Shown here one piece after another: positions 1-64,000 of a stretch of 64,000 bases of DNA; positions within the stretch are counted from its first letter, which is position 1; the number at the start of each line of letters is the position of its first letter. Position numbers and translations under genes: made by a program. The notes beneath the pieces are model-generated. The model saw only the letters and a program-made list of their open reading frames with translations. It had not been told where the DNA came from and ran no database searches. Origin of the DNA: Kineosporia babensis (GTDB taxonomy: Bacteria; Actinomycetota; Actinomycetes; Actinomycetales; Kineosporiaceae); the NCBI RefSeq assembly GCF_021129305.1, contig NZ_JAJOMB010000021.1:124001-188000 (forward strand). Reading direction: 5' to 3'.

Positions 1-1018
1 GTTCGGCCACGCCGTGCGCGACCCGCCCGGTGCGTTCGGGCCGGGCGTGATCAACGAACAGCAGCGCGGGCAGAGCGTTCTCGGCCACGGCCCGGGCCAC
101 CCGGGTGCGCAGGACGTACAGCGCATCGTCCGGCTCACCGGGGCGTGGGCGGACGGCAGCCGCCACCACGCCGGCCCCGATCAGCCCTTCCATCTGCTCG
201 GCGCTGCGCAGCCGGCGGTCGGTGACCTCGCGGGCGAAAGCGCCCACCGCACCGAGCAGCAGGGCCACCAGCAGGCCGCCCATCATCACCAGCCGGCGCT
301 GCGGGGACACCAGCGCCTCGCCGGGATCGGGGGCGCTGACCACCTGCCCCGGGTCGATGCTCATCCCCTTGAGCGAGTTCTGCTTCACCGCCAGATCATT
401 GATCTGCTGGATCAGCAGGGTCTTGGCGCTGCTGTCGTCCTGTGCCTGGGCCGTGGTCGGATCCGCCCCGGCCAGCGACTTGTTCACCTCACCGAGGCGA
501 TCCTGCAGGTCTTCGATGTTGCTCTGGTTGGCCTCGACCAGCCCGTCGCGCCGCTCGGTGGCCCACTTCCCCCGGCTGCTCAGGTAGGCAGCTGCGAAAG
601 CATTGGCCCCGGCTGCGGATTCGGCCGCGGTACCGGCCTGGAACTGGATCGACAGCGTGGTGGTGCCCGAGGCCGGGCGGATGGTGACGTGCTGCAGCAT
701 CCAGCCCGGGTCCGGCTTACCCGACAGCGACTCGGCCGCAGCCGCCGCAACCACCTTGGACGAGGCGGTTTTCGCCTCGGTGTCCACGTCGATCAGCTGG
801 CTGCCGGCCTTGGTCTCGTCGAACGGCGAGATGGTGATCGCCCGCAGTTCGACCAGAGCCACCGAGGTGTAGGTGCGCGGGCCGAGCGCGAGGTAGGCCG
901 CGGCCAGGCCGAGCACCACCGCCCCGACCAGCAGCACGGCACGCCACCGGCGCCGCGGCACCGACAGGTACCGGGCCAGCTCGGTGCTCTGCGGGCCGTA
1001 GGGCGCTGCCACAGACAT
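1..1018 (-). CDS. Wzz/BY-kinase-like polysaccharide chain-length protein (partial, C-terminus off window)
   Basis: 339 codons are visible and the gene runs off the left edge. The ATG at 1018 follows an AAGGAAG ribosome-binding site at about 1027-1033. An N-terminal membrane segment (about residues 24-44) is followed by an extracytoplasmic region with a helical middle and a second membrane segment (about 236-262). This is the topology of Wzz chain-length regulators and of the N-terminal half of actinobacterial capsular tyrosine kinases. The last visible residues enter what would be the kinase domain (LYVLRTRVARAV, then LLFVDHARPERTGRVAHGVA). Where a BY-kinase has a GEGKT/S P-loop, this one reads RPERTGR, so the Walker A looks degenerate. 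It is divergent from the polysaccharide operon that starts at 1315 and probably controls chain length or export of that polymer. The family is likely; kinase activity is doubtful and the end is unseen. Confidence 0.75.
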   Translation of the reverse strand, partial: MSVAAPYGPQSTELARYLSVPRRRWRAVLLVGAVVLGLAAAYLALGPRTYTSVALVELRAITISPFDETKAGSQLIDVDTEAKTASSKVVAAAAAESLSGKPDPGWMLQHVTIRPASGTTTLSIQFQAGTAAESAAGANAFAAAYLSSRGKWATERRDGLVEANQSNIEDLQDRLGEVNKSLAGADPTTAQAQDDSSAKTLLIQQINDLAVKQNSLKGMSIDPGQVVSAPDPGEALVSPQRRLVMMGGLLVALLLGAVGAFAREVTDRRLRSAEQMEGLIGAGVVAAAVRPRPGEPDDALYVLRTRVARAVAENALPALLFVDHARPERTGRVAHGVAE

Positions 1019-1314
1019 GCATCACGCTTCCTTAAGAGAAGTCCCCCATGACGCCCTGATCGCCGTCAGCATAACCCGGCGTTCACTCAAGTAAAGGTCT
1101 TTTGTTACGCAACGGGCAATGTTCTTAGGTGTTACAAAAGAGGCGGAATTTGGTAGCGGAATCGTCGTACAGTTGCCGCCCATCACCCTAAACTGGGCGC
1201 CGTCCGGAACCGGCCGGACACTGGCCGTGATCGATCCGGCTCGGTACTGCACGTCAAGCGCGACCTAACCAGGCATCAAGTCCAATCCGGTGAAACGGCG
1301 ACTCGGGGGCTGCG
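1019..1314. promoter_or_regulatory. Divergent intergenic region between the Wzz-like gene and the EPS operon
   Basis: 296 bp without a supported gene. It separates two divergently transcribed polysaccharide genes, so it should hold both promoters. The stretch around 1075-1160 is AT-richer than its surroundings, with runs such as CTTTTGTTAC near 1098 and GTTACAAAAG near 1131, and is the likeliest promoter area. I could not fix -35/-10 boxes. Confidence 0.45.
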
Positions 1315-2433
1315 ATGAGCGAGCACCACCCTGCACCGGCGGCGACCCCGGGGGCAGCCTCGACGGAGGCTCCGGCGATGGAGGCTCCGGCGACGGACGC
1401 CCCGGCAGCGGCCTCGGTCACTGCGGTGGTGGCCACCCGCAACCGGCCGGAGCAGTTGCGCCGGGCACTCACCGCGATCCTCGAGCAGGACCATCCCGGT
1501 CCGCTGGAGTGTCTGGTGGTGTTCGACCAGAGCGAGCCGCACGACCTGGGCCTGCCCGACCACCTGGCCGAGCACTTGACCGAGCACCTGACCGAGCGCC
1601 CGGCCGAGCAGCTCACCGAAAACGAGCAACCGGCCGAACCTCAGAGCGACACCAGCCCCACCACCGGCCCACCCCGCCGCACGGTCCGGATCCTGCGCAA
1701 CACCCGCACCCCCGGCCTCCCGGGCGCCCGAAACACCGGAATCACCCAGGCCACCGGAGAATTCGTGGCCTTCTGCGATGACGACGACGAGTGGCTGCCG
1801 GGCAAACTACGGGCCCAGTTCGAGCAGTTGCGTCACCACCCCGAAGCCTCAGCCGTGGCCAGCGGCATCCTGGTGCACTTCCGGGGCCAGGACCGGCCTC
1901 GCCTGCCCACCGCCGAATCCCTCTCGCACGCCGACTTCCTGCGCGACCGGCAGATGGCTGTCCACCCGAGCACCCTGGTGTTCCGCCGGGCCGACCTGCT
2001 GGACGAGACCGCCGGCATCGGCCTGGTCGACGAGGAGATCCCCGGCGGCTACGGCGAGGACTACGACCTGTTGCTGCGGGCCGCCCGCCGGGCCCCGGTG
2101 ATCGCCGTCAGCCGGCCCCAGGTGCGGGTCTACTGGCACGAGTCGTCCTACTTCTTCGACCGCTGGCAGACCATCGTCAACGCCCTGGGCTACCTGCTGC
2201 GCAAGCATCCGGAGTTCGCCGGCGACCGGGCCGGCCTGGCCCGGCTGCACGGGCAGATCGCCTTCGCCTACGCCGGGATGGGTCAGCGCCGCCCGGCCCG
2301 GGCACACGCCGTCCGGGCCCTGCGCGGCAACTGGCGGGAGAAGCGCTCGGTACTGGCCCTGCTGGTCAGCACCGGCCTGGTGCGCGCCCAGTTCCTCAGC
2401 AACCTCAGCCACCGCTTCGGCCGAGGCATCTGA
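1315..2433 (+). CDS. GT2-family glycosyltransferase
   Basis: 372 aa, first gene of an eight-gene plus-strand operon. After about 34 Ala/Pro-rich residues the GT-A fold starts at SVTAVVATRNRPEQLRRAL. The nucleotide-sugar/metal site is the acidic cluster CDDDDEWLPGKL (about residues 153-164), and a later GGYGEDYDLLLR stretch matches the acceptor-side ED motif of GT2 enzymes. There is no membrane segment, so the enzyme is cytosolic. It should add a sugar to a lipid-linked repeat unit. Between the first beta strands and the ARNTGI motif lies an unusual hydrophilic insert (residues 83-115) that contains five tandem copies of a four-residue unit (HLTE-type). The stop TGA shares one base with the ATG of the next gene, so translation is coupled. 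Family assignment is firm; donor and acceptor are unknown. Confidence 0.88.
   Translation: MSEHHPAPAATPGAASTEAPAMEAPATDAPAAASVTAVVATRNRPEQLRRALTAILEQDHPGPLECLVVFDQSEPHDLGLPDHLAEHLTEHLTERPAEQLTENEQPAEPQSDTSPTTGPPRRTVRILRNTRTPGLPGARNTGITQATGEFVAFCDDDDEWLPGKLRAQFEQLRHHPEASAVASGILVHFRGQDRPRLPTAESLSHADFLRDRQMAVHPSTLVFRRADLLDETAGIGLVDEEIPGGYGEDYDLLLRAARRAPVIAVSRPQVRVYWHESSYFFDRWQTIVNALGYLLRKHPEFAGDRAGLARLHGQIAFAYAGMGQRRPARAHAVRALRGNWREKRSVLALLVSTGLVRAQFLSNLSHRFGRGI
1561..1620 (+). repeat. 12-bp in-frame tandem repeat inside the GT2 gene
   Basis: Five contiguous 12-bp units of the type CACCTGACCGAG (period exactly 12). They encode HLAE, HLTE, HLTE, RPAE and QLTE at residues 83-102. The units are degenerate at several positions but remain in frame, consistent with slippage expansion of a surface loop. 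Confidence 0.8.
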
Positions 2434-3767
2434 TGCCCGCCCAGCCACCTACGTCCTCAATTCCCGATCCACCGACCCGGCCACCGGCGTCCTCCAGCAC
2501 CGATCTACCCGCCTGGCCGCTGGCCGCGGCGTTCGGCGGTTACCTGGCCTGGTGGCTGCTGGGGCTCGGGGACGGCGTGTGGATCCTGTTCGCCGTCCCG
2601 ATGCTGGTGCTGCTGATCGCCCGGGGTTCGGTCCGGGTGCCACCCGGGTTCGGTATCTGGCTGCTCTTCCTCGGCTGGGTGCTCGCCTCGGCAGTGCAGA
2701 TCGACTCCGGCGGGCGGATGTTCGGCTTCGCCTTCCGCTTCTCGCTCTACCTGGCCGCCACCATCACCTTCGTCTACGTGTACAACGCCTCCTCCGGCCT
2801 CGGGGTGGAGCGGGTGGCCGCCGTGATGACCTCGTTCTGGCTGCTGGTGGTGTTCGGCGGGTTCCTCGGCCTGCTGGTGCCCGACGGCGGGTTCGCCAGC
2901 CCGATGTCCTACCTGCTGCCCGGCGGCCTGCAGCAGAACGAGCTGGTGCGCGAGATGGTCCGCCCGACCTTCACCCAGGGCGACCCGAACGGCTACTTCC
3001 AGATGGCCACCCGGCCCAGCGCCCCGTTCAAGTACACCAACGGCTGGGGCTCGAACTACTCGCTGCTGCTGCCCTTCGTGTTCATCACGCTGAGCCGGAT
3101 GCGAAAGAACCTGCTGTTCTGGGGGCTGGCCGCGATGGTGCCGCTCTCACTGATCCCGGCCTTCTCCACGCAGAACCGGGGCATGCTGCTGGGCGCGGGC
3201 ATCGGCATCGTCTACATCGCGGTGCGGCAGCTGCTGCGCGGGCAGGCCCTGGCACTGATCGGGATCGGGGTGTTCGCCGCCACGGTGATGGCGATGACCG
3301 TGGTGATCCCGGTCGGCGCGATGATCGAGAGCCGCACCGAGACCGGCGACACCAACGACACCCGGTTGTCGCTGTACTCCGAGGCATTCGAGCGCACGCT
3401 CGATTCGCCGGTGCTGGGCTACGGCGCTCCGCGGCCCTCGATCGGGCCGGAGGGGAACCCATCGGTCGGTACCCAGGGCCAGTTCTGGCAGGTGATGTTC
3501 GCCCACGGGTTCGGCGGGCTGGTGTTGTTCGTGGGCTGGTTCCTGTTCCTGGTGGTGCGTACCGCCCGGCCTCCCGACAACACCCATCTGTGGCTGCACG
3601 CGGTGCTGGTGATGGTGTCGGTCGAGCTCATGTACTACGGCCTGATGGGCTCGGTGCTGGTGATCGTGATGACGGCGGCGGCGGTCTGCCTGCGCGACAC
3701 CGACAACGCCGAACGCCGCCAGGCCCGGCCGCGCGCAGTTCTCGGCCCACGGGCAGTCGCCTCGTGA
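2433..3767 (+). CDS. O-antigen ligase/polymerase (Wzy-like) membrane protein
   Basis: 444 aa with about ten to twelve hydrophobic segments, for example LAAAFGGYLAWWLLGL and FAVPMLVLLIARG. A large extracytoplasmic loop in the middle (about residues 150-200: ELVREMVRPTFTQGDPNGYF, then PFKYTNGWGSNYS) and the PAFSTQNRG segment are typical of the O-antigen ligase/WaaL-Wzy superfamily. The role would be polymerising or ligating lipid-linked repeat units on the outer face of the membrane. The ATG overlaps the GT2 stop in TGATG. The gene end overlaps the GTG of the flippase gene by 4 nt. Polymerase versus ligase cannot be decided from sequence; with Wzx- and Wzz-like neighbours, Wzy is more likely. 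Confidence 0.8.
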   Translation: MPAQPPTSSIPDPPTRPPASSSTDLPAWPLAAAFGGYLAWWLLGLGDGVWILFAVPMLVLLIARGSVRVPPGFGIWLLFLGWVLASAVQIDSGGRMFGFAFRFSLYLAATITFVYVYNASSGLGVERVAAVMTSFWLLVVFGGFLGLLVPDGGFASPMSYLLPGGLQQNELVREMVRPTFTQGDPNGYFQMATRPSAPFKYTNGWGSNYSLLLPFVFITLSRMRKNLLFWGLAAMVPLSLIPAFSTQNRGMLLGAGIGIVYIAVRQLLRGQALALIGIGVFAATVMAMTVVIPVGAMIESRTETGDTNDTRLSLYSEAFERTLDSPVLGYGAPRPSIGPEGNPSVGTQGQFWQVMFAHGFGGLVLFVGWFLFLVVRTARPPDNTHLWLHAVLVMVSVELMYYGLMGSVLVIVMTAAAVCLRDTDNAERRQARPRAVLGPRAVAS

Positions 3768-5281
3768 CCACGACCACCAGAGCGCATCGCGACCTAGCGG
3801 CGGTGGCCAAGGGCGGCTCGATCGCCGCCGCCGGGGCGGTGATCTCGGCGGTCGGCGGGCTGCTGCTGACCATCGTGGTCGCCCGCGGGCTGGGGGCGGC
3901 CGGGGCAGGCCTGTTCTTCGAGGCGGTCGCGGTCTTCATGATCGCGCAGAGCCTTTCCACCCTGGGCGCGGACACCGGCCTGATGCGGGCTCTTTCCCGG
4001 GCTCGGGCGCTGGGCCAGGCCGGTGAGACGCGCCGGCTGATCGCCGTGGCCATGATTCCGGTGGCCCTGGGCTCGCTGCTGCTGGCCGGGCTGCTGTGGT
4101 GGCTCACGCCCTGGCTGCTCGATCTTCTGGCCAACGGCAGTTCCGATCATGGCCGGGCCGAGCAGTACGTGCACCTGATGGCCCCCTTCCTCGTGGTGGC
4201 CACCACCGCCACCGTGGCCGCGCAGGCCACCCGGGCGTTCGGCAGCGTGGTCGGGTTCGTCGCGGTACAGAACGTGCTCATCCCGCTCGGCCGGCCGCTC
4301 GGCATCGGCATTGCCGTCCTGGCCGGCTGGACCGGACTGGTCGTGCCGCTGATCTGGACCCTGCTGTTCATCCCGGCCCTGCTGGTAGCCGGCTGGACGC
4401 TGCGCCGCCAGGTCCGGCGCACGGATTCCGACGAGGTTCACCCGCCGCGGCCGTTGCCGCAAATTGCCCGGGAGTTCTGGGCATTCAGCGCGGTCCGGGG
4501 TATCTCCGCGGCGATCGACGTTTTCCTGGTCTGGTGCGGGGTGCTTCTGGTGGCCGCGTTCCTGACCCCGGCCGAGGCCGGGGTGTACGCCACCGCCAGC
4601 CGATTCATCACCTCCGGCACACTGGTCCTGCAGGCCATGCGGTTGGCCATCGCTCCCCAGATCAGCGCCCTGATGAGCACCGGGCAGACCGAGCGCGCCG
4701 GGCGGATCTACCGGGTGGCCACGCTCTGGATCGTCGCCTCCTCGTGGCCGCTGTACCTGGCCCTGGCCTGCTTCTCCGGTCTGCTGCTGGACCTGTTCGG
4801 CCCCGGCTTCGGGGTCGGCGCCACCGCGATGAGCATCCTGGCCCTGGCCATGCTGGTCAATCTCGGCACCGGCAATGTCGGCACGGTGCTGCTGATGGCC
4901 GGGCGCTCACACTGGCTGCTACTGAACAAGTCGCTGGCGGTGGTCACCATGGTCGGCCTGAACCTCTGGCTGGTACCCCGTTACGGCCTCGAAGGCGCCG
5001 CGATCGCCTGGGGCGCAGCCATGGCGCTGGACAACCTGATCGCCGTGGTACAGGTGCGCTGGGGGCTGGGACTGCGCGGCTACAACGCCACCACGGCCTG
5101 GACCTGCGCTCTGGCCGTCATCATCTACGGCGGTGGCGGACTGCTCGCCAAAGCCACGATCGGCGAGGGTTATCTGGCGCTGACGGCGTACCTGCTGGCC
5201 GGCACCGCCGCCTACGCCGCAGTGCTCTGGCATTTCCGGGCCCGGATGGAGCTCGGCGAGATCACCAGGAAGGTGGGCTGA
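3764..5281 (+). CDS. Polysaccharide flippase (Wzx/MATE-like)
   Basis: 505 aa with about 12-14 membrane segments. The N-terminus (AAVAKGGSIAAAGAVISAVG, then GLLLTIVVARGLGAAGAGLF) is the characteristic start of the polysaccharide-synthesis branch of the MOP flippase family. The repeated FVARGLG/GxGF-type turns and the C-terminal LVPRYGLEGAAIAWG segment also fit. It would flip undecaprenyl-linked repeat units from cytosol to cell surface for the polymerase encoded just upstream. The start is GTG in a GTGA overlap with the upstream stop. It is 1 nt from the next gene. Confidence 0.86.
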   Translation: MTTTTRAHRDLAAVAKGGSIAAAGAVISAVGGLLLTIVVARGLGAAGAGLFFEAVAVFMIAQSLSTLGADTGLMRALSRARALGQAGETRRLIAVAMIPVALGSLLLAGLLWWLTPWLLDLLANGSSDHGRAEQYVHLMAPFLVVATTATVAAQATRAFGSVVGFVAVQNVLIPLGRPLGIGIAVLAGWTGLVVPLIWTLLFIPALLVAGWTLRRQVRRTDSDEVHPPRPLPQIAREFWAFSAVRGISAAIDVFLVWCGVLLVAAFLTPAEAGVYATASRFITSGTLVLQAMRLAIAPQISALMSTGQTERAGRIYRVATLWIVASSWPLYLALACFSGLLLDLFGPGFGVGATAMSILALAMLVNLGTGNVGTVLLMAGRSHWLLLNKSLAVVTMVGLNLWLVPRYGLEGAAIAWGAAMALDNLIAVVQVRWGLGLRGYNATTAWTCALAVIIYGGGGLLAKATIGEGYLALTAYLLAGTAAYAAVLWHFRARMELGEITRKVG

Positions 5282-5282
5282 G

Positions 5283-6161
5283 ATGATCAAGCGGGTTCTG
5301 CCGGACTCCGGGAAGAACGTGGTGCGCAACGGTTTGCGGGGCTGGGGCCGGGCCACCGCCGGGCTCCGGCCGCTGCCCGACTTCCTGGTCATCGGCACCA
5401 AACGCGGCGGCACCACCTCGCTCTGGAACTACCTGCTGAGCCATCCGGGCGTGCTGCCGATGTTCCCCTCCCCGCTGAACATCAAGAGCCCGCACTACTT
5501 CTACTGGCACTACGCCAACGGCCCGCTCTGGTACCGCTCACACTTCGCCAGTACCCCGACCCGCACTGTGCTCAGCCGGCTCCGAGGCGCCCCGACCCGC
5601 ACCGGCGAAGCCTCCCCCAACTACCTGTACGACCCGCGGGTACCGGCCCGGGCCGCCGAACTGCTGCCCACCGCCAAGGTGATCATGCTGCTCCGGGATC
5701 CGGCCGAAAGAGCCTATTCGCACTACAAGGAGCGGGTCCGGGCCGGGGTCGAGGACCTGTCCTTCGAGGATGCGCTGGCCGCCGAGCCCGGGCGGCTGGC
5801 CGGTGAGGCCGAGAAGATGCAGGCCGACCCCTACTACTACAGCCGGCCGTACGACTACTACGCCTACCAGGACCGTGGTGTCTACGCCCCGCAGATCGAG
5901 CGCTGGCAGCAGCAGGTTCCGGCCGAGCGCCTGCTGATCCTGCGCAGCGAGGACTTCTACGACGAGCCGGCCACCGTGTTCAACCAGGTCACGCGGTTCC
6001 TCGAACTGCCCGACCGGCCGCTGCAGAACGCCCGACGCTACAACTACCACGCCGCCTCCGGCATGGAACCGGCCACCCGCAGCGCCCTGCACGAGTTCTT
6101 CGCCGAGCCGGTGGCCGATGTGGAGAAACTCCTGGGTCGCGAAATGGGCTGGCTCCAGTGA
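5283..6161 (+). CDS. PAPS-dependent sulfotransferase
   Basis: 292 aa. The 5'-phosphosulfate loop is VIGTKRGGTTSLWNYLLSHP (from about residue 36), with the usual KxGTT-type core as KRGGTT. The 3'-phosphate-binding motif is LLRDPAERAYSHYKER (residues 137-152). Both sites needed for PAPS are intact. The layout is that of heparan-sulfate-type (Sulfotransfer_1) carbohydrate sulfotransferases. No signal or membrane segment is evident, so it probably sulfates a lipid-linked or nucleotide-activated sugar before flipping. It lies 1 nt after the flippase gene, and its stop overlaps the next GTG. The cysDNQ genes at 14599-17540 can supply part of its donor pathway. Confidence 0.87.
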   Translation: MIKRVLPDSGKNVVRNGLRGWGRATAGLRPLPDFLVIGTKRGGTTSLWNYLLSHPGVLPMFPSPLNIKSPHYFYWHYANGPLWYRSHFASTPTRTVLSRLRGAPTRTGEASPNYLYDPRVPARAAELLPTAKVIMLLRDPAERAYSHYKERVRAGVEDLSFEDALAAEPGRLAGEAEKMQADPYYYSRPYDYYAYQDRGVYAPQIERWQQQVPAERLLILRSEDFYDEPATVFNQVTRFLELPDRPLQNARRYNYHAASGMEPATRSALHEFFAEPVADVEKLLGREMGWLQ

Positions 6162-7135
6162 GATATCGCCTGACCGCCCTGATCCTGACCATGAGCCTGC
6201 TCAGCGCCTGCTCGGACTCGGGCTCGAACCCGGACGGCCCGCAGCCTTCCGCCGCCGTGCCCACGGTCTCGCCCGAGGGCCCGCACCGGCCGGCTATCGG
6301 GGCCTGGGCCCAGCCGACCGGTGGCCACAACCGGGACCGGCAGATGGCCGCGGTCACCCAGCTGGAGGCCGATCTGGGGCACAAGCTGGCGATCGACCAC
6401 TTCTACGTCACCGACTTCGCCGAGGTGCGCACCTGGGACTGGCGGCTGCAGTGGGACCTGGAAGAGGGCCGGATCCCGATGATCTCGATGGGCTCGGGCG
6501 CCGACACCCAGCTGGTCGCCTCCGGGATGTTCGACCCGCAGCTGGAGTCGTACGCCGAGGCGATCGCCGACAGCGGGGCCGAGCGGGTGCTGATCCGCTA
6601 CGCGTTCGAGATGGACGGCGCGCTGAACCGCGACTGGGTGCGCTCCGGGCCCGACTTCATTCGGGCCTGGCAGCACGTGCGCTCGAAGTTCGAGGGTCTG
6701 CCGGTGGAGTGGGTCTGGTCGCCGAACGCCCCGGCCTTCGACGGCACGAACGGAGGCGTGGACCAGTACTGGCCCGGCGACGACCAGGTCGACTGGATCG
6801 CGGCCGACGGCTACAACTTCTACACCTGCGCCGACCACCGCTACTGGAAGAGCTTCGACGAGATCTTCACCCCCTTCCTGGAGTGGGCCGAGTCCAAGGA
6901 GAAGCCCTTGATGCTGGCCGAGTTCGGCAGTCTGCGCGATCCCGAGCAGCCCGCCCGGCAGGCCGAGTGGATCGCCGACTCGGTGAGCCGGGCCTCCACC
7001 CATCCGCAGCTCAAGGCCCTGGTCTATTTCAACTCCGACGGCCAGGGCTGTGACTGGCGGCTGGACTCGTCCGACCACACCAACGCCATGCTGCCGGACC
7101 TCGGGCTGGCCGACCAGGTTGCGGAGCTGGAGTGA
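6158..7135 (+). CDS. GH26-like glycoside hydrolase lipoprotein
   Basis: 325 aa, GTG start in a GTGA overlap. A short signal peptide ends in the lipobox LSAC (Cys18), followed by a Ser/Asn/Gly linker, so the protein should be membrane-anchored outside the cell. The rest matches the GH26 (beta-mannanase-type) barrel. The acid/base candidate is E151 in RYAFEMDG. The nucleophile candidate is E255 in LMLAEFGS. VEWVWSPNAP and DWIAADGYNFY are further family landmarks. It is homologous to the larger secreted enzyme at 9789-11450. In an assembly operon it may trim, release or remodel the polymer rather than feed the cell. Fold is likely; substrate is unknown. Confidence 0.82.
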   Translation: MRYRLTALILTMSLLSACSDSGSNPDGPQPSAAVPTVSPEGPHRPAIGAWAQPTGGHNRDRQMAAVTQLEADLGHKLAIDHFYVTDFAEVRTWDWRLQWDLEEGRIPMISMGSGADTQLVASGMFDPQLESYAEAIADSGAERVLIRYAFEMDGALNRDWVRSGPDFIRAWQHVRSKFEGLPVEWVWSPNAPAFDGTNGGVDQYWPGDDQVDWIAADGYNFYTCADHRYWKSFDEIFTPFLEWAESKEKPLMLAEFGSLRDPEQPARQAEWIADSVSRASTHPQLKALVYFNSDGQGCDWRLDSSDHTNAMLPDLGLADQVAELE

Positions 7136-8337
7136 ACTGGGACGGCCGGAAACCGGCGGCGGGTCTGCGTCTTCTGGTGGAGCAGCTGTGGCCTGCGGAC
7201 TCTGACGTCGTGGTCACTCTGGGCGCGCCTCCCGCCGGGCACCAGGTGCTCGAACAGTACGCGGTGATGCCCTCGGTCGAGGCCGCTCGGATGCTCATGC
7301 CGATGGACCGGCGGGTGGCCACGGCATCGCTGCTGGCCTACAACAAGCTGCGGCGACCACGAGTACGTGCCCGGAAAGTGGCCAGCGCTGCAGCCTTTGG
7401 ATCAGGGCTGGGTAAATGGATGACGCGCGGGGTCCTGTCGGTCTGTCTCCCGCCTTCTGCGGCTGATTCCGATCAGAGACTGCTCGGGCATCTGAGCACG
7501 GTTCTGGGACCGGGCGTCGCGGCCATCGGCGTGGCTGCGCCCGCACCCAATCGGAAGCCGACGCTGCAGCTGTTCGATCCGGCCGGGCAGGCCAAGGCCT
7601 TCGTCAAGGTCGGCTGGAACGACTACACCCGCGGCCTGGTCGATCACGAGGCCTCGGTTCTGGCCGACCTTTCCAGCTCTTCGGTTCCGATGCTTCCCCG
7701 GGTACTGCATTCCGGAAGCTGGCACGGAAGAAGCCTTCTGGCCACAGCACCGATGCCACCCGGAGTGACCCGCCACCTTCCTGGGGCCGGACCCCGACCC
7801 GACCTGATCAGTCGCATCGCCACCGGCCGCCGGTCCGAGCGATTCGGAGAGTCGGCGTACCTCAAGAAAATTAAGGACGATTGCCGGCGCGTGGGTGCGT
7901 TGCTGCCGGATGGTCTCGCCGAGCGGTACCGGCAGCGGGTGCTGCGCGATCACGAGGATCTGGCCATGGATTTCGGTGCCTGGCACGGAGATTGGTCCCC
8001 CTGGAACATGGGAACCGTAGGCCGGCAGGTCTGGGTGTGGGACTGGGAGCACTACGCCGATCTGGCACCGGTCGGCCTGGACCTCGTTCACTACACCTTC
8101 CAGCGCCGGTTCGTGCAGGGCGGGGCTACGGTCGGCGCCGCACTCGACACGGCCCGGCAGGTGGTGCCGTCGCAGTTGCCCGAGGTGGGGGTGGATCCGG
8201 CGCTGGCTCCGGCGCTGGTGGATCTGTACTGCCTGGAAATGCTGCTGCGGGCCTGCCGGATGAAGCAGCAGGGAGCCGGGCAGAACGAGCGGTTCATGGC
8301 CGGGGCACTGGCCCACGCAGGAAGCAGGGCAGCATGA
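7132..8337 (+). CDS. Aminoglycoside-phosphotransferase-fold kinase
   Basis: 401 aa, GTG start in a GTGA overlap. The C-terminal half has the APH/choline-kinase active site: WHGDWSPWNMG (catalytic D287 and the metal-binding Asn) and VWVWDWEHY, the equivalent of the DFG Asp. Upstream, AKAFVKVGWND with DHEASVL can supply the ATP-binding Lys/Glu pair. The first 110 residues are a separate N-terminal region that I do not recognise. Kinases of this type appear in several polysaccharide clusters and could phosphorylate a sugar or lipid intermediate, but nothing in the sequence fixes the substrate. Its base composition is slightly less GC-rich than its neighbours between about 7380 and 7900. Confidence 0.75.
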   Translation: MNWDGRKPAAGLRLLVEQLWPADSDVVVTLGAPPAGHQVLEQYAVMPSVEAARMLMPMDRRVATASLLAYNKLRRPRVRARKVASAAAFGSGLGKWMTRGVLSVCLPPSAADSDQRLLGHLSTVLGPGVAAIGVAAPAPNRKPTLQLFDPAGQAKAFVKVGWNDYTRGLVDHEASVLADLSSSSVPMLPRVLHSGSWHGRSLLATAPMPPGVTRHLPGAGPRPDLISRIATGRRSERFGESAYLKKIKDDCRRVGALLPDGLAERYRQRVLRDHEDLAMDFGAWHGDWSPWNMGTVGRQVWVWDWEHYADLAPVGLDLVHYTFQRRFVQGGATVGAALDTARQVVPSQLPEVGVDPALAPALVDLYCLEMLLRACRMKQQGAGQNERFMAGALAHAGSRAA

Positions 8338-9251
8338 GGGTGGCCTTCGTGGGCGGGGTCGGGCGCAGCGGCTCCACCCTGATCGAACTGGCGCTGGGCC
8401 AGTTGCCGGACGCCTGCCCGCTGGGCGAGGTACGCCACCTGTGGCAGCGCGGGGTGGCCGAGAACCAGCTCTGCGGCTGTGGTGAGCCGTTTGCAGCCTG
8501 CTCGTTCTGGAAGAGTGTGGGTGAGCAGGCGTTCGGCGGCTGGGACCAGGTGGACCTGGCCGAGGTGCAACAGCTCAAGTCCGCAGTCGACCGGTCCCGG
8601 CACGTGCCTCGCCTGTTGCTGCGGCCCAGTTCGGCGGTGGCCCGGTACACCGAGCTCTACCGGCGCATCTATACCGCGGCCGGCGAGGTGAGCGGCCGGG
8701 CCCTGGTGATCGACTCCAGCAAACACATCTCGTTCGCAGCCTGCCTGGCCGTGGATCCGGAGGTGGACCTGCGGGTGCTGCACGTGGTGCGCGATCCCCG
8801 GGGCGTGGCCCACTCCTGGAGCAAACAGACGGTGCGGCCCGAGGTCACCAGCGGCGACGTCTACATGCCGCAGTACTCGGCCGGGCATGCAGCGTTGCAG
8901 TGGGATGCCCACAACGCCATGTATGCGGCACTGCGGCTGCGGCTGGGCGCGGCGCAACGGCTGCTGCGGTACGAGGACTTCGTTGCCGATCCACGCCGCT
9001 CGCTGGTCTCGGTGGCGCAGTTCCTTGAGGTTGAGCCGCTGGCCCAGTGGCAGGAACACCCCGAGAGCCGAGTGCTCGAGCTCGGGGTGCAGCACACGGT
9101 GGCCGGTAACCCGATGCGGTTCACCCAGGGGCCGGTCGAGGTCCGGGCCGACCAGAGCTGGCGGACCGGAATGCCCCGGGCGGCCCGGATCACGGTCACC
9201 GGCAGCACATTTCCGCTGGCCTGGTACTACGGATACGGAGTGACGGGATGA
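8334..9251 (+). CDS. PAPS-dependent sulfotransferase
   Basis: 305 aa. ATG start in an ATGA overlap with the kinase stop; no earlier start has support. The PAPS loop lies at the very N-terminus (VAFVGGVGRSGSTLIELALG), and the 3'-phosphate motif is LHVVRDPRGVAHSWSKQ. A Cys-rich segment (LCGCGEPFAACSFW, about residues 44-57) follows the first motif and is common in actinobacterial sulfotransferases of this subgroup. It belongs to a different subgroup from the enzyme at 5283, so the two probably sulfate different positions or sugars. The stop overlaps the acyltransferase start by 4 nt. Confidence 0.87.
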   Translation: MRVAFVGGVGRSGSTLIELALGQLPDACPLGEVRHLWQRGVAENQLCGCGEPFAACSFWKSVGEQAFGGWDQVDLAEVQQLKSAVDRSRHVPRLLLRPSSAVARYTELYRRIYTAAGEVSGRALVIDSSKHISFAACLAVDPEVDLRVLHVVRDPRGVAHSWSKQTVRPEVTSGDVYMPQYSAGHAALQWDAHNAMYAALRLRLGAAQRLLRYEDFVADPRRSLVSVAQFLEVEPLAQWQEHPESRVLELGVQHTVAGNPMRFTQGPVEVRADQSWRTGMPRAARITVTGSTFPLAWYYGYGVTG

Positions 9252-9757
9252 AGCTCGCGGACCTGACGCAGGACTGGTCGGCCAACCGGGGCTATCCGAA
9301 GAGCCAGGTGGTGCTGGTGCTGTTCCGGGCGGCCCAGCAACTGCGCCGTACCGATGCCTCGTGGGCCCGGCCCGCGTACCTTCTGGTCGGCACCGGCTAC
9401 AAGCTGATCAGCGAATGGCTGCTCGGCGTGGAGCTTCCGGTGCGCACCGAGGTCGGGCCCGGTCTGCGGCTGCGGCACGGCGTTGGGCTGGTGGTGAATC
9501 CGCACGCCCGGATCGGCGCCGGGGTGATGCTGCGGCACGGCGTGACCATCGGCAATCGGCGCGCCGAGACCGATTGCCCGGTGATCGAGGACGGTGTGGA
9601 ACTCGGCGCCAACGTGGTGATCATCGGCTCGGTGCGGATCGGGGCGGATGCCCGGATCGGGGCCGGCAGCGTGGTGGTGCACGACGTACCGGCCCGGGCC
9701 ACCGTGCATCCCGGGCCGGTCGTGGTGCGGCCGGCGGCCGAGGACCGTTCCCCGTAG
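9248..9757 (+). CDS. Serine-acetyltransferase-like hexapeptide acyltransferase
   Basis: 169 aa. After a helical N-terminus (LVGTGYKLISEWLLGVELPV) comes a left-handed beta-helix of hexapeptide repeats (GLRLRH, GVGLVV, RIGAGV, NVVIIG, RIGADA, RIGAGS). The form is that of the serine O-acetyltransferase/colanic-acid acetyltransferase group. The histidine in RHGVTIGNRR is the probable catalytic base. It is the last gene of the operon, so O-acetylation of the polysaccharide is the most economical role; true CysE activity cannot be excluded. The stop codon lies inside the left arm of a terminator hairpin. Confidence 0.8.
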   Translation: MKLADLTQDWSANRGYPKSQVVLVLFRAAQQLRRTDASWARPAYLLVGTGYKLISEWLLGVELPVRTEVGPGLRLRHGVGLVVNPHARIGAGVMLRHGVTIGNRRAETDCPVIEDGVELGANVVIIGSVRIGADARIGAGSVVVHDVPARATVHPGPVVVRPAAEDRSP

Positions 9758-9776
9758 GACTGCCCACGGGGAACGG
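9745..9776. terminator. Bidirectional hairpin between convergent EPS genes
   Basis: Perfect 11-bp arms CCGTTCCCCGT (9745-9755) and ACGGGGAACGG (9766-9776) with a 10-nt loop. It sits exactly between the convergent acyltransferase (stop at 9757) and hydrolase (stop at 9789) genes, so it can serve both strands. There is no U-tract. Confidence 0.7.
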
Positions 9777-9788
9777 CTCTGCGGCGGC

Positions 9789-11450
9789 TCAGCCCAGCGG
9801 CTGCAGGTACGGGTCCTGCCCGGCCTCGGCGAAGCCCTCCATGCTCTGCTTGTTCGTGGTGATCCGGTAGTCGCAGTACTGCTTGCCGTTACCGGAGTTG
9901 AAGTGCACCGCCGCCTTGATGTTCGGCAGCGCCTTCATCGCCGGCACCATGTCCGCGTACCAGTCACCCATCGCGGCCGGGTTCTTCGGGTCGAACGACG
10001 AGCCGAACTCGGCCAGCATGAACGGCTTGTCGCCCAGGCCCTTCTTCTCCAGCCAGCTGTAGAAGGTGGTCAGCACCGTCTTGGTGTCCCGCCAGGGCGA
10101 GCCGTGGCAGAGGTGGAAGTTGTACGGGTCGTAGCCGATCCAGTCCACGTAGGCGTCCCCGGGGTACATCCCGGCGATCTTCTCCTCGTTGCCCAGATAG
10201 CCGGTGGGGTTCCAGACCCAGACCGCGTTGGTCACGCCCTGCTTCTTGAGCACGTCGTAGATGTGCCGGTAGGCGGCCACGTACTCGGCCGAGGTGCCGA
10301 AGTCGTTGCGGGTCACCCCGTCCATCTCGTGGTCGTAGCCCAGGAAGAACTTGTGCGGCCAGGCCTTCAGCCGCTGGGCCTGCGGGATGATCACCGACTC
10401 GTCGTACTTGCCGGCGGCGATGTCCTTCCACTTCGCGTGGCCCCCGTTGGACCAGGTGTTGGACACCCAGGCGAAGAACAGGATGCGCCGGCCGTCGGCC
10501 CCCAGCTCCTTCTCGTCCGCGTCCGGGAACTGGCCGTTGGCACCCTTGTTCGACCAGTCGTGGTAGCGCTTGACGATGTCGAAGGTGCGCCCGGTGCTCT
10601 TCTCCAGATCGGTGAACGGGGTGACCCAGTCATTGGCGGTCTTGCGGGTGTACATGCCCCAGAGGGCGCCGCACGAGGGCACGAGCTTGTCGTCCAGGGT
10701 GCACTCTTCACCGGGCTCGGGCTGGGTCGGCTCCTCCGGCACGGTGGTGCTGGTGGCGGTGCCGGTCGGGCCGGGCTCCTTGGGCGGCTCGGTGCTGGTC
10801 GGCACCTTGGTCGGGGTGGGCTCCGCGGTGGCCGGGGGCGGCGGGCTGACCACCGGGGCGTAGGTGCTCATCGAGACGTCGTCGACCACCAGCGTGCTCG
10901 CCGCCGGCAACTGCCAGGCCACCACATTGAGGTCGAGCGTGCTGTCCTGGGCCTGCGACCGGTAGGCGAAGGTGAGCTGGTGCCACTCGGTGTCGCGCAG
11001 CGAGACCTGATCCGTCCCCTCCCCGAGCAGTTCCCCGTGGCGCACCTCACGCACCCGCAGCTGGGTGCTGACGTTCGGCGTGCTGGTGCGGACCCAGGCG
11101 CTGACCCGGAACTCGCTGCCCGCAGCGGTTCCCGGCGCCACGTTGGCGACGTCGTTCAGAGCCACGGTCGACTTCTCGGCGGTGCCGATCTGGATCGCGC
11201 CCCCGGCACGTCCTTCTGAGACCACGTCCAGCCGGCCGGGACTCTTGATCTTCCAGCCGTTCCCCCCGGACTCGAAGGTCCCGTTGGCGACCAGCTGTGT
11301 CTCGTGCCGTTTTTCGGCCTTCTCGGGTTCGGCCCGGCCGCCTTGGGCGAACGAGACCGCCGCCCCGGCCGCCAGGCTGGCCACGACCGCGGTCGCGATC
11401 GCCACCCGTCTGGTTCTCCAGTTGCTCCCCCGGCGTTGAATCTCCGGCAT
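9789..11450 (-). CDS. Secreted GH26-like hydrolase with N-terminal carbohydrate-binding domain
   Basis: 553 aa, ATG at 11450 behind GGGGAGCAAGGA. Residues 1-40 are a basic, hydrophobic secretion signal (RRVAIATAVVASLAAGAAVS). Residues about 50-195 form a beta-sandwich CBM-like module (LVANGTFESGGNGWKIKSPG and later STLVVDDVSMSTYAP). A Pro/Thr/Glu linker covers about 196-245, and a GH26-like barrel follows. Catalytic candidates are E375 in GYDHEMDG and E481 in FMLAEFGSS; CHGSPW and FHLCHG supply cysteines that could pair. The C-terminal 300 residues align well with the lipoprotein at 6158-7135. It probably binds and cleaves the exopolysaccharide or a related glycan outside the cell. Confidence 0.83.
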   Translation of the reverse strand: MPEIQRRGSNWRTRRVAIATAVVASLAAGAAVSFAQGGRAEPEKAEKRHETQLVANGTFESGGNGWKIKSPGRLDVVSEGRAGGAIQIGTAEKSTVALNDVANVAPGTAAGSEFRVSAWVRTSTPNVSTQLRVREVRHGELLGEGTDQVSLRDTEWHQLTFAYRSQAQDSTLDLNVVAWQLPAASTLVVDDVSMSTYAPVVSPPPPATAEPTPTKVPTSTEPPKEPGPTGTATSTTVPEEPTQPEPGEECTLDDKLVPSCGALWGMYTRKTANDWVTPFTDLEKSTGRTFDIVKRYHDWSNKGANGQFPDADEKELGADGRRILFFAWVSNTWSNGGHAKWKDIAAGKYDESVIIPQAQRLKAWPHKFFLGYDHEMDGVTRNDFGTSAEYVAAYRHIYDVLKKQGVTNAVWVWNPTGYLGNEEKIAGMYPGDAYVDWIGYDPYNFHLCHGSPWRDTKTVLTTFYSWLEKKGLGDKPFMLAEFGSSFDPKNPAAMGDWYADMVPAMKALPNIKAAVHFNSGNGKQYCDYRITTNKQSMEGFAEAGQDPYLQPLG

Positions 11451-11791
11451 TCCTTGCTCCCCGCGTTGATTGGTCGGCAGATCTGAAAGTCGGATCTCAG
11501 AAAGACGGGGAGGACACTAACAGCGAACAACACCCATTCGTCACCGGAACATAACACTGGGCCTCAAACCCGACCCGACCCCTTCGATTACTTAAGCCGA
11601 CCGCTGGAGAAGCCTTCTCCGATACCCGGCCGAAACATTCCCGAACCCAAGAACAGTGCCGCTGAGCTGCGTCTTTCATCAACTTCAGGACCTCGTCGGT
11701 AAATTGCCACCGGCCAGTGGCAATTTACCGACGAGAAGGCCTCCGGATTCCTTAGGCGGGAATTGACGTTTTCCTGGCGGATACCCGCAGT
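11451..11791. other. Gene-free interval upstream of the secreted hydrolase
   Basis: 341 bp with no supported gene. It should contain the promoter of the hydrolase gene (transcribed leftwards from about 11480-11600) and the end of the beta-propeller transcript. The one striking structure is the long palindrome at 11692-11735, listed separately. Confidence 0.5.
11692..11735. terminator. Perfect 19-bp-arm palindrome, possible terminator or operator
   Basis: Arms 11692-11710 and 11717-11735 are perfectly complementary with a 6-nt loop (CGGCCA). The core GGTAAATTGCCAC is much AT-richer than the surroundings. It lies 57 nt beyond the stop of the beta-propeller gene and so could end that transcript, but no U-run follows on either strand. 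An operator or protein-binding role is the alternative. Confidence 0.55.
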
Positions 11792-13345
11792 TCACCCACC
11801 GACCACGACCGGGACGGAAGCGGGTGACAACGTGGACGAAGCGTTTTCGTCGGCCTGCACCACGTCCACCCGGTAGGTGTGCGTACTGCCCGGGGTAAGC
11901 CCGCTGTCGGTCAGCACGACCACCGGCTGCCGCCAGAACAGCACGTGCTGGACCGGCGAAGTGGCCACCGGAGTGCTGGATCCGTCACGGTAGAGCCGTA
12001 CTCGCAGATCGGTGTTGTCCAGATCGAGTGGCACGGTGACCCGCATCTGCACCGAAGTGCCGCTGGACGAGACCAGGGTGGGCGCCGCCGGCCGAGCCGG
12101 TGGGCTGTCCGGCGTCGGGGCGAACCGGGCCAGCCCCACCTGGGCTCGTTTGTTCACCGACGTGAACTGTCCTCCCACCCACAGATTCGTGCCGTCGGTG
12201 GTCATCGTGCGCGGCCCGAGACCGCCCACCCCCGCGTTGGTGTTGGGGTACCAGGGCCCGAGGAAACCGTTGTCGAGCCGCTGCGCCAGCAGATGCCGGG
12301 AACTGGACTCCGGAACCTGCGGGAAGGCGTCCGGGTCGTTGTAGGCGTTCTGGCGGGCGCAGTCGTGCGCGTGCGAGCCCTTGTAGAGCCAGCCCCGCAC
12401 CACCTCGACCGACTGGGTACCGCCGAGGCAGGTGTTCTTCCAGATCAGGTTCCCGGAGGAAACCGAGGCCGCGAAGGTTCCGTCGAAGCAGCCCCCGCCG
12501 GTACCCTCGGCCCCGAAATAGACCACTCCAGAGGCAATCACCGAATCACGCACCACCGAAGTGCAGCCGTTCGTCACCGGCGGCATGGCCGAACCCGCGG
12601 CGAACGGCAGACCAGCGCCGCTCGTTCCGTCGAGAGCACCCACCGCCCGACGCGCCGCACCGGCCAGCGTACTGAAACCGCCTCCGGCGTAGACTTTGCC
12701 GCCGTCGGCCGAGGATGACAACGTGTACACGACGCCGTCCGCACCCGGGTTCCAGGGCAGCAGCCCGCCGTCCGCGGCGCGCACCGCTGCCAGCCGCTGC
12801 CGTGGAGTGTTGTTCACCCGTCCGAAACTGCCTCCGAACCAGACGGTTCCGGAGGAGGCGGTGATGGCGGTGACGGCTGCCGCGGGCTGTGGAGCGAAAG
12901 CCGTGATGCGGTTGCCGGTGGCTGTGCTGAAGGCCACCAGCCGCCCCGCCGGCTGGCCGTCCACCTGGGTGAAGTCACCGCCGACATACAGCACCGACCC
13001 GTCCGGCGAGGTGGCGAGGACCCGGGGCCGTACGTTGAAGGTGTGGTTGAACGGAAGCAGCGCTCCGCTGGAGGAATCGAAGGCCGCCAGGTAGCGCCGA
13101 GCCGTCTCCTGGGTACCGGCGGCCGCACCCGGAGGACGCACGGAAGTGAACTCTCCGGCGGCGTAGACGGCGCCGTTGGCGTAGGCCAGATCCCACACCG
13201 GGGCGTTGGTCTGCCAGGTGCTGGACACCGTTCCGGAATTGACCCCGTCCTGCGAGGCCTGGGCCGGCGGACCGGCGATCACCACCAGCGCCGCCGCAGT
13301 CACGGCAGTTCCCACTGATGCCAGTGCTTTTCGGATCATGCTCAT
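11792..13345 (-). CDS. Secreted beta-propeller protein with C-terminal Ig/FN3-like domain
   Basis: 517 aa from the ATG at 13345, chosen because GGGGAG lies 5 nt upstream; an ATG two codons later (13339) is equally possible. A signal peptide (AVTAAALVVIAGPPAQA) is followed by at least five copies of a 45-50-residue unit of the form VYxGGxFTxVxG...RLAAFD...G.LLPF (YAAGEFTSV, YVGGDFTQV, WFGGSFGRV, YAGGGFSTL, WVGGQFTSV). These resemble delta-60/Kelch-type blades of a propeller. Residues from about 425 form an FN3-like domain (LRVRLYRDGSSTPVATS to STHTYRVDVVQADE). Four or more cysteines near GCTSVV and GGGCFDG may form disulfides. It is probably extracellular and may bind the exopolysaccharide; no catalytic motif is evident. 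Confidence 0.72.
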   Translation of the reverse strand: MSMIRKALASVGTAVTAAALVVIAGPPAQASQDGVNSGTVSSTWQTNAPVWDLAYANGAVYAAGEFTSVRPPGAAAGTQETARRYLAAFDSSSGALLPFNHTFNVRPRVLATSPDGSVLYVGGDFTQVDGQPAGRLVAFSTATGNRITAFAPQPAAAVTAITASSGTVWFGGSFGRVNNTPRQRLAAVRAADGGLLPWNPGADGVVYTLSSSADGGKVYAGGGFSTLAGAARRAVGALDGTSGAGLPFAAGSAMPPVTNGCTSVVRDSVIASGVVYFGAEGTGGGCFDGTFAASVSSGNLIWKNTCLGGTQSVEVVRGWLYKGSHAHDCARQNAYNDPDAFPQVPESSSRHLLAQRLDNGFLGPWYPNTNAGVGGLGPRTMTTDGTNLWVGGQFTSVNKRAQVGLARFAPTPDSPPARPAAPTLVSSSGTSVQMRVTVPLDLDNTDLRVRLYRDGSSTPVATSPVQHVLFWRQPVVVLTDSGLTPGSTHTYRVDVVQADENASSTLSPASVPVVVGG

Positions 13346-13482
13346 TGCGCCTCCCCGTTGGCCGGGCATATGCCCACGGAGTCAGGGTAGGACGGCCCGA
13401 GCCCGTTCACCGGGCGAATCGCCCGATTGCCGACGAACGGTCAAAGCCGGGCAAAGCTATTGCTGCACAGGGATTCTGGCGA

Positions 13483-14418
13483 CTACCGACTCAGGCGCCC
13501 CAGGACGTCCTCAGTTCCCGATCGCACCTGATCCACCACGGAATCCGGCAGACCCACGGGCTCCCGCAGTTTCGCGGCGCTGTCCATCGGGCGGAACGCC
13601 GTGCGCGAGAGCCCGGACCACTGGAACGCGCCGGAGTTGCCGGTGTCGGCGCCGGTGGCCTGCTGCACCGCGGCCCGGGTGGCCTGGTCGTACGTCAGGC
13701 CGCAGTCCCGGTAGAGGTTCTCGAAGGCCGGCACCGGCTGCGCGGCCAGGTCCTCGTAACGCCGCAGCAGCACCCGGCCGGCGTCGGCCTGCCCCAGCAC
13801 GGCCAGGTACACCGCCCGCCAGACCGCGATGATCTGCTCGACCGGATCGCCGGAGCGGGCGGCCCGGCTCAGGCGTTCCCGCTCGGGCTCGAGGTGATCA
13901 GCCATCAGCGCGGGCTGGTTGAGCAACTCGGCCGGATCGACCACCCAGCCCAGCTTCTGCCAACTGGCCACCAGAGTGACCGGGTCGCGGACCAGAACCA
14001 CGACGGTGGCGTCGAACTCGGAGGCCAGCCAGCCCGCCGAGACGCTGGCGTACGGATCGTCGAGCAGCGCCGTGCGCCCGGTGAGCCGGCCCCGGCCGAA
14101 CTCGGTGCAGTACTTGGCCGCCCGCATCAGATCACCGGCCGAGCGGTTGCGGCGCAGTTCCGGCAGCAGGGAGTAACGCAGGCTCAGGGTGCGCGCGAAG
14201 GCGGCGCGCCAGCGGGCCTGGTCGGAGCCGGGGATGTAGTGGAAGTAGTGCTCGACGTCGGCGTTCAGCACCCCCGGGCTGCGGCCGGGCGGACGCGAGG
14301 GATTCATCGGCTCGTTGACGTAGACGACCTCGCCGGACAACTGGAGCATCTTGCCCACCCAGCTGGTGCCCGAGCGAGGCATCCCGGTGACGACCACGGG
14401 CTTTCGAGCAGTCGCCAC
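13483..14418 (-). CDS. PAPS-dependent sulfotransferase
   Basis: 311 aa, GTG start with GGAGG 7 nt upstream. The PAPS loop is VVVTGMPRSGTSWVGKML at residues 8-25, and the 3'-phosphate motif is VVVLVRDPVTLVASWQKLG. It resembles the Sulfotransfer_3 group of actinobacterial polysaccharide loci. It lies downstream of cysN on the same strand but is separated from it by a 155-bp MITE-like insertion, so it may once have been the last gene of the wbaP-cysQDN operon. It is the third sulfotransferase within 9 kb. Confidence 0.86.
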   Translation of the reverse strand: MATARKPVVVTGMPRSGTSWVGKMLQLSGEVVYVNEPMNPSRPPGRSPGVLNADVEHYFHYIPGSDQARWRAAFARTLSLRYSLLPELRRNRSAGDLMRAAKYCTEFGRGRLTGRTALLDDPYASVSAGWLASEFDATVVVLVRDPVTLVASWQKLGWVVDPAELLNQPALMADHLEPERERLSRAARSGDPVEQIIAVWRAVYLAVLGQADAGRVLLRRYEDLAAQPVPAFENLYRDCGLTYDQATRAAVQQATGADTGNSGAFQWSGLSRTAFRPMDSAAKLREPVGLPDSVVDQVRSGTEDVLGRLSR

Positions 14419-14440
14419 CGGGTACCTCCAGGCTTAGGGA

Positions 14441-14595
14441 GTGTTTTGGAAGTCGCTGCCGTAGCGAGGAGGTGCCCGGTGGTCGTCTGGCAAGCCGTTG
14501 GGACGCCCTCGTAGCGGTGTTCTACGTGGGCGTTCCAACGGCGCAGTCCAGGCGGCCACCGGGTGCCCCGCAGTAGGCATGGACTTCCAAAACAC
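14441..14595. mobile_element. MITE-like palindromic insertion element
   Basis: 155 bp bounded by perfect 14-bp terminal inverted repeats, GTGTTTTGGAAGTC (14441-14454) and GACTTCCAAAACAC (14582-14595). Inner segments are also complementary in nested order: about 14471-14484 with 14553-14566 (11 of 14), about 14494-14509 with 14529-14544 (14 of 16), and CGTAG/CTACG at the tip. The whole element can therefore fold into one long hairpin. It has no coding capacity. Terminal repeats plus small size and intergenic position suggest a MITE moved by a transposase encoded elsewhere. It starts 3 bp beyond the cysN stop. Confidence 0.7.
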
Positions 14596-14598
14596 GAC

Positions 14599-15849
14599 CT
14601 AGTCGGCTGCGGTGATCATGCCCGCACCGACCGTGCGGTTGGTGTTCTCGTCGATCAGGATGAAGCCGCCGGTCTCCCGGTTACGCGCGTACTCGTCGCA
14701 CAGCAGCGGCTGCGTGGTGCGCAGCCGGACCCGGCCGATGTCGTTGAGCCGCAGTTCCTCGGCCGACGGGTCGCGGTGCAGGGTGTTCACATCGAGCCGG
14801 TACTCCAGCTCCTTGACCATCACCCGGGCACTGCGCGAGGTGTGCTTGATCCCGAGCTTGCGGCCCGGGCGCAGCGCGTCCTCGGACATCCAGCAGATCA
14901 TCGCGTCGATGTTCTGGGCTGCCTTGGGGGCGTTCTGCGGGCGGCAGATCATGTCCCCCCGGGAGATGTCGATCTCGTCGTTCAGCCGGACCGTGACGGC
15001 CATCGGCGGGAACGCCTCGGCGACCGGGCCGTCGGCGGTCTCCACCGCGGCCACCGTGCTGGTGAAACCCGAGGGCAGCACCATGATCTCGTCGCCGGCC
15101 TTGATCGTGCCGCTGGCCACCGTGCCCGCGTAGCCCCGGTAGTCGGGGTACTGGGCCGACTGCGGGCGGATCACGTACTGCACCGGGAACCGCACGTCGA
15201 TCAGGTTGCGGTCGCTGGAGACGTGCACGTGCTCCAGGTGGTGCAGCAGCGAAGGCCCTTCGTACCAGGGCATGTTCTCCGAACGGGAGACGATGTTGTC
15301 GCCCTTGAGCGCGGAGAGCGGGATCACCGTCAGGTCGGCGACGTTGAGCTTGTCGGCGAACCGGGTGAACTCGTCGTGGATCTGCTCGTAGACCGCCTGC
15401 GAGTAGTCCACCAGGTCCATCTTGTTCACCGCGAGCACCAGGTGCGGGACCCGCAGCAGGGTGGCCAGGAAGGCGTGCCGGCGGCTCTGCTCGACCAGGC
15501 CCTTACGCGCGTCGACCAGGATGATCGCCAGGTCGGCGGTGGAGGCCCCGGTGACCATGTTCCGGGTGTACTGGATGTGCCCCGGGGTGTCGGCGATGAT
15601 GAATTTGCGCCGCGGGGTGGCGAAGTAGCGGTAGGCCACGTCGATCGTGATGCCCTGCTCCCGCTCGGCCCGCAGGCCGTCGGTCAGCAGCGCCAGGTTC
15701 ACGTAGTCGTCGCCCTTGGCCGTGCTCGCCGCCTCGACCGCGCTGAGCTGGTCCTCGAAGATCGACTTCGAGTCGAAGAGCAGGCGGCCGATGAGGGTGC
15801 TCTTGCCGTCGTCCACCGAACCCGCGGTGGCGAAGCGCAACATGTCCAC
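14599..15849 (-). CDS. cysN: Sulfate adenylyltransferase subunit 1 (ATP sulfurylase GTPase subunit)
   Basis: 416 aa. The elongation-factor-like GTPase domain carries G1 GSVDDGKSTLIGRLL, G3 IADTPGHIQYTRNM and G4 NKMDLV; domains II and III follow and end in ILIDENTNRTVGAGMI as in full-length CysN. With CysD it makes adenosine 5'-phosphosulfate from ATP and sulfate, GTP hydrolysis driving the reaction. Unlike mycobacterial CysNC there is no fused APS kinase. It starts 2 nt after cysD. A GTG at 15849 is used here; an ATG two codons on is also possible. The MITE-like element begins just past the stop. Confidence 0.95.
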   Translation of the reverse strand: MDMLRFATAGSVDDGKSTLIGRLLFDSKSIFEDQLSAVEAASTAKGDDYVNLALLTDGLRAEREQGITIDVAYRYFATPRRKFIIADTPGHIQYTRNMVTGASTADLAIILVDARKGLVEQSRRHAFLATLLRVPHLVLAVNKMDLVDYSQAVYEQIHDEFTRFADKLNVADLTVIPLSALKGDNIVSRSENMPWYEGPSLLHHLEHVHVSSDRNLIDVRFPVQYVIRPQSAQYPDYRGYAGTVASGTIKAGDEIMVLPSGFTSTVAAVETADGPVAEAFPPMAVTVRLNDEIDISRGDMICRPQNAPKAAQNIDAMICWMSEDALRPGRKLGIKHTSRSARVMVKELEYRLDVNTLHRDPSAEELRLNDIGRVRLRTTQPLLCDEYARNRETGGFILIDENTNRTVGAGMITAAD

Positions 15850-15851
15850 TG

Positions 15852-16760
15852 TCAGAAATACCCTTCGCGCTTGCGGTCTTCCATCGCGGCCTCGCTGAAC
15901 TTGTCGTCCCCACGAGTGGCCCCGCGCTCGGTGATCCGGGTGGACGCGACCTCGTCGATGATCTTGTCGAGGGTGTCCGCGTCACTGCGTACGGCCGCCG
16001 TCAGGCTGGCGTCGCCGACGGTGCGGTAGCGCACGGTCTCGGTGAACACCGTCTCGTTCGACTTGGGCTGGCAGACCTCGTGCACGCCGTAGAGCATCCC
16101 GCCCCGGTCGAAAACCTCACGCTGGTGCGCGAAGTAGATCGAGGGCAGGGCGATCTTCTCCTGCTTGACGTACTGCCAGATGTCCAGCTCGGTCCAGTTC
16201 GACAGCGGGAAGACCCGGATGTTCTCGCCCATCTGGATCCGGCCGTTGTAGGTGTTCCACAGCTCGGGCCGCTGGTTCTTGGGGTCCCACTGGCCGAACT
16301 CGTCGCGGAACGAGAACACCCGCTCCTTGGCCCGGGCCTTGTCCTCGTCCCGCCGGGCGCCACCGAAAGCGGCGGTGAAGCGGTACTTCTCCAGCGCGTC
16401 GAGCAGCACCGGGGTCTGGATCCGGTTGCGGGTGCCGTCCGGCGGCTCGCTGACCAGGCCGCGGTCGAGCGCCTCGGGGACGCTGGCGACGATCAGCTGG
16501 ACGCCCAGCTCGGCCACCCGGCGATCGCGGAAGTCCAGCACTTCCTGGAAGTTGTGGCCGGTGTCCACGTGCATCACCGGGAACGGGATCCGGGCCGGGG
16601 CGAACGCCTTCTCCGCCAGGCGCAGCATCACGATCGAGTCCTTCCCACCGCTGAACAGCAGGACAGGTCTCTCGAGCTCGGCCACCACCTCCCGGATGAT
16701 GTGGATGGACTCGGCCTCCAGCGTCTGCAGCTGGGAGAGCCGGTACTCCGACGTGCTCAT
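15852..16760 (-). CDS. cysD: Sulfate adenylyltransferase subunit 2
   Basis: 302 aa. The PP-loop of the PAPS-reductase/N-type ATP pyrophosphatase fold is LLFSGGKDSIVMLRLAEKAF near residue 34. Family landmarks PVMHVDTGHNFQEVLDFRD, AAFGGARRDEDKARAKER and NWTELDIWQYVKQE are all present, and the length matches the family. It catalyses adenylyl transfer to sulfate in complex with CysN. It is the third gene of the wbaP-cysQ-cysD-cysN operon, 12 nt after cysQ. Its place beside an initiating glycosyltransferase and three sulfotransferases suggests supply of activated sulfate for glycan sulfation rather than only cysteine synthesis. Confidence 0.95.
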   Translation of the reverse strand: MSTSEYRLSQLQTLEAESIHIIREVVAELERPVLLFSGGKDSIVMLRLAEKAFAPARIPFPVMHVDTGHNFQEVLDFRDRRVAELGVQLIVASVPEALDRGLVSEPPDGTRNRIQTPVLLDALEKYRFTAAFGGARRDEDKARAKERVFSFRDEFGQWDPKNQRPELWNTYNGRIQMGENIRVFPLSNWTELDIWQYVKQEKIALPSIYFAHQREVFDRGGMLYGVHEVCQPKSNETVFTETVRYRTVGDASLTAAVRSDADTLDKIIDEVASTRITERGATRGDDKFSEAAMEDRKREGYF

Positions 16761-16772
16761 CGGGCGATCACC

Positions 16773-17540
16773 TCAAGAAACTTCGGCGGGCGTGTGGCGG
16801 GCAACGGCAGCCAGAATGGTGTCAGCGAACTCTGTGCGACACACAAGCAGGTCCGGCAACTTCGGGTCCGGACGGTTGTACACCAGCGGCGAGCCGTCGA
16901 TCCGGCTGGTGTGCAGCCCGGCGGCGCGGGCGACCGCGACCGGGGCGGCCGAGTCCCACTCGAACTGGCCACCGGCGTGCAGATAGGCGTCGGCCTCGCC
17001 GAGCCAGACGCTGGCGCACTTCACCCCGGCCGAGCCCATCGGCACCAGCTCCGCGCCGAGCTCCTCGGCCACCTGCGTGACGAAGGCCGGCGGGCGGGAG
17101 CGGCTGACCGCCAGGCGGATCGGGCCCTCGGCGCGAGCGGGCACCACCGGCGGGTCGTCGGTGCCGTAGGTGACGTCGCGGGCGGGCAGCGCGATGGCGC
17201 CCTCGGCGAGCTCACCGGCCTCCCAGAAGGCGACGTGGACGGCCCAGTCGGTGCGCGGGCGCTCGGAGAACTCGCGGGTGCCGTCCAGCGGGTCGATGAT
17301 CCAGACCCGGCCGGCGGTGAGCCGGGCCGCGGAGTCCGCCGCCTCCTCGCTCAGCACGGCGTCGCCGGGGCGGTGGTAGTCCAGCAGCGAAGAGAGCACA
17401 GCCTGGGCGCGGGCGTCACCCTTGTCCTTCAGTTCCTTGCCCTCTGCGTGTCCGGTTCTCACGTCGAGCAGTGCGAGACCGGCCGCATGAGCCAGTGTGC
17501 GGGAAAGACGCGCGTCATCCCCACCGGGCCCCATCGTCAT
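16773..17540 (-). CDS. cysQ: 3'(2'),5'-bisphosphate nucleotidase (PAP phosphatase)
   Basis: 255 aa from the ATG at 17540, preceded by AAGGGAA 6 nt upstream; the in-frame start 11 codons earlier has no such site. The inositol-monophosphatase-family metal site is complete: LSEEAADS, IIDPLDGTREF and FEWDSAAPVAVARAAG. CysQ hydrolyses PAP, the by-product left when a sulfotransferase uses PAPS and an inhibitor of those enzymes. Its position between the phosphoglycosyltransferase gene and cysDN fits a sulfation module. The assignment rests on the IMPase-type motifs plus context. Confidence 0.88.
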   Translation of the reverse strand: MTMGPGGDDARLSRTLAHAAGLALLDVRTGHAEGKELKDKGDARAQAVLSSLLDYHRPGDAVLSEEAADSAARLTAGRVWIIDPLDGTREFSERPRTDWAVHVAFWEAGELAEGAIALPARDVTYGTDDPPVVPARAEGPIRLAVSRSRPPAFVTQVAEELGAELVPMGSAGVKCASVWLGEADAYLHAGGQFEWDSAAPVAVARAAGLHTSRIDGSPLVYNRPDPKLPDLLVCRTEFADTILAAVARHTPAEVS

Positions 17541-17577
17541 TGCAAGTTCCCTTCGCAGCAGCCGAAGCGGCATTGTC

Positions 17578-19107
17578 TCAGTAAGCGCCGGCTCCTTTGA
17601 CCACTGCGCGCAGGGTCCGCCAGAGGATCGAGAGGTCCAGGGCGATCGACCAGTTGTCGGTGTAGCGCAGGTCCAGCCGCAGCGACTCCTCCCAGTTCAG
17701 GTCGCTGCGCCCGCTCACCTGCCAGAGCCCGGTCAGGCCGGGCCGGACCTTCAGCCGCCGGGCCGCGTCGGCGCTGTAGCCGGCCACCTCCTCGGGCAGC
17801 GGCGGACGGGGTCCGACCAGCGACATGTCGCCGCGCACGACGTTCAGCAGCTGCGGCAGCTCGTCCAGCGAGAAGCGGCGCAGCACGGCGCCGAACCGGG
17901 TCACCCGAGGATCGCGGCGCAGCTTGAACAGCACCCCGTTGCCGTCGCTGAGGGCCATCAGCGCGGCCCGGCGCCCGTCCGCGTCCACCACCATCGAGCG
18001 GAACTTGAGCATGGTGAACTCGCGGCCACCGGCCCCGACCCGGGTCTGCCGGTAGAGCACCGGGCCCGGGCTGGTCAGCTTGACCCCGATCGCGATCGCC
18101 GCCAGTACAGGCAGGGCCAGCACGGTCAGCAGGGTGCCGACGATCCGGTCGAAGGCCAGCTTGCCGAGCATCCGCCCGCCGTTGCCGGAGGGCCGTTCCA
18201 GGTGCAGCAGAGACAGCCCGGCGATCGGCCGGATCGACAGCCGCGGCCCGGCCACCTCGATGATGCCGGGCGAGACGATCAGCTCGACCCCGCGTTCCTC
18301 CAGCGCCCAGGACAGCCGGCGCAGCGCCTGGCCGGACAGGTCCGGGTGCGAGACCACCGCGACCACGTGCGCCCCGGTGTCCTCCACCGCGTCCAGCACC
18401 CGGCCCGGGTCGCCGACCACCGGCACGTCCTGCACGTGCGAGACCTCGGCCCCGGCCAGCGGCACGCAGGCACCGACCGGCACCAGGCCGTGCTGCGGCT
18501 CGTTGTCCAGTTTCTCGATCACCGAGACCACCACGTCGGCCCGGCCCACCACGAGCACCCGCTGCAGGGCCAGACCGCGCGCCCGCAGCCGGTAGATCCA
18601 GGACCGCAACTGCCGGCGCACCAGCAGGGTGAACAGGACCGTGGCCGGGATCGCCAGGAACACGTAGCCGCGCGCCACCTCGCTGCGCAGGCCGTAGGAG
18701 ACCACCGCGATCGCGCAGAACATCACCAGCCCGCCCTGCAGCACCCGGCGGAACTCCTCGGTGCCGGTGCCCAGGAAACGCCGCTCGTAGCCGCGCTGAC
18801 CGGCGATGATCAGCACCCACAGCACCGGCAGGGTGAGGCTGAGCTGGAGGTAGGCGCCGGCCGGGGCGCCGAAGCGGGCGAACAGCGCCAGCAGACCGGC
18901 CAGCAGCGAGGCCAGGAAGTCCCCGGCCAGGGCGTAGTGCTGGTAGCGGCGCATCAGGGTGTCGGGCTCGACGCTGCCACCCAGACCGACGTGCCGGCCG
19001 GTGGCCGAGACCGGCCGGGAACCGCGGGCGAGCGGCGGGGCTGCCGCGATCGGAACCACCTCGTCCAATTGGCGCAGGCTCCTACCGCGGGGCTCCATGA
19101 CTGCCAT
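17578..19107 (-). CDS. Polyprenyl glycosylphosphotransferase (WbaP-like, initiates EPS)
   Basis: 509 aa from the ATG at 19107, which has GGGGGAGG 5 nt upstream. Four N-terminal membrane segments (from FLASLLAGLLALFARFG) and a CoA-binding-like central region (RVLVVGRADVVVSVIEKL) precede the catalytic PglC/WbaP domain. That domain starts at KLAFDRIVGTLLTVLALPV and contains LTSPGPVLYRQTRVG, MLKFRSM, LPQLLNVVRGDMSLVGPRPP and GLTGLWQVSGRS. It transfers a sugar-1-phosphate to undecaprenyl phosphate, the first step of repeat-unit assembly. It is the promoter-proximal gene of the operon with cysQDN. This is the strongest link between glycan assembly and sulfate activation in the window. Confidence 0.93.
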   Translation of the reverse strand: MAVMEPRGRSLRQLDEVVPIAAAPPLARGSRPVSATGRHVGLGGSVEPDTLMRRYQHYALAGDFLASLLAGLLALFARFGAPAGAYLQLSLTLPVLWVLIIAGQRGYERRFLGTGTEEFRRVLQGGLVMFCAIAVVSYGLRSEVARGYVFLAIPATVLFTLLVRRQLRSWIYRLRARGLALQRVLVVGRADVVVSVIEKLDNEPQHGLVPVGACVPLAGAEVSHVQDVPVVGDPGRVLDAVEDTGAHVVAVVSHPDLSGQALRRLSWALEERGVELIVSPGIIEVAGPRLSIRPIAGLSLLHLERPSGNGGRMLGKLAFDRIVGTLLTVLALPVLAAIAIGVKLTSPGPVLYRQTRVGAGGREFTMLKFRSMVVDADGRRAALMALSDGNGVLFKLRRDPRVTRFGAVLRRFSLDELPQLLNVVRGDMSLVGPRPPLPEEVAGYSADAARRLKVRPGLTGLWQVSGRSDLNWEESLRLDLRYTDNWSIALDLSILWRTLRAVVKGAGAY

Positions 19108-19297
19108 TCGCCCTCCCCCTGGACTTAACACTCAATTAAGCTTTCCTTATGGCAGTCAGAGCCTGCCGGGAGGATCCCCGATGATCTGTCCGGCTTGAGT
19201 GAATATAGACCGAACGCCGTACTTTCACCTGACAGTTGCCGTCAGTTCACCTGATGTCACCACTTAAAACCGCACGTTCTTCGACGCTCGGTTCACA

Positions 19298-19933
19298 TCA
19301 GACACTCTTCGTATTGTAAACGCCCTGAATCCGGGCAAAGTTGGACCGCGCGAGCTCCTCCAGAGCGTCTGCGCCCTCCCCGATCAGCAGCGCCACCTCC
19401 TCGCTCTGGGCCCCAGGAAAGTCCTTGAGCACGAAGTCGGCCGCCTCCATCCGACCGGGCGGTCGGCCCACACCCAGCCGCACCCGTCCATAATCTTTAC
19501 TTCCCGTTGACTTACTGATCGAGCGCAGCCCGTTGTGACCGCCCTCGCCCCCGCCCCATTTCAGCCGCAGGCCGCCGAACGGGATGTCGAGCTCGTCGTG
19601 CGCCACGATCAGCCGGTCCGGGGTGAGGCCGAAGAACTTCAGCAGCCCGGCCACCGGCCCGCCCGACTCGTTCATGTAGGTGCTCGGCTTGGCCACGATC
19701 ATCCGGGCTCCGGGCCGTGCGCCCATCGGGGCCCAACGGCCGTCGTAGACCTGGGCCCGGGCGCGGTGTGTGGTGAACCGCCCACCCATCCGGGCCACCA
19801 CCTCGTCCGCCACCCGGGCGCCGATGTTGTGCCGGTTGCGGGCGTAACGCTCGCCCGGGTTGCCGAGCCCGACCACCAGCCAGGGCAGGTCACTCTCGAC
19901 GGTGGTGGGGTCGGGGGTTGCGGCGGGCATCAC
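19298..19933 (-). CDS. pth: Peptidyl-tRNA hydrolase
   Basis: 211 aa (an ATG one codon later is also possible). The signature motifs are WLVVGLGNPGERYARNRHNI (catalytic His in NRHNIG), KPSTYMNESGGPV, VAHDELDIPFG and GGGEGGHNGLRS, all intact. It releases tRNA from peptidyl-tRNAs that drop off ribosomes. It lies downstream of rplY as in other actinobacteria. Its right-hand neighbour sequence contains the 92-bp inverted-repeat element. Confidence 0.96.
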   Translation of the reverse strand: MMPAATPDPTTVESDLPWLVVGLGNPGERYARNRHNIGARVADEVVARMGGRFTTHRARAQVYDGRWAPMGARPGARMIVAKPSTYMNESGGPVAGLLKFFGLTPDRLIVAHDELDIPFGGLRLKWGGGEGGHNGLRSISKSTGSKDYGRVRLGVGRPPGRMEAADFVLKDFPGAQSEEVALLIGEGADALEELARSNFARIQGVYNTKSV

Positions 19934-20039
19934 GGGCTCCGGTCTCGTGGGGTAGAGCAGTTCGAACTAGGGACGCTGTGGGCACGCTGGCGGCTCGGGT
20001 CCGGTTCCGCAGCGGGCCGGCTCATGCGCACTCCGCTGA

Positions 20040-20131
20040 GCTTCACCAGACTTTGCGTAGCATCGCCAGGTTGCGCGCCAGCAAAACCCCAGGTGGACGA
20101 GGCATTCCCGGCAACAAACTCTGGTGAAGCG
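20040..20131. repeat. 92-bp segment bounded by 16-bp inverted repeats
   Basis: Left arm GCTTCACCAGACTTTG (20040-20055) and right arm CAAACTCTGGTGAAGC (20116-20131) match in 15 of 16 positions as inverted repeats around a 60-bp centre. No gene is supported across it. It may be a second miniature element, unrelated to the one at 14441, or a structured RNA segment between rplY and pth. Confidence 0.55.
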
Positions 20132-20190
20132 CCGCATTAGCCGGCGGAGCCGGCTGTGGTGGGGCCGAGCCGTGGGGCGGGGGCAGACAT

Positions 20191-20233
20191 GCCTCAGGGC
20201 CGGTCCCGCCGACAGCGGAAACGGCCCTGAGGC
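20191..20233 (-). terminator. Hairpin terminator of rplY
   Basis: Perfect 12-bp arms GCCTCAGGGCCG (20191-20202) and CGGCCCTGAGGC (20222-20233) with a 19-nt loop, 18 nt past the rplY stop. No U-run follows, as is common in high-GC actinobacteria. Confidence 0.7.
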
Positions 20234-20250
20234 GAAGAATCAGACCTGGA

Positions 20251-20850
20251 TCAGGCCTCGGCGCCTTCGGCGGCGGGGGCGGCTTCGCCCGCGTCCTCGG
20301 CGGAGACGGAGCGGGCGGCGTCGGAGACGACGAGCGCGACGGCCTCGGCGTCACCGGCGAGCGTGGCGCCGGCCGGCAGGGTGATGGCGCCGGCCAGGAC
20401 CTGGCCGCCGACCTCGAGGCCCTCGATGCTGTGCTCGATGCCGTCCGGGATCTTGGTGGCCTCGACCTCGAGGCTCAGCGAGGTGAGCTCGATCTGGACC
20501 AGGCCGCCCGGGGCCGGGTCGCCGGCGAAGTGCAGCGGGACGTCGACGGTGACCTTCTCGCCCTGGCGGACGATCAGCAGGTCGATGTGCTCGATGGTGC
20601 CCTTGAGCGGGTGACGCTGCACGTCCTTGGGCAGGGCGAGCTGGCTCTTGCCCTCGATCTCGATGGTCAGCAGGGCGTTCGCGTTGCCCTTGAGCGCGAG
20701 CATGGTCGCGTGCCCGGGCAGCGCGACGTGGACCGGGTCGGTGCCGTGCCCGTAGAGCACCGCCGGCACCTGGTGGTCGCGGCGCAGCCGACGCGCAGCG
20801 CCCTTGCCGAAGTCGTTACGCGGCGTGGCGCTGAGCTTTACCTCGGACAC
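20251..20850 (-). CDS. rplY: 50S ribosomal protein L25 (CTC/TL5 form)
   Basis: 199 aa from the GTG at 20850, preceded by GAGGAG 7 nt upstream; a TTG five codons earlier lies over the ribosome-binding site and is unlikely. The N-terminal 5S-rRNA-binding domain (KLSATPRNDFGKGAARRLRR, VPAVLYGHGTDP) is followed by the CTC/TL5 beta domain (LIVRQGEKVTVDVPLHF, IPDGIEHSIEGLEVG). An Ala/Glu-rich tail closes the protein. Upstream one would expect prs, which is absent here. Confidence 0.95.
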   Translation of the reverse strand: MSEVKLSATPRNDFGKGAARRLRRDHQVPAVLYGHGTDPVHVALPGHATMLALKGNANALLTIEIEGKSQLALPKDVQRHPLKGTIEHIDLLIVRQGEKVTVDVPLHFAGDPAPGGLVQIELTSLSLEVEATKIPDGIEHSIEGLEVGGQVLAGAITLPAGATLAGDAEAVALVVSDAARSVSAEDAGEAAPAAEGAEA

Positions 20851-21291
20851 AACAGTTCTCCTCAATCACGGGGCGCGACCGAGGGGCCACGCGCAGATTC
20901 ATCTGAACGAACGATATGAAGACGGCTCGCCCGGCGGAGTCACAGGCGCTGTGCGCGTAGTGGTGTCCGCGTCGATCACGGTTGCTCGTGTTGCCCACAA
21001 CCCTCGCCGAGGTAACCGGACCACTGTACATGACCGGAGCAGGCCGAGATTCGCCCGTACACCCGACCCGACCTAGGCCTTTATGACGATCTTGCCGAAG
21101 ACCGGGGCCGGGACGGACGAACCGGACGTTGCCGCCGGGCGCCGGAAGGGCGCGCCCGGAAACGGATTCCACGCAGTCGGACCATCCGGGGCCGACCACC
21201 GCGTAACCGGCCGCAACCCACCGGGACGAGTACAACGTCCGTTATCGAAGCGAATCCGGCCGCAGTGCCCGGACCGGTCGCAAGCGGCCGG
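20851..21291. other. Gene-free interval where prs is usually found
   Basis: 441 bp between rplY and glmU. In M. tuberculosis and Streptomyces the order is glmU-prs-rplY-pth. Nothing resembling ribose-phosphate pyrophosphokinase can be read here in any frame, and the gap is far too short for it. The rplY promoter should lie near 20880-21010. No other gene is supported. Confidence 0.55.
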
Positions 21292-21293
21292 TC
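21272..21293 (-). terminator. Possible glmU terminator hairpin
   Basis: GACCGG (21272-21277) pairs with CCGGTC (21288-21293), and an inner CGC/GCG pair closes on an AA loop. The glmU stop codon overlaps its edge and no U-run follows, so this is a weak call. Confidence 0.35.
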
Positions 21294-22728
21294 AGGCCCC
21301 GGGGTCCGCCACCGAGCTCTCGGCCGCGCGGGCCGAAGGAGTGCCTTCTCGGCGCTTGGCCACCCAGCCCTCGCTGTTGTGCTGACGCCCCCGGGCCACC
21401 GCCAGCGCCCCGGCGGGCACGTCCTCGGTGATCGTGGAGCCGGCCGCCGTGTAGGCGCCGTCGCCGATCGTGACCGGGGCCACGAGGACGGTGTCGCTGC
21501 CCACCCGGGCGTGCGCGCCGACCGTGGTGTGGTGCTTCTTCACCCCGTCGTAGTTGGCGAAGATGGTGGCCGCGCCGATGTTCGCGCCGGCCCCGATGGT
21601 GGCGTCGCCGGCGTAGGTGAGGTGCGGCACCTTGGCCCCGGCGCCGATGGTGGCGTTCTTGGTCTCGACGAACGCGCCGATCTTGCCGTCCGGGCCGAGC
21701 ACGGTGCCCGGGCGCAGGTAGCTGAACGGGCCGACACCCGCGCCGGCCTCGATCCGCGCGCCGACGCAGTGGCTGCGGATCACCGAGGCGCCCTCACCCA
21801 CCACGCAGGCCGACAGCGTGGAGTCCGGGCCGATGGTGGCGCCGGAGGCGACCGTGGTGCCGGCCAGGAGCTGGCTGCCCGGCTGCAGGGTAACGTCCGA
21901 GGCCAGCGCCACGTCTACGTCCACCCAGGTGCTCGCCGGGTCGACCACGGTGACCCCGGCCCGCATGTGGGCGACGAGCAGCCGGCGGTTGAGCTCGGCT
22001 CCCAGGGTGGCCAGCTGCACCCGGTCGTTCACGCCCTCGACCTGCCAGAGGTCGGCGGTGGGGACCGCCCGGACCGCCCGGCCGTCGGCGTGGGCGATGC
22101 CCAGCACGTCGGTCAGGTACATCTCGTTCTGGTCGTTGTCGGCGGTGATCCGGCCGAGCGCGTCGTTCAGTACGTCCGCGTCGAAGGCGTAGATGCCGGA
22201 GTTGATCTCCCGGACGGCCTGCTGCTCGGGCGTGGCGTCGCGCTGCTCGACGATCCCGGTGACGTTGCCCGCGGCATCGCGCAGCACCCGGCCGTAACCG
22301 GTCGGGTCGCCCACCTCGGCGGTGAGCACGGTGACGGCGGCCTGCTCGGCCCGGTGGGCGGCGACCAGGGCGGCCAGCGTCTCGCCGGACAGCAGAGGCA
22401 CATCGGCGTAGGTCACCACGACCACGCCCTTCAGCGGACCGAGGGCGCGCAGGCCGGCGGCCACCGCACTGCCGGTGCCGGGGACCTCGTCCTGATCGGC
22501 GATCACGGCCTCGGGGGCGATCTGGGCGACGTGCCCGGCGACCAGCTCGCGCTGGTGGCGGACCACGACCGCGAGGTGCTCGGGGCGCAGACTCCAGGCG
22601 GCGGCGAGGGCGTGCCCGACCAGCGAGCGGCCCGCGATCGGGTGCAGCACCTTGGGGGTCCGCGAGCGCATCCGTTTGCCCTCACCAGCGGCCAGGACGA
22701 TGACGGCGGCCGGCTGATCTGTACTCAC
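21292..22728 (-). CDS. glmU: Bifunctional UDP-GlcNAc pyrophosphorylase / glucosamine-1-phosphate acetyltransferase
   Basis: 478 aa. The N-terminal uridylyltransferase domain begins VIVLAAGEGKRMRSRTPKVL, the LxxGxGxRM..KxL signature, and contains QDEVPGTGSAVAAGL and VVVTYADVPLL. The C-terminal left-handed beta helix starts near residue 260, with SHCVGARIEAGAGVGPFSYLR, IGAFVETKNATIGAGAKVPHL, TYAGDATIGAGANIGA and FANYDGVKKHHTTVG. It produces UDP-GlcNAc for peptidoglycan and, here, potentially for the exopolysaccharide. It lies directly downstream of a tRNA-Gln gene on the same strand. Confidence 0.96.
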   Translation of the reverse strand: MSTDQPAAVIVLAAGEGKRMRSRTPKVLHPIAGRSLVGHALAAAWSLRPEHLAVVVRHQRELVAGHVAQIAPEAVIADQDEVPGTGSAVAAGLRALGPLKGVVVVTYADVPLLSGETLAALVAAHRAEQAAVTVLTAEVGDPTGYGRVLRDAAGNVTGIVEQRDATPEQQAVREINSGIYAFDADVLNDALGRITADNDQNEMYLTDVLGIAHADGRAVRAVPTADLWQVEGVNDRVQLATLGAELNRRLLVAHMRAGVTVVDPASTWVDVDVALASDVTLQPGSQLLAGTTVASGATIGPDSTLSACVVGEGASVIRSHCVGARIEAGAGVGPFSYLRPGTVLGPDGKIGAFVETKNATIGAGAKVPHLTYAGDATIGAGANIGAATIFANYDGVKKHHTTVGAHARVGSDTVLVAPVTIGDGAYTAAGSTITEDVPAGALAVARGRQHNSEGWVAKRREGTPSARAAESSVADPGA

Positions 22729-22758
22729 GGACGAACCTTCCGATGCGCTGACCTGACG

Positions 22759-22830
22759 CTCCCCCCACCTGATTCGAACAGGTATCTCAAGGCTCCAAAG
22801 GCCTGTGTGTTGCCGTTACACCAGGGGGGA
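22759..22830 (-). tRNA. tRNA-Gln (anticodon TTG)
   Basis: 72 nt fold as a cloverleaf: acceptor TCCCCCC/GGGGGGA, D arm GTG-loop-CAC, anticodon arm CAGGC-CTTTGGA-GCCTT, five-base variable loop, and T arm ACCTG-TTCGAAT-CAGGT. The anticodon TTG (22796-22798 on the plus strand) reads CAA glutamine codons. The outermost pair of the anticodon stem is a C-T mismatch. The discriminator is G and no CCA is encoded. It lies 30 bp upstream of glmU. Confidence 0.92.
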
Positions 22831-23177
22831 AGGCCGCCCGCGGACCGCTAGGACCGGTGGGGGCCGGGACCAGTCTGCCAAGTCCGGGGCCTTCTCGTCG
22901 CATCGGTATCGGGCGAAGTCGCGAACGTTGCCCGAATCGTTGCCCGAATCACCGCCCGGACCGCTCCCGGCCGAAGGGGTCCCGGGTGAGCCGGGCGAGG
23001 GCAGAACTTCACCTCGCAGCCCCTGCCCACCTGGCGGATCTCGGGTTACGCTTTCGTAAGTTACGGATCGTAGGTTGCCCGTCGCGGGGCGCTGTGCGTT
23101 GCGGGCAAGCAGAGTCCGGCGGTGCAGATCAGCTACTCCGACGTGTGCGCAGCCTTCCCGGCAGATGGGATCCCACC
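22831..23177. other. Interval between tRNA-Gln and the desaturase gene
   Basis: 347 bp with no supported gene. It contains the tRNA promoter (leftward) and the desaturase promoter (rightward). The only clear element is the double palindromic site at 23046-23073. Confidence 0.45.
23046..23073 (+). promoter_or_regulatory. Tandem palindromic operator-like site upstream of the desaturase
   Basis: TTACG-CTTT-CGTAA (23046-23059) is a perfect inverted repeat. One base later TTACG-GAT-CGTAG (23061-23073) is a near-perfect second copy. Two adjacent copies of the same half-site, about 105 nt before the start codon and with TetR and MarR genes just downstream, suggest a regulator-binding site for fatty-acid desaturation control. 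Confidence 0.55.
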
Positions 23178-24170
23178 GTGAGTTCACCGGCAGCCGCCGC
23201 GCCCGTACCCAGCACTCCCGATGCACCCGGCCCGACCCGGACGAGTCAGCCCCGGGGCCCGGTCCGGGGTGAGCCGCACGTCGACCCGAACCCCAAACGG
23301 CGCGGGGAGCAGACCGCGCTGTTCATCTTCATCGCGGTGCCGTTCGTGGCCCTGCTGGCCGCGATTCCGATGGCCTGGGGCCGGGTGCTGAACTGGCACG
23401 ACCTGGTGATCGCGTTCGTCCTCTACCTGATCTCCGGCCTCGGCATCACGGTCGGCTTCCACCGTTTCTTCACCCACGGCGCGTTCCGGGCCAACCGCCC
23501 GCTGACCATCGCCCTGGCCGTGGCCGGCTCGCTGGCGGTCGAGGGGCCGGTGCTGCGCTGGGTGGCCGACCACCGCCGGCACCACGCGTTCAGCGACCGC
23601 GAGGGCGACCCGCACTCCCCCTGGCGCTACGGCGAGACGGTGCCGGCCTTGCTCAAGGGCCTCTGGTACGCCCACATGGGCTGGCTGTTCGACCCGGAGA
23701 ACACCAACCCCCGGCGCTACGCCCCCGACCTGATGCGGGACAAGGGTGTGATGTTCGTGTCGCGCTCGTTCGGCCCGCTGGTGATCGTCTCACTCGGCCT
23801 GCCCGCGCTGCTCGGCCTCGCGATCACCGGGGCCTGGCAGGGCGCGGCCACCGCCTTCTTCTGGGGCTCGCTGGTGCGCATCGGCCTGCTGCACCACGTC
23901 ACCTGGTCGATCAACTCGATCTGCCACGCGCTGGGTGAGCGGCCGTTCAAGAGCCGCGACCGCTCCGGCAACGTCTGGTGGCTGGCCCTGCTGTCGTTCG
24001 GCGAGTCCTGGCACAACCTGCACCACGCCGACCCGACCTGCGCCCGGCACGGGGTGCTGCGCGGCCAGATCGACTCCAGCGCCCGGGTGATCTGGTTCTT
24101 CGAGAAACTCGGCTGGGCCACCCACGTGCGCTGGCCGGACACCACCCGGCTGGCTGCCCGCCGAGCCTGA
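23178..24170 (+). CDS. Membrane fatty acid (acyl-CoA) delta-9-type desaturase
   Basis: 330 aa from the GTG at 23178; earlier in-frame starts would add an implausible Arg/Pro-rich stretch. Four membrane segments surround the three histidine boxes of the di-iron desaturases: HRFFTH, HRRHH and HNLHH (in SFGESWHNLHHADPTCARHG). The length and box spacing match stearoyl-CoA-desaturase-type enzymes. It introduces a cis double bond into acyl chains and so tunes membrane fluidity. The first 40 residues are a Pro/Ala-rich disordered tail. The TetR gene 107 bp downstream is the likely regulator. Confidence 0.9.
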   Translation: MSSPAAAAPVPSTPDAPGPTRTSQPRGPVRGEPHVDPNPKRRGEQTALFIFIAVPFVALLAAIPMAWGRVLNWHDLVIAFVLYLISGLGITVGFHRFFTHGAFRANRPLTIALAVAGSLAVEGPVLRWVADHRRHHAFSDREGDPHSPWRYGETVPALLKGLWYAHMGWLFDPENTNPRRYAPDLMRDKGVMFVSRSFGPLVIVSLGLPALLGLAITGAWQGAATAFFWGSLVRIGLLHHVTWSINSICHALGERPFKSRDRSGNVWWLALLSFGESWHNLHHADPTCARHGVLRGQIDSSARVIWFFEKLGWATHVRWPDTTRLAARRA

Positions 24171-24265
24171 GCCGGGTCCGGAGCGGGCCCGAGCCGACCC
24201 CTGCGTACACCCCCTGCGCCGACCCGGGCGCAGGACCGTCTTCCACACCGATCGTGTGAGTTGGG

Positions 24266-24271
24266 CATGAT
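24266..24271 (+). promoter_or_regulatory. Candidate -10 box of a leaderless tetR transcript
   Basis: CATGAT ends 6 nt before the GTG start at 24278, the spacing expected if transcription begins at the start codon. No ribosome-binding site precedes the GTG. No convincing -35 was found. Confidence 0.4.
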
Positions 24272-24277
24272 AGCTGC

Positions 24278-24991
24278 GTGAGTACAGGCCACCAGTCCCC
24301 GACGCCCGACCGTCCGCGCGCGTCCAGGAGTGTCGGCCGATCCCGGATGACCGGGGCCCAGCGACGCGAGCAGCTGCTGGAGATCGGCCGGGGCCTGTTC
24401 GCCGCCAAGGGCTTCGAGGGCACCAGCGTGGAGGAGATCGCGGCCACCGCCGGGGTCTCCAAACCCGTGGTGTACGAGCACTTCGGCGGCAAGGACGGGC
24501 TGTACGCGGTGGTCGTCGAGGTGGAGACGCGCAAGCTGCTCGAGGCGATGACCGCGGCGCTGACCAAGCCCAACCATCCGCGCCGGGTGCTCGAGATCGC
24601 CGCGATGACGCTGCTGGACTACATCGAGGCGGAGACCGACGGCTTCCGGATCCTGGTGCGCGACTCGCCGATCAGCGAGCCCCGCGGCGGCTTCTCCAGC
24701 CTGCTCAGCGATGTCGCCACGCACGTGGAGTACATCCTGGCCGAGCAGTTCGCCGACCGCGGGTTCGACTCCCAGACCGCCCCGCTGTACGCCCAGATGC
24801 TGGTCGGCATGGTGGCCTTCACCGGTCAGTTCTGGCTCGACCACCGCAAGCCGGACAAGGCCATGGTGGCCGCCCACATCGTGAACCTGGCCTGGAACGG
24901 GCTGACCGGGCTGGAGTCCACCCCGGGCCTGCGTGAGGAGCGGGCCGGGCGGGCCGAGTACCGGACCGCGGCCAAGGCGCTCGACGAGTGA
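24278..24991 (+). CDS. TetR-family transcriptional regulator (FasR-like)
   Basis: 237 aa. After a 25-residue disordered tail the helix-turn-helix is AAKGFEGTSVEEIAATAGVS followed by KPVVYEHFGGKDGLYAVVV, a clear TetR DNA-binding domain. The C-terminal part is all-helical and would bind an effector. The position just after a desaturase gene and a tandem palindrome suggests control of fatty-acid genes, perhaps with an acyl-CoA effector; this is inference. The stop overlaps the GTG of the MarR gene by 4 nt. Confidence 0.88.
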   Translation: MSTGHQSPTPDRPRASRSVGRSRMTGAQRREQLLEIGRGLFAAKGFEGTSVEEIAATAGVSKPVVYEHFGGKDGLYAVVVEVETRKLLEAMTAALTKPNHPRRVLEIAAMTLLDYIEAETDGFRILVRDSPISEPRGGFSSLLSDVATHVEYILAEQFADRGFDSQTAPLYAQMLVGMVAFTGQFWLDHRKPDKAMVAAHIVNLAWNGLTGLESTPGLREERAGRAEYRTAAKALDE

Positions 24992-25491
24992 GCGGACAGA
25001 CCGTCGACGAGGTCGACCGGATCGTCGCGGCCTGGCGGCGCGAGCGGCCCGACCTGGATGTCGCTCCGCTGGAGGTGCTTTCGCGGGTCAGCCGGCTGGC
25101 CCGGTTGCTGGACAAGGCCCGTTCGGCCGCGTTCGCCCGGCACGAGCTCGAGACCTGGGAGTTCGACGTGCTTTCCGCGTTGCGCCGCAGCGGGGATCCG
25201 TACCAGCTCTCCCCCGGCCAGCTGGTCGGCCTGACCATGGTCACCAGCGGCACGATGACCAACCGGATCGACCGGCTGGCCTCGCGCGGCCTGGTTCGCC
25301 GGCTGCCCGACCCGAGCGACGGGCGTGGGGTGATGGTCCGGCTGGAGGCGGGCGGCCGGGCGGTGGCCGACGCGGCGCTGGCCGACCTGCTCGAGGTGGA
25401 GCGCTCGGTGCTGGCCGCCCTGGACCCGGGCGAACACGACGACCTCTCCCGGCTGCTGCGCGACCTGCTCACCGCCTTCGAGGCGAGCTGA
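24988..25491 (+). CDS. MarR-family transcriptional regulator
   Basis: 167 aa, GTG start in a GTGA overlap with the tetR gene. The winged helix is readable: LETWEFDVLSALRRSG, LSPGQLVGLTMVTSGTMTNR (recognition helix), IDRLASRGLVRRLPDPSDGR and the wing GVMVRLEAGG. Translation coupling with the TetR gene means the two regulators are co-produced. The ligand and targets are unknown. Confidence 0.88.
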   Translation: MSGQTVDEVDRIVAAWRRERPDLDVAPLEVLSRVSRLARLLDKARSAAFARHELETWEFDVLSALRRSGDPYQLSPGQLVGLTMVTSGTMTNRIDRLASRGLVRRLPDPSDGRGVMVRLEAGGRAVADAALADLLEVERSVLAALDPGEHDDLSRLLRDLLTAFEAS

Positions 25492-25524
25492 GCGCCACCA
25501 CCCCGGCCACCGACGTCCGCAAGC

Positions 25525-25704
25525 TCTCGAAGCGCCACCCAGCCACCGCGTCCTCCAGCGGTTGAGGCGCCACTCAGCCACAGCGTCCAGCAAGCGGTTG
25601 AGGCGCCAGCCAGCCACAGCGTCCAGCAAGCGGTTGAGGCGCCAGCCAGCCACAGCGTCCAGCAAGCGGTTGAGGCGCCAGCCAGCCACGGCGTCCGTAA
25701 AAAG
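25525..25704. repeat. 36-bp tandem minisatellite, about five units
   Basis: Units begin with GTTGAGGCGCCA at 25561, 25597, 25633 and 25669, a strict 36-bp period. A degenerate unit precedes them from 25525, and the last unit decays after 25690. The two central units are identical over their full length. There are no unique spacers, so this is not a CRISPR array. It lies after the MarR stop and is probably non-coding. Confidence 0.85.
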
Positions 25705-25790
25705 TTCCCGAAGGCCCACCTTCCAAGGTCACTCGACCCTGCCGTCCGGCCGCGCGACCGAGGACCGTTCCCACAGGTCCACTTAGCCAC

Positions 25791-25860
25791 GAAAACGGAC
25801 AATCACGACCCGTTCGGGCGCCCGGACGTGTCCGTTTGGCTCAAGATGCTGCCCGTTTTC
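25791..25860 (+). promoter_or_regulatory. Competing inverted repeats upstream of the DeoR gene
   Basis: AAACGGACA (25793-25801) is perfectly complementary to TGTCCGTTT (25829-25837). The same left segment, GAAAACGG (25791-25798), is also complementary to CCGTTTTC (25853-25860). The two pairings exclude each other. It may be a terminator of the tetR-marR transcript or an operator; no U-run follows. Confidence 0.4.
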
Positions 25861-25951
25861 CCGCACCCCCTTGTGGAGTTGCTGTGCCTGAGGTTTACAT
25901 CACAGACACATGCTCCGGGCCGGTTCGGCCACGGACGGGCGGAGGCGGGCA

Positions 25952-26719
25952 ATGGAGCTCTATGCCTATGAACGACGGCGCTGGCTGGTCGATCAGGCAC
26001 GGCAGGTGGGACGGATCGATGTTGCGGAAGTGGCCCGTGAGCTCACGGTGGCCAAGGAGACGGTGCGCCGCGACCTGACGGCCCTGGAGGCCGAGGGACT
26101 GCTGCGGCGGGTGCACGGCGGGGCGATCCCGGTGGAACGCCTCGGCTTCGAGGGAACGCTGGCGCTGCGCAACACTTCTCGCACCGACGAGAAGGGCCGG
26201 ATCGCCGATCACGCGATCGGCCTGGTCGGCACCGCGGAGTCGATCTACATCGACGAGGGCTCGACCACCCAGGCGTTCGCGGAACGGCTCACCCCGCGCC
26301 GGCCGCTCACCGTGGTCACCAACTCGCTGCCGATCGCGCTGGTGATGGCCCCGCGCGAGGCGGTCTCGGTGGTGCTGATCGGCGGGCGGGTCCGCGGCAA
26401 GACGCTGGGCACGATCGACCACTGGGCGCTGCGGATGCTCGAGGACTTCGTCTTCGACCTGAGCATCCTGGGCGCCAACGGGCTCACCCTGGAACGCGGC
26501 GCGACCTGCCCGGATGCGGCCGTGGCGGCGGTCAAGGCGCGGGCGGTGGGCTCCAGCCGGCGAACCGTGCTGCTCACCGATTCCTCAAAGCTTGGCTCAG
26601 ATTCCTCGTACCGGTTTGCGCAGGCCCGTGACTTTTCGACTATCGTCACCGACCGCTCGGCCAACGAAGGTCAGATCCGGCGCCTGCGCGCCATCGGGAT
26701 AGAGGCGGTGATGGTGTGA
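25952..26719 (+). CDS. DeoR-family transcriptional regulator of sugar metabolism
   Basis: 255 aa from the ATG at 25952, which has GGAGGCGGG just upstream. The N-terminal helix-turn-helix (VAEVARELTVAKETVRRDLT, then LLRRVHGGAIPV) is the DeoR signature. The DeoRC sensor domain follows, with IYIDEGSTTQAFAE, VVTNSLPIA, LIGGRVRGKTLGTI and LTDSSKLG. DeoR-type sensors bind phosphorylated sugars. It lies 153 bp upstream of a sugar/polyol ABC importer and is its likely repressor, with a candidate operator at 26784. Confidence 0.92.
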   Translation: MELYAYERRRWLVDQARQVGRIDVAEVARELTVAKETVRRDLTALEAEGLLRRVHGGAIPVERLGFEGTLALRNTSRTDEKGRIADHAIGLVGTAESIYIDEGSTTQAFAERLTPRRPLTVVTNSLPIALVMAPREAVSVVLIGGRVRGKTLGTIDHWALRMLEDFVFDLSILGANGLTLERGATCPDAAVAAVKARAVGSSRRTVLLTDSSKLGSDSSYRFAQARDFSTIVTDRSANEGQIRRLRAIGIEAVMV

Positions 26720-26783
26720 GGCCGGCCGGATCGATCGGGTCAAGCCCGTTCATACTTCGCGTTCCTTCGTCGGCAGCCAGTTC

Positions 26784-26797
26784 TGACAACCTTGTCA
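26784..26797 (+). promoter_or_regulatory. Palindromic operator candidate before the ABC importer operon
   Basis: TGACAACCTTGTCA is a palindrome with 6-bp arms and a CC centre. Its right half TTGTCA could double as a -35 box; an AT-rich -10 region (around TAATTAATACT) follows at about 26808-26819. A repressor bound here would block the promoter. The DeoR product is the obvious candidate. Confidence 0.45.
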
Positions 26798-26872
26798 TCA
26801 CCTTAGGTAATTAATACTCAACTTTCTGTAGTCGAAGCAGCAGTTGGTCCCGCACAAGTCGAGGAGGATTTC

Positions 26873-28252
26873 GTGACCAGGACGAAGAACAACTGGCGGA
26901 TCGGTCTGATGGCAGGAGCCATCACGACCGCTCTGGTCACCACCGCGTGCGCAGGCGCAGGCGGTGGTGGAGCCGGCGGGGGTGGCGACTCGGACGAGGA
27001 GTCGATCAATGTCCTGATGGTGGGCAACCCTCAGATGGTCGACATTCAGGAACTCACCGCCGACACCTTCACCAAGGACACCGGCATCAAGGTGAACTAC
27101 ACCGTGCTGCCCGAGAACCAGCTGCGTGACAAGGTCACCCAGGACGTGGCCAGCCAGGCCGGGCAGTACGACATCGCCAGCGTCGGCGCCTACGAGACGG
27201 CGCTGTGGCAGAAGAACGGCTGGCTGCACGAGATGAGCTCGTTCGCCGACGCCGACTCGACCTACGACAGTGCCGACCTGCTCGCCCCGGTGGCCGACAG
27301 CCTCAAGGGCGAGGACGGCAAGCTCTACGCCCTGCCGTTCTACGGCGAGTCCTCCTTCCTGATGTACCGCAAGGACATCTTCGAGAAGGAAGGGCTGAAG
27401 ATGCCGGACAAGCCCACCTGGGACGAGGTGGCGAAACTGGCCGCCGAGGTGGACGGCGCCGAGCCCGGGATGAAGGGCATCTGCCTGCGCGGCCTGCCCG
27501 GCTGGGGCGAGATGTTCGCCCCGCTCACCACCGTGGTGAACACCTTCGGGGGCACCTGGTTCACCCAGGACTGGCAGGCCCAGGTGAACTCGCCCGAGTT
27601 CACCGAGGCGGTCGACTTCTACGTGAAGCTGATCCGCGAGCACGGCGAGGAGGGCGCGGCCTCGGCCGGCTTCACCGAGTGCCTGAACGCGATGAGCCAG
27701 AGCAAGGTCGCCATGTGGTACGACGCCACCTCGGCCGCCGGCTCGCTGGAGAACCCGGAGAGCAGCAAGGTGGTCGGCAAGGTCGGCTACGCCTACGCCC
27801 CGGTCAAGGAGACCGAGTACAGCGGCTGGCTCTGGTCGTGGAACTGGGTGATGCCCAAGACCACCAAGAAGACCGACGCCGCCTCGAAGTTCGCGCTCTG
27901 GGCGACCAGCAAGGAGTACGAGAAGACGGTCGGCGAGAAGCTGGGCTGGAGCCGGGTTCCCTCCGGCAAGCGGGCCAGCACCTACGAACTGGCCGAGTAC
28001 AAGGAGGCTTCCGGCGACTTCGGGGCGCTGACCCTGGAGTCGATCCAGAACACCGACCCGACCAACCCGGGTGTCCAGCCCCGCCCGACGGTCGGCGTGC
28101 AGTACGTGACCATCCCGGAGTTCCAGGACCTGGGCACCAAGGTCTCGCAGTCGATCAGCGCCGCGCTGACCGGCAGCGGCACCGTGAAGGAAGCGCTCGA
28201 CTCGGGCCAGAAGGAAGCCGAAGAGGTCGCGAAGAACTACCAGGGCAAGTAG
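26873..28252 (+). CDS. ABC importer substrate-binding lipoprotein (sugar/polyol type)
   Basis: 459 aa, GTG start with GAGGAGG 5 nt upstream. The signal peptide ends at Cys26 (LVTTAC), a lipobox with Thr instead of Leu/Val at -3. A Gly-rich linker precedes a family-1 extracellular binding domain: INVLMVGNPQMVDIQELTAD, YDIASVGAYETALWQKNGWL, PFYGESSFLMYRKDIFEKEG. The sequence style resembles sorbitol/mannitol binding proteins of the SmoE type. It delivers substrate to the two permeases encoded downstream. The exact ligand is an inference. Confidence 0.9.
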   Translation: MTRTKNNWRIGLMAGAITTALVTTACAGAGGGGAGGGGDSDEESINVLMVGNPQMVDIQELTADTFTKDTGIKVNYTVLPENQLRDKVTQDVASQAGQYDIASVGAYETALWQKNGWLHEMSSFADADSTYDSADLLAPVADSLKGEDGKLYALPFYGESSFLMYRKDIFEKEGLKMPDKPTWDEVAKLAAEVDGAEPGMKGICLRGLPGWGEMFAPLTTVVNTFGGTWFTQDWQAQVNSPEFTEAVDFYVKLIREHGEEGAASAGFTECLNAMSQSKVAMWYDATSAAGSLENPESSKVVGKVGYAYAPVKETEYSGWLWSWNWVMPKTTKKTDAASKFALWATSKEYEKTVGEKLGWSRVPSGKRASTYELAEYKEASGDFGALTLESIQNTDPTNPGVQPRPTVGVQYVTIPEFQDLGTKVSQSISAALTGSGTVKEALDSGQKEAEEVAKNYQGK

Positions 28253-28293
28253 TCAGCCGAATCCCCCGTCGTCTCGAACCCTGAGGAGTGGCA

Positions 28294-29289
28294 ATGTCTA
28301 CCGTTGCCGATACACGTCAGGATGAGAACGCGGCCCCACCGGCACGCCGGGCCACCGGGACCTCTGCGAGGTCCCGGTGGATCCGGCGCGCTCCGCTGCT
28401 GCCGGCCCTCATCTTCACGATCGTCATCACCCAGATCCCGTTCCTGGTCACGCTGGTCATCTCGTCGCTGCACTGGAGCGCGCTGAATCCCGGCGACAAG
28501 AACTTCCTCGGTCTGGGCAACTACAACGAGTTCGTCGGCCTGGACAACTACGTCACGGTCTTCACCGACGGCCGGCTGCGCAGCGCGGTGTTCAACACGG
28601 TCACCCTGACCGTCGGCACCGTGGGCCTGAGCCTGCTGCTCGGCCTGGGCCTGGCCATCCTGCTGGACCGCAAGTTCCCCGGCCGCGGGCTGGCCCGCAC
28701 CCTGCTGATCGCGCCCTTCCTGATCATGCCGGTGGCCTCGGCGCTGCTGTGGAAGCACGCCATCTACAACCCGTCGTACGGTCTGATCAACGGCGTCCTG
28801 AACTGGGTCTGGCAGCTCTTCGGGGCCGACCAGGGCCCGACCATCGACTTCGTGTCCAACTACCCGATGCCCGCGGTGATCATGGCGCTGGTCTGGCAGT
28901 GGACCCCGTTCATGATGCTGATCCTGCTGGCCGGCCTGCAGGCCCAGCCGACCGACATCCTCGAGGCGGCCCGGGTCGACGGCGCCTCCAGCGTCAAGAT
29001 CTTCCGCTACATCACCCTGCCGCACCTGCGGCAGTACCTGGAACTGGCCACCCTGCTCGGGGCGATCTACATCGTCCAGCACATCGATGCGGTCTTCTCG
29101 ATCACCCAGGGCGGACCGGGCAGTGCGACCACCAACCTGCCCTACGAGATCTACCTGACCACCTTCCGTAAGTTCGAGTACGGCGAGGCGGCGGCGGCCG
29201 GCGTGGTCACCGTGATCGGCACGATGATCGTGGCCACCTTCGCGCTGCGGGTGGTCAGCTCGCTCTTCCGAGAGGAGCAAGGCCGATGA
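28294..29289 (+). CDS. ABC sugar/polyol importer permease (MalF-type)
   Basis: 331 aa from the ATG at 28294, with GAGGAG 5 nt upstream; a GTG two codons earlier is inside that site. Six membrane segments are visible, beginning LLPALIFTIVITQIPFLVTL. The EAA loop reads DILEAARVDGASSVKIFRYI (EAA..DGA, then TLPHLR) and contacts the ATPase. It forms the pore with the next gene product. Stop and next ATG overlap by 4 nt. Confidence 0.92.
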   Translation: MSTVADTRQDENAAPPARRATGTSARSRWIRRAPLLPALIFTIVITQIPFLVTLVISSLHWSALNPGDKNFLGLGNYNEFVGLDNYVTVFTDGRLRSAVFNTVTLTVGTVGLSLLLGLGLAILLDRKFPGRGLARTLLIAPFLIMPVASALLWKHAIYNPSYGLINGVLNWVWQLFGADQGPTIDFVSNYPMPAVIMALVWQWTPFMMLILLAGLQAQPTDILEAARVDGASSVKIFRYITLPHLRQYLELATLLGAIYIVQHIDAVFSITQGGPGSATTNLPYEIYLTTFRKFEYGEAAAAGVVTVIGTMIVATFALRVVSSLFREEQGR

Positions 29290-30173
29290 GCACTTCGACC
29301 CTGGAGAAGCGGGGCACGTTCCTCAACCGGCGCAAGAAGGACAGCCGCGGTGAGGGCGACATCGCCGAGAAGGGTGGTCCGGTCTGGACCATCGTCGCCT
29401 GGGTGGCCACGCTGCTGTTCTTCGCCCCGGTGGCCTGGATGGTGCTCACCTCGCTGCACACCGAGGCGGACGCGGCCACCAACCCGCCGACGCTGTTCTC
29501 CGGCATCACCTTCGAGAACTACGGCGCGCTGTTTGACCGGGGCGTCGGGCCGTACCTGATCAACTCGGCGATGGCCAGCATCGTCTCGACCCTGCTGGTG
29601 CTGGCGCTGTCGATCCCGGCCGCGTACGCCCTGTCGATCCGTCCGGTGGAGAAGTGGACGGACGTGATGTTCTTCTTCCTCTCCACCAAGTTCCTGCCCG
29701 CGATCGCCGCCCTGCTGCCGATCTACCTGCTGGTCAAGCGGGTCGGGATGCTGGACAACATCTGGGTGCTGGTGATCCTCTACACCGCGATGAACCTGCC
29801 GATCGCGGTCTGGATGATGCAGTCGTTCCTGGCCGAGGTGCCCAAGGAGATCCTCGAGGCCGCCTCGGTCGACGGGGCCGGGGTGCTGCGCTCGCTGTGG
29901 AGCATCGTGGTCCCGATGGCCACCCCCGGCATCGCGGCCACCAGCCTGATCTGTTTCATCTTCAGCTGGAACGAGTTCCTGTTCGCGGTGAACCTGACCG
30001 CGACCATCTCGTCCACCTCACCGGTGTTCCTGGTCGGCTTCATCAGCAGCCAGGGCCTGTTCCTGGCCAAGCTCTGCGCGGCGGCCACGTTGGTCTCGCT
30101 GCCGGTGCTGATCGCCGGGTTCGCGGCTCAGGACAAGCTGGTCCGCGGCCTCTCGCTGGGCGCGGTCAAGTAG
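29286..30173 (+). CDS. ABC sugar/polyol importer permease (MalG-type)
   Basis: 295 aa, ATG in an overlap with the upstream permease. Six membrane segments; the EAA loop is KEILEAASVDGAGVLRSLWS. The operon ends here without an ATP-binding subunit, so the importer must borrow one, as many actinobacterial sugar importers do with MsiK. No catabolic dehydrogenase or kinase follows, because the next gene is convergent. Confidence 0.92.
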   Translation: MSTSTLEKRGTFLNRRKKDSRGEGDIAEKGGPVWTIVAWVATLLFFAPVAWMVLTSLHTEADAATNPPTLFSGITFENYGALFDRGVGPYLINSAMASIVSTLLVLALSIPAAYALSIRPVEKWTDVMFFFLSTKFLPAIAALLPIYLLVKRVGMLDNIWVLVILYTAMNLPIAVWMMQSFLAEVPKEILEAASVDGAGVLRSLWSIVVPMATPGIAATSLICFIFSWNEFLFAVNLTATISSTSPVFLVGFISSQGLFLAKLCAAATLVSLPVLIAGFAAQDKLVRGLSLGAVK

Positions 30174-30181
30174 GGGTCTCG

Positions 30182-30211
30182 CCGGAACCGCTGGTCAGCC
30201 AGCGGTTTCGG
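30182..30211. terminator. Bidirectional hairpin between permease and ABC-F genes
   Basis: Arms 30182-30194 and 30199-30211 match in 12 of 13 positions around a TCAG loop (core AACCGCTGG/CCAGCGGTT). It lies between two convergent genes; the stop codon of the ABC-F gene forms part of the loop. Confidence 0.7.
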
Positions 30212-32009
30212 CGGCCTCCAGCCACTCTTCCTCGAGGGCTTCCTTCTCGGCCGTGATCTGGCGCAGTTCGGCGTCGAGCTTGGCCACCGCGGTGTGATCG
30301 GTCGCCTTCTCGGCCATCTGCGCGTGCAGTTTCTCTTCCCGGGAGCCGAGTTTCGCGATCTGGCGCTCCAGCCGGGCCATCTCCTTGCGGGCGGCGCGGG
30401 CGTCGGCGGCGCTGGTCTCCTTAGGGGCCACAACTGTAGACGCCGTTGAGGACGCGGTCTCTTCCTGGCGGGCCCGTAGGGTGAGGTACTCCTCCACTCC
30501 ACCAGGCAGGTCACGGATCTGCCGGTCGCCCAGCAGGGCCACCTGGCGGTCGCACAACCGCTCCAGCAGGTACCGGTCGTGGGAGACCACGATCAGCGTG
30601 CCGGGCCACTCGTCCAGCGTGTCCTCGATCGCCGCGAGCGTGTCGGTGTCCAGGTCGTTCGTCGGCTCGTCGAGCAGCAGCACGTTCGGCTCGCCCATCA
30701 GCAGGCGCAGCAGCTGCAGCCGGCGCCGCTCGCCACCGGACAGATCGCCCACCCGGGTCCAGATCTTGTCCTTGGTGAAGCCCAGGCGCTCCAGCAGCTG
30801 GCCCGCGGTGACGTCCTTGTTGCCGATCCGCACGGTGCCGCGGACCTTCTCGACCGCCTCCTGCACCTTCTGGTCGGCGACGGCGTCCAGCTCGCGCACG
30901 TCCTGGCTGAGGATCACGGCCTGAACCGTCTTGCCCCGCTTGACCTTTCCGGAGGCCGGGACCGGGGCGTCCGGACCACCCAGCATCATCCGCATCAGCG
31001 TGGTCTTGCCGGAGCCGTTGACCCCGACGATGCCGATCCGGTCACCCGGGCCCAGCCGCCAGGTGACGTGCTCCAGAAGGGTTTTCGCCTCGTCGCCGGA
31101 ACCGACCGTGACGGTGACGTCCTCCAGGTCGATGACGTCCTTGCCGAGCCGGGCGGTGGCCATCTTGGCCAGGTTCATCTGGTCGCGCGGGGGCGGCTCG
31201 TCGGCGATCAGGCTCTCGGCCGCGTCGATCCGGAACCGGGGCTTGCTGGTCCGCGCCGGGGCGCCGCGCTGCAGCCAGGCAAGTTCCTTGCGCAAGGTGT
31301 TCTGGCGCCGTTCCTCGGTCACCGCAGCCACCCGGGCCCGTTCGGCGCGAGTCAGCGTGTAGGCCGCGTAACCGCCGTCGTAGCTGTCCACGACCCCGTC
31401 GTGAACCTCCCAGATCCGGCCGCAGACCGCGTCCAGGAACCAGCGGTCGTGGGTGACCACCAGCAGGCCGCCGCGACCGGCGGGCCAGCGCTGGTTCAGG
31501 TGGCGGGCCAGCCAGGCCACGCCCTCCACGTCCAGATGGTTGGTGGGCTCGTCGAGCATCACCAGGTCGTGCTCACCGATCAGCAGCGCGGCCAGGCCGA
31601 CCCGGCGCCGCTGCCCGCCGGAGAGCCGGCCGAACTTCGCGTCCAGCCCGCCGACCAGCGGGGCCTCGAGTCCGCCGAGCAGACCGCCGAGCACGTCGCG
31701 CACCCGGGCATCGCCGGCCCACTCGTGCGCCTCCAGGGTGCCCATGACCGCCTGCCGCACGGTCATTTCCGGATCGAGGCGGTCTTCCTGCCAGAGCGCG
31801 CCGAGGCGCACGTCGCGGCCCATCGTGACCCGGCCACCGTCCGGCTCCTGCTGACGGGCGAGCACCCGCAGCAGGGTGGACTTGCCCTCGCCGTTACGGC
31901 CGACCACACCGATCCGGTCCCCGTCGTCGAGACCGAGAGAGACCGCGTCCAAAAGCGTCCGGGACCCGTGCACCACCGTGACGGATTCCGCGTTGAGAAG
32001 GTGAGCCAC
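30195..32009 (-). CDS. ABC-F family ATPase (Uup-like)
   Basis: 604 aa with two nucleotide-binding domains and no membrane segment. NBD1 has Walker A GRNGEGKSTLLRVL, signature LSGGQRRRVGLAAL and Walker B LVMLDEPTNHLD. NBD2 has GVNGSGKTTLMRMM, LSGGERRRLQLLRL and LLLDEPTNDLD. An inter-domain linker of ABC-F type follows NBD1 (LNQRW...ERRQNTLRKELAWLQRG). The C-terminus is a charged coiled coil (ARAARKEMARLERQIAKLGS), the feature of Uup. Such proteins act on ribosomes or DNA structures. It starts 2 nt after ispE. Confidence 0.92.
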   Translation of the reverse strand: MAHLLNAESVTVVHGSRTLLDAVSLGLDDGDRIGVVGRNGEGKSTLLRVLARQQEPDGGRVTMGRDVRLGALWQEDRLDPEMTVRQAVMGTLEAHEWAGDARVRDVLGGLLGGLEAPLVGGLDAKFGRLSGGQRRRVGLAALLIGEHDLVMLDEPTNHLDVEGVAWLARHLNQRWPAGRGGLLVVTHDRWFLDAVCGRIWEVHDGVVDSYDGGYAAYTLTRAERARVAAVTEERRQNTLRKELAWLQRGAPARTSKPRFRIDAAESLIADEPPPRDQMNLAKMATARLGKDVIDLEDVTVTVGSGDEAKTLLEHVTWRLGPGDRIGIVGVNGSGKTTLMRMMLGGPDAPVPASGKVKRGKTVQAVILSQDVRELDAVADQKVQEAVEKVRGTVRIGNKDVTAGQLLERLGFTKDKIWTRVGDLSGGERRRLQLLRLLMGEPNVLLLDEPTNDLDTDTLAAIEDTLDEWPGTLIVVSHDRYLLERLCDRQVALLGDRQIRDLPGGVEEYLTLRARQEETASSTASTVVAPKETSAADARAARKEMARLERQIAKLGSREEKLHAQMAEKATDHTAVAKLDAELRQITAEKEALEEEWLEAAETAG

Positions 32010-32011
32010 CG

Positions 32012-32959
32012 TTATCCACGTATCGATTCGACAAGCCGGGCGCCGGGAACCGGGCCGGTGGCGCGGCGGACATCGACCGCTGCGCCGGAGGCGGTCAGGG
32101 CGACCGCGAGATCAAGGGCCTGGCTGGAGTCGCGGGCCAGGAACACCGTGGTCGGGCCGGATCCGGAGACGATGCCTCCGAGCGCACCGACCTTACGGCC
32201 GATCTCCAGGGCCTTCTCCAGGTGCGGGGCCAGCGCCAGCGCGGCGGGCTGGAGTTCGTTGTGCAGCGTGCGGCCCAGGCCCTCGGCGTCACCGGCCCGC
32301 AGCGCGGCCATCAGCTCGTCGTCGATCTCGGGCACCGGCGTGGGCTGAGCCACCTCGCCGGCCGCGCGCATCGCGTCGATCTTGCCGTAGACGCCGGGGG
32401 TGGAAAGACCGTGATCGGCCAGCGCGATCACCCAGGTGTACTCGCCGCGGGCCAGCACCGGGGTGAGCACCTCGCCCCGGCCACCGCCGATCGCGGTGCC
32501 CCCGAGCAGCGAGAACGGCACGTCCGAACCCAGCTGGGCGGCCAGCTCGTGCAGCGTCTCGCGGTCCAGCCCGGCGTGCCAGAGCGCGTCGCAGGCCACC
32601 AGGGCGGCGGCCGCATCGGCAGAGCCCCCGGCCATGCCCCCGGCCACCGGGATGCCCTTGCGCAGCTCGAAGGCCACGTCGGCGGACTCCAGGCCGATGT
32701 GCGCGGCCAGCAGCTCGGCGGCCTTGACGGCCAGGTTGGAGCTGTCGGTGGGCACCTCGTCGGCCTGGATGCCGTCCACCGTGATGCTGACCCCGGCGCC
32801 GGGCGCGGTGGCCCGGGCGGTGAGGTCGTCGAACAGGGCCACCGCATGGAACACGGTGGCCAGCTCGTGATAGCCGTCTTCCCGGACCGGGCCCACCCGC
32901 AGCTCAAGATTGATCTTGGCGGGCGCGCGCACGATCACCGCTTCCGTCGTCGCCGCCAT
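32012..32959 (-). CDS. ispE: 4-diphosphocytidyl-2-C-methyl-D-erythritol kinase
   Basis: 315 aa from the ATG at 32959; a GTG three codons earlier (32968) is possible. GHMP-kinase motifs are VRAPAKINLELRVG at the start, the ATP loop PVAGGMAGGSADAAAALVA, and the C-terminal GIVSGSGPTTVFLA. It phosphorylates CDP-ME in the non-mevalonate isoprenoid pathway, and so supports undecaprenyl phosphate used by the glycan genes. In M. tuberculosis ispE adjoins ksgA (rsmA); here the two are separated by a 4-kb insertion. Confidence 0.95.
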   Translation of the reverse strand: MAATTEAVIVRAPAKINLELRVGPVREDGYHELATVFHAVALFDDLTARATAPGAGVSITVDGIQADEVPTDSSNLAVKAAELLAAHIGLESADVAFELRKGIPVAGGMAGGSADAAAALVACDALWHAGLDRETLHELAAQLGSDVPFSLLGGTAIGGGRGEVLTPVLARGEYTWVIALADHGLSTPGVYGKIDAMRAAGEVAQPTPVPEIDDELMAALRAGDAEGLGRTLHNELQPAALALAPHLEKALEIGRKVGALGGIVSGSGPTTVFLARDSSQALDLAVALTASGAAVDVRRATGPVPGARLVESIRG

Positions 32960-33014
32960 GCCCGCCACTCTATTCGAGCTTGGCCGGGCTGCTTCACTCA
33001 GCCCGCCCGCGCGC

Positions 33015-36000
33015 TCACCCGGCCAGGTGCCCCCACTCGTCCTCCAGTTCCACCCAGCGCCCCTGGGCCACCGAACGACCGTTCACCATCACGACCACCT
33101 GGTCCGCCCGTTCCAGCGCAGCCCGCTTGGACGTGGAGCCGACCACCGTGACCCCGTGCTCGCGCAGCGCCTGCCACAGGTCCAGCTCGGTGGCCACGTC
33201 CAGCGCCGAGGACACGTCGTCGGCCACCAGCAGCTCGGTCCGCGGGGCCAGGGCGCGGGCCAGCGCCAGCCGCTGCAGCTGACCACCGGACAACCGGGTG
33301 CCCTTGTGCCCGATCATCATGCTCAGCCCCGCTCCGGACTCGACCAGGTCGCGCTCCAGCTGGGCCGTGGCCACCGCGCTGTGCACCTCCACGTTGTGCC
33401 CGAGCGCGATGTTGTCGGCGATCGAGCCGGACAGCACCCGCGGTACCTGCCCCACGTAGCCCACCTGGTTCGGCCGCAGGAACCGCTCCGGCGCGGTCAC
33501 CTCCGAGCCGTTCCAGGCCAGTGAGCCGGTGTGGTGCACGATCCCGGCCAGCGCCCGCAGCAGCGAGGACTTACCCGCGCCGACCGGCCCGACGACCAGC
33601 ACCAGCTCGCCCTGGCGCACGGTCAGGTCCACGTCCCGGGCCCCGACGATCCCGTCCTCGTGCACCGCGCTGAACCGGGACAGCCGCAGCTCGCGCAGCG
33701 GCTCCCGGTCCGGCAGCACCGGGCTGGGCGCGGTGCCGGTGGTGATGTCCAGGTCCGGCACCGGGCGGGAGTAGTTCAGCTCGCCGATCATCGCGTGGGT
33801 GCGGGTGCTCCAGACCCGGGCCGAGGGCAGCTGCGAGACGAACGAGGCGGTGGTCCAGGCGAACCAGCGGGCCGAGCCCAGGGTGGAGACCGCGATCAGC
33901 ACCCCGGCCGTGGTCAGGGTGCCCTGCAGGAACAGCGCCCAGGCCCCGATCGGGAGCAGGCCGGTGGTCAGCGCCGGGGTGGAACGCGACCAGACCTGGA
34001 TCATGATCTCCTCGCGCTGGCGGTCGCTGCGGGTGCGGTCCAGCCGGGCCAGGTGGTTCAGCACCGAACCGGTGGCACCGCTGAGCTTCACCGTGCGGGC
34101 CGCCGACAGCGAGGAGACCAGCGAGGTGGCGAAGGCCGCGCGGGCCTTCACCGTGCGGTCGGCCGCCTTCTCCAGCTTCGGCCCGAACAAGGTGGCCGCC
34201 AGGCCGGAGAGCACCATCGTGGCCAGGAAGAACAGGGCCGGCACGATCGAGCCGGAGATCGCCGTCATCCCGGCCATCACCAGGATCGCGACCAGGTTGT
34301 CGATCATGTTGTCGGCCAGCTGCACCACCCGCTCGGTGTCGCCGGACTGGGCGATCACCGCGGCCGGGGTGTGGTTGCTGACCCGGCGTTCCCCGGTCTG
34401 GGCGTGGGTCAGCCGGGCGCTGATCCGCAGCATCTGGCGCACCCACCACTCCGGGAACCAGCGGTCCGGGAACCAGGGCAACGGCGCGGTGACCAGCAGG
34501 GCGGCGACGATGCCGACGGCCGGCCAGAACGCCTCACCGGTGCCGTCGATCAGCTGGGCCCACAGCGCCGGCAGCACCGAGCCGTCCAGGCCGAGCAGCA
34601 GCATCACCAGGAACACGCCGCAGGCCGCCAGGCCGTAGCGCGGGTCGTTCACCAACAGGGTCATGATCTCGCGGACGGCCGAGCCCTTGACCGGCTCGGC
34701 GACCGAGGGCGGCTGAGTCCGGGCCGGAGCCTCGGCCACGATCGGCGCCGGAGGATCCGCCAGGAGCACCCCGGATCGCTGCTCGGGCAGGTGGCTGCCG
34801 ACCTGGGCCAGCGCCGGGGCCCGCCGCTGACCGGTCGCGGCCAGCTTGGCGTAGCGCTCGGACTGGGCCAGCGGGCCGGCCTCCACCACGCGCCCGCTCT
34901 CCAGCACCACCACCTCGTCGCAGTCGGCCACCGAGGACAGCCGGTGCGCGATCACGATGCCGATCCGGCCCGCCAGCAGCCGGGCGCTGGCCCGCTGCAC
35001 CTGCAGTTCGGTGACCGGGTCCATCCGGGCGGTGGCCTCGTCCAGGATCACCAGGTGCGGGTCGCGCACCAGGATCCGGCCGAACGCCACCAGCTGCTCC
35101 TGACCGGCGCTGAGCACGTAACCCTCGTCGCCCAGCCGGGTGTTCAGGCCGTCCGGCAGCCCGGCCACCCAGGACTCCAGACCGAGTTCGGCCATCACCC
35201 GCCCGGCCGAACCGGTCAGCTCCGGGTCGAACAACGCGATGTTCTCGGCCAGGGTGCCGGCCAGGATCTCGGTGCGCTGCGGCACCACCGCCACCCAGCG
35301 CCGCAACTGCTCGAGGTCGATCTCGGTCAGGTCGGTACCGGCCAGGTACACCGTGCCCGGGGGGACGTCGACCGAGCGGGTCAGAAGCTTGGTCAGGGTG
35401 GACTTGCCGGAACCGGTGCGCCCGATCAGCGCGTAGGAGCGCCCGGGCACGAAAGTCAGTGAGACGTCGTGCAGCACCGCCCCGCGCTCCGACTCACCGG
35501 GGTAGGCGAAAGTCAGGTTCCGAAGGTGCAGTTCGCCGTCCGCCGGAGCCTTGCCCCCTTCCGGCTCGACCGCCGAGGCGGCCAGCTGCTGCACCCGCCC
35601 CCACGCGCCCAGAGCCTGCTGCAGGTGCGGCACCATCCGGCTGATGTGGTCCACGGTGGCGCCGAAAGCCAGTACCAGCAGCCAGATCGAGGTGAGCCGG
35701 GCGGCGTCGATCTGACCGGCGTTCAGGGCCCAGACCCCGGCCACCACCACGACCGAGATGGAGACCCGGACGATGACCGACGCGACGACCGCCAGTTTCG
35801 CGCTCAGCCGCCAGACCACCCGGCCACGGGCCAGCACCCGGCTCGCCCGGTCGGCGTAAAGCCGCAGCACGTAAGGGCGGCCCAGGGTGGTCCGGACGTC
35901 GTCCTGACCGTGGATCGACTCCTCCATCACGGCCGCCAGATCGGACCAGGCCTCTTCCTCGTGCATCCGGGCCGGGTTGATCCGCTGGATCGGCCGGGCC

Positions 36001-36485
36001 AGGACCACCACCATGAAGACGACCACCAGGATCATCCCCAGCCCGGCCGGCCACCAGACGAAAAGCGCGGTGACGATGGAGAGCAGGGCCACCGCGGTGT
36101 ACTGGAACATCCGCAGGCCGCTGTTACGCAGCTCGCTGGCCACCTGGTAGATGTCGCCGTCGATCCGGTCCAGCAGCTCCCCGACCGGCGTGCCCTCCAG
36201 CGTCTGCAGAGGCTGGGCGAAGGCCACCTGGCACAGCCGGCGGCGCAGATCGGCCGACCAGTCGGCGGTCAGCCGGGCGGCCACCATGTTGACGGCCAGA
36301 TCGCCCACCACGTAAAGCGTCAGGCCGATCGCCAGCAGGGCGAACATCACCCAGGAGCGCTCCACCAGGACCGGTCCGGCCAGCGCGGCCGCCACGGCCT
36401 GCCCGGCCCCGCCGAACACCACCAGCGCAACCACGAAGGCGCATTGTCGGGGCGAGGTCTGCCAGAGATCTCGGAGCAGGCGCAT
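33015..36485 (-). CDS. Fused two-half ABC exporter with asymmetric ATP sites
   Basis: 1156 aa: membrane domain 1 (about 1-300), NBD1 (about 320-560), membrane domain 2 (about 610-900), NBD2 (about 930-1156). NBD1 has Walker A GRTGSGKST (355), signature LSAGQ (458), Walker B VILDEATARMD and the H-switch H514. NBD2 has Walker A GPVGAGKSS (966) and signature LSGGQ, but Walker B is LLVADDVSSALD with Asp1090 in place of the catalytic Glu, and the H-switch His is replaced by Ser in STSKRAAL. This gives one consensus and one degenerate composite site, as in heterodimeric exporters. There is no peptidase or HlyD domain. It lies 94 nt downstream of a 46-codon ORF with a hairpin between. The substrate may be a peptide or lipid. 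Confidence 0.9.
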   Translation of the reverse strand: MRLLRDLWQTSPRQCAFVVALVVFGGAGQAVAAALAGPVLVERSWVMFALLAIGLTLYVVGDLAVNMVAARLTADWSADLRRRLCQVAFAQPLQTLEGTPVGELLDRIDGDIYQVASELRNSGLRMFQYTAVALLSIVTALFVWWPAGLGMILVVVFMVVVLARPIQRINPARMHEEEAWSDLAAVMEESIHGQDDVRTTLGRPYVLRLYADRASRVLARGRVVWRLSAKLAVVASVIVRVSISVVVVAGVWALNAGQIDAARLTSIWLLVLAFGATVDHISRMVPHLQQALGAWGRVQQLAASAVEPEGGKAPADGELHLRNLTFAYPGESERGAVLHDVSLTFVPGRSYALIGRTGSGKSTLTKLLTRSVDVPPGTVYLAGTDLTEIDLEQLRRWVAVVPQRTEILAGTLAENIALFDPELTGSAGRVMAELGLESWVAGLPDGLNTRLGDEGYVLSAGQEQLVAFGRILVRDPHLVILDEATARMDPVTELQVQRASARLLAGRIGIVIAHRLSSVADCDEVVVLESGRVVEAGPLAQSERYAKLAATGQRRAPALAQVGSHLPEQRSGVLLADPPAPIVAEAPARTQPPSVAEPVKGSAVREIMTLLVNDPRYGLAACGVFLVMLLLGLDGSVLPALWAQLIDGTGEAFWPAVGIVAALLVTAPLPWFPDRWFPEWWVRQMLRISARLTHAQTGERRVSNHTPAAVIAQSGDTERVVQLADNMIDNLVAILVMAGMTAISGSIVPALFFLATMVLSGLAATLFGPKLEKAADRTVKARAAFATSLVSSLSAARTVKLSGATGSVLNHLARLDRTRSDRQREEIMIQVWSRSTPALTTGLLPIGAWALFLQGTLTTAGVLIAVSTLGSARWFAWTTASFVSQLPSARVWSTRTHAMIGELNYSRPVPDLDITTGTAPSPVLPDREPLRELRLSRFSAVHEDGIVGARDVDLTVRQGELVLVVGPVGAGKSSLLRALAGIVHHTGSLAWNGSEVTAPERFLRPNQVGYVGQVPRVLSGSIADNIALGHNVEVHSAVATAQLERDLVESGAGLSMMIGHKGTRLSGGQLQRLALARALAPRTELLVADDVSSALDVATELDLWQALREHGVTVVGSTSKRAALERADQVVVMVNGRSVAQGRWVELEDEWGHLAG

Positions 36486-36501
36486 GGCAGGAGGATCCTT
36501 C

Positions 36502-36523
36502 GGGAGGCTGGGGGCGGCCTCCC
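36502..36523 (-). terminator. Hairpin between small ORF and exporter start
   Basis: Perfect 7-bp GC-rich arms GGGAGGC (36502-36508) and GCCTCCC (36517-36523), 8-nt loop. It lies between the small ORF stop and the exporter start, 17 nt from the exporter ATG. It could attenuate read-through or stabilise the upstream message. Confidence 0.5.
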
Positions 36524-36579
36524 TACATTGCCGTCAGATGCGCCTGCGGCTCAAGAGAATTTTCGACGCTACAGAAACC

Positions 36580-36720
36580 TCAGTCCCGGGTCTGCGGGCC
36601 CGGCCGCACGCCCTGGCGGGGCAGCCGGGAGATTCCGGCGTCCAGGTCGATGCTGATCGCGTTCATCGTGGCGACGCTGATCGTCGGTGCACCCGGAGTC
36701 TGGCTTTCGGTCGTTGACAT
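36580..36720 (-). CDS. Small ORF, 46 aa, candidate exported peptide
   Basis: ATG at 36720, stop TGA at 36580-36582. The product begins MSTTESQTPGAPTISVATMN, continues AISIDLDAGISRLP and ends RQGVRPGPQTRD; no Cys, no membrane segment. About 40 of 46 third codon positions are G or C, typical of genes here. There is no ribosome-binding site, but TAGCGT lies 6 nt upstream, fitting leaderless expression. It is followed after 94 nt and a hairpin by the fused ABC exporter. The IDLD segment followed by a Gly/Pro/Arg tail is loosely reminiscent of leader/core peptides, but no modifying enzyme is nearby. Whether it is translated is unproven. Confidence 0.42.
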   Translation of the reverse strand: MSTTESQTPGAPTISVATMNAISIDLDAGISRLPRQGVRPGPQTRD

Positions 36721-36726
36721 GCCCGA

Positions 36727-36732
36727 ACGCTA
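36727..36732 (-). promoter_or_regulatory. Candidate -10 box for the small ORF
   Basis: On the minus strand TAGCGT is followed by 6 nt and then the ATG, the same spacing as at other probable leaderless starts in the window. No clear -35 element is seen. Confidence 0.3.
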
Positions 36733-36851
36733 TGACCCCGGAACGCGCCGCGCCTCCCGACGACACGGACTTATGCCCGCGCCGGGGCGAATATCCGCTG
36801 TAAGGGCCTGCCGGTTCCGGCGAAACGGCCGAAGGAGATTCCCGACACTTC

Positions 36852-37217
36852 CTACTTCAGCAGGTTCTGGGTCAGGTTCACCGGCGTGCCGTCCGGGTCC
36901 TGGGTGTGCGCCACCCGCTGCCCCCAGGGCATGTCGTTGGCCGGGCCCATCACCTTGCCGCCGGCGGCCTCCACCTTCACCGCGGTGGCGTCGGCATCGG
37001 CCACCTCGATCGAGAGCAGGGCCCGGGTCGGCGAGTGCGGCTCGATCGCCGTTTCGGCCACGATCCCGAGCTCGCTGTCGCCGATCTGCAGGCCGATGTA
37101 GAAGACCGCGCCCTCGGCCGGCTCGCGCGAGGTCTGCTTCGCCCCGAAGACCTGGATGTAGAAAGCCGCCAGACGCTCGGCGTCGGGAGTGAGCAGGATC
37201 GGCTGGACCGTCGGCAT
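36852..37217 (-). CDS. VOC-superfamily protein (glyoxalase/bleomycin-resistance fold)
   Basis: 121 aa from the ATG at 37217, 10 nt after the ksgA stop. One VOC module pair is readable: LTPDAERLAAFYIQVFGAKQ, GAVFYIGLQIGDSELGIVAE, then ALLSIEVADADATAVKVEAA and WGQRVAHTQDPDGTPVNLTQ. The usual metal-ligand Glu near the C-terminus (DPDGxxxELxQ) is replaced by Asn (PVNLTQ), so this may be a binding rather than a catalytic protein. Function is unknown. Confidence 0.8.
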   Translation of the reverse strand: MPTVQPILLTPDAERLAAFYIQVFGAKQTSREPAEGAVFYIGLQIGDSELGIVAETAIEPHSPTRALLSIEVADADATAVKVEAAGGKVMGPANDMPWGQRVAHTQDPDGTPVNLTQNLLK

Positions 37218-37227
37218 GGCGGCCAAA

Positions 37228-38082
37228 TTAGCGTGCGGCGGCCAGCTCGGCGAACTGTTCCACGGTGAGTTTCTCGCCCCGGGTCCTCGGGTCGATCCCG
37301 GCCTTGCGCAGCGCGGCCTCGGCGGCGTCGGCCGAGCCCGCCCAGCCGGCCAGCGCGGCCCGCAGCGTCTTGCGGCGCTGGGCGAAGGCGGCGTCCACGC
37401 AGGCGAACACCTCTTCGCGGGTGGCGCTGGTCTGCGGATGCGGCCGGGCGGTGAACTGCACCAGGCCGGACTCCACGTTCGGCACCGGCCAGAACACCTG
37501 CCGCGAGACCGCCCCGCCCCAGGTCACGTCGGCGTACCAGGCAGCCTTCACCGAGGGCACGCCGTAGGTCTTGTCCCCCGGTCGCGCGGCCAGCCGGTCG
37601 GCCACCTCGGCCTGCACCATGACCAGCCCGGAGCGCAGCGTAGGGACCCGCTCCAGCAGGGTCAGCAGCACCGGCACGGCCACGTTGTAGGGCAGGTTGG
37701 CGACCACCGCCGTCGGGGTGCGCCCGTCGACCTCCAGCTGCGCGGTCTGGACCAGCAGGGCGTCCGAGAGCACGACGCTGAACCGGTCCACCGCCTCCGG
37801 GGCCCGCGCGGCGATCGTGGCCGGCAGCTCGGCCGCCAGCTTGGGGTCGATCTCCACCGCGACCACGGCGGCCCCGGTCTCCAGCAGCGCCAGGGTCAGC
37901 GAGCCCAGGCCCGGGCCGATCTCGGTGACCAGGTCGCCCTCGCCGATCTGGGCCAGGCGGGCGATCCGGCGCACGGTGTTGGCGTCGACCACGAAGTTCT
38001 GCCCGAGCTGTTTGGTCGGGCGTACGCCGAGCCGGTCGGCCAGCTGACGGATGTCGGCGGCGCCGAGCAGGGACGTGGACAC
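37228..38082 (-). CDS. rsmA: 16S rRNA (adenine1518/1519-N6)-dimethyltransferase
   Basis: 284 aa, also known as ksgA. The SAM-binding start is [20 protein letters not shown], followed by [19 protein letters not shown] and the catalytic NLPY motif in [19 protein letters not shown]. The C-terminal helical domain ([24 protein letters not shown]) fits. It dimethylates two adenines near the 3' end of 16S rRNA. The rpfB gene lies upstream, as in M. tuberculosis; ispE no longer follows directly. Confidence 0.96.
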
Positions 38083-38115
38083 AGCGGCCGACCTTACCTT
38101 GCCCGGTCAGTCACC

Positions 38116-38164
38116 AAAAACAACGGACGGGTGTGCGCCCCGATGGGGTCACACCCGTCCGTTG
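38116..38164 (-). terminator. Rho-independent terminator of rpfB
   Basis: Perfect 15-bp arms 38121-38135 and 38150-38164 (core GGACGGGTGTG), with an inner CCCC/GGGG pair in the loop. On the minus strand it is followed at once by TTTTT (38116-38120). It lies 20 nt past the rpfB stop. Confidence 0.88.
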
Positions 38165-38184
38165 CTGGTTGCGCAGGAAGAAAC

Positions 38185-39303
38185 TCAGAGCTTCTTGCCG
38201 CAGACCGGCCACTGCCCGGCGCCGGCCTTGTTGTAGAGGATCTTGGCCCGCTTGGTCTGCTCCGCGGAGCTGGCGTCGGCCGGGTTGCCCGAGCCGCCCA
38301 CCGAGGCCCAGGTGCTGGTGCTGAACTGGTAGAGCCCGTAGTAGCCGGCCGGGTTGACCGCCTTCGGGTTGCCACCGCTCTCGCACTCGGCCAGCGCGGC
38401 CCAGTTCAGGCCGTCGGCCGCGCCCCCGGAGTCGCCCCCGGAAGAGGCCGGGGCCGACTTCTCCTTGGTGCCGACCTGGACCACCTCGGTCACCGCCTTG
38501 CGGGTGACCTTGGTGTCGACCAGCTGGCGCTTGGTGATCTTGCCGTCGGTCCTGGTGATCTTCCAGACCGTCTGCTTGACCCCGTCGCGGCCCTCGGTGA
38601 CGACCTTGGTCTCACCCTCGTAGAGCTTGCCGGTCTCGGTCTTCTTGGTCTTGTGGTCGACCGACTGGGTCTTGGTGACTTCCTTCTGGGTGACCCGGGC
38701 CAGCTTGACGGTCAGGCCGTCACGCAGCGGCGTGCTGGGCACCTGGGAGAGCTTGTCCAGCTCGCCGACCTTGACGCTCTCGTCGGTGAGCAGGTCCGAG
38801 ACGGTGGCCGCGGTGCTGGTGATCTTCTGCTTCTCGCCGTCCGCGACCAGCGTCACCGTCTTCGGCGTGCTCAGCGACATGGTCATCCCGGCCCGGTCGA
38901 TCCGGTCGGACCGGGAGGCGGACAGCTCGGCGCCCTCGGACCGCACCCCGAGAGCCAGCAGCGCCTTGTCCACGCTGAGCTCGGTGGTCCAGTAGGTGCG
39001 CTCCTCGCCGTCCACCGTGAGGTTCAGCGGGCGGGCGTAGCGCACCACCACGGTGTCGCCCTCGCCGACCTTGGCGTCGATGCCGGGAGCGACCAGGTCG
39101 CGCTCACCGACCGAGATGTTCTGGTCCTCGAGGACCCCGGCCACGTCCTTGGCGAAGGAGGTGACCTCGGTGGTCTTGCCGTCGACCGAGAGGGTGACGG
39201 TCTGGTTCGCCTGGCTGTACCAGACGCTGCCGCCGACGGTAGCGGCGAGAACTGCTGCCTGCGCGAGGTAGCGCGCCGATCTGCTGTGGACGAGCGAGCG
39301 CAC
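38185..39303 (-). CDS. rpfB: Resuscitation-promoting factor, RpfB-type
   Basis: 372 aa from the GTG at 39303, with GGAG 4 nt upstream; the longer reading frame to 39507 gives an unlikely Gly/Pro-rich tail. An N-terminal membrane segment (ARYLAQAAVLAATVGGSVWY) is followed by three DUF348 modules (VTLSVDGKTTEVTSFAKDVA, LNLTVDGEERTYWTTELSVD, VTLVADGEKQKITSTAATVS). Then comes a G5 domain (KYEGETKVVTEG region) and the Rpf lysozyme-like domain: GLNWAALAECESGGNPKAVN (catalytic Glu in ECES), GYYGLYQFSTSTWASVGG and the closing Cys in WPVCGKKL. It cleaves peptidoglycan and promotes growth resumption. Confidence 0.94.
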   Translation of the reverse strand: MRSLVHSRSARYLAQAAVLAATVGGSVWYSQANQTVTLSVDGKTTEVTSFAKDVAGVLEDQNISVGERDLVAPGIDAKVGEGDTVVVRYARPLNLTVDGEERTYWTTELSVDKALLALGVRSEGAELSASRSDRIDRAGMTMSLSTPKTVTLVADGEKQKITSTAATVSDLLTDESVKVGELDKLSQVPSTPLRDGLTVKLARVTQKEVTKTQSVDHKTKKTETGKLYEGETKVVTEGRDGVKQTVWKITRTDGKITKRQLVDTKVTRKAVTEVVQVGTKEKSAPASSGGDSGGAADGLNWAALAECESGGNPKAVNPAGYYGLYQFSTSTWASVGGSGNPADASSAEQTKRAKILYNKAGAGQWPVCGKKL

Positions 39304-39663
39304 GATGCTCCAAGCCTCGTTCTCCCCGGGTACGGTCGGCGGAGGCGATCCGGAGGGTGATCGCGTCAGCCCCTCGGAGTACGTGGGGCCTCCGCCGGGA
39401 GGGTCCGATCCCGGCTGTCGACCGCACACCGTAATCGAACCGAGACCGAATCCCAAGCCCAGTACCCCCGAACGGGGTTCTGGACAAGTCCCCGCGAAAT
39501 GGATCAACGCAGGTCAGCGGGGCTTCCGGGAGTGCCGTAAGACGGCGGAAATTGCTGTGGTTCAGGGCATTCCACGACCCCCGAAAAAGCTTCATCGACA
39601 GATGTCAGAAACTGCTCCGTAGGGGTTCGACTGTGGGGTAGACGTGAACTCCGTTACCCCCGG
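39304..39663. other. Interval upstream of rpfB
   Basis: 360 bp between tatD and rpfB, without a supported gene. It must hold the rpfB promoter and leader. In many actinobacteria an rpf leader carries a cyclic-di-AMP (ydaO) riboswitch. I looked for its conserved core and did not recognise it, though a GC-rich structured leader (39310-39440) is possible. Confidence 0.4.
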
Positions 39664-40524
39664 TCACCACGTTCCGTAGACCCGTTGCGAGGTGGCGTCG
39701 AGCGCGGCACAGACCTCGGCCAGATCGCGCTGCACTGTCTCGGCCATGAACCGGACGGTCAGCGGCACCAGGTAACTGGCATTGACCCGGCCTCGGTACG
39801 GCATCGGGGTCAGGTACGGCGCATCCGTCTCGACCAGTACCTGCTCCAGCGGGACCACCTGCAGAGCCTCCCGCAGGTCGGCGGCGTTTTTGAACGTGAC
39901 CGTACCGGCGAAGGACAGGAACCAGCCCCGGTCGGCGGCCAGCTGGGCCATCGCCGCGCCGCCGGAGAAGCAGTGGAACACCGTCCGCTCGGGCGCGCCC
40001 TCCTCCTCCAGCACCCGGATCACGTCGTCGTGGGCGTTGCGGTCGTGGATCTGCAGCGCCTTGCCGAGTCGCTTGGCCAGATCGATGTGACGGCGAAAAG
40101 ACTCTTCCTGAGCAGTTTTACCGGCATCATCGTCCACCCAGTAGTGGTCCAGGCCGGTTTCGCCCACCACCCGGATCCGGGGATGTGCGGCGAGCTTCTC
40201 GATCTCCTCGAACGCCTGCGAGAAGTCACCGGCGGCAGCGTGTTTGGTGGCCTCGGTGGGATGCAGGGCGACACCCCCGAGCAACTGCGGGAAACGCTCG
40301 ACGGCCTGGGCGGTCCAGCGGGCGGCCGGCAGGTCGCAGCCGATCTGCACCATCCGCGTGACGTTGACCGAAACTGCCTGAGCGATCAGCTTTTCCACGG
40401 TCTCGTCGGAGACGAGCTCGCCCGCCTCGGTGTTGCGCGCGTGGTCGAGATGGGTGTGGTTGTCCACCACGGGCAGCGGCAGCGCGTCGGGCAGCGGGAC
40501 CGGGCCGGTTTCCTTCTTGCTCAA
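39664..40524 (-). CDS. tatD: TatD-family metal-dependent hydrolase/DNase
   Basis: 286 aa with a TTG start at 40524, chosen because AAGGAAAG lies 5 nt upstream. The TIM-barrel metal ligands are visible: VVDNHTHLDH (HxH), GVALHPTEA, VVGETGLDHYW (bridging Glu), QIHDRNAHDDV, TVFHCFSGG and LVETDAPYLTPMPYRGR. It is a 3'-5' exonuclease or related phosphodiesterase. It lies between metG and rpfB as in M. tuberculosis. Confidence 0.93.
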   Translation of the reverse strand: MSKKETGPVPLPDALPLPVVDNHTHLDHARNTEAGELVSDETVEKLIAQAVSVNVTRMVQIGCDLPAARWTAQAVERFPQLLGGVALHPTEATKHAAAGDFSQAFEEIEKLAAHPRIRVVGETGLDHYWVDDDAGKTAQEESFRRHIDLAKRLGKALQIHDRNAHDDVIRVLEEEGAPERTVFHCFSGGAAMAQLAADRGWFLSFAGTVTFKNAADLREALQVVPLEQVLVETDAPYLTPMPYRGRVNASYLVPLTVRFMAETVQRDLAEVCAALDATSQRVYGTW

Positions 40525-40575
40525 AAGCTTTCCTTACAAATGGGGGGACGTAGGTGCGCCCTGGTACTGGCAAAC

Positions 40576-40628
40576 AACAAATGGTGGACGTGCGTGCGCA
40601 ACTTGCGCACGCACGTCCACCATTTGTT
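40576..40628 (-). terminator. Long perfect palindromic terminator downstream of metG
   Basis: Two perfect 26-nt arms (40576-40601 and 40603-40628) flank a single central C. The stem has a GC-rich top and an AT-rich base (AACAAATGG). On the minus strand the stem is followed by GTTTGCC after ATTTGTT, a partly U-rich tail. It starts 2 nt past the metG stop. Confidence 0.85.
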
Positions 40629-40630
40629 TG

Positions 40631-42430
40631 TTACTGGTCCTTGGCGGCGAGGCGGGCGAGTTCCTCCTCGATCACCGACTCGTCCAGCTTGCGGAAGATC
40701 GGCGTGGGCGCCGCAACGACGGTGCCGGGCACGATCGGCGCCGACTCCCAGGCCGCCACCGTCTCGCCCAGCTTGTAGTTACCCATCAGCACCGGATAGC
40801 CCGGGCCGCCGTCCAGGTCCTCCACCTCACGGATCTCCGGCAGCGGCGAGACCGTGCCGGTACCGCCGAACGCCTCGTGCACCAGCTGCGAGCTGTGCGG
40901 CAGGAACGGCGAAAGCAGCACCCGGCAGTCGTTGATCGCCTGGGCGGCCACGTGCAGCACCGTCTTCATCCGCTCGAAGTCGGTCTTCTTCAGCTTCCAC
41001 GGCTCGGTCTCGGACAGGTACCGGTTGACCTCGGCGACCACCCGCATCGCCTCGGTCAGGGCGGCCTTCTGCTTGTGCCCCTGAAGCAGGTCCCCCACGG
41101 TGGCGAAACCGGCCTGGGTGGTCTGCAGCACTGCGGTGTCGATCTCCTGCAGCTCACCGGCCTCGGGGATCGCACCCAGGTTCTTGTGGATCAGCGAGGC
41201 GGTGCGGTTGACCAGGTTGCCCCAGCCGGCCACCAGCTCGTCGTTGGTGCGGCGGACGAACTCGGCCCAGGTGAAGTCGGTGTCCTGGTTCTCCGGCCCG
41301 GCCGCGCAGATGAAGTAGCGCAGCGCGTCGGGCTGGTAGCGGGACAGGATGTCGCGCACGTAGATGACCACGCCGCGGCTGGAGGAGAACTGCTTGCCCT
41401 CCATGGTCAGGAACTCGCTGCTGACCACCTCGGTGGGCAGGTTCAGCACGCCGTACCGGCCCGGCTCGCCGCCCTTGGCGCCCTTACCCGCGTAGGCCAG
41501 CAGCTCGGCTGGCCAGATCTGCGAGTGGAAGGTGATGTTGTCCTTGCCCATGAAGTAGTTGGAGGCGGCCTCGGGGTCGTTCCACCACTTGCGCCACTGC
41601 TCCGGGTCGTCGGTGCGCCGGGCCCACTCGATCGAGGCCGAGAGGTAGCCGACCACCGCGTCGAACCAGACGTACAGGCGCTTGGCGTTGTTGTCCTCCC
41701 AGCCCTCCAGCGGCACCGGGATACCCCAGTCGATGTCCCTGGTCATCGCCCGGGGCTTGAGGTCCTCGAGCAGGTTGAGCGAGAACTTCAGGACGTTGGG
41801 CCGCCAGCCCTCCCGGGTCTTCAGCCACTCGCCGAGCGCCTCGGCCAGCGCGGGCAGGTCGAGGAAGAAGTGCGTGGTCTCGACGAACTTCGGGGTCTCG
41901 CCGTTGACCCGGCTCTTCGGGTCGATCAGGTCGGCCGGGTCGAGCTGGTTGCCGCAGTTGTCGCACTGGTCGCCGCGGGCGGAGGTGAACTTGCAGATCG
42001 GGCAGGTGCCCTCGATGTAGCGGTCGGGCAGGGTGCGGCCGGTGGACGGGGAGACCGCACCGGTGGTGGTCTGCTCGATCATGTAGCCGTTGGCGTGATC
42101 GGTGCGGAACAGCTCCTGCGCCACGGCGTAGTGGTTGCGCGTGGTGGTGCGGGTGAACAGGTCGTAGGACAGGCCGAGGGCGTGCAGGTCCTCGACGATC
42201 ATCCGGTTGTAGCGGTCGGCCAGCTCGCGCGGCGACACACCCTCCTGCTCGGCCTGCACCAGGATCGGCGTGCCGTGCTCGTCCGTGCCGCTCACCATCA
42301 GCACGTCATGTCCGGCCATTCGCATGTAGCGGCTGTAGACGTCGGAGGGCACGCCGAAGCCGGCGACATGGCCGATGTGACGAGGGCCGTTGGCGTAAGG
42401 CCAAGCGACCGCGGTGAGGATCCTGGTCAT
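40631..42430 (-). CDS. metG: Methionyl-tRNA synthetase
   Basis: 599 aa. The class I HIGH motif is [18 protein letters not shown]. The zinc knuckle is [18 protein letters not shown], and the KMSKS-loop equivalent is [13 protein letters not shown]. The anticodon-binding helical domain contains [11 protein letters not shown] and ends in a charged tail with no tRNA-binding-domain extension. It charges tRNA-Met. The gene is flanked by a strong terminator and by the minisatellite of the DUF6493-like gene. Confidence 0.97.
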
Positions 42431-42744
42431 GTCCTGAATCTTTCCATGTTCTGCAACCTGCTTTCCCCCGGCCTGCTCCGTCCGCGTGCCGGGCCGGGCC
42501 GGCGATCCTCCTTCTCACGGATCTCCACACTTCCGGCGCCCTCATCGAGCTGCCCTGTCACTGTTCCCTCTCTTCCGGCACCCGACCTTCCAGCGGCCCA
42601 CCTCCCGGCACCCGACCTCCCGGCACCCGGCCTCCCGGCAGCCGACCTCCCGGCAGCCGACCTTCCCGGCAGCCGACCTCCCGGCAGCCGACCTCCCGGC
42701 AGCCGACCTTCCCGCGGCTGGCCTTCCGGCGCCCGGCCTTCCCG
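42431..42744. other. Interval upstream of metG, mostly minisatellite
   Basis: 314 bp. From 42572 onward it is the 15-bp tandem repeat listed separately; 42431-42571 should hold the metG promoter. No gene is supported. Confidence 0.5.
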
Positions 42745-42797
42745 CTACCGACCTCCCGGCGCCCTGCCTTCCCGCAGCCGACCTTCCGGCGCCCGAG
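42572..42797. repeat. 15-bp tandem minisatellite overlapping the DUF6493-like gene end
   Basis: About fifteen units of the form CTCCCGGCAGCCGAC. The centre (42632-42707) is nearly perfect, with one single-base insertion at about 42663; both flanks are degenerate. The stop codon of the minus-strand gene (42745-42747) lies inside the array, so the last units encode its GRLREGRAPGGR tail. Past the stop the same frame continues as REGRAPEGQPREGRLPGGR, a five-residue periodic tail. Confidence 0.85.
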
Positions 42798-45570
42798 CCG
42801 CCTCAAGTGCCGACTGCAGCCGACGCGCCTCGGAACGCAGCCGGCTGGAACCGGACCGGCCCGCGACCTCGGCAAGGCCGGGCACATCCGAGCCAGAGCC
42901 CTCCCCCAGCGCCGACGGCCCCGCCTGCTGAACCGACTCGACCGTCAGGGCCACCAGATCGGCGAGCCGGGTGATCGAGGTGTGCGACTGAGCGGCCAGG
43001 CAAGGCGGGAGCGCAGCGATGAGGATCTGCCCGAGCGGCGCCCAGCCACCGGCCTCCCCGATCCCCCTCAACGCCCCCACCACACGGTTGAGCTTCAGGC
43101 CGTGCTCAGCGATCTGACCGCCCAGGAGCTGACCGAACGCGCGGGTGTCGAGCTGCCCCCGGCCGATCAGAGTGATCAGCGCATCGGTGGCACCGGCCCG
43201 TTCGGCGGCATCCGGCAGATCGAGGCCGATGCAGTGCAAGAGGTGGCCGGCGGCCCCGATCGGGCCCAGGCCCTCGGCGTGAGCACGCAGTGCATCGCCC
43301 GCGCCGCGGCCGAGTTCAGGAATGTCCCGAACCAGCTGGGCCGCCATCACATCGCGGTCGAACGGCAGCAAGGACGGCCAGAGCGTAAGCCAGGAGGTGT
43401 CACGGTACTGGCTGCGATCGTTGCGCGGGACCGGCAGATGCCAGAGCCCGTGCCAGGGCGAAGGGACTGCGGAAGCGGGGCTGAGGGCCACGATCTGGCT
43501 GGACTTGAGTTCAGGGTTCTCGTTCCAGTACTCCCAGGGGCGGACCTTTCTGGTCCAGGTGTGAAAGGCGGCCTCAGCCCGTGCACTGTGCAGGGGCTCG
43601 AGACGGCTCAGCCCGATCTCGCCCGGGATCGCGGCCCGAACCCGGTGGCGGTCGGCCGGGGACACTCGCAGCCAGGCCTGTTCCAGGTCGAGGGTCCAAG
43701 GTGTACTGCCCACGGCCGCATGCTGCTGGAGACGTTCGATCAGCGCATCGGCTTCCAGAACACCGGCGGCGCTGGTCGGGGTGGACAGCAACACGGGCAC
43801 CGGCGACCACCAGATCCCGTGAGCAATCTCCCGGAGCCGGCTGCGCAGCACGTTCCCCGGCCCGGCCGACTTTGGACGAAAGCCCGGCCGGGCTGACCCA
43901 AAGCCGGTCAGGTCAGACTCGTTGAAGTCAGACCCGGTCAAGGCGGACCCGGGCTCGCCGAGCTGGGCGATCACCTGGGGCTTCCGGTCAGTCTCAGCAC
44001 GCTCGGCGCAGGCCTGCGCCGACTGCACGCACGCCGCCAGGACGTCCAGCAGACTGCCGGCACCGTCATCCTCGTCGAGATACGGATCGGCCTCCGACGG
44101 TGGCTCTCGGGGAAGCCATTTCAGCGTGCCCTCGAGCAGCGGAGTCATGGTGGCGCGCAGCTTTTCGGGCTCGCGCCAGGACAGCTGCACCAAGGCCCCG
44201 AGAATCCGCTCGATCTGAACGAGGTCGGCCGGAGCCCACCAGTCCCGGCTCTGGAGCAGAACCGCCAGTTCTTCGGTGAGCTCCTGCGAGTCGGTGATCG
44301 GCACCAACGCGGCGGACGGCGGCGGTACCGGAAGCACCGAACCGGCTGCCGGGGCTGCGAGCGGTTCCATGATGAAGAGCTGAGCCGCCCGGTCCCGCAG
44401 ATCCGGCGGCAGAGTCTGCGCCACCGATCCGATGTGTTCCCTCGCCGAGGCGCTCAGGTGACCCGCGTACGGAGCGAGCAGGTTCAGCACCATCTTCTGC
44501 AGTGCCGCATCGGGGTGCCCGAGCCCCGTGGACAAGGCCGGCAAGAGCTTCTCCCGGGCATCTGCTGCCTGCTCGTCCGACCGGTTCTTCAGAGCGGTTC
44601 GCAGCCAGGACAACTGAGCCCGGAAGAGCCCCTTGTCGAGCCGGGCCAGCACCGCCACCGTCGCCTCGCGGAGGACTTCGGTGGGCAGATCGCCCTGCTC
44701 GTCGAGCGCCCGCAGGCGCTGCTGGGCCAGACTCGCCACGTTGGCCGGGGCCGCCGCAATCAGGCTGAGGTACTGACCGATCCGGCGAACCACCTCCTCG
44801 CCCTTCGGATCGATGCTGTCGTGCAGGGCGATCAGGCCGTGCAGATTCACCTGACGATCGTTCGTCTGCAGGGCCGCGACACAGGCGTCGATCAGCTCGC
44901 TGCGGGCGAGCAGTCCCTCCTGGTTCAGGGTGAGCAGCATCTGGCGCCGACCGGGCTGGTCGAACAGATGACCGGTGTCCCGAACCTCCAGGGCCCGGAT
45001 GATCAGGACCGACCAGGACGGGCGGGCCCGGACGTCGGCGAGCACCCGCTGCACGTTCTCGATCCACAGGCGCAGGAATCCGGGAGCGTGCGGCAGTTCA
45101 CCCGATCCCCGCCGGGTGAGTTCCAGAGACAGGTGGAAGAACCAGGCCCGGCTGTGGACGTCGGTCTCGCGGACTCGGCCGACCAGATCAGCGGCCAGCT
45201 TCGGACTGCCGGTGAGCTTTCGGGCCTCGAGCACCTGAAAGAGCCGGCCGATCAGCTCGTCCAGACCGCGGCCGTTCGAGGCGTCGATCTCGATCCGCCG
45301 CAGCGCCGCCGGAATCCTGGAGGCGGGGAGGGTACCCACCACCGCGACGGCCGTGGCAGCCATCAGACCGTTGGGGCCTCGGCGAGCATTCCGAAAGTAG
45401 TTGCTGTACTCGACATCGTCTCCGGTCCACCACCTTCCGGCTGCCCTCGCGAAGCCGGCCACCTCGGGCGCGAGCACCCGCCGCTGGGCATCGGTCAGCT
45501 CGAGCAGTGCGGTGGTGGTGCCCTCGGCACCCTGCTTGCGCATGACGAGGAACAGTTCGTCCCATTCCAT
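42745..45570 (-). CDS. Large helical protein resembling DUF6493, second copy
   Basis: 941 aa, ATG at 45570 with TAGGAG 9 nt upstream; the previous gene's stop lies between. No signal or membrane segment. It is mostly helical, with Leu/Ala-rich stretches suggestive of HEAT/ARM-like repeats (LNLLAPYAGHLSASAREHIG). It is collinear with the next-upstream gene product: LTDAQRRVLAPEVAGFARAA, VGTLPASRIPAALRRIEID, LFRAQLSWLRTALKN, PVPVLLSTPTSAAGVLEADA and LTLWPSLLPFDRDVMAAQLV have close counterparts there. I recall such proteins as DUF6493, next to SWIM zinc-finger genes. Function unknown. The C-terminus is made of the minisatellite. Confidence 0.75.
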   Translation of the reverse strand: MEWDELFLVMRKQGAEGTTTALLELTDAQRRVLAPEVAGFARAAGRWWTGDDVEYSNYFRNARRGPNGLMAATAVAVVGTLPASRIPAALRRIEIDASNGRGLDELIGRLFQVLEARKLTGSPKLAADLVGRVRETDVHSRAWFFHLSLELTRRGSGELPHAPGFLRLWIENVQRVLADVRARPSWSVLIIRALEVRDTGHLFDQPGRRQMLLTLNQEGLLARSELIDACVAALQTNDRQVNLHGLIALHDSIDPKGEEVVRRIGQYLSLIAAAPANVASLAQQRLRALDEQGDLPTEVLREATVAVLARLDKGLFRAQLSWLRTALKNRSDEQAADAREKLLPALSTGLGHPDAALQKMVLNLLAPYAGHLSASAREHIGSVAQTLPPDLRDRAAQLFIMEPLAAPAAGSVLPVPPPSAALVPITDSQELTEELAVLLQSRDWWAPADLVQIERILGALVQLSWREPEKLRATMTPLLEGTLKWLPREPPSEADPYLDEDDGAGSLLDVLAACVQSAQACAERAETDRKPQVIAQLGEPGSALTGSDFNESDLTGFGSARPGFRPKSAGPGNVLRSRLREIAHGIWWSPVPVLLSTPTSAAGVLEADALIERLQQHAAVGSTPWTLDLEQAWLRVSPADRHRVRAAIPGEIGLSRLEPLHSARAEAAFHTWTRKVRPWEYWNENPELKSSQIVALSPASAVPSPWHGLWHLPVPRNDRSQYRDTSWLTLWPSLLPFDRDVMAAQLVRDIPELGRGAGDALRAHAEGLGPIGAAGHLLHCIGLDLPDAAERAGATDALITLIGRGQLDTRAFGQLLGGQIAEHGLKLNRVVGALRGIGEAGGWAPLGQILIAALPPCLAAQSHTSITRLADLVALTVESVQQAGPSALGEGSGSDVPGLAEVAGRSGSSRLRSEARRLQSALEAARAPEGRLREGRAPGGR

Positions 45571-45573
45571 CGG

Positions 45574-48264
45574 TCAGTCTCCTACCGCGACAGGGGCCAG
45601 AGCAGCCTGGAGACGCCGCGCTTCGGTGCGCAGACGACTGGCACTCTTGCGGATGGCCAGGTGGTTCAAACGAGAAGCCAGATCGGTCTGCTCGCCCACC
45701 TCCCACGAGCCACCTCGATGAACCGCCTCGACCGCCAGCGCGACCAGATCGGCCAGACGGGCGGGTGGTACCTGGGCACCGGTGGGCAGACAGCGCGCCA
45801 AGGCTTCGACCAGGATCGGCCGAAGCGCAGACCAGGCCCCGGCCTGCCCGACCGTCTGCAGGGTCTCCACCACGCGGTTCAGCTTCAGATCGCTTCGGGT
45901 GATCAGGTGCCCCAGGAGCGCCCCGAACTGCCCGGCGTCGAGATCGCCCCGGCCGATCAGCGCGATCAGGCCTTCGGCGGTGGCCGCCCGGTCGCCCGCT
46001 TCCGGAAGGTTGAGGCCGTAGCAGTACAGGAGCAGGCTCATCGCGCCGGCCGGGCCCGGAGCCTCGGCGTGCAGGCGGACGACTTCACCTGCCCCACGGT
46101 GGGCCTCAAGATCCTCCCGGCTCAGATGGGCGGCCGTGATGTCCGGCTCGAAAGGCAGCAGCGACGGCCACATCGAGAGCCAGGGACTCTTGCTCCAGCC
46201 CGGTCTCCCGCCGTCCGGAGCGGGCAGGTGCCACAGCTGGTTCCAGGGTTCGAGCGTGTCGCTGTCCGGGGTGATCGAGCCGACCAGGCGGGTGCCGAGC
46301 ACCTCCTGTGTGATCGGGCCGAAACCGTCCCGCTGGGCCTGGGTCTGGGTCCAGCCCTCGAGCCGCACCTCCGCCCTGACCTCGGACAGGCCGACCAGAT
46401 GCTCGGCGTTCTCCGGCCCGGCAACCCGCCGCACGTCCTCCAGCAGGCCGTCCCGCTCGGCCGGGCAGACCCTCAGCCAGGCCTGGATCAGGTCGTGCAG
46501 CCACGGCCGGCATCCGGCGGACTCGACCAGCAGCAGACGACGCCGCAGCTCCTCCCCCTCGATCACCCCGTCGACCGTGCTGGGCGTGGCCAGCAGCACC
46601 GGTACCGGTGCCCAGCGGATGCCGGAGGCGACCTCCCAGATCCGGCGGTTCAGAACTGCTCCCGGCCTCAGCCCGGCCATCCGGCCGGACGGGTACGGCA
46701 GGTGCTCCGGGTCCAGCTCCTGACGGTGGCGTTGCTCCGACGGGCGCTCGGCGCAGGACTGGGCTGAACGCAGGCAGAGGTTGATCGCCTCCAGGGTGCT
46801 GACGTTGATGTACTCGCCAGGGCTGCCCTGCTGGTAGTGACGCGGCGGCGGCTCACCCTGAAGCCAGCGGAGTTGCCCGAACAGCGGAGCGAGCGCACGG
46901 TGCAAGTGCTCCGGATCGCTCCAGGACCAGCGCACCAGGGCCTCGAGCATGCGCTCGATCTGCTGCGGATCGACCTGCATCCAGTACTCGTAGCTCTGGT
47001 AGAACACGGCCAGGACCTCAGCCGCTTCTTCGGGTGTGTCGAGGAGTTCCAGCGGCGCCGCAGGCTGCGCGAGCGGAAGTTCCGGGTCACCCAGTTCCTC
47101 GGTAGGCACCTCGGCGCCGAACAGCCCGGCGGCCCGGCCATGCAGATCCGGCGCCAAACCGGCTGCAGCAGAGGAGAGTTCCGAGAGCAACGGGCCGGGT
47201 AGCTCCTTGACGTACGGGGCCAGCAGCTCCAGAGCGCTCTTCTGCAGCGCCGGGTCCGGATGCCCGAAGCCCACCGCCACGGCCCGGGCCAGGGGCTCCC
47301 GGCCTCCCGGGTTCCGCTTCAGCGCGGCTCGCAACCAGCCCAGCTGGGCCCGGAAAAGGCCCTTGTCCGGCCGGACCAGAACCGCCTCCGAGGCCTGCGC
47401 CAGCTCGGCGACCTGCAGCCGGCCGGCTGCATCAAGAGCCTGCAGGTGCTGCTGAGCCACCATGGCGACGAAGGCAGGCGCACCGGCCAGCAAGCTGACA
47501 TAGTGACCGGCCCGGATCTCGTCGAGCGAAGGGGCCAGTTCTTCGTGGAAGTCGACCAGGCCGCGCAGATCCAGTTTCCGATCCGTGGCCTGCAGAGCGC
47601 CGACACAGGCCTCGAGCAGTTCGGTGCGCGGAATCAGCCCATCAGCACTCAGTTGGAGCAGGGTGCTGCGCACGCCCGGCTCGGACAGCCGGGCTCCAGT
47701 GCCCCTGGTCTCCCAGGAGCTGAAGGCCAGTCCCGCCCAGTCGGGCCGGGCCCGGACATCCTCGTCGATCTGTTCCGCCCAGGTGATCCACACCCGGACG
47801 AAGGCCGGATGCACCTGCGGCGCTTGCGTACTACGCAACAGCATCTGCCGGGCCAGCTCGAAGAACCAGCGGGCGCTGGACAGGTCACTGTCGCGCACCC
47901 GCCGGGCCAGCTCGTCGGCCAGCTTCGGGTTACCGGTCAGGCCACGGGCCTGAAGGATCCGGACCAGGTGGTCGGCCAGCGCCCGGCTGCCGGAGCCGTA
48001 AGCGATGCTCACCCAGAGCCGGCGCAGAACGGCCGGCAGTTTCGAGGCCGGGAGCGTGCCCACGATCGCGGCCGCCACGGCCGCCGCCGGGTTCTTCTGC
48101 AGCGAGCGACTGTCGGACCAGCCGCCGCCCACATAGGTCCGGGCAAAAGCAGCCATCTGCGGGGCCAGGGCCCGCCGCTGCTCGTCGGTGAGCTCGATCA
48201 TCACGCTCACCATGCGGTCGAGCTCCTGAGCCCGCACGCCGTCCAGCAGTTCGTCGAAGTCCAT
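45574..48264 (-). CDS. Large helical protein resembling DUF6493, first copy
   Basis: 896 aa, ATG at 48264 with GAAGAGG upstream, 3 nt after the SWIM gene. Cytosolic by appearance. Landmarks shared with its paralogue are LTDEQRRALAPQMAAFARTY, VGTLPASKLPAVLRRLWVS, LTGNPKLADELARRVRDSD, LFRAQLGWLRAALKRNPGG, PVPVLLATPSTVDGVIEGEE and WLSMWPSLLPFEPDITAAHL. The repeated helical pairs suggest a solenoid that could act as a scaffold or binding surface. No catalytic motif was found. Tandem duplication with strong divergence implies the two copies have distinct roles in one complex. The next gene begins 3 nt after its stop. Confidence 0.78.
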   Translation of the reverse strand: MDFDELLDGVRAQELDRMVSVMIELTDEQRRALAPQMAAFARTYVGGGWSDSRSLQKNPAAAVAAAIVGTLPASKLPAVLRRLWVSIAYGSGSRALADHLVRILQARGLTGNPKLADELARRVRDSDLSSARWFFELARQMLLRSTQAPQVHPAFVRVWITWAEQIDEDVRARPDWAGLAFSSWETRGTGARLSEPGVRSTLLQLSADGLIPRTELLEACVGALQATDRKLDLRGLVDFHEELAPSLDEIRAGHYVSLLAGAPAFVAMVAQQHLQALDAAGRLQVAELAQASEAVLVRPDKGLFRAQLGWLRAALKRNPGGREPLARAVAVGFGHPDPALQKSALELLAPYVKELPGPLLSELSSAAAGLAPDLHGRAAGLFGAEVPTEELGDPELPLAQPAAPLELLDTPEEAAEVLAVFYQSYEYWMQVDPQQIERMLEALVRWSWSDPEHLHRALAPLFGQLRWLQGEPPPRHYQQGSPGEYINVSTLEAINLCLRSAQSCAERPSEQRHRQELDPEHLPYPSGRMAGLRPGAVLNRRIWEVASGIRWAPVPVLLATPSTVDGVIEGEELRRRLLLVESAGCRPWLHDLIQAWLRVCPAERDGLLEDVRRVAGPENAEHLVGLSEVRAEVRLEGWTQTQAQRDGFGPITQEVLGTRLVGSITPDSDTLEPWNQLWHLPAPDGGRPGWSKSPWLSMWPSLLPFEPDITAAHLSREDLEAHRGAGEVVRLHAEAPGPAGAMSLLLYCYGLNLPEAGDRAATAEGLIALIGRGDLDAGQFGALLGHLITRSDLKLNRVVETLQTVGQAGAWSALRPILVEALARCLPTGAQVPPARLADLVALAVEAVHRGGSWEVGEQTDLASRLNHLAIRKSASRLRTEARRLQAALAPVAVGD

Positions 48265-48267
48265 CGC

Positions 48268-49623
48268 TCAGACCTCTTCCCGGGCCGACTGCTCCACGGC
48301 CAGAACGTGCTTGCACGGGCCCCGGCTGCCCTGGTGCTTCGCGAACCAGACGCAGGTGCAGGTCCGCCGATCGCCCGCCAGCCGCACCCGATGCGTGTGA
48401 TCGCCCGCGCTGACCAGGCCGATCACCTCGCCGGGCCGGTTCTGCTCGAGACTGACCGCACCGGCCGCGACCAGCGCCCGAGCAGCGCCGTGGCGGGGGT
48501 TCATCTGCTCGACCAGACCACCGTCGAAGGGCAGCTCACGGTGGAAGGAGGCGGCCTCGGCCAGATCATGGCCGACCCTCCCGGCCGCACCGAGGCGGAC
48601 CAGTGCGGCCCGGACCCGGGCCGGAGTGAGCCCGGACCCCGCCGCCAGCTCGGCGAGGTCGATCCGCGGTTCGAAGGCGAGCAGCACGCTGACCAGGTCT
48701 GCGTCTTCAGCCACGGTGTCTCCCGAGAGCGCGTCGAGCACTGCTCCCTCACCGGAGAAACCGCGGGTGGCATCGGGTGAAAGGGTTGCGGTGAGCCGCA
48801 TACCGGGCAACGCCAGTTCCCAGGCGCTGGCGACCGGCTGGCTGGTGCTCGTGACCCCCGGCCCGTAGACCCGCAGCCCGGTGGCGAACCGCAGCAGGGG
48901 CAGGATCGCCGAAAGACGCTGCGGACCAGGGAGGCACACCGCCCCCGGAACCGGCCGGGAGACCAGGCGCAGCGAGCGGCCGGCCGGCGCGAACCAGAAC
49001 GCACCGGCGGCCCGGCGCTGGCTGGGCAGGGACCGCAGCAGACGTGACGCCTCGGCGGCCGGAATCTCCGCCCGGGCATCGAACTCGCTGGTGAGCACGT
49101 AGATCTCGCCGAAGCCACGCACCCAGCGGGCAGGCAACGGCACCTTGCGCTCGACCACGGAGTCGGTCTTGGTGGTGACCGTCACGTCGTCCGGGCCGAC
49201 AGCCAGATGCAGCGGCTGCCCGTCGAGCAGCCCGCTGAGCATGCGCCGCAGCGGTTCGTTGACGTCGACGTTGGTGGTGCCCCGGTCGATGACGTCACCG
49301 TCGAAACCGGAGCCCAGCACGTCGAGCCGCAGGTGCACACCGCCGCACACCGAGAACGACTCGAAGCGCAGCCGCTCCCCGTCGCTGGTGACCACCGGAT
49401 CGCGGAACGTGGTGTCGGCCGGCTGGAAATACCTGGTGCGAGCCACTTCTGCCACCGCCAGAAGCCCGGCCGCAGCCACCGCCGGACGCTGCAGGAACCC
49501 GGTGAAGAACCGCGGGTGCGCCCCGGGGTCCCGCAGGGCGGTACCGCCGGACGTCTCCAGCCCCAGCCCGCCCGGGGTGAGCTCGGACGGCTGGCGGTAT
49601 GTGTAGGTCTGGACCGAATCCAT
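48268..49623 (-). CDS. SWIM zinc-finger protein
   Basis: 451 aa from the ATG at 49623 (MDSVQTYTYRQPS); an ATG four codons earlier is possible and no ribosome-binding site decides between them. The SWIM motif CTC-x13-CKH (CTCVWFAKHQGSRGPCKHVL) lies near the C-terminus, with all four ligands present. The preceding 400 residues contain segments typical of this group: HPRFFTGFLQRPAVAAAGLL, RLRFESFSVCGGVHLRLDVL and TTNVDVNEPLRRML. A winged-helix-like part (LTPARVRAALVRLGAAGRVG) precedes the finger. SWIM domains bind DNA or protein. It heads a three-gene operon with the two DUF6493-like genes, spaced 3 nt apart. Confidence 0.85.
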   Translation of the reverse strand: MDSVQTYTYRQPSELTPGGLGLETSGGTALRDPGAHPRFFTGFLQRPAVAAAGLLAVAEVARTRYFQPADTTFRDPVVTSDGERLRFESFSVCGGVHLRLDVLGSGFDGDVIDRGTTNVDVNEPLRRMLSGLLDGQPLHLAVGPDDVTVTTKTDSVVERKVPLPARWVRGFGEIYVLTSEFDARAEIPAAEASRLLRSLPSQRRAAGAFWFAPAGRSLRLVSRPVPGAVCLPGPQRLSAILPLLRFATGLRVYGPGVTSTSQPVASAWELALPGMRLTATLSPDATRGFSGEGAVLDALSGDTVAEDADLVSVLLAFEPRIDLAELAAGSGLTPARVRAALVRLGAAGRVGHDLAEAASFHRELPFDGGLVEQMNPRHGAARALVAAGAVSLEQNRPGEVIGLVSAGDHTHRVRLAGDRRTCTCVWFAKHQGSRGPCKHVLAVEQSAREEV

Positions 49624-49695
49624 GATGGGGACCATAGAGGCAGGGTCCGACAATCTTGGCCGAAGGCATCGAACGGCCGGAAAGCACCCGGAAGG

Positions 49696-50406
49696 TCAAG
49701 GGTCCAGCACGCAGAACTCGTTGCCCTCCGGATCGGCCAGTACCACCCAGGGTTCGGCCCCGCTCTGCCCCACGTCGGCGGGCCGGGCTCCCCGGGCGAG
49801 CAGCCGCTTCGCCTCAGCCTCCGGATCGTCCCCGGCGAAAGGTCGCACGTCCAGGTGGATCCGGTTCTTCACGATCTTCGGCGCAGCGCTGCGCACGAAC
49901 TGGATCAGCGGGCCGGAACCCGGATCCAGCGCGGTGACGTGCTCGCTACCGACCATGACGGCGCCCCCTACCGCCTGCGCCCAGAACTGAGCCAGGGGCA
50001 GCGGCTCCCGCGCCTGCACGGTGATCGCGGCGATCGAGCCTCGCCCGTCGTAGCCGTCCCAGTGCCTGAGCACGCAGAACTCGTTGCCCTGGGGATCCTG
50101 GAGAACAAACCAGGGACGCTCGACGTCCAGTTCGATGCGCCGGGCCCCCAGCGCCTCCAGCTGGGCAACCCGGGCCGGCGGGTCCACGGCCTGCAGATCG
50201 AAGTGGATCCGATTCCATCCGGACTTCGGCTCCGGAGCCGAACCGAACACCAGCTCGACACCGGGCGCCCCGGCCGAAGGAGCCAGCACCGTCTCCCCGG
50301 CCGGGGAAGACACGACCGGCCAGCCCAGTACCCCACCCCACCAGCGGGCCAACCCGGCGTGGTCCTGCTCGCAGTCGATCACCGCTCCGGCCAGACGGGT
50401 GGGCAC
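49696..50406 (-). CDS. Two-domain VOC protein
   Basis: 236 aa, GTG start 5 nt after the upstream stop. It has two consecutive glyoxalase-fold domains: LARWWGGVLGWPVV...DPQGNEFCVLRHWD (about 1-120), then AAITVQAREPLPLAQFWAQA...DPEGNEFCVLDP. The DPxGNEFCVL signature occurs at the end of each half. It is a tandem duplicate of the next gene. Function is unknown; such proteins occur widely in Streptomyces and relatives. Confidence 0.85.
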   Translation of the reverse strand: MPTRLAGAVIDCEQDHAGLARWWGGVLGWPVVSSPAGETVLAPSAGAPGVELVFGSAPEPKSGWNRIHFDLQAVDPPARVAQLEALGARRIELDVERPWFVLQDPQGNEFCVLRHWDGYDGRGSIAAITVQAREPLPLAQFWAQAVGGAVMVGSEHVTALDPGSGPLIQFVRSAAPKIVKNRIHLDVRPFAGDDPEAEAKRLLARGARPADVGQSGAEPWVVLADPEGNEFCVLDP

Positions 50407-50411
50407 TCGGC

Positions 50412-51137
50412 TCAGTCCCGAGCGCTCAGAACGCAGAACTCGTTGCCCTCTGGATCGCTGAGCACCGTCCAGGTGACCTCGGCCGACTGACCCACGTCGA
50501 CCCGGAACGCCCCCAGCCCGATCAGCCGGCTCACCTCGGCGGCGCGGTCGTCGGCGGTGTACGGCCGCAGATCCAGGTGCAGCCGGTTCTTGACCGTCTT
50601 GGGGGTGGTGCTGCGAACGAACTCCAGCAACGGACCGGGAGTGGTCAGCTCGAGCGTGGCCACCGGCCCGCCCTCGGCCTCCAGTTCACCGCGGGCGGCC
50701 TGCTGCCAGAACCGGCCGAGCGCCGCCGGGTCCTCGGCCCACATCACGATCGCCGCGATCGGGCCGCGGCCGTCGTACTCGTCCCGGTGCTCCAGCACGC
50801 AGAACTCGTTGCCCTCCGGATCCCGAAGCACCACCCACGGCCGCTCGACCTCCAGATCGACCCGGGTGACCCCCAGCGCCTCCAGCCGGGCCACCGCCTG
50901 GGCCTGGTGCTCGGCGCTGCCGCTGGCCAGGTCGAGGTGCACCCGGTTCCAGGTCTCCTTCTTCTCCGGCACCGGGCAGAACACCAGCTCGATCCCCGGT
51001 TCTCCCTCGGCCGGGAGCACGCTGCTCTCGTCCCCGTCGTCATGGGTGACTTTCCAGCCCAGCGCCTCTCCCCACCACCGGGACAGGGCGGTGGTGTCGG
51101 CGGCGTCGATCACGATCTGGGTCAGGCGGGTCGGCAT
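50412..51137 (-). CDS. Two-domain VOC protein
   Basis: 241 aa from the ATG at 51137, chosen because the N-terminus (MPTRLTQIVIDAADTTALSR) then matches its paralogue's MPTRLAGAVIDCEQDHAGLA; a 19-codon extension upstream has no counterpart. It has two VOC modules, each ending in DPEGNEFCVL. The 5-nt spacing to the downstream paralogue makes a two-gene operon. Confidence 0.84.
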   Translation of the reverse strand: MPTRLTQIVIDAADTTALSRWWGEALGWKVTHDDGDESSVLPAEGEPGIELVFCPVPEKKETWNRVHLDLASGSAEHQAQAVARLEALGVTRVDLEVERPWVVLRDPEGNEFCVLEHRDEYDGRGPIAAIVMWAEDPAALGRFWQQAARGELEAEGGPVATLELTTPGPLLEFVRSTTPKTVKNRLHLDLRPYTADDRAAEVSRLIGLGAFRVDVGQSAEVTWTVLSDPEGNEFCVLSARD

Positions 51138-51243
51138 GCGGCCAGTCTGGTCCGGGCGGCCGTCTCGCGCATCGTCTTCTCCCCATAACCGCACAAGGCC
51201 AGGATCAGGCGATTGGCTATCCGCCGGGCACCGGATGCCTGAC

Positions 51244-51249
51244 TAACGT
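51244..51249 (+). promoter_or_regulatory. Candidate -10 box for the aminotransferase gene
   Basis: TAACGT lies 7 nt before a GTG at 51257. No ribosome-binding site precedes any of the clustered GTG/ATG/GTG codons, so leaderless initiation at the third codon is the simplest reading. Confidence 0.4.
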
Positions 51250-51256
51250 TGTGATG

Positions 51257-52447
51257 GTGGAGTTCAGAAGAATCCCGGGCCTGCCGCCGTACGTGTTCAC
51301 CATCATCGACGGCCTGAAGCTGGAGGCCCGGCGGGCCGGAAAGGACATCGTCGACCTGGGTTTCGGCAACCCGGACATCCCCAGTCCGGAGATCGCGGTG
51401 GAGAAACTGGCCGAGGCAGCGCACAATTCGCGCAACCACCGGTACTCGTCCTCTCGCGGTATCCCGAAACTGCGCGAGGCGATCGCCGCCCGCTACGCCT
51501 CCCAGTACGGGGTCGAGCTGGACCCCACTCGCAACGTGATCGCCACCATCGGCGCGAAAGAGGGCTTCAGCCACCTGATGTGGGTGCTGCTGCAGCCGGG
51601 CGACGCGGCCTTGGTGCCCTCGCCGTCGTACCCGATCCACATCTGGGGCCCCTACTTCGCCGGGGCCGATGCCCGGCAGGTGGCGATCGGGCCGTCGGGG
51701 GCTTCGGACTACGTGGACGCGGTGATGGAGGCCTGGGAGTACGGGTGGCCGAAGCCTCGCGTGGTGGTGCTCTGCTTCCCCCACAACCCGACCACGGCCA
51801 CCGCCACCAAGGAAGACCTGCAACGACTGGTCGACTGGGCGCGCGAGCGCGACGTCGTCCTGGTGCACGACTTCGCCTACGCCGACGTGTGGTTCGACGG
51901 GGTTCGTCCGCCCTCGATCCTGGAGTGCGAGGGCGCGCTGGACTGCGCGGTCGAGCTGTACTCGATGACCAAGTCGTTCTCGATGGCCGGCTGGCGGATG
52001 GCCTTCCTGCTCGGGAACGCCGAGGTGGTCGCCGCGCTCGCCAAGCTGAAGAGCTACCTGGACTACGGCTCGTTCCAGCCGGTCCAGATCGCCGCCACGG
52101 TCACCCTGAACGAGGCTGCGCAGTACCCGGCCGAGGTCAACGCGGTCTACGAGGCCCGGCGCAACGCGCTGTGCGACGGGCTGTCGCGAATCGGCTGGGA
52201 GGTGGCCCGGCCCAAGGGCACGATGTTCGTCTGGGCGCCGATCCCTGAGCAGTTCCGTGCGGAGGGATCGATCGCCTTCGCCACCCGGCTGGTCAAGGAG
52301 TGCGACGTGGCGGTCTCACCGGGCGTCGGGTTCGGCCCGGACGGCGACGGGTACGTCCGGTTCGCGCTGATCGAGAACGAGCACCGGATCGCCCAGGCCG
52401 TGCGGCAGATCAAGCGGGGCCTGCCGGGCTTGGTCAGTCGCTCGTAG
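51257..52447 (+). CDS. PLP-dependent aminotransferase, AlaC-like
   Basis: 396 aa from the GTG at 51257; GTG 51251 and ATG 51254 are alternatives. Class I/II fold: DIVDLGFGNPDIPSPEIAVE, GIPKLREAIAARY, IGAKEGFSHLMWVLLQPGDA, CFPHNPTTATATKEDL, VLVHDFAYADVWFDG and the PLP-lysine motif YSMTKSFSMAGWRMAFLLGN. The segment YLDYGSFQPVQIAATVTLN is typical of the AlaC/YfdZ group of alanine (glutamate-pyruvate) aminotransferases. LL-diaminopimelate aminotransferases are related, so the substrate is not certain. Confidence 0.88.
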   Translation: MEFRRIPGLPPYVFTIIDGLKLEARRAGKDIVDLGFGNPDIPSPEIAVEKLAEAAHNSRNHRYSSSRGIPKLREAIAARYASQYGVELDPTRNVIATIGAKEGFSHLMWVLLQPGDAALVPSPSYPIHIWGPYFAGADARQVAIGPSGASDYVDAVMEAWEYGWPKPRVVVLCFPHNPTTATATKEDLQRLVDWARERDVVLVHDFAYADVWFDGVRPPSILECEGALDCAVELYSMTKSFSMAGWRMAFLLGNAEVVAALAKLKSYLDYGSFQPVQIAATVTLNEAAQYPAEVNAVYEARRNALCDGLSRIGWEVARPKGTMFVWAPIPEQFRAEGSIAFATRLVKECDVAVSPGVGFGPDGDGYVRFALIENEHRIAQAVRQIKRGLPGLVSRS

Positions 52448-52512
52448 TAGCCCTCGCTCAGTTACATAACTTTCGTAGCATTTACGGGGTTTCGCACCAA
52501 GGTCACCAATGG

Positions 52513-52518
52513 CATGAT
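52513..52518 (+). promoter_or_regulatory. Candidate -10 box for the GNAT gene
   Basis: CATGAT followed by 6 nt and the GTG at 52525, the same hexamer and spacing as before the tetR gene. No Shine-Dalgarno sequence is present. Confidence 0.38.
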
Positions 52519-52524
52519 GCCCCG

Positions 52525-53079
52525 GTGCTGACCCCCCTCGAAACCCCCCGCCTGATTCTGCGCCAGTGGGAAGACCGCGACCGCGATCCGTACTACGCGA
52601 TGAACGCGGATCCCGAGGTGCGGCGGTTCTTCCCCTCCGTCCAGACCCGGGAAGAGGCCGACCTCTCGATCGACATCCTGCATGAGCACATCGAGCTGAC
52701 CGGCTGGGGGCTGTGGGCGGTCGAGGTCAAGGAGAGCGGGGAACTCGCGGGCCTGACCGGGCTCTGGCCGATGCCGGACATCGTCGCTCCCGGCGCGACC
52801 GAAGTAGGCTGGCGCCTGGCGAAAGCGCACTGGGGCAAGGGTTATGCGCCCGAGGCGGGACGGGCGGCACTGCGGCACGCGTTCGAGGTGCTGGAGCTGG
52901 ATCAGGTGGTTTCGATGACCACCGTGACCAATCAGCCCTCCCGCCGGGTGATGGAGAAGCTCGGGCTGACCCGCGATCCCGCCGACGACTTCCAGCACCC
53001 GAACTACCCGGACTGGTGGGGTGCCCCGCACGTGCTCTACCGGATCACCGCCGAGCGGTACCGGGCACTACCGGATTGA
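52525..53079 (+). CDS. GNAT-family N-acetyltransferase (RimJ/RimL type)
   Basis: 184 aa from the GTG at 52525 (VLTPLETPRLILRQWEDRD), a typical start for this family; longer in-frame starts have no support. Conserved blocks are ETPRLILRQW, EVGWRLAKAHWGKGYAPEAG (acetyl-CoA loop), AALRHAFEVLELDQVVSMT and NQPSRRVMEKLGLT. It acetylates an amino group on a protein N-terminus or small molecule; the acceptor is unknown. It ends 21 nt from the convergent rsmI stop. Confidence 0.9.
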   Translation: MLTPLETPRLILRQWEDRDRDPYYAMNADPEVRRFFPSVQTREEADLSIDILHEHIELTGWGLWAVEVKESGELAGLTGLWPMPDIVAPGATEVGWRLAKAHWGKGYAPEAGRAALRHAFEVLELDQVVSMTTVTNQPSRRVMEKLGLTRDPADDFQHPNYPDWWGAPHVLYRITAERYRALPD

Positions 53080-53100
53080 AGGACGCTGTGGTCGCCAATG

Positions 53101-53970
53101 CTATTCGGCGGAACGGGCTTTCACGGCAGCGTCGTACAGAGCGCGCTTGTTCACCCCGGTCCGGCGCGCCACCGTGGCCACCGCGTCCTTGAGCCGCTCA
53201 CCCTCGTCCACCATTGACTGGACCTGAGCGACCAAGGCGGCCACATCGTCCTTTGCTGTCGGGTCGGAGATGTCGATCGGCGCGCGCTCGGGGGCTCCGG
53301 CCACGACGATCGAGATCTCGCCGAGCACCTCGGTCTCCTCGGCCCAGAGCGCCAATTCGGCCAGCGAACCGCGTTTGACCTCTTCGTACGTCTTGGTCAG
53401 CTCCCGGCAGACCGCGGCCGGCCGCTCGGCGTCGAGGGCATCGCGCAGAGCGGCCAGGGTGTCGGCGGTGCGGCGGGGCGACTCGAAAAAGATCATCGTG
53501 CGCGGCTCTTCGGCCAGCGCCCGGAACGCCGAGGCGCGTTTGCCGTTGGTCCGCGGCGGGAATCCCTCGAAACAGAACCGGTCGGTGGGCAGGCCGGACA
53601 GGGCCAGCGCGGTGAGCGCCGCCGAAGGGCCGGGCAGCGCGGTCACCGGCAGGCCGGCCTCGACCACGGCCCGCACCGCCCGCAGCCCGGGATCGGAGAC
53701 GCCGGGCATGCCCGCGTCGGTGACCACGAGCACCGTGCCACCACCGGCCACCACCTCGAGCAGCGTTCCGGATCGGGCCTCTTCGTTGTGCTCGTAGTTG
53801 CTGATCACCTTGCCCTGCGGGGTGATCCCGAGGGCGGCGGCCAGCCGGCGGAAGCGCCGGGTGTCCTCGGCCGCGATCAGGTCGGCGGTCTCGATCAGCC
53901 GGGAGAGCCGGACCGAGGCGTCCTCCGGATCGCCGATCGGGGTGGCGGCCAGCACCAGACGGCCGCTCAC
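53101..53970 (-). CDS. rsmI: 16S rRNA (cytidine1402-2'-O)-methyltransferase
   Basis: 289 aa, GTG start overlapping the previous stop by 4 nt. It is a tetrapyrrole-methylase-fold protein with [90 protein letters not shown] and [17 protein letters not shown]. It methylates C1402 in the ribosomal P site. It is translationally coupled to an upstream membrane glycosyltransferase-like gene. Confidence 0.95.
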
Positions 53971-55820
53971 GGCAGCTCCCAGACATCGACGCCGCCCTGG
54001 CTGACCGGCTCCTGCCCGAGCAGGTCGGTGACGGTCTGCTTCAACGCCGCATTGGCCGGATCAGGCCCCAGCACGATCTTGTCCGCACCCCAGGCCGTGA
54101 TGTCGGCCTGAGCCTGCATCCGATCGGCCGGCGTGACCATCCGCGGCGTGCCGGTGTACTGCACCTCGGTCAGCAGCCGGGCGGTGGCCGGGTCGGCCGC
54201 TCCCCCGACGTAGGCCTGGCCGTCCTCGGCCGGGCCGAGGAAGTAACCGCCGGGCATCCGGAACGGGTAGTCGGCCTCGGACTGCCAGCGCATCGCGGTG
54301 GGCAGGCTGGGCACCGGGTAGGGCAGCACGACCACGACGGTATCCTCCGGCAGCTCCTGTGCCTGGCTGGTGAACCACTCCGGGGTCTCGGTCACGTCGA
54401 CCACCGGGATGGTGGCGGGCAGCATCGGGGCCAGGCAGGCCACCGACACACCCACCGCGCCGAGAGCCCGGGCGGTGACGTTGGTCCGGCTGGCGTTGGC
54501 CCGGGGCGAGGGGTGCAGCAGCCGGTGCCGGGAACCGCTGCGCAGCCCCTGCACGGCCAGGGCCAGCAGCACCCCGGCGAACAGGGCCACCAGCAGGCCC
54601 AGGCGGGTGGCCAGCGAGGCCTCGGTGACCGGCAACTCCTGCAGGAACGAGTACGGGCCGCGGTGCTCGGTCCAGACCCCGTCGATCCACAGCCGGCCGC
54701 CGAGCGAGAGCCCGGCGGTGACCAGCAGACCCACCGCGGCGCAGCGCACGGCCAGCATCCGCCAGCCCAGTACCACGGTGATCAGGCAGGTGATGATCAG
54801 CGGCCAGCCCAGGTAGGCCAGGTGCTCCTCGATCCCGCCGGGGAACAGCCGGGCCCGCTCCAGATCGGCCTCGCGGCTGAGCAGCACACCCTGGGTGGGG
54901 GTGTAGAAGGCGGTCAGGTCGGCGCCGAAGTAGTCCTTGGTGAACGGGCTGCCGTGATGCGCGTGCGGCCCGAAGAACTGCAGGTAGAGCGGGTAGGCGG
55001 CGAGCGGCAGGAAGACCGCGAAGGCGACCAGCAGGGTGCGGGCCAGGCGAGCGGCCCCGGCCTTGATCTGGCGCGGCCGGAACACCGCGGCGGTGAGCAG
55101 GATCAGGACCGCGCCGATGCCGGCCTGGAACAGCACCTCCTCGCCGATGAACACCTGCAGCAGCGCGACCAGGCCGAGCCAGAGGCCGACCCGGATCGGG
55201 CTGTGCGCGTCGAAGCGGCTGGTGCGGCGGTGGTCGGTGCGCCAGGCCTCCACGCTCAGCGCGATCAGGATCGGCAGGCCCGGGGCGAACGCCATGGTGA
55301 TGTGCCCGGTGAGCGAGTTGATGATCGCCGGGGAGATGGCGAACGCGGCGGCGCCGACCGCGGCCGCGCCGGAGGAGACGCCCGGCACCTTGCGCAGCGC
55401 CCAGTAGCCGGCCGCGAAGCAGGCCGGGACCGCCAGCAGGTTCAGCACGTTCAGCGTGAGCACCGAGTTGACCAGCAGGGTCAGCGGCGACAGGAGGACG
55501 GCCGGCAGCAGCAGCGTGGTGTTGTTCATCGCGCCCACGCCGGTCGGCCAGTTCAGGTCCTTGGTCTCGAACGGGTTCTCCAGCTGCCCGATCGAGTGCG
55601 GGGTGTGCCCGAGCCACCAGGAGTAGTGGGTCGCATCAGGCACGTTGCCGGCGATGAACCGGCCCGCCGGGTCGGCCCACAGCCCGGCGGTGCTGGCCAG
55701 GCCGAAGCCCAGCGCGGCCAGGGCGATCAGGACCAGCACCGGACCGGAGGGGTCGTCCCGCCGCGGCCGGGGTAACCAGGCCCGCTGGTCGTCCGCCGGG
55801 GCCTTCGAAGCCGCACTCAA
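53967..55820 (-). CDS. Polytopic GT-C-like membrane protein, possible glycosyltransferase
   Basis: 617 aa from the TTG at 55820 (AGAGGA lies 9 nt upstream); a TTG at 55838 is the alternative. About ten membrane segments, starting [20 protein letters not shown]. An acidic first extracytoplasmic loop ([20 protein letters not shown], then [13 protein letters not shown]) recalls GT-C glycosyltransferases, which use polyprenyl-phosphate sugars. The last ~150 residues are soluble and extracytoplasmic ([20 protein letters not shown]). The adjacent divergent gene encodes a protein O-mannosyltransferase, so a cell-surface glycosylation role is plausible but not proven. Confidence 0.65.
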
Positions 55821-55980
55821 CCGCGTCGGTCCTCTCAAATCCGTATCTGGCCCGGGGCCAGTAGCTCTGCGTCATCACTGGTCATGAGCCCCCGCCCACA
55901 ACCGGCGAACCCACCCCCTAGCCGATCACGGCGAGTGCCAGTCTGACAGGTGACTTGGTGTCGGATCACCCCCGTACCCC

Positions 55981-55986
55981 TACGAT
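55981..55986 (+). promoter_or_regulatory. Candidate -10 box for the O-mannosyltransferase gene
   Basis: TACGAT followed by 7 nt and the GTG at 55994. The ATG at 55985 overlaps this hexamer, so if the box is real, translation starts at the GTG. TTGGTG at 55955 is a weak -35 with long spacing. Confidence 0.38.
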
Positions 55987-55993
55987 GACGCGG

Positions 55994-57583
55994 GTGACCA
56001 GCTATGCCGCGGCCACCCGCGCCGCGGTGCGGGCGGCCAGACCCCCCGCGCCCGAGGCGCCCCGGCCCCGGCTCTCGTGGCGGGGCTGGCTGGCCGTCCT
56101 GACCGTGACCGCGTTCGGCGGCCTGCTGCGGTTCTGGAACCTGGGCCGCCCGAGCACCCTGGTCTTCGACGAGACGTACTACGTCAAGCAGGGCTGGTCG
56201 ATGATCGAGGCCGGCTACGAGCTGGCCTGGAAGGGCAAGGGCGACGAGGTCGACCCGCTGTGGAACCGCGGCGACACCAACGTCTTCCTGACCACCCCGG
56301 ACTTCGTGGTGCACCCACCGGTCGGTAAGTGGATGATCGGCCTGGGCGAGTGGATCTTCGGCCCGACCAACCCGTTCGGCTGGCGCTTCGCCTCGGCGGT
56401 GGTCGGCACCCTGTCGATCCTGATGATCATCCTGATCGCCCGCCGGCTGTTCGGTTCCACCCTGCTCGGCCTGACCGCCGGCCTGCTGCTGTCGGTGGAC
56501 GGTCAGCACTTCGTGCACAGCCGCACCGGCCTGCTCGACGTGTTCGTGATGTTCTGGGCGCTGGCCGCGTTCGGCTGCCTGCTGATCGACCGGGACGTCG
56601 GCCGGCGGCGGCTGGCGCTGCGGGCCGCGTCCGAGTTCGCCGACCGCGAGCAGGTGACCACCGATTCGTGGTCGTGGTGGCTGGGCGTGCGCTGGTGGCG
56701 TCTGGCCGGGGCGGTCTGCCTGGGTCTGTGCGCCGGCACCAAGTGGTCCGGTCTGTACTTCGCCCTGGTGTTCGGCCTGATGATCGTGTTCTGGGACATG
56801 GGGGCGCGGCGGGCGGTCGGGCTGCGGCACTGGTTCGCCGGATCGGTCCTGTGGAACGCGGTCTCCGGCGCGGCCATGCTGGTGGTCGCGTTCGCCACCT
56901 ATCTGCTGAGCTGGACCGGCTGGTTCCTCTCGAGTGACGCCTACAACCGCAACTGGGCGGCCGAGCACCCGGGTGAGGGCCTGACCTTCCTGCCCTCGGC
57001 CCTGCGCAGCCTGGCGTACTACCACCAGCAGATGTGGGAATTCAACATCGATCTGGACGCCACCCACCCGTACGAGGCCAACCCCTGGTCGTGGATCGTG
57101 CTGGGCCGGCCCACCGCGTTCTACTACGAGTCGGCCAAGGCCGGGGAGCGCGGCTGCGACGTCGACGCCTGTTCCCAGGCGATCACCGCGCTCGGCAACC
57201 CGCTGATCTGGTGGGGCGCCACCCTGGGGATCGCCGTGCTGCTGTTCCACTGGGCGCTGCGCCGGGACTGGCGGGCCGGTGCCGTGCTGGCCGGGCTGAC
57301 CGCCGGCTACCTGCCCTGGTTCCAGTACCAGGACCGGACGATCTTCAACTTCTACACGGTCGCCTTCACCCCCTGGGTGGTGCTCACCGTGGTCTACGTG
57401 CTCGGCCTGATCCTGGGCCGGACCAGCGACTCGGCCCGGCGCAGACGCAACGGGGCGTGGATCGCCGGGGCCCTGGTGCTGCTGGCCGTGCTCTGTTTCT
57501 GGTTCTTCGTGCCGGTCTACACCGCGCAGCTGATCCCGCAGCCCAGCTGGAGCGACCGGATGTGGCTGCGCAGCTGGATCTGA
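55994..57583 (+). CDS. pmt: Dolichyl/polyprenyl-phosphate-mannose protein O-mannosyltransferase
   Basis: 529 aa from the GTG at 55994; the ATG at 55985 adds three codons. GT39 family with about eleven membrane segments. The catalytic Asp-Glu pair is in the first outer loop (TLVFDETYYVKQGWSMIEAG). HPPVGKWMIGLGEWIFGP, LLLSVDGQHFVHSRTGLLDV and AGTKWSGLYFALVFGLM are conserved landmarks. It transfers mannose from polyprenyl-phosphate-mannose to Ser/Thr of secreted proteins in Sec-coupled fashion. In M. tuberculosis the orthologue Rv1002c also lies beside rsmI (Rv1003). Confidence 0.94.
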   Translation: MTSYAAATRAAVRAARPPAPEAPRPRLSWRGWLAVLTVTAFGGLLRFWNLGRPSTLVFDETYYVKQGWSMIEAGYELAWKGKGDEVDPLWNRGDTNVFLTTPDFVVHPPVGKWMIGLGEWIFGPTNPFGWRFASAVVGTLSILMIILIARRLFGSTLLGLTAGLLLSVDGQHFVHSRTGLLDVFVMFWALAAFGCLLIDRDVGRRRLALRAASEFADREQVTTDSWSWWLGVRWWRLAGAVCLGLCAGTKWSGLYFALVFGLMIVFWDMGARRAVGLRHWFAGSVLWNAVSGAAMLVVAFATYLLSWTGWFLSSDAYNRNWAAEHPGEGLTFLPSALRSLAYYHQQMWEFNIDLDATHPYEANPWSWIVLGRPTAFYYESAKAGERGCDVDACSQAITALGNPLIWWGATLGIAVLLFHWALRRDWRAGAVLAGLTAGYLPWFQYQDRTIFNFYTVAFTPWVVLTVVYVLGLILGRTSDSARRRRNGAWIAGALVLLAVLCFWFFVPVYTAQLIPQPSWSDRMWLRSWI

Positions 57584-57711
57584 GTTCGCCCGCTCCCGAT
57601 TGCGCTGGGTGATCGAGGGTCGCCCGCACGGGTGCCGCCCACCTCGCGTACTCAAGGCGCCGTGACCGAGCGACGACCGTCCCCACACCACAACGGGACG
57701 GAGGGGCTGCG

Positions 57712-60123
57712 GTGACGGACGAGGAACAGCTCGCGGAACTCAGGAGCCAGGTCGAGGCCTACGGCCGGGGGCAGGCGCGAGCCGTGTTCGGGCTGGACGG
57801 CACGGTCTGGGAGATGAACGACATGTTCGCCGCCCTGCTCGGCGGCGACGCCGCGCAGATGCTCGGCCGCAACCGCCGCGACCTGGTGCCCGAGGACGTG
57901 GCCCAGGCTCCCGAGTACGAGCAGATCTGGGAGGAACTGCGGGCCGGCGACCCGCAGGGTGAGTTCCGCCAGGTCTGGCGGCACAACCAGGACGTCTGGA
58001 TCCGCTCCACCTGGACCCCGGTCCGCAACATCCACCACGACGTGGTCAAGGTGGTGGAGTACGCCCTCGACATCACCGCGGCCAAGCGGGCGGCGGCCGA
58101 CAGCCAGGGCAAGATCGCGGCGATCAACCGGTCCCAGGCGGTGATCGAGTTCGACCTGACCGGGACCATCCTCGATGCCAACGAGAACTTCCTGACCACG
58201 ATGGGCTACACCCGCGAAGAGGTGGTCGGCCAGCACCACCGGATGTTCGTCACCCCGGAGGAGGCCCGCTCGGCCGCCTACGAGCAGTTCTGGCAGCGTC
58301 TGGCCGAGGCCGAGTTCGTCTCCGACGAGTTCCGGCGCAAGGCCAAGGGCGGGCGCGACGTGTGGCTGCAGGCGGTCTACAACCCGATCCTGGACATCGA
58401 CGGCCGGCCCTGGAAGGTGGTCAAGTACGCCGTCGACGTCACCGAGACCAAGCGCCGCAACGCCGACTTCGAGAGCAAGCTCACCGCGATCGACCGGTCC
58501 CAGGCGGTGATCGAGTTCGGCCTGGACGGGGTGATCCTCAGCGCCAACGAGAACTTCCTGCACACCATGGGCTACTCCCGGGACGAGGTGGTGGGCCGCC
58601 ACCACCGGATGTTCGTCACCGAGGCCGAGGCGAACTCCGAGCCCTACCAGGAGTTCTGGCACCGGCTGCGCTCCGGCGAGTTCGTCTCCGGGGAGTTCCA
58701 CCGCAAGGCCGAGGGCGGGCGCGACGTGTGGCTGCGGGCGGTCTACAACCCGGTCTACGACATCGACGGACTGCCCTGCAAGGTGGTCAAGTTCGCGATC
58801 GACGTGACCGAGGAGAAGCGCCGCAACGCCGACTTCGAGAGCAAGATCACCGCGATCCGGCGCTCCCAGGCGGTGATCGAGTTCGACCTCGAGGGCCACG
58901 TGCTGGACGCCAACGACGCCTTCCTCGGCCTGATGGGCTACAAGCTGGAGGAGGTGCGCGGCAAGCACCACCGGCTGTTCGTGCCCCAGCAGGATGCGGA
59001 CAGCCCGGAGTACCGCCGGTTCTGGGAGAAGCTCGGACGCGGGGAGTTCGACTCCGGCGAGTACCTGCGGCTGGGCAAGGACGAGCGGCCGGTCTGGATC
59101 CGGGCCACCTACAACCCGATCCTCGACGTGGAGGGCAACCCGGTCAAGGTGGTCAAGTTTGCCACCGACGTCACCGACCAGAAGCTGCGCAACGCCGAGT
59201 ACGCGGGCCGGGTGGACGCCCTGGACCGGGCCCAGGCGGTGATCGAGTTCGACCTGGAGGGGCGGATTCTCACCGCCAACGACAACTTCCTCAAGACCGT
59301 GGGCTACACCCTGCGCGAGATCGTCGGCCAGCACCACAGCATCTTCTGCCCGGCCGACTACGTGGTCTCCGAGGAGTACCGGGACTTCTGGTTGCGGCTG
59401 CAGCGCGGCGAGTTCCGCTCGGGCCGGTTCCACCGGGTCGGCAAGTTCGACCGGGACGTGTGGATCCAGGCCAGCTACAACCCGATCCTGGATCTCGAGG
59501 GCAATCCGGCCAAGGTGATCAAGTACGCCTACGACATCACCGAGCAGGTCCAGCTGGAGCAGCGGCTGAAGGCCAAGACCCAGGCGATGAGCGCGGTGGT
59601 GCAGCGGCTGGCCGAGTCGATCGAGGCGATCTCGATGAGTTCCTCGGACGCCAACCGCCATTCGGCCTCCACCCAGGAGGGCGCCGAGGCCGGTTCGCAG
59701 GCGCTGCGCGAGTCGGTCGAGGCGATCTCGCTGATCCAGCGCAGTTCCGCGCAGATCTCGGAGATCGTCCAGGTGATGAGCGACATCGCCGACCAGACCA
59801 ACCTGCTGGCCTTCAACGCCTCGATCGAGGCGGCCCGGGCCGGTGAGCACGGCCTGGGCTTCTCGGTGGTGGCCGGCGAGGTCCGCAAGCTGGCCGAGCG
59901 CTCGGCCGAGGCGGCCCGCGAGATCTCCAAGCTGGTGCGCGAGTCCAACGAGCGGGTGGACCAGGGCGCCCAGGTCTCGCGCCGGGCCGGCGACGCGTTC
60001 GAGGAGATCGTGACCAGCGTGGGGCACACCAGCGGCTCGATCTCGCTGATCGTGGAGGCCACCCAGATCCAGGTGGAGGCCTCCTCGGAGGTGGCCGCGC
60101 TGATCTCCGAACTGCTGGGCTGA
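57712..60123 (+). CDS. Soluble chemoreceptor with five PAS domains
   Basis: 803 aa, GTG start with GGAGGGG upstream. There is no membrane segment or HAMP domain, so it is a cytosolic receptor. Five PAS domains run in tandem. Domains 2-5 carry BdlA/Aer-like blocks ([28 protein letters not shown]) and end in DVT/DIT. Equivalent residues fall at 21, 142, 264, 386 and 508, a period of 121-122. A methyl-accepting signalling domain follows (617-803) with the hairpin tip [20 protein letters not shown], then [20 protein letters not shown]. It should bind CheA/CheW and sense a diffusible ligand or redox state. It is a tandem paralogue of the next gene. Confidence 0.93.
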
Positions 60124-60344
60124 GAACCGGAGCCGACTTCGACAGTCGACGAAAAGTAATCGTGATCAAGGTGCCGGCAGGCGATCGTCGCGCTCTGCTG
60201 GCGCCTTCACCTGTCCGGGGTACCCGCTTCGCTTAGGTCATTAGAGTGGCCGGAGCACAGCGTTACTTCATCTCTGTCCCGGCGCACCGATCGAGCACTT
60301 CGACGGAGCTAGGCGTCCAGGTGCTGGGACAGGAGAAACTCAAG

Positions 60345-62810
60345 TTGTCGGACGAGTACGGCCACACGGCCGATGAGCGTGAGCTGCTGGCGGAACTGAA
60401 GAGCCAGGTCGAGGCATTCGGGCGCGGTCAGGCCGTGGCCGAATACACCCCGGACGGCACCGTGCTGCAGGCGAACGAACGGTTCGCCGAGCTGATGGGT
60501 TTCACCCCCGCGGAGATCGTCGGCCTCAACCACAGTGCCTTCGTACCCACCGAGGTCGTCGAGGCCAGCGAGTACACCGAGCTGTGGGAGGACCTGCGCT
60601 CGGGCGGCAACCACACCAACGAGTTCCGCCGGGTCTGGCCGGGCAAGCGCGACCTGTGGATCCGCTCCACCTGGGTCCCGGTCAAGAACGCCGAGGGCCA
60701 CGTGATCAAGGTGGTCGAGTACGCGCTGGACGTCACCCCGGGCAAGCGGGCCGCGGCCGACGCGCAGGGCAAGATGCAGGCGATCAGCCGGTCCGAGGCG
60801 GTGATCGAGTTCGACCTGAACGGGGTCATCCTCGACGCCAACGAGAACTTCCTCGAGACCATGGGCTACTCCCGCCAGGAGGTGATCGGCCAGCACCACC
60901 GGATGTTCGTCACCGCCGCCGACGCCCGGACCGCCGCCTACCGGCAGTTCTGGCAGAAGCTCGGGGACGGCGAGTTCGTGGCCGGTGAGTTCCACCGGAT
61001 CGCCAAGGGCGGGCGCGACGTCTGGCTGCAGGCCACCTACAACCCGATCATCGGGATCGACGGCCGGCCCTGGAAGGTGGCCAAGTTCGCCACCGACGTC
61101 ACCCAGAGCCGGATGATCAACGCCGACTTCGAGGGCAAGGTCGCGGCGATGGACCGCTCCCAGGCGGTGATCGAGTTCGACCTGAACGGCAAGATCCTCA
61201 CCGCCAACGACAACTTCCTGGCCACCGTCGGGTACGACCGCGACGAGGTGATCGGGCAGCACCACCGGATGTTCGTGCCGCCGGAGATCGCCGAGTCCAA
61301 CGGCTACCTGGAGTTCTGGCGCAGCCTGCGCGAGGGCGAGTTCTGCAGCGGTGAGTACCACCGGCTGGCCAAGGGCGGACGGGACGTGTGGCTGCAGGCC
61401 ACCTACAACCCGATCTTCGGCCTGGACGGCAAGCCCTGGAAGGTGGTCAAGTTCGCCGCCGACATCACCGCCACGAAGATCCGCAACGCGGACTTCGAGG
61501 GCAAGATCGACGCGATCTCGCGCTCGCAGGCGGTGATCGAGTTCGACCTCGACGGCAACGTGCTGGACGCCAACGACGCCTTCCTCGACCTGATGGGCTA
61601 CCGCATCCACGAGCTGCGCGGTCAGCACCACCGGCTGTTCCTCAAGCCGGAAGAGGCCGGCAGCCCCGAGTACCGGCAGTTCTGGGAGAAGCTGGGCCGC
61701 GGCGAGTTCGACTCCGGCGAGTACCGGCGGGTCACCAAGACCGGGGCCGAGGTGTGGATCCGGGCCACCTACAACCCGATCCTGAACGCCGAGGGCAAGC
61801 CGTTCAAGGTGGTCAAGTTCGCCACCGACGTGACCGCCGACAAGCTGCGCAACGCCGAGTTCGAGGGCCGGGTGGACGCGCTCGACCGGGCCCAGGCGGT
61901 GATCGAGTTCGACCTCGAGGGCCGGATCCTCACCGCGAACGACAACTTCCTGCGCACCATGGGCTACACCAAGGGCGAGATCGTCGGGCAGCACCACAGC
62001 ATCTTCTGCTCGCCCGAGTACGTGCTCTCCGAGGACTACCGCGACTTCTGGCTGCGGCTGCAGAACGGGGAGCTGCGCTCGGGCCGGTTCCACCGGGTCG
62101 GCAAGTACGGCCGCAACGTCTGGATCCAGGCCAGCTACAACCCGATCCTGGACCTGAACGGCCGGCCGATGAAGGTGATCAAGTACGCCTACGACATCAC
62201 CGACCAGGTGCAGCTGGAGCAGCGGCTGAACGCCAAGGCCGAGTCGATGGGCCAGGCCGTGCAGCAGCTGACCGAGTCGATCGAGGCGATCTCGATGAGC
62301 ACCGCCGACGCCAACCGCTGGTCGACCTCCACCCAGGAGGACGCCCAGGCCGGTTCGCAGGCGCTGCGCGAGTCGGTCCAGGCGATCTCGCTGATCCAGC
62401 GCAGTTCGGCCCAGATCGGCGAGATCGTCCAGGTGATGAGCGACATCGCCGACCAGACCAACCTGCTGGCCTTCAACGCCTCGATCGAGGCGGCCCGGGC
62501 CGGTGAGCACGGTCTGGGCTTCTCGGTGGTGGCCGGCGAGGTCCGCAAGCTGGCCGAGCGCTCGGCCGAGGCCGCGCACGAGATCTCCAAGCTGGTGCAG
62601 GAGTCGACGAACCGGGTCAACGACGGGGCCCGGGTCTCGGAGAAGGCCGGCGAGTCGTTCGAGGAGATCGTCACCAGCGTGGCGCAGACCAGCGCCTCGA
62701 TCGAGATGATCGTCTCCGCCACGAAGACCCAGATCGAGGCCTCGGCCCAGGTCAGCCGGCTGATCCAGGAACTGCTGGGCGGCGCGCCGGCCGGCGGGGG
62801 CCAGGCATGA
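60345..62810 (+). CDS. Soluble chemoreceptor with five PAS domains, paralogue
   Basis: 821 aa from the TTG at 60345, which has AGGAG 9 nt upstream and gives the same N-terminal layout as its paralogue; a GTG at 60246 would add 33 residues. Five PAS domains lie at an exact 122-residue period (equivalent residues 29, 151, 273, 395, 517). The signalling domain again has the tip [20 protein letters not shown]. No membrane segment, no HAMP, no C-terminal CheR-tethering pentapeptide. PAS4 and PAS5 are most like PAS4 and PAS5 of the other receptor, showing that the array was duplicated as a whole. Its stop overlaps the CheW-like start by 4 nt. Confidence 0.92.
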
Positions 62811-64000
62811 CCACCCTGAGCATCGCGCCGGGCGGGGCGGACACCGACCACACGCAGACCACCTACGGGCTGTTCGCCGCCGGTGAGGCGTGTGTCGGGG
62901 TCCCGCTGGGCGACGTGCGGGAGGTCACCCCCTGCCCCGACCAGCTCGAGGTCCTGCCGGTCAGCGCCCCGGGCATGCTCGGCGCGGTGAACCTGCGCGG
63001 CCAGGTCATCCCGGTGCTCGACCTGCTCGCCATGCACGGCGGCGGCCAGGTCGGCACCGGTGAGGCGGAGGAGGCGGACCAGAGCGTCCACCGCTCCCGC
63101 CGGGTGATCGTGGTGCTGCTGCGCGAGCAGAAGCTGCTGGGGCTGATCGTGGACGGCGTGCACGGGGTCACCACCCCTTCCGGGATGACCCGGATGGGCA
63201 CCCCGGACGGCGGCCGGCTGATGGTCTCGCACACCTTCACCCGGCCCGAGACCGGCGGCATCGTCAGCGTCCTGGACGTGGACGCGATGTTCGCCCTGCC
63301 CGGAGTCCCGCTGGCGCAGGAGGAGGGCCGCACCGACGGCGTCTTCAGCGGCGGCGGGGAGGACAGCTCCAGCCTGCACACCGGCGGGCAGGGCTCGATG
63401 CTCCTGGTGCGCTGCGCCGACCACCGGCTGGCCATCTCGATCGAGTCGGTGCACACCATCCTGCCCCGGGTGAAGGTGCGCCACTCCCCGCTGCGGCACG
63501 GCTCCTGCAAGGGGGTCACCGACTACGACGGCGCCGAGATCCCGGTGTTCGACCCGCTGGAACTGGCCGGGCTGGGCACGCTCAGCAGCGACGACACCAC
63601 CGAGGGGGTGGCGATCCGCTTCCAGGACGGTCTGGTCGTGATGATGCTGTCCGAGGTGCTCGACCTGACCCACATCGCCTCGGTCGAGCAGCTGCGGCTG
63701 CCGAGCGTGCAGGTGCCCGGCCGGCGCTACCTGCAGAACGTGCTGCGGGTGCCGGAGCAGGGCGACTTCCTCACCTTGGTGGTGGAGAAGATGCTGGAGC
63801 ACGACGACCTGCGGGCGCTGTCCCGGCTGAACACCCCGCACGAGGGCCGGGCCGAGGCGGTACCGGCCCAGCGCTCGGGCGACGCCGAGCCGGGATCGGC
63901 GGACGCCGACACCTGGACCCGCAGCGCGCACAACGAGACGTACCTGACGTTCTCGCTCGGCGCGGCGGACAAGGGGTACGCGGTGCCGCTGCACCAGGTG
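62807..64000 (+). CDS. Multi-CheW-domain chemotaxis adaptor (partial, C-terminus off window)
   Basis: 398 codons visible, ATG in an ATGA overlap with the receptor gene. CheW domain 1 covers about 18-160: [40 protein letters not shown] and [20 protein letters not shown]. Domain 2 covers about 185-320: [40 protein letters not shown] and [15 protein letters not shown] third begins near 383 ([20 protein letters not shown]) as the window ends. CheW domains bridge receptors and CheA; a protein with three could cross-link receptors in a cytosolic array. A single-domain CheW is about 160 residues, so this is an unusual architecture. Confidence 0.88.

What the first reader, a model, noticed from the sequence alone, without database searches (positions are those of the whole stretch)
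1..19107. A dedicated sulfated-exopolysaccharide locus in an actinobacterium
Three PAPS-type sulfotransferases from different subgroups (5283, 8334, 13483) lie among Wzx/Wzy/Wzz-like genes. The initiating phosphoglycosyltransferase gene is in one operon with cysQ, cysD and cysN (gaps of 37, 12 and 2 nt). Seen directly: motifs, order and spacing. Known: CysDN makes APS, sulfotransferases consume PAPS, CysQ clears PAP. Inferred: the locus builds a sulfated cell-surface or secreted polymer, with donor supply co-transcribed with chain initiation.
Basis: partly seen in the sequence, partly recalled or inferred. Interest (0 to 1): 0.75.

Follow-up and report, generated by a model that had tools for sequence, protein, structure and literature searches.

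The report
Sulfated matrix-polysaccharide locus, actinobacterial wps-1 type
This stretch of a Kineosporia-family soil bacterium most likely builds a sulfate-decorated surface polysaccharide, and the genes that activate sulfate sit in the same apparent operon as the gene that starts each sugar chain, an arrangement shared by many distantly related actinobacteria.

Summary
Three mutually divergent sulfotransferases lie among Wzx/Wzy/Wzz, glycosyltransferase and GH26 genes; the phosphoglycosyltransferase (PGT) is followed by cysQ, cysD, cysN at 37, 12 and 2 nt. The locus starts about 2.3 kb left of the window. The gene set matches loci of Actinoplanes species laid out like wps-1, an A. missouriensis cluster needed for sporangium formation and predicted to make sulfated polysaccharide (PMC13390465). 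New here: (1) rplY-pth-PGT-cysQ-cysD-cysN is conserved across actinobacterial genera; 14 of 14 searched named genomes with PGT-cysQ-cysD-cysN have a strong WpsH-type sulfotransferase hit, 9 of 35 others do. (2) CysDN is the only ATP sulfurylase found in the genome, so it probably feeds cysteine synthesis too and is not purely 'dedicated'. (3) The only APS kinase found lies 29 kb beyond the window's left edge, carries an apparently dead sulfurylase domain, and resembles the neighbour gene whose deletion surprised the wps-1 authors. (4) Within the genus the PGT-cysQDN block is constant while the cassette beside it is swapped or absent. Sulfation itself, and co-transcription, remain inferred.

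The parts
1..1018 (-). Wzz-like chain-length regulator, in-window part; the gene runs on to -619
   Evidence: homologues beside Wzy and ST1 in other genomes; no Pfam scan run on it
1315..2433 (+). GT2 glycosyltransferase (WpsA-like)
   Evidence: PF00535, 4.1e-19
2433..3767 (+). Wzy-like polymerase
   Evidence: PF04932, 36.1 bits, cut-off 31.7
3764..5281 (+). Wzx-like flippase; start chosen inside the longer ORF 2552-5281
   Evidence: PF01943, 29.3 bits, cut-off 28.2
5283..6161 (+). Sulfotransferase 1, heparan-sulfate-sulfotransferase type (WpsH-like)
6158..7135 (+). GH26-like lipoprotein (WpsE-like)
   Evidence: no Pfam hit at 0.001; two Glu motifs; homologues beside ST1
7132..8337 (+). kinase-like protein with an HGDxxxxN motif (WpsI-like)
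   Evidence: no Pfam or NCBIfam hit at 0.001; motif; conserved beside ST1
8334..9251 (+). Sulfotransferase 2 (WpsB-like)
9248..9757 (+). hexapeptide acetyltransferase; EpsC/WcaB/CysE models match below their cut-offs
9789..11450 (-). CBM4_9-GH26 hydrolase, probably secreted; best solved relative is a GH26 endoglucanase H
11792..13369 (-). beta-propeller-like protein (DUF5122 at its cut-off)
   Evidence: homologues in congeners' cassettes
13483..14418 (-). Sulfotransferase 3
   Evidence: 50% identical homologue in Nonomuraea dietziae
14599..15849 (-). CysN, GTPase subunit of ATP sulfurylase, no APS-kinase domain
15852..16760 (-). CysD, the only ATP sulfurylase catalytic subunit found in the genome
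16773..17540 (-). CysQ, PAP phosphatase; best solved relative 5djf, a PAP phosphatase (3.3e-67)
17578..19107 (-). polyprenyl-phosphate sugar phosphotransferase (PGT) that starts the chain
   Evidence: TIGR03025 412 bits, cut-off 296

Best explanation
The region is a Wzx/Wzy-type assembly locus for a sulfated surface or spore/sporangium-matrix polysaccharide of the Actinoplanes wps-1 kind. The PGT (17578-19107) loads the first sugar phosphate on undecaprenyl phosphate; GT2 and WecG extend the repeat; ST1-ST3 move sulfate from PAPS onto the lipid-linked repeat in the cytoplasm; the acetyltransferase and the kinase-like protein may add other groups; Wzx flips, Wzy polymerises, Wzz sets length; the GH26 enzymes trim or release polymer outside. 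CysDN makes APS, the unlinked APS kinase makes PAPS, CysQ clears the PAP. CysDN also supplies APS to the unlinked CysH for cysteine. Shown: genes, order, spacing, copy number, conservation, homology to loci laid out like wps-1. Inferred: each enzymatic step, sulfation, co-transcription and the matrix role.
For: Domains. CysQ is closest to a solved PAP phosphatase (3.3e-67); the ST1 profile matches a solved sulfotransferase (3rnl) and then heparan sulfate N- and 3-O-sulfotransferases. Only one CysD, no Sat and one APS kinase found in a genome rated 99.27% complete. rplY-pth-PGT-cysQ-cysD-cysN in 9 of 12 other family genomes, a tenth with a weak PGT match, two cut by contig ends, and in Actinoplanes, Paractinoplanes, Pseudosporangium, Nucisporomicrobium, Catellatospora, Nocardiopsis and Nonomuraea. 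14 of 14 searched named genomes with PGT-cysQ-cysD-cysN have an ST1 hit at E<=1e-80 against 9 of 35 without. 18 of 20 ST1 regions opened hold ST1, Wzx, Wzy and the kinase-like gene; seven of them also hold GT2, ST2, WecG, GH26, Wzz and the APS kinase, the wps-1 layout (PMC13390465). In the order sample, PF13469 over its cut-off occurs in 20 of 27 genomes with cysQ-linked cysDN and 0 of 122 others. The APS kinase's sulfurylase part lacks about 80 residues and the catalytic stretch seen in 3cr8, so it should depend on CysDN.
Against: No chemical or transcript data. G007 and G009 keep the block without a cassette; G005, G006 and G008 have a cassette without a PF13469 hit (PF00685 was not searched there). 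APS kinase occurs in 13 of 13 family genomes, also in G001, which has no PF13469 hit. In seven genomes the wps-1-like cluster lies on another contig than PGT-cysQDN or its link is unclear, and in A. missouriensis the wps-1 neighbour AMIS_7390 was not induced with wps-1. CysQ and the acetyltransferase score below their NCBIfam cut-offs; the kinase-like and small GH26-like proteins have no Pfam hit. Sulfotransferases of this superfamily can also act on lipids or small molecules (recalled). The promoter/terminator scan found nothing on the operon's strand, which says little in a high-GC actinobacterium.
Confidence: 0.78

Rival explanations
1. The PGT-cysQDN linkage is an inherited housekeeping neighbourhood at rplY-pth; cysDN serves cysteine synthesis, and the polymer cassette beside it merely sits in a permissive insertion site. 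Sulfation may happen but is not wired to chain initiation.
For: CysDN is the only ATP sulfurylase found; 25 of 27 cysQ-linked genomes have a further PF01507 match, taken as CysH; the block persists in G007 and G009 with no cassette, TauE ending about 90 nt from cysN; rplY-pth-cysQ without cysDN in the opened stretch occurs in several Nocardioides loci.
Against: 14 of 14 genomes with PGT-cysQ-cysD-cysN have the ST1 type against 9 of 35 without; 20 of 27 against 0 of 122 in the order sample; 15 of 54 sulfotransferase places lie within 20 kb of cysD, in 8 of 20 genomes; PGT is 79-85% identical to the window's where a cassette is present and 59-69% where it is absent, although G007 is the closest by cysD, cysN and cysQ.
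Confidence: 0.3
2. The sulfotransferases act on something other than the polysaccharide (a lipid, a small molecule or a surface protein glycan) and are only neighbours of the polymer genes.
For: Own genome has further sulfotransferases away from any wps-type genes (0 of 4 such regions opened); the superfamily has many substrates (recalled).
Against: ST1 profile matches carbohydrate sulfotransferases; ST1 stands with Wzx, Wzy and the kinase-like gene in 18 of 20 regions opened across several genera; deletion of wpsH gave the same squashed sporangia as deletion of Wzx, Wzy or Wzz genes (PMC13390465 section 16).
Confidence: 0.12
3. A locally acquired, possibly non-working cassette: polymer genes recently brought in by transfer beside cysN.
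For: Cassette genes are 24-65% identical to those of G005/G006/G008 while cysD and cysN are 94-97%; absent in G007 and G009; a DDE_5 transposase lies a few kb beyond the left edge.
Against: All reading frames are open and overlap in start-stop fashion; similar gene sets in many actinobacteria; G+C in line with the rest of the window.
Confidence: 0.08

Closest known systems
wps-1 cluster of Actinoplanes missouriensis, AMIS_7280-7380 with neighbour AMIS_7390 (PMC13390465, 2026; abstract, passages and sections 5, 10, 16, 17 seen)
   Same: GT2, WecG-type GT26, GH26, Wzx, heparan-type sulfotransferase, kinase-like protein, Wzy, Wzz and a second sulfotransferase; homologues of all of these, plus the APS kinase, were found together in seven genomes of Actinoplanes and relatives. 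A. missouriensis itself was not in our data.
   Different: Here PGT and cysQDN are joined to the cluster, the APS kinase is distant, and there are a third sulfotransferase, an acetyltransferase, a second GH26 and propeller-like proteins; WpsD (DUF4262) and WpsF (methyltransferase) were not seen. The paper's wps-1 list has no PGT and its text has no hit for cysD, cysQ, PAPS or ATP sulfurylase.
xss cluster for synechan, Synechocystis sp. PCC 6803 (PMC8205485; passages seen)
   Same: Wzx/Wzy system with sulfotransferases of different subfamilies; sulfated product measured there.
   Different: Cyanobacterial, two sulfotransferases, an outer-membrane exporter coded elsewhere; the search for PAPS and APS kinase found no mention in the text. 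No sequence comparison was made here.
Sulfated capsule cluster of Vibrio sp. KMM 8419 (PMC11641403; passages seen)
   Same: cysC, cysN and cysD copies and sulfotransferases within a polysaccharide cluster; [quoted passage not shown]
   Different: There the cys genes are second copies and export is by an ABC transporter; here CysDN is the only ATP sulfurylase found and export is Wzx/Wzy. No sequence comparison was made.
Assimilatory sir-cysH-cysD-cysN operons of actinobacteria
   Same: CysD and CysN are the same enzyme.
   Different: In 37 of the 42 non-cysQ genomes opened, cysD sits beside cysH; in the cysQ-linked class it does not. G135 holds both kinds (loci L062, L099).

Membership tests
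wps-1-type actinobacterial polysaccharide cluster | Wzx, Wzy, Wzz, GT2 and WecG-type GT together | tested here: met
   homologues
wps-1-type actinobacterial polysaccharide cluster | Two sulfotransferases of different families, one heparan type | tested here: met
   ST1 and ST2, plus ST3
wps-1-type actinobacterial polysaccharide cluster | GH26 enzyme and kinase-like protein in the cluster | tested here: met
   the small GH26-like gene and the kinase-like gene by homology and motif only
wps-1-type actinobacterial polysaccharide cluster | Adjacent Sat/APS-kinase-family gene (AMIS_7390) | tested here: not met
   Homologue is in the genome but about 44 kb from cysN; adjacent in 7 of 20 ST1 regions of other genomes
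wps-1-type actinobacterial polysaccharide cluster | Needed for sporangium formation | not testable with these tools
   Shown only in A. missouriensis
Sulfated exopolysaccharide (synechan-like) | Ester sulfate on the purified polymer | not testable with these tools
   needs chemistry
Assimilatory sulfate-reduction operon | cysDN beside cysH or sir | tested here: not met
   cysH-sir on another contig, C15
APS-using CysH (own genome) | CC...CxxC iron-sulfur motif | tested here: inconclusive
   Motif present; NCBIfam passes cysH/PRK02090 models, named PAPS reductase, and misses the cut-offs of both the APS and the PAPS reductase models TIGR02055 and TIGR02057

The most novel reading that the evidence does not exclude
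Across actinobacteria a sulfated matrix-polymer system has captured the cell's only ATP sulfurylase: sulfate activation is transcribed with the enzyme that starts each polymer chain, PAPS is finished by an APS kinase fused to a dead sulfurylase domain, and cysteine synthesis depends on the polymer operon. PGT-cysQDN is a fixed dock into which different polymer cassettes are exchanged.
Probability: 0.35. Interest if true: 0.72.

Novelty: new variant of a known kind. Interest (0 to 1): 0.52.

Why it matters
Sulfated polysaccharides were called exclusive to cyanobacteria among bacteria in the papers seen (PMC8205485, PMC13390465), although sulfated capsules of marine Gram-negatives are also reported (PMC11641403). 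This work names the likely initiating transferase and the sulfate-activation operon missing from the wps-1 account, offers a reason why deleting AMIS_7390 damaged sporangia (loss of PAPS rather than of cysteine), and gives a simple genomic marker, PGT-cysQ-cysD-cysN, for finding more producers. It also makes testable whether sulfur assimilation and envelope-polymer synthesis share one regulated ATP sulfurylase.

Tried and rejected
The plus-strand ORF 14..1051 and the full 2552..5281 ORF as genes: rejected for the minus-strand Wzz-like gene and for an internal Wzx start overlapping Wzy. A second ATP sulfurylase: searched with PF01507 and PF01747, none found beyond CysD and CysH. That the APS kinase is lost where the cassette is absent: rejected, it is in 13 of 13 family genomes. 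That G007's or other congeners' sulfotransferases mark a relocated cassette: 0 of 9 same-genus regions opened held Wzx, Wzy, GT2 or kinase-like hits; of 15 sulfotransferase places in the five congeners only 5 were opened. Riboswitch: the only Rfam match in the window is a tRNA. Sigma-70 promoters or terminators on the operon's strand: none. Literature: ten searches; within these I saw no paper that links PGT-cysQDN to sulfated polymer in actinobacteria. Simple gene caller missed several membrane-protein genes and was not relied on.
Full report
What is there. The window lies in contig C14 of a 9.4 Mb genome rated 99.27% complete. A genome of the same family has a contig of the same length (29,327) and content as Kineosporia sp. 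R_H_3, so I take the family to be that of Kineosporia; the genus was not named by any tool. Reading from left to right, with negative numbers for the stretch before the window: a DDE_5 transposase, a glutathione-S-transferase-like protein, TauE, a propeller-like protein, WecG/TagA glycosyltransferase -2300..-1410, a lipoprotein-like gene, Wzz-like -619..1018, then plus-strand GT2, Wzy, Wzx, ST1, GH26-like, kinase-like, ST2 and acetyltransferase genes with overlapping or touching ends, then minus-strand CBM4_9-GH26, propeller-like, ST3, cysN, cysD, cysQ and PGT, followed by pth and rplY.

Sulfate activation in this genome. PF01507 finds two places: the window's CysD and a CysH on C15 next to a sulfite reductase-like gene with no cysDN in the 3.5 kb seen. 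PF01747 (Sat) finds none. PF01583 finds a single APS kinase, C14:94451-94909, 29 kb beyond the window's left edge and about 44 kb from cysN. A profile of 20 homologues of that protein aligns over its length with the Sat-APS kinase 3cr8, but about 80 residues of the sulfurylase part are missing and the stretch aligned to 3cr8's QARQPMHRAQ is not kept (that this is the sulfurylase catalytic motif is recalled). It therefore looks like an APS kinase with a dead sulfurylase domain that must be fed by CysDN. CysH has the CC...CGPC pattern, typical of APS-using reductases (recalled), but the NCBIfam models do not settle this. If CysH uses APS, the APS kinase would serve PAPS users only. CysQ matches a solved PAP phosphatase best, though it is below NCBIfam's CysQ cut-off.

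Family comparison. Held are 13 family genomes in 6 genera, 6 of them in the window's genus. CysD matches once in 12 of 13; G003 has two further partial matches. Besides the window's own, PGT-cysQ-cysD-cysN with pth and rplY is present in G005-G009, G001, G003, G010 and G011; G002 has only a weak PGT match; the contigs of G004 and G012 end too early. In G007 and G009 the matched end of TauE is about 90 nt from that of cysN, with no polymer genes between. In G005, G006 and G008 a different cassette of about 17 kb lies there: GT2, Wzy, Wzx, Wzz-like, acetyltransferase and propeller homologues, and, read in G008 only, GH16, Alg14/GT28-like, cytidylyltransferase and CDP-alcohol transferase genes; no PF13469 hit falls on those contigs (PF00685 was not searched there). 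G010, G011 and G012 carry an ST1 homologue (51-52%) beside cysN with Wzx, and G010 and G011 also GT2, kinase-like, Wzy and GH26. Cassette genes in G005/G006/G008 are 24-65% identical to the window's, while cysD and cysN are 94-97%. PGT is 79-85% identical in these three and 59-69% in the two without a cassette, although G007 is closest by cysD (98), cysN (97) and cysQ (93). I read this as PGT changing with the polymer made.

Order comparison. In 149 genomes of the order, 78 have CysD. I opened cysD regions of 10 family genomes (the own one in the window) and of 59 others (60 regions). cysQ lies with cysD and cysN in 27 genomes. Of 42 other opened genomes, 37 have cysH with cysD; five do not (G100, G034, G073, G074, and G079, whose cysQ match is only 32%, counted as not linked). 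Nine were not opened; in all nine a second PF01507 match lies within 1 kb of cysD. PF13469 over its cut-off is found in 20 of 149 genomes, all 20 in the cysQ-linked 27, 0 of 122 elsewhere (Fisher 2.8e-19). Counting matches below the cut-off it is 21 of 27 and 3 of 122. Relatedness inflates the test; shuffling within six families that hold both kinds gave p about 1e-4, on a hand-typed table with only four of the cysD-less genomes. 15 of 54 sulfotransferase places lie within 20 kb of cysD, in 8 of 20 genomes. 23 of the 27 have two PF01507 matches, two have three, two have one.

Wider comparison. A scan with a CysQ alignment returned the best 80 of at least 581 loci. Fourteen show PGT-cysQ-cysD-cysN in that order, all with pth and rplY (one, L108, with a weak PGT match). 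50 of the 80 genomes were handed to a search with the ST1 alignment; 49 were held. At E<=1e-80, a line drawn after seeing the results, 23 match: 14 of 14 with the order and 9 of 35 without; at E<=0.001 it is 14 of 14 and 13 of 35. G152, G186 and G161 match partly by construction, being the sources of alignment rows. None of the 30 genomes left out shows the order. In Nonomuraea dietziae one 20.7 kb stretch holds rplY, pth, PGT, cysQ, cysD, cysN, ST2, GT2, WecG, ST3, Wzx, ST1, kinase-like and Wzy homologues, nearly the whole window set in another lineage. I opened 20 regions around ST1 hits: 18 have ST1, Wzx, Wzy and kinase-like homologues; L232 and L236 do not. Seven (three Actinoplanes, Paractinoplanes, Pseudosporangium, Nucisporomicrobium, Catellatospora) also have GT2, ST2, WecG, GH26, Wzz and the APS kinase. 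In the six of these outside Catellatospora the contig lengths show that PGT-cysQDN is on another contig.

Literature. The layout of those seven is that of wps-1 of A. missouriensis: WpsA GT2, B sulfotransferase, C GT26, D DUF4262, E GH26, F methyltransferase, G Wzx, H heparan-type sulfotransferase, I kinase-like, J Wzy, K Wzz (PMC13390465 section 5). Deleting A, C, G, H, I, J or K gave squashed sporangia; deleting B left normal-looking sporangia but about tenfold fewer released spores; E and F had their own defects; D none (section 16). Deleting the neighbour AMIS_7390, annotated as sulfate adenylyltransferase/APS kinase family, gave an unexpected severe defect, though it was not induced together with wps-1. 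The authors predict but did not show sulfation. I propose that AMIS_7390 is the APS kinase that makes PAPS for WpsB and WpsH; this rests on position and annotation, as that genome was not in our data. Kineosporia is listed among actinomycetes whose sporangia release swimming spores (PMC12691653, passage), which makes a sporangium-matrix role plausible here. The GH26 of the window is nearest to an endoglucanase H rather than to mannanases, a hint of glucan-like linkages, weak.

Verdict. The kind of locus is known since 2026 from Actinoplanes; the PGT-cysQDN block, its conservation, its association with the sulfotransferases and the cassette exchange within a genus are the additions.

Noticed in passing
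window 57712-60123 (+) and 60246-62810 (+): Two neighbouring proteins with five PAS matches each and a chemotaxis-receptor (MCP) signalling domain; may suit swimming spores.
   Followed up: no
window 42745-45570 and 45574-48264 (-): Two long adjacent ORFs; the second has only a sub-cut-off DUF7825 match, the first was not scanned.
   Followed up: no
window 22759-22830 (-): tRNA, beside a GlmU-like gene at 21292-22728.
   Followed up: no
L003:11503-12690 (+): DDE_5 transposase a few kb left of the locus.
   Followed up: no
L003:15306-17651 and window 11792-13369: Two propeller-like proteins flank the cassette and have homologues in the cassettes of G005, G006, G008 and in some Micromonospora and Arthrobacter ST1 regions.
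   Followed up: partly
L004:10349-11614 (-): APS kinase with an apparently dead sulfurylase domain.
   Followed up: yes
L062 and L099 (genome G135): One genome holds both kinds of cysDN, cysQ-linked and cysH-linked.
   Followed up: partly
L137:14825-15815: ST2 homologue of Nocardiopsis eucommiae falls in three reading-frame pieces.
   Followed up: no
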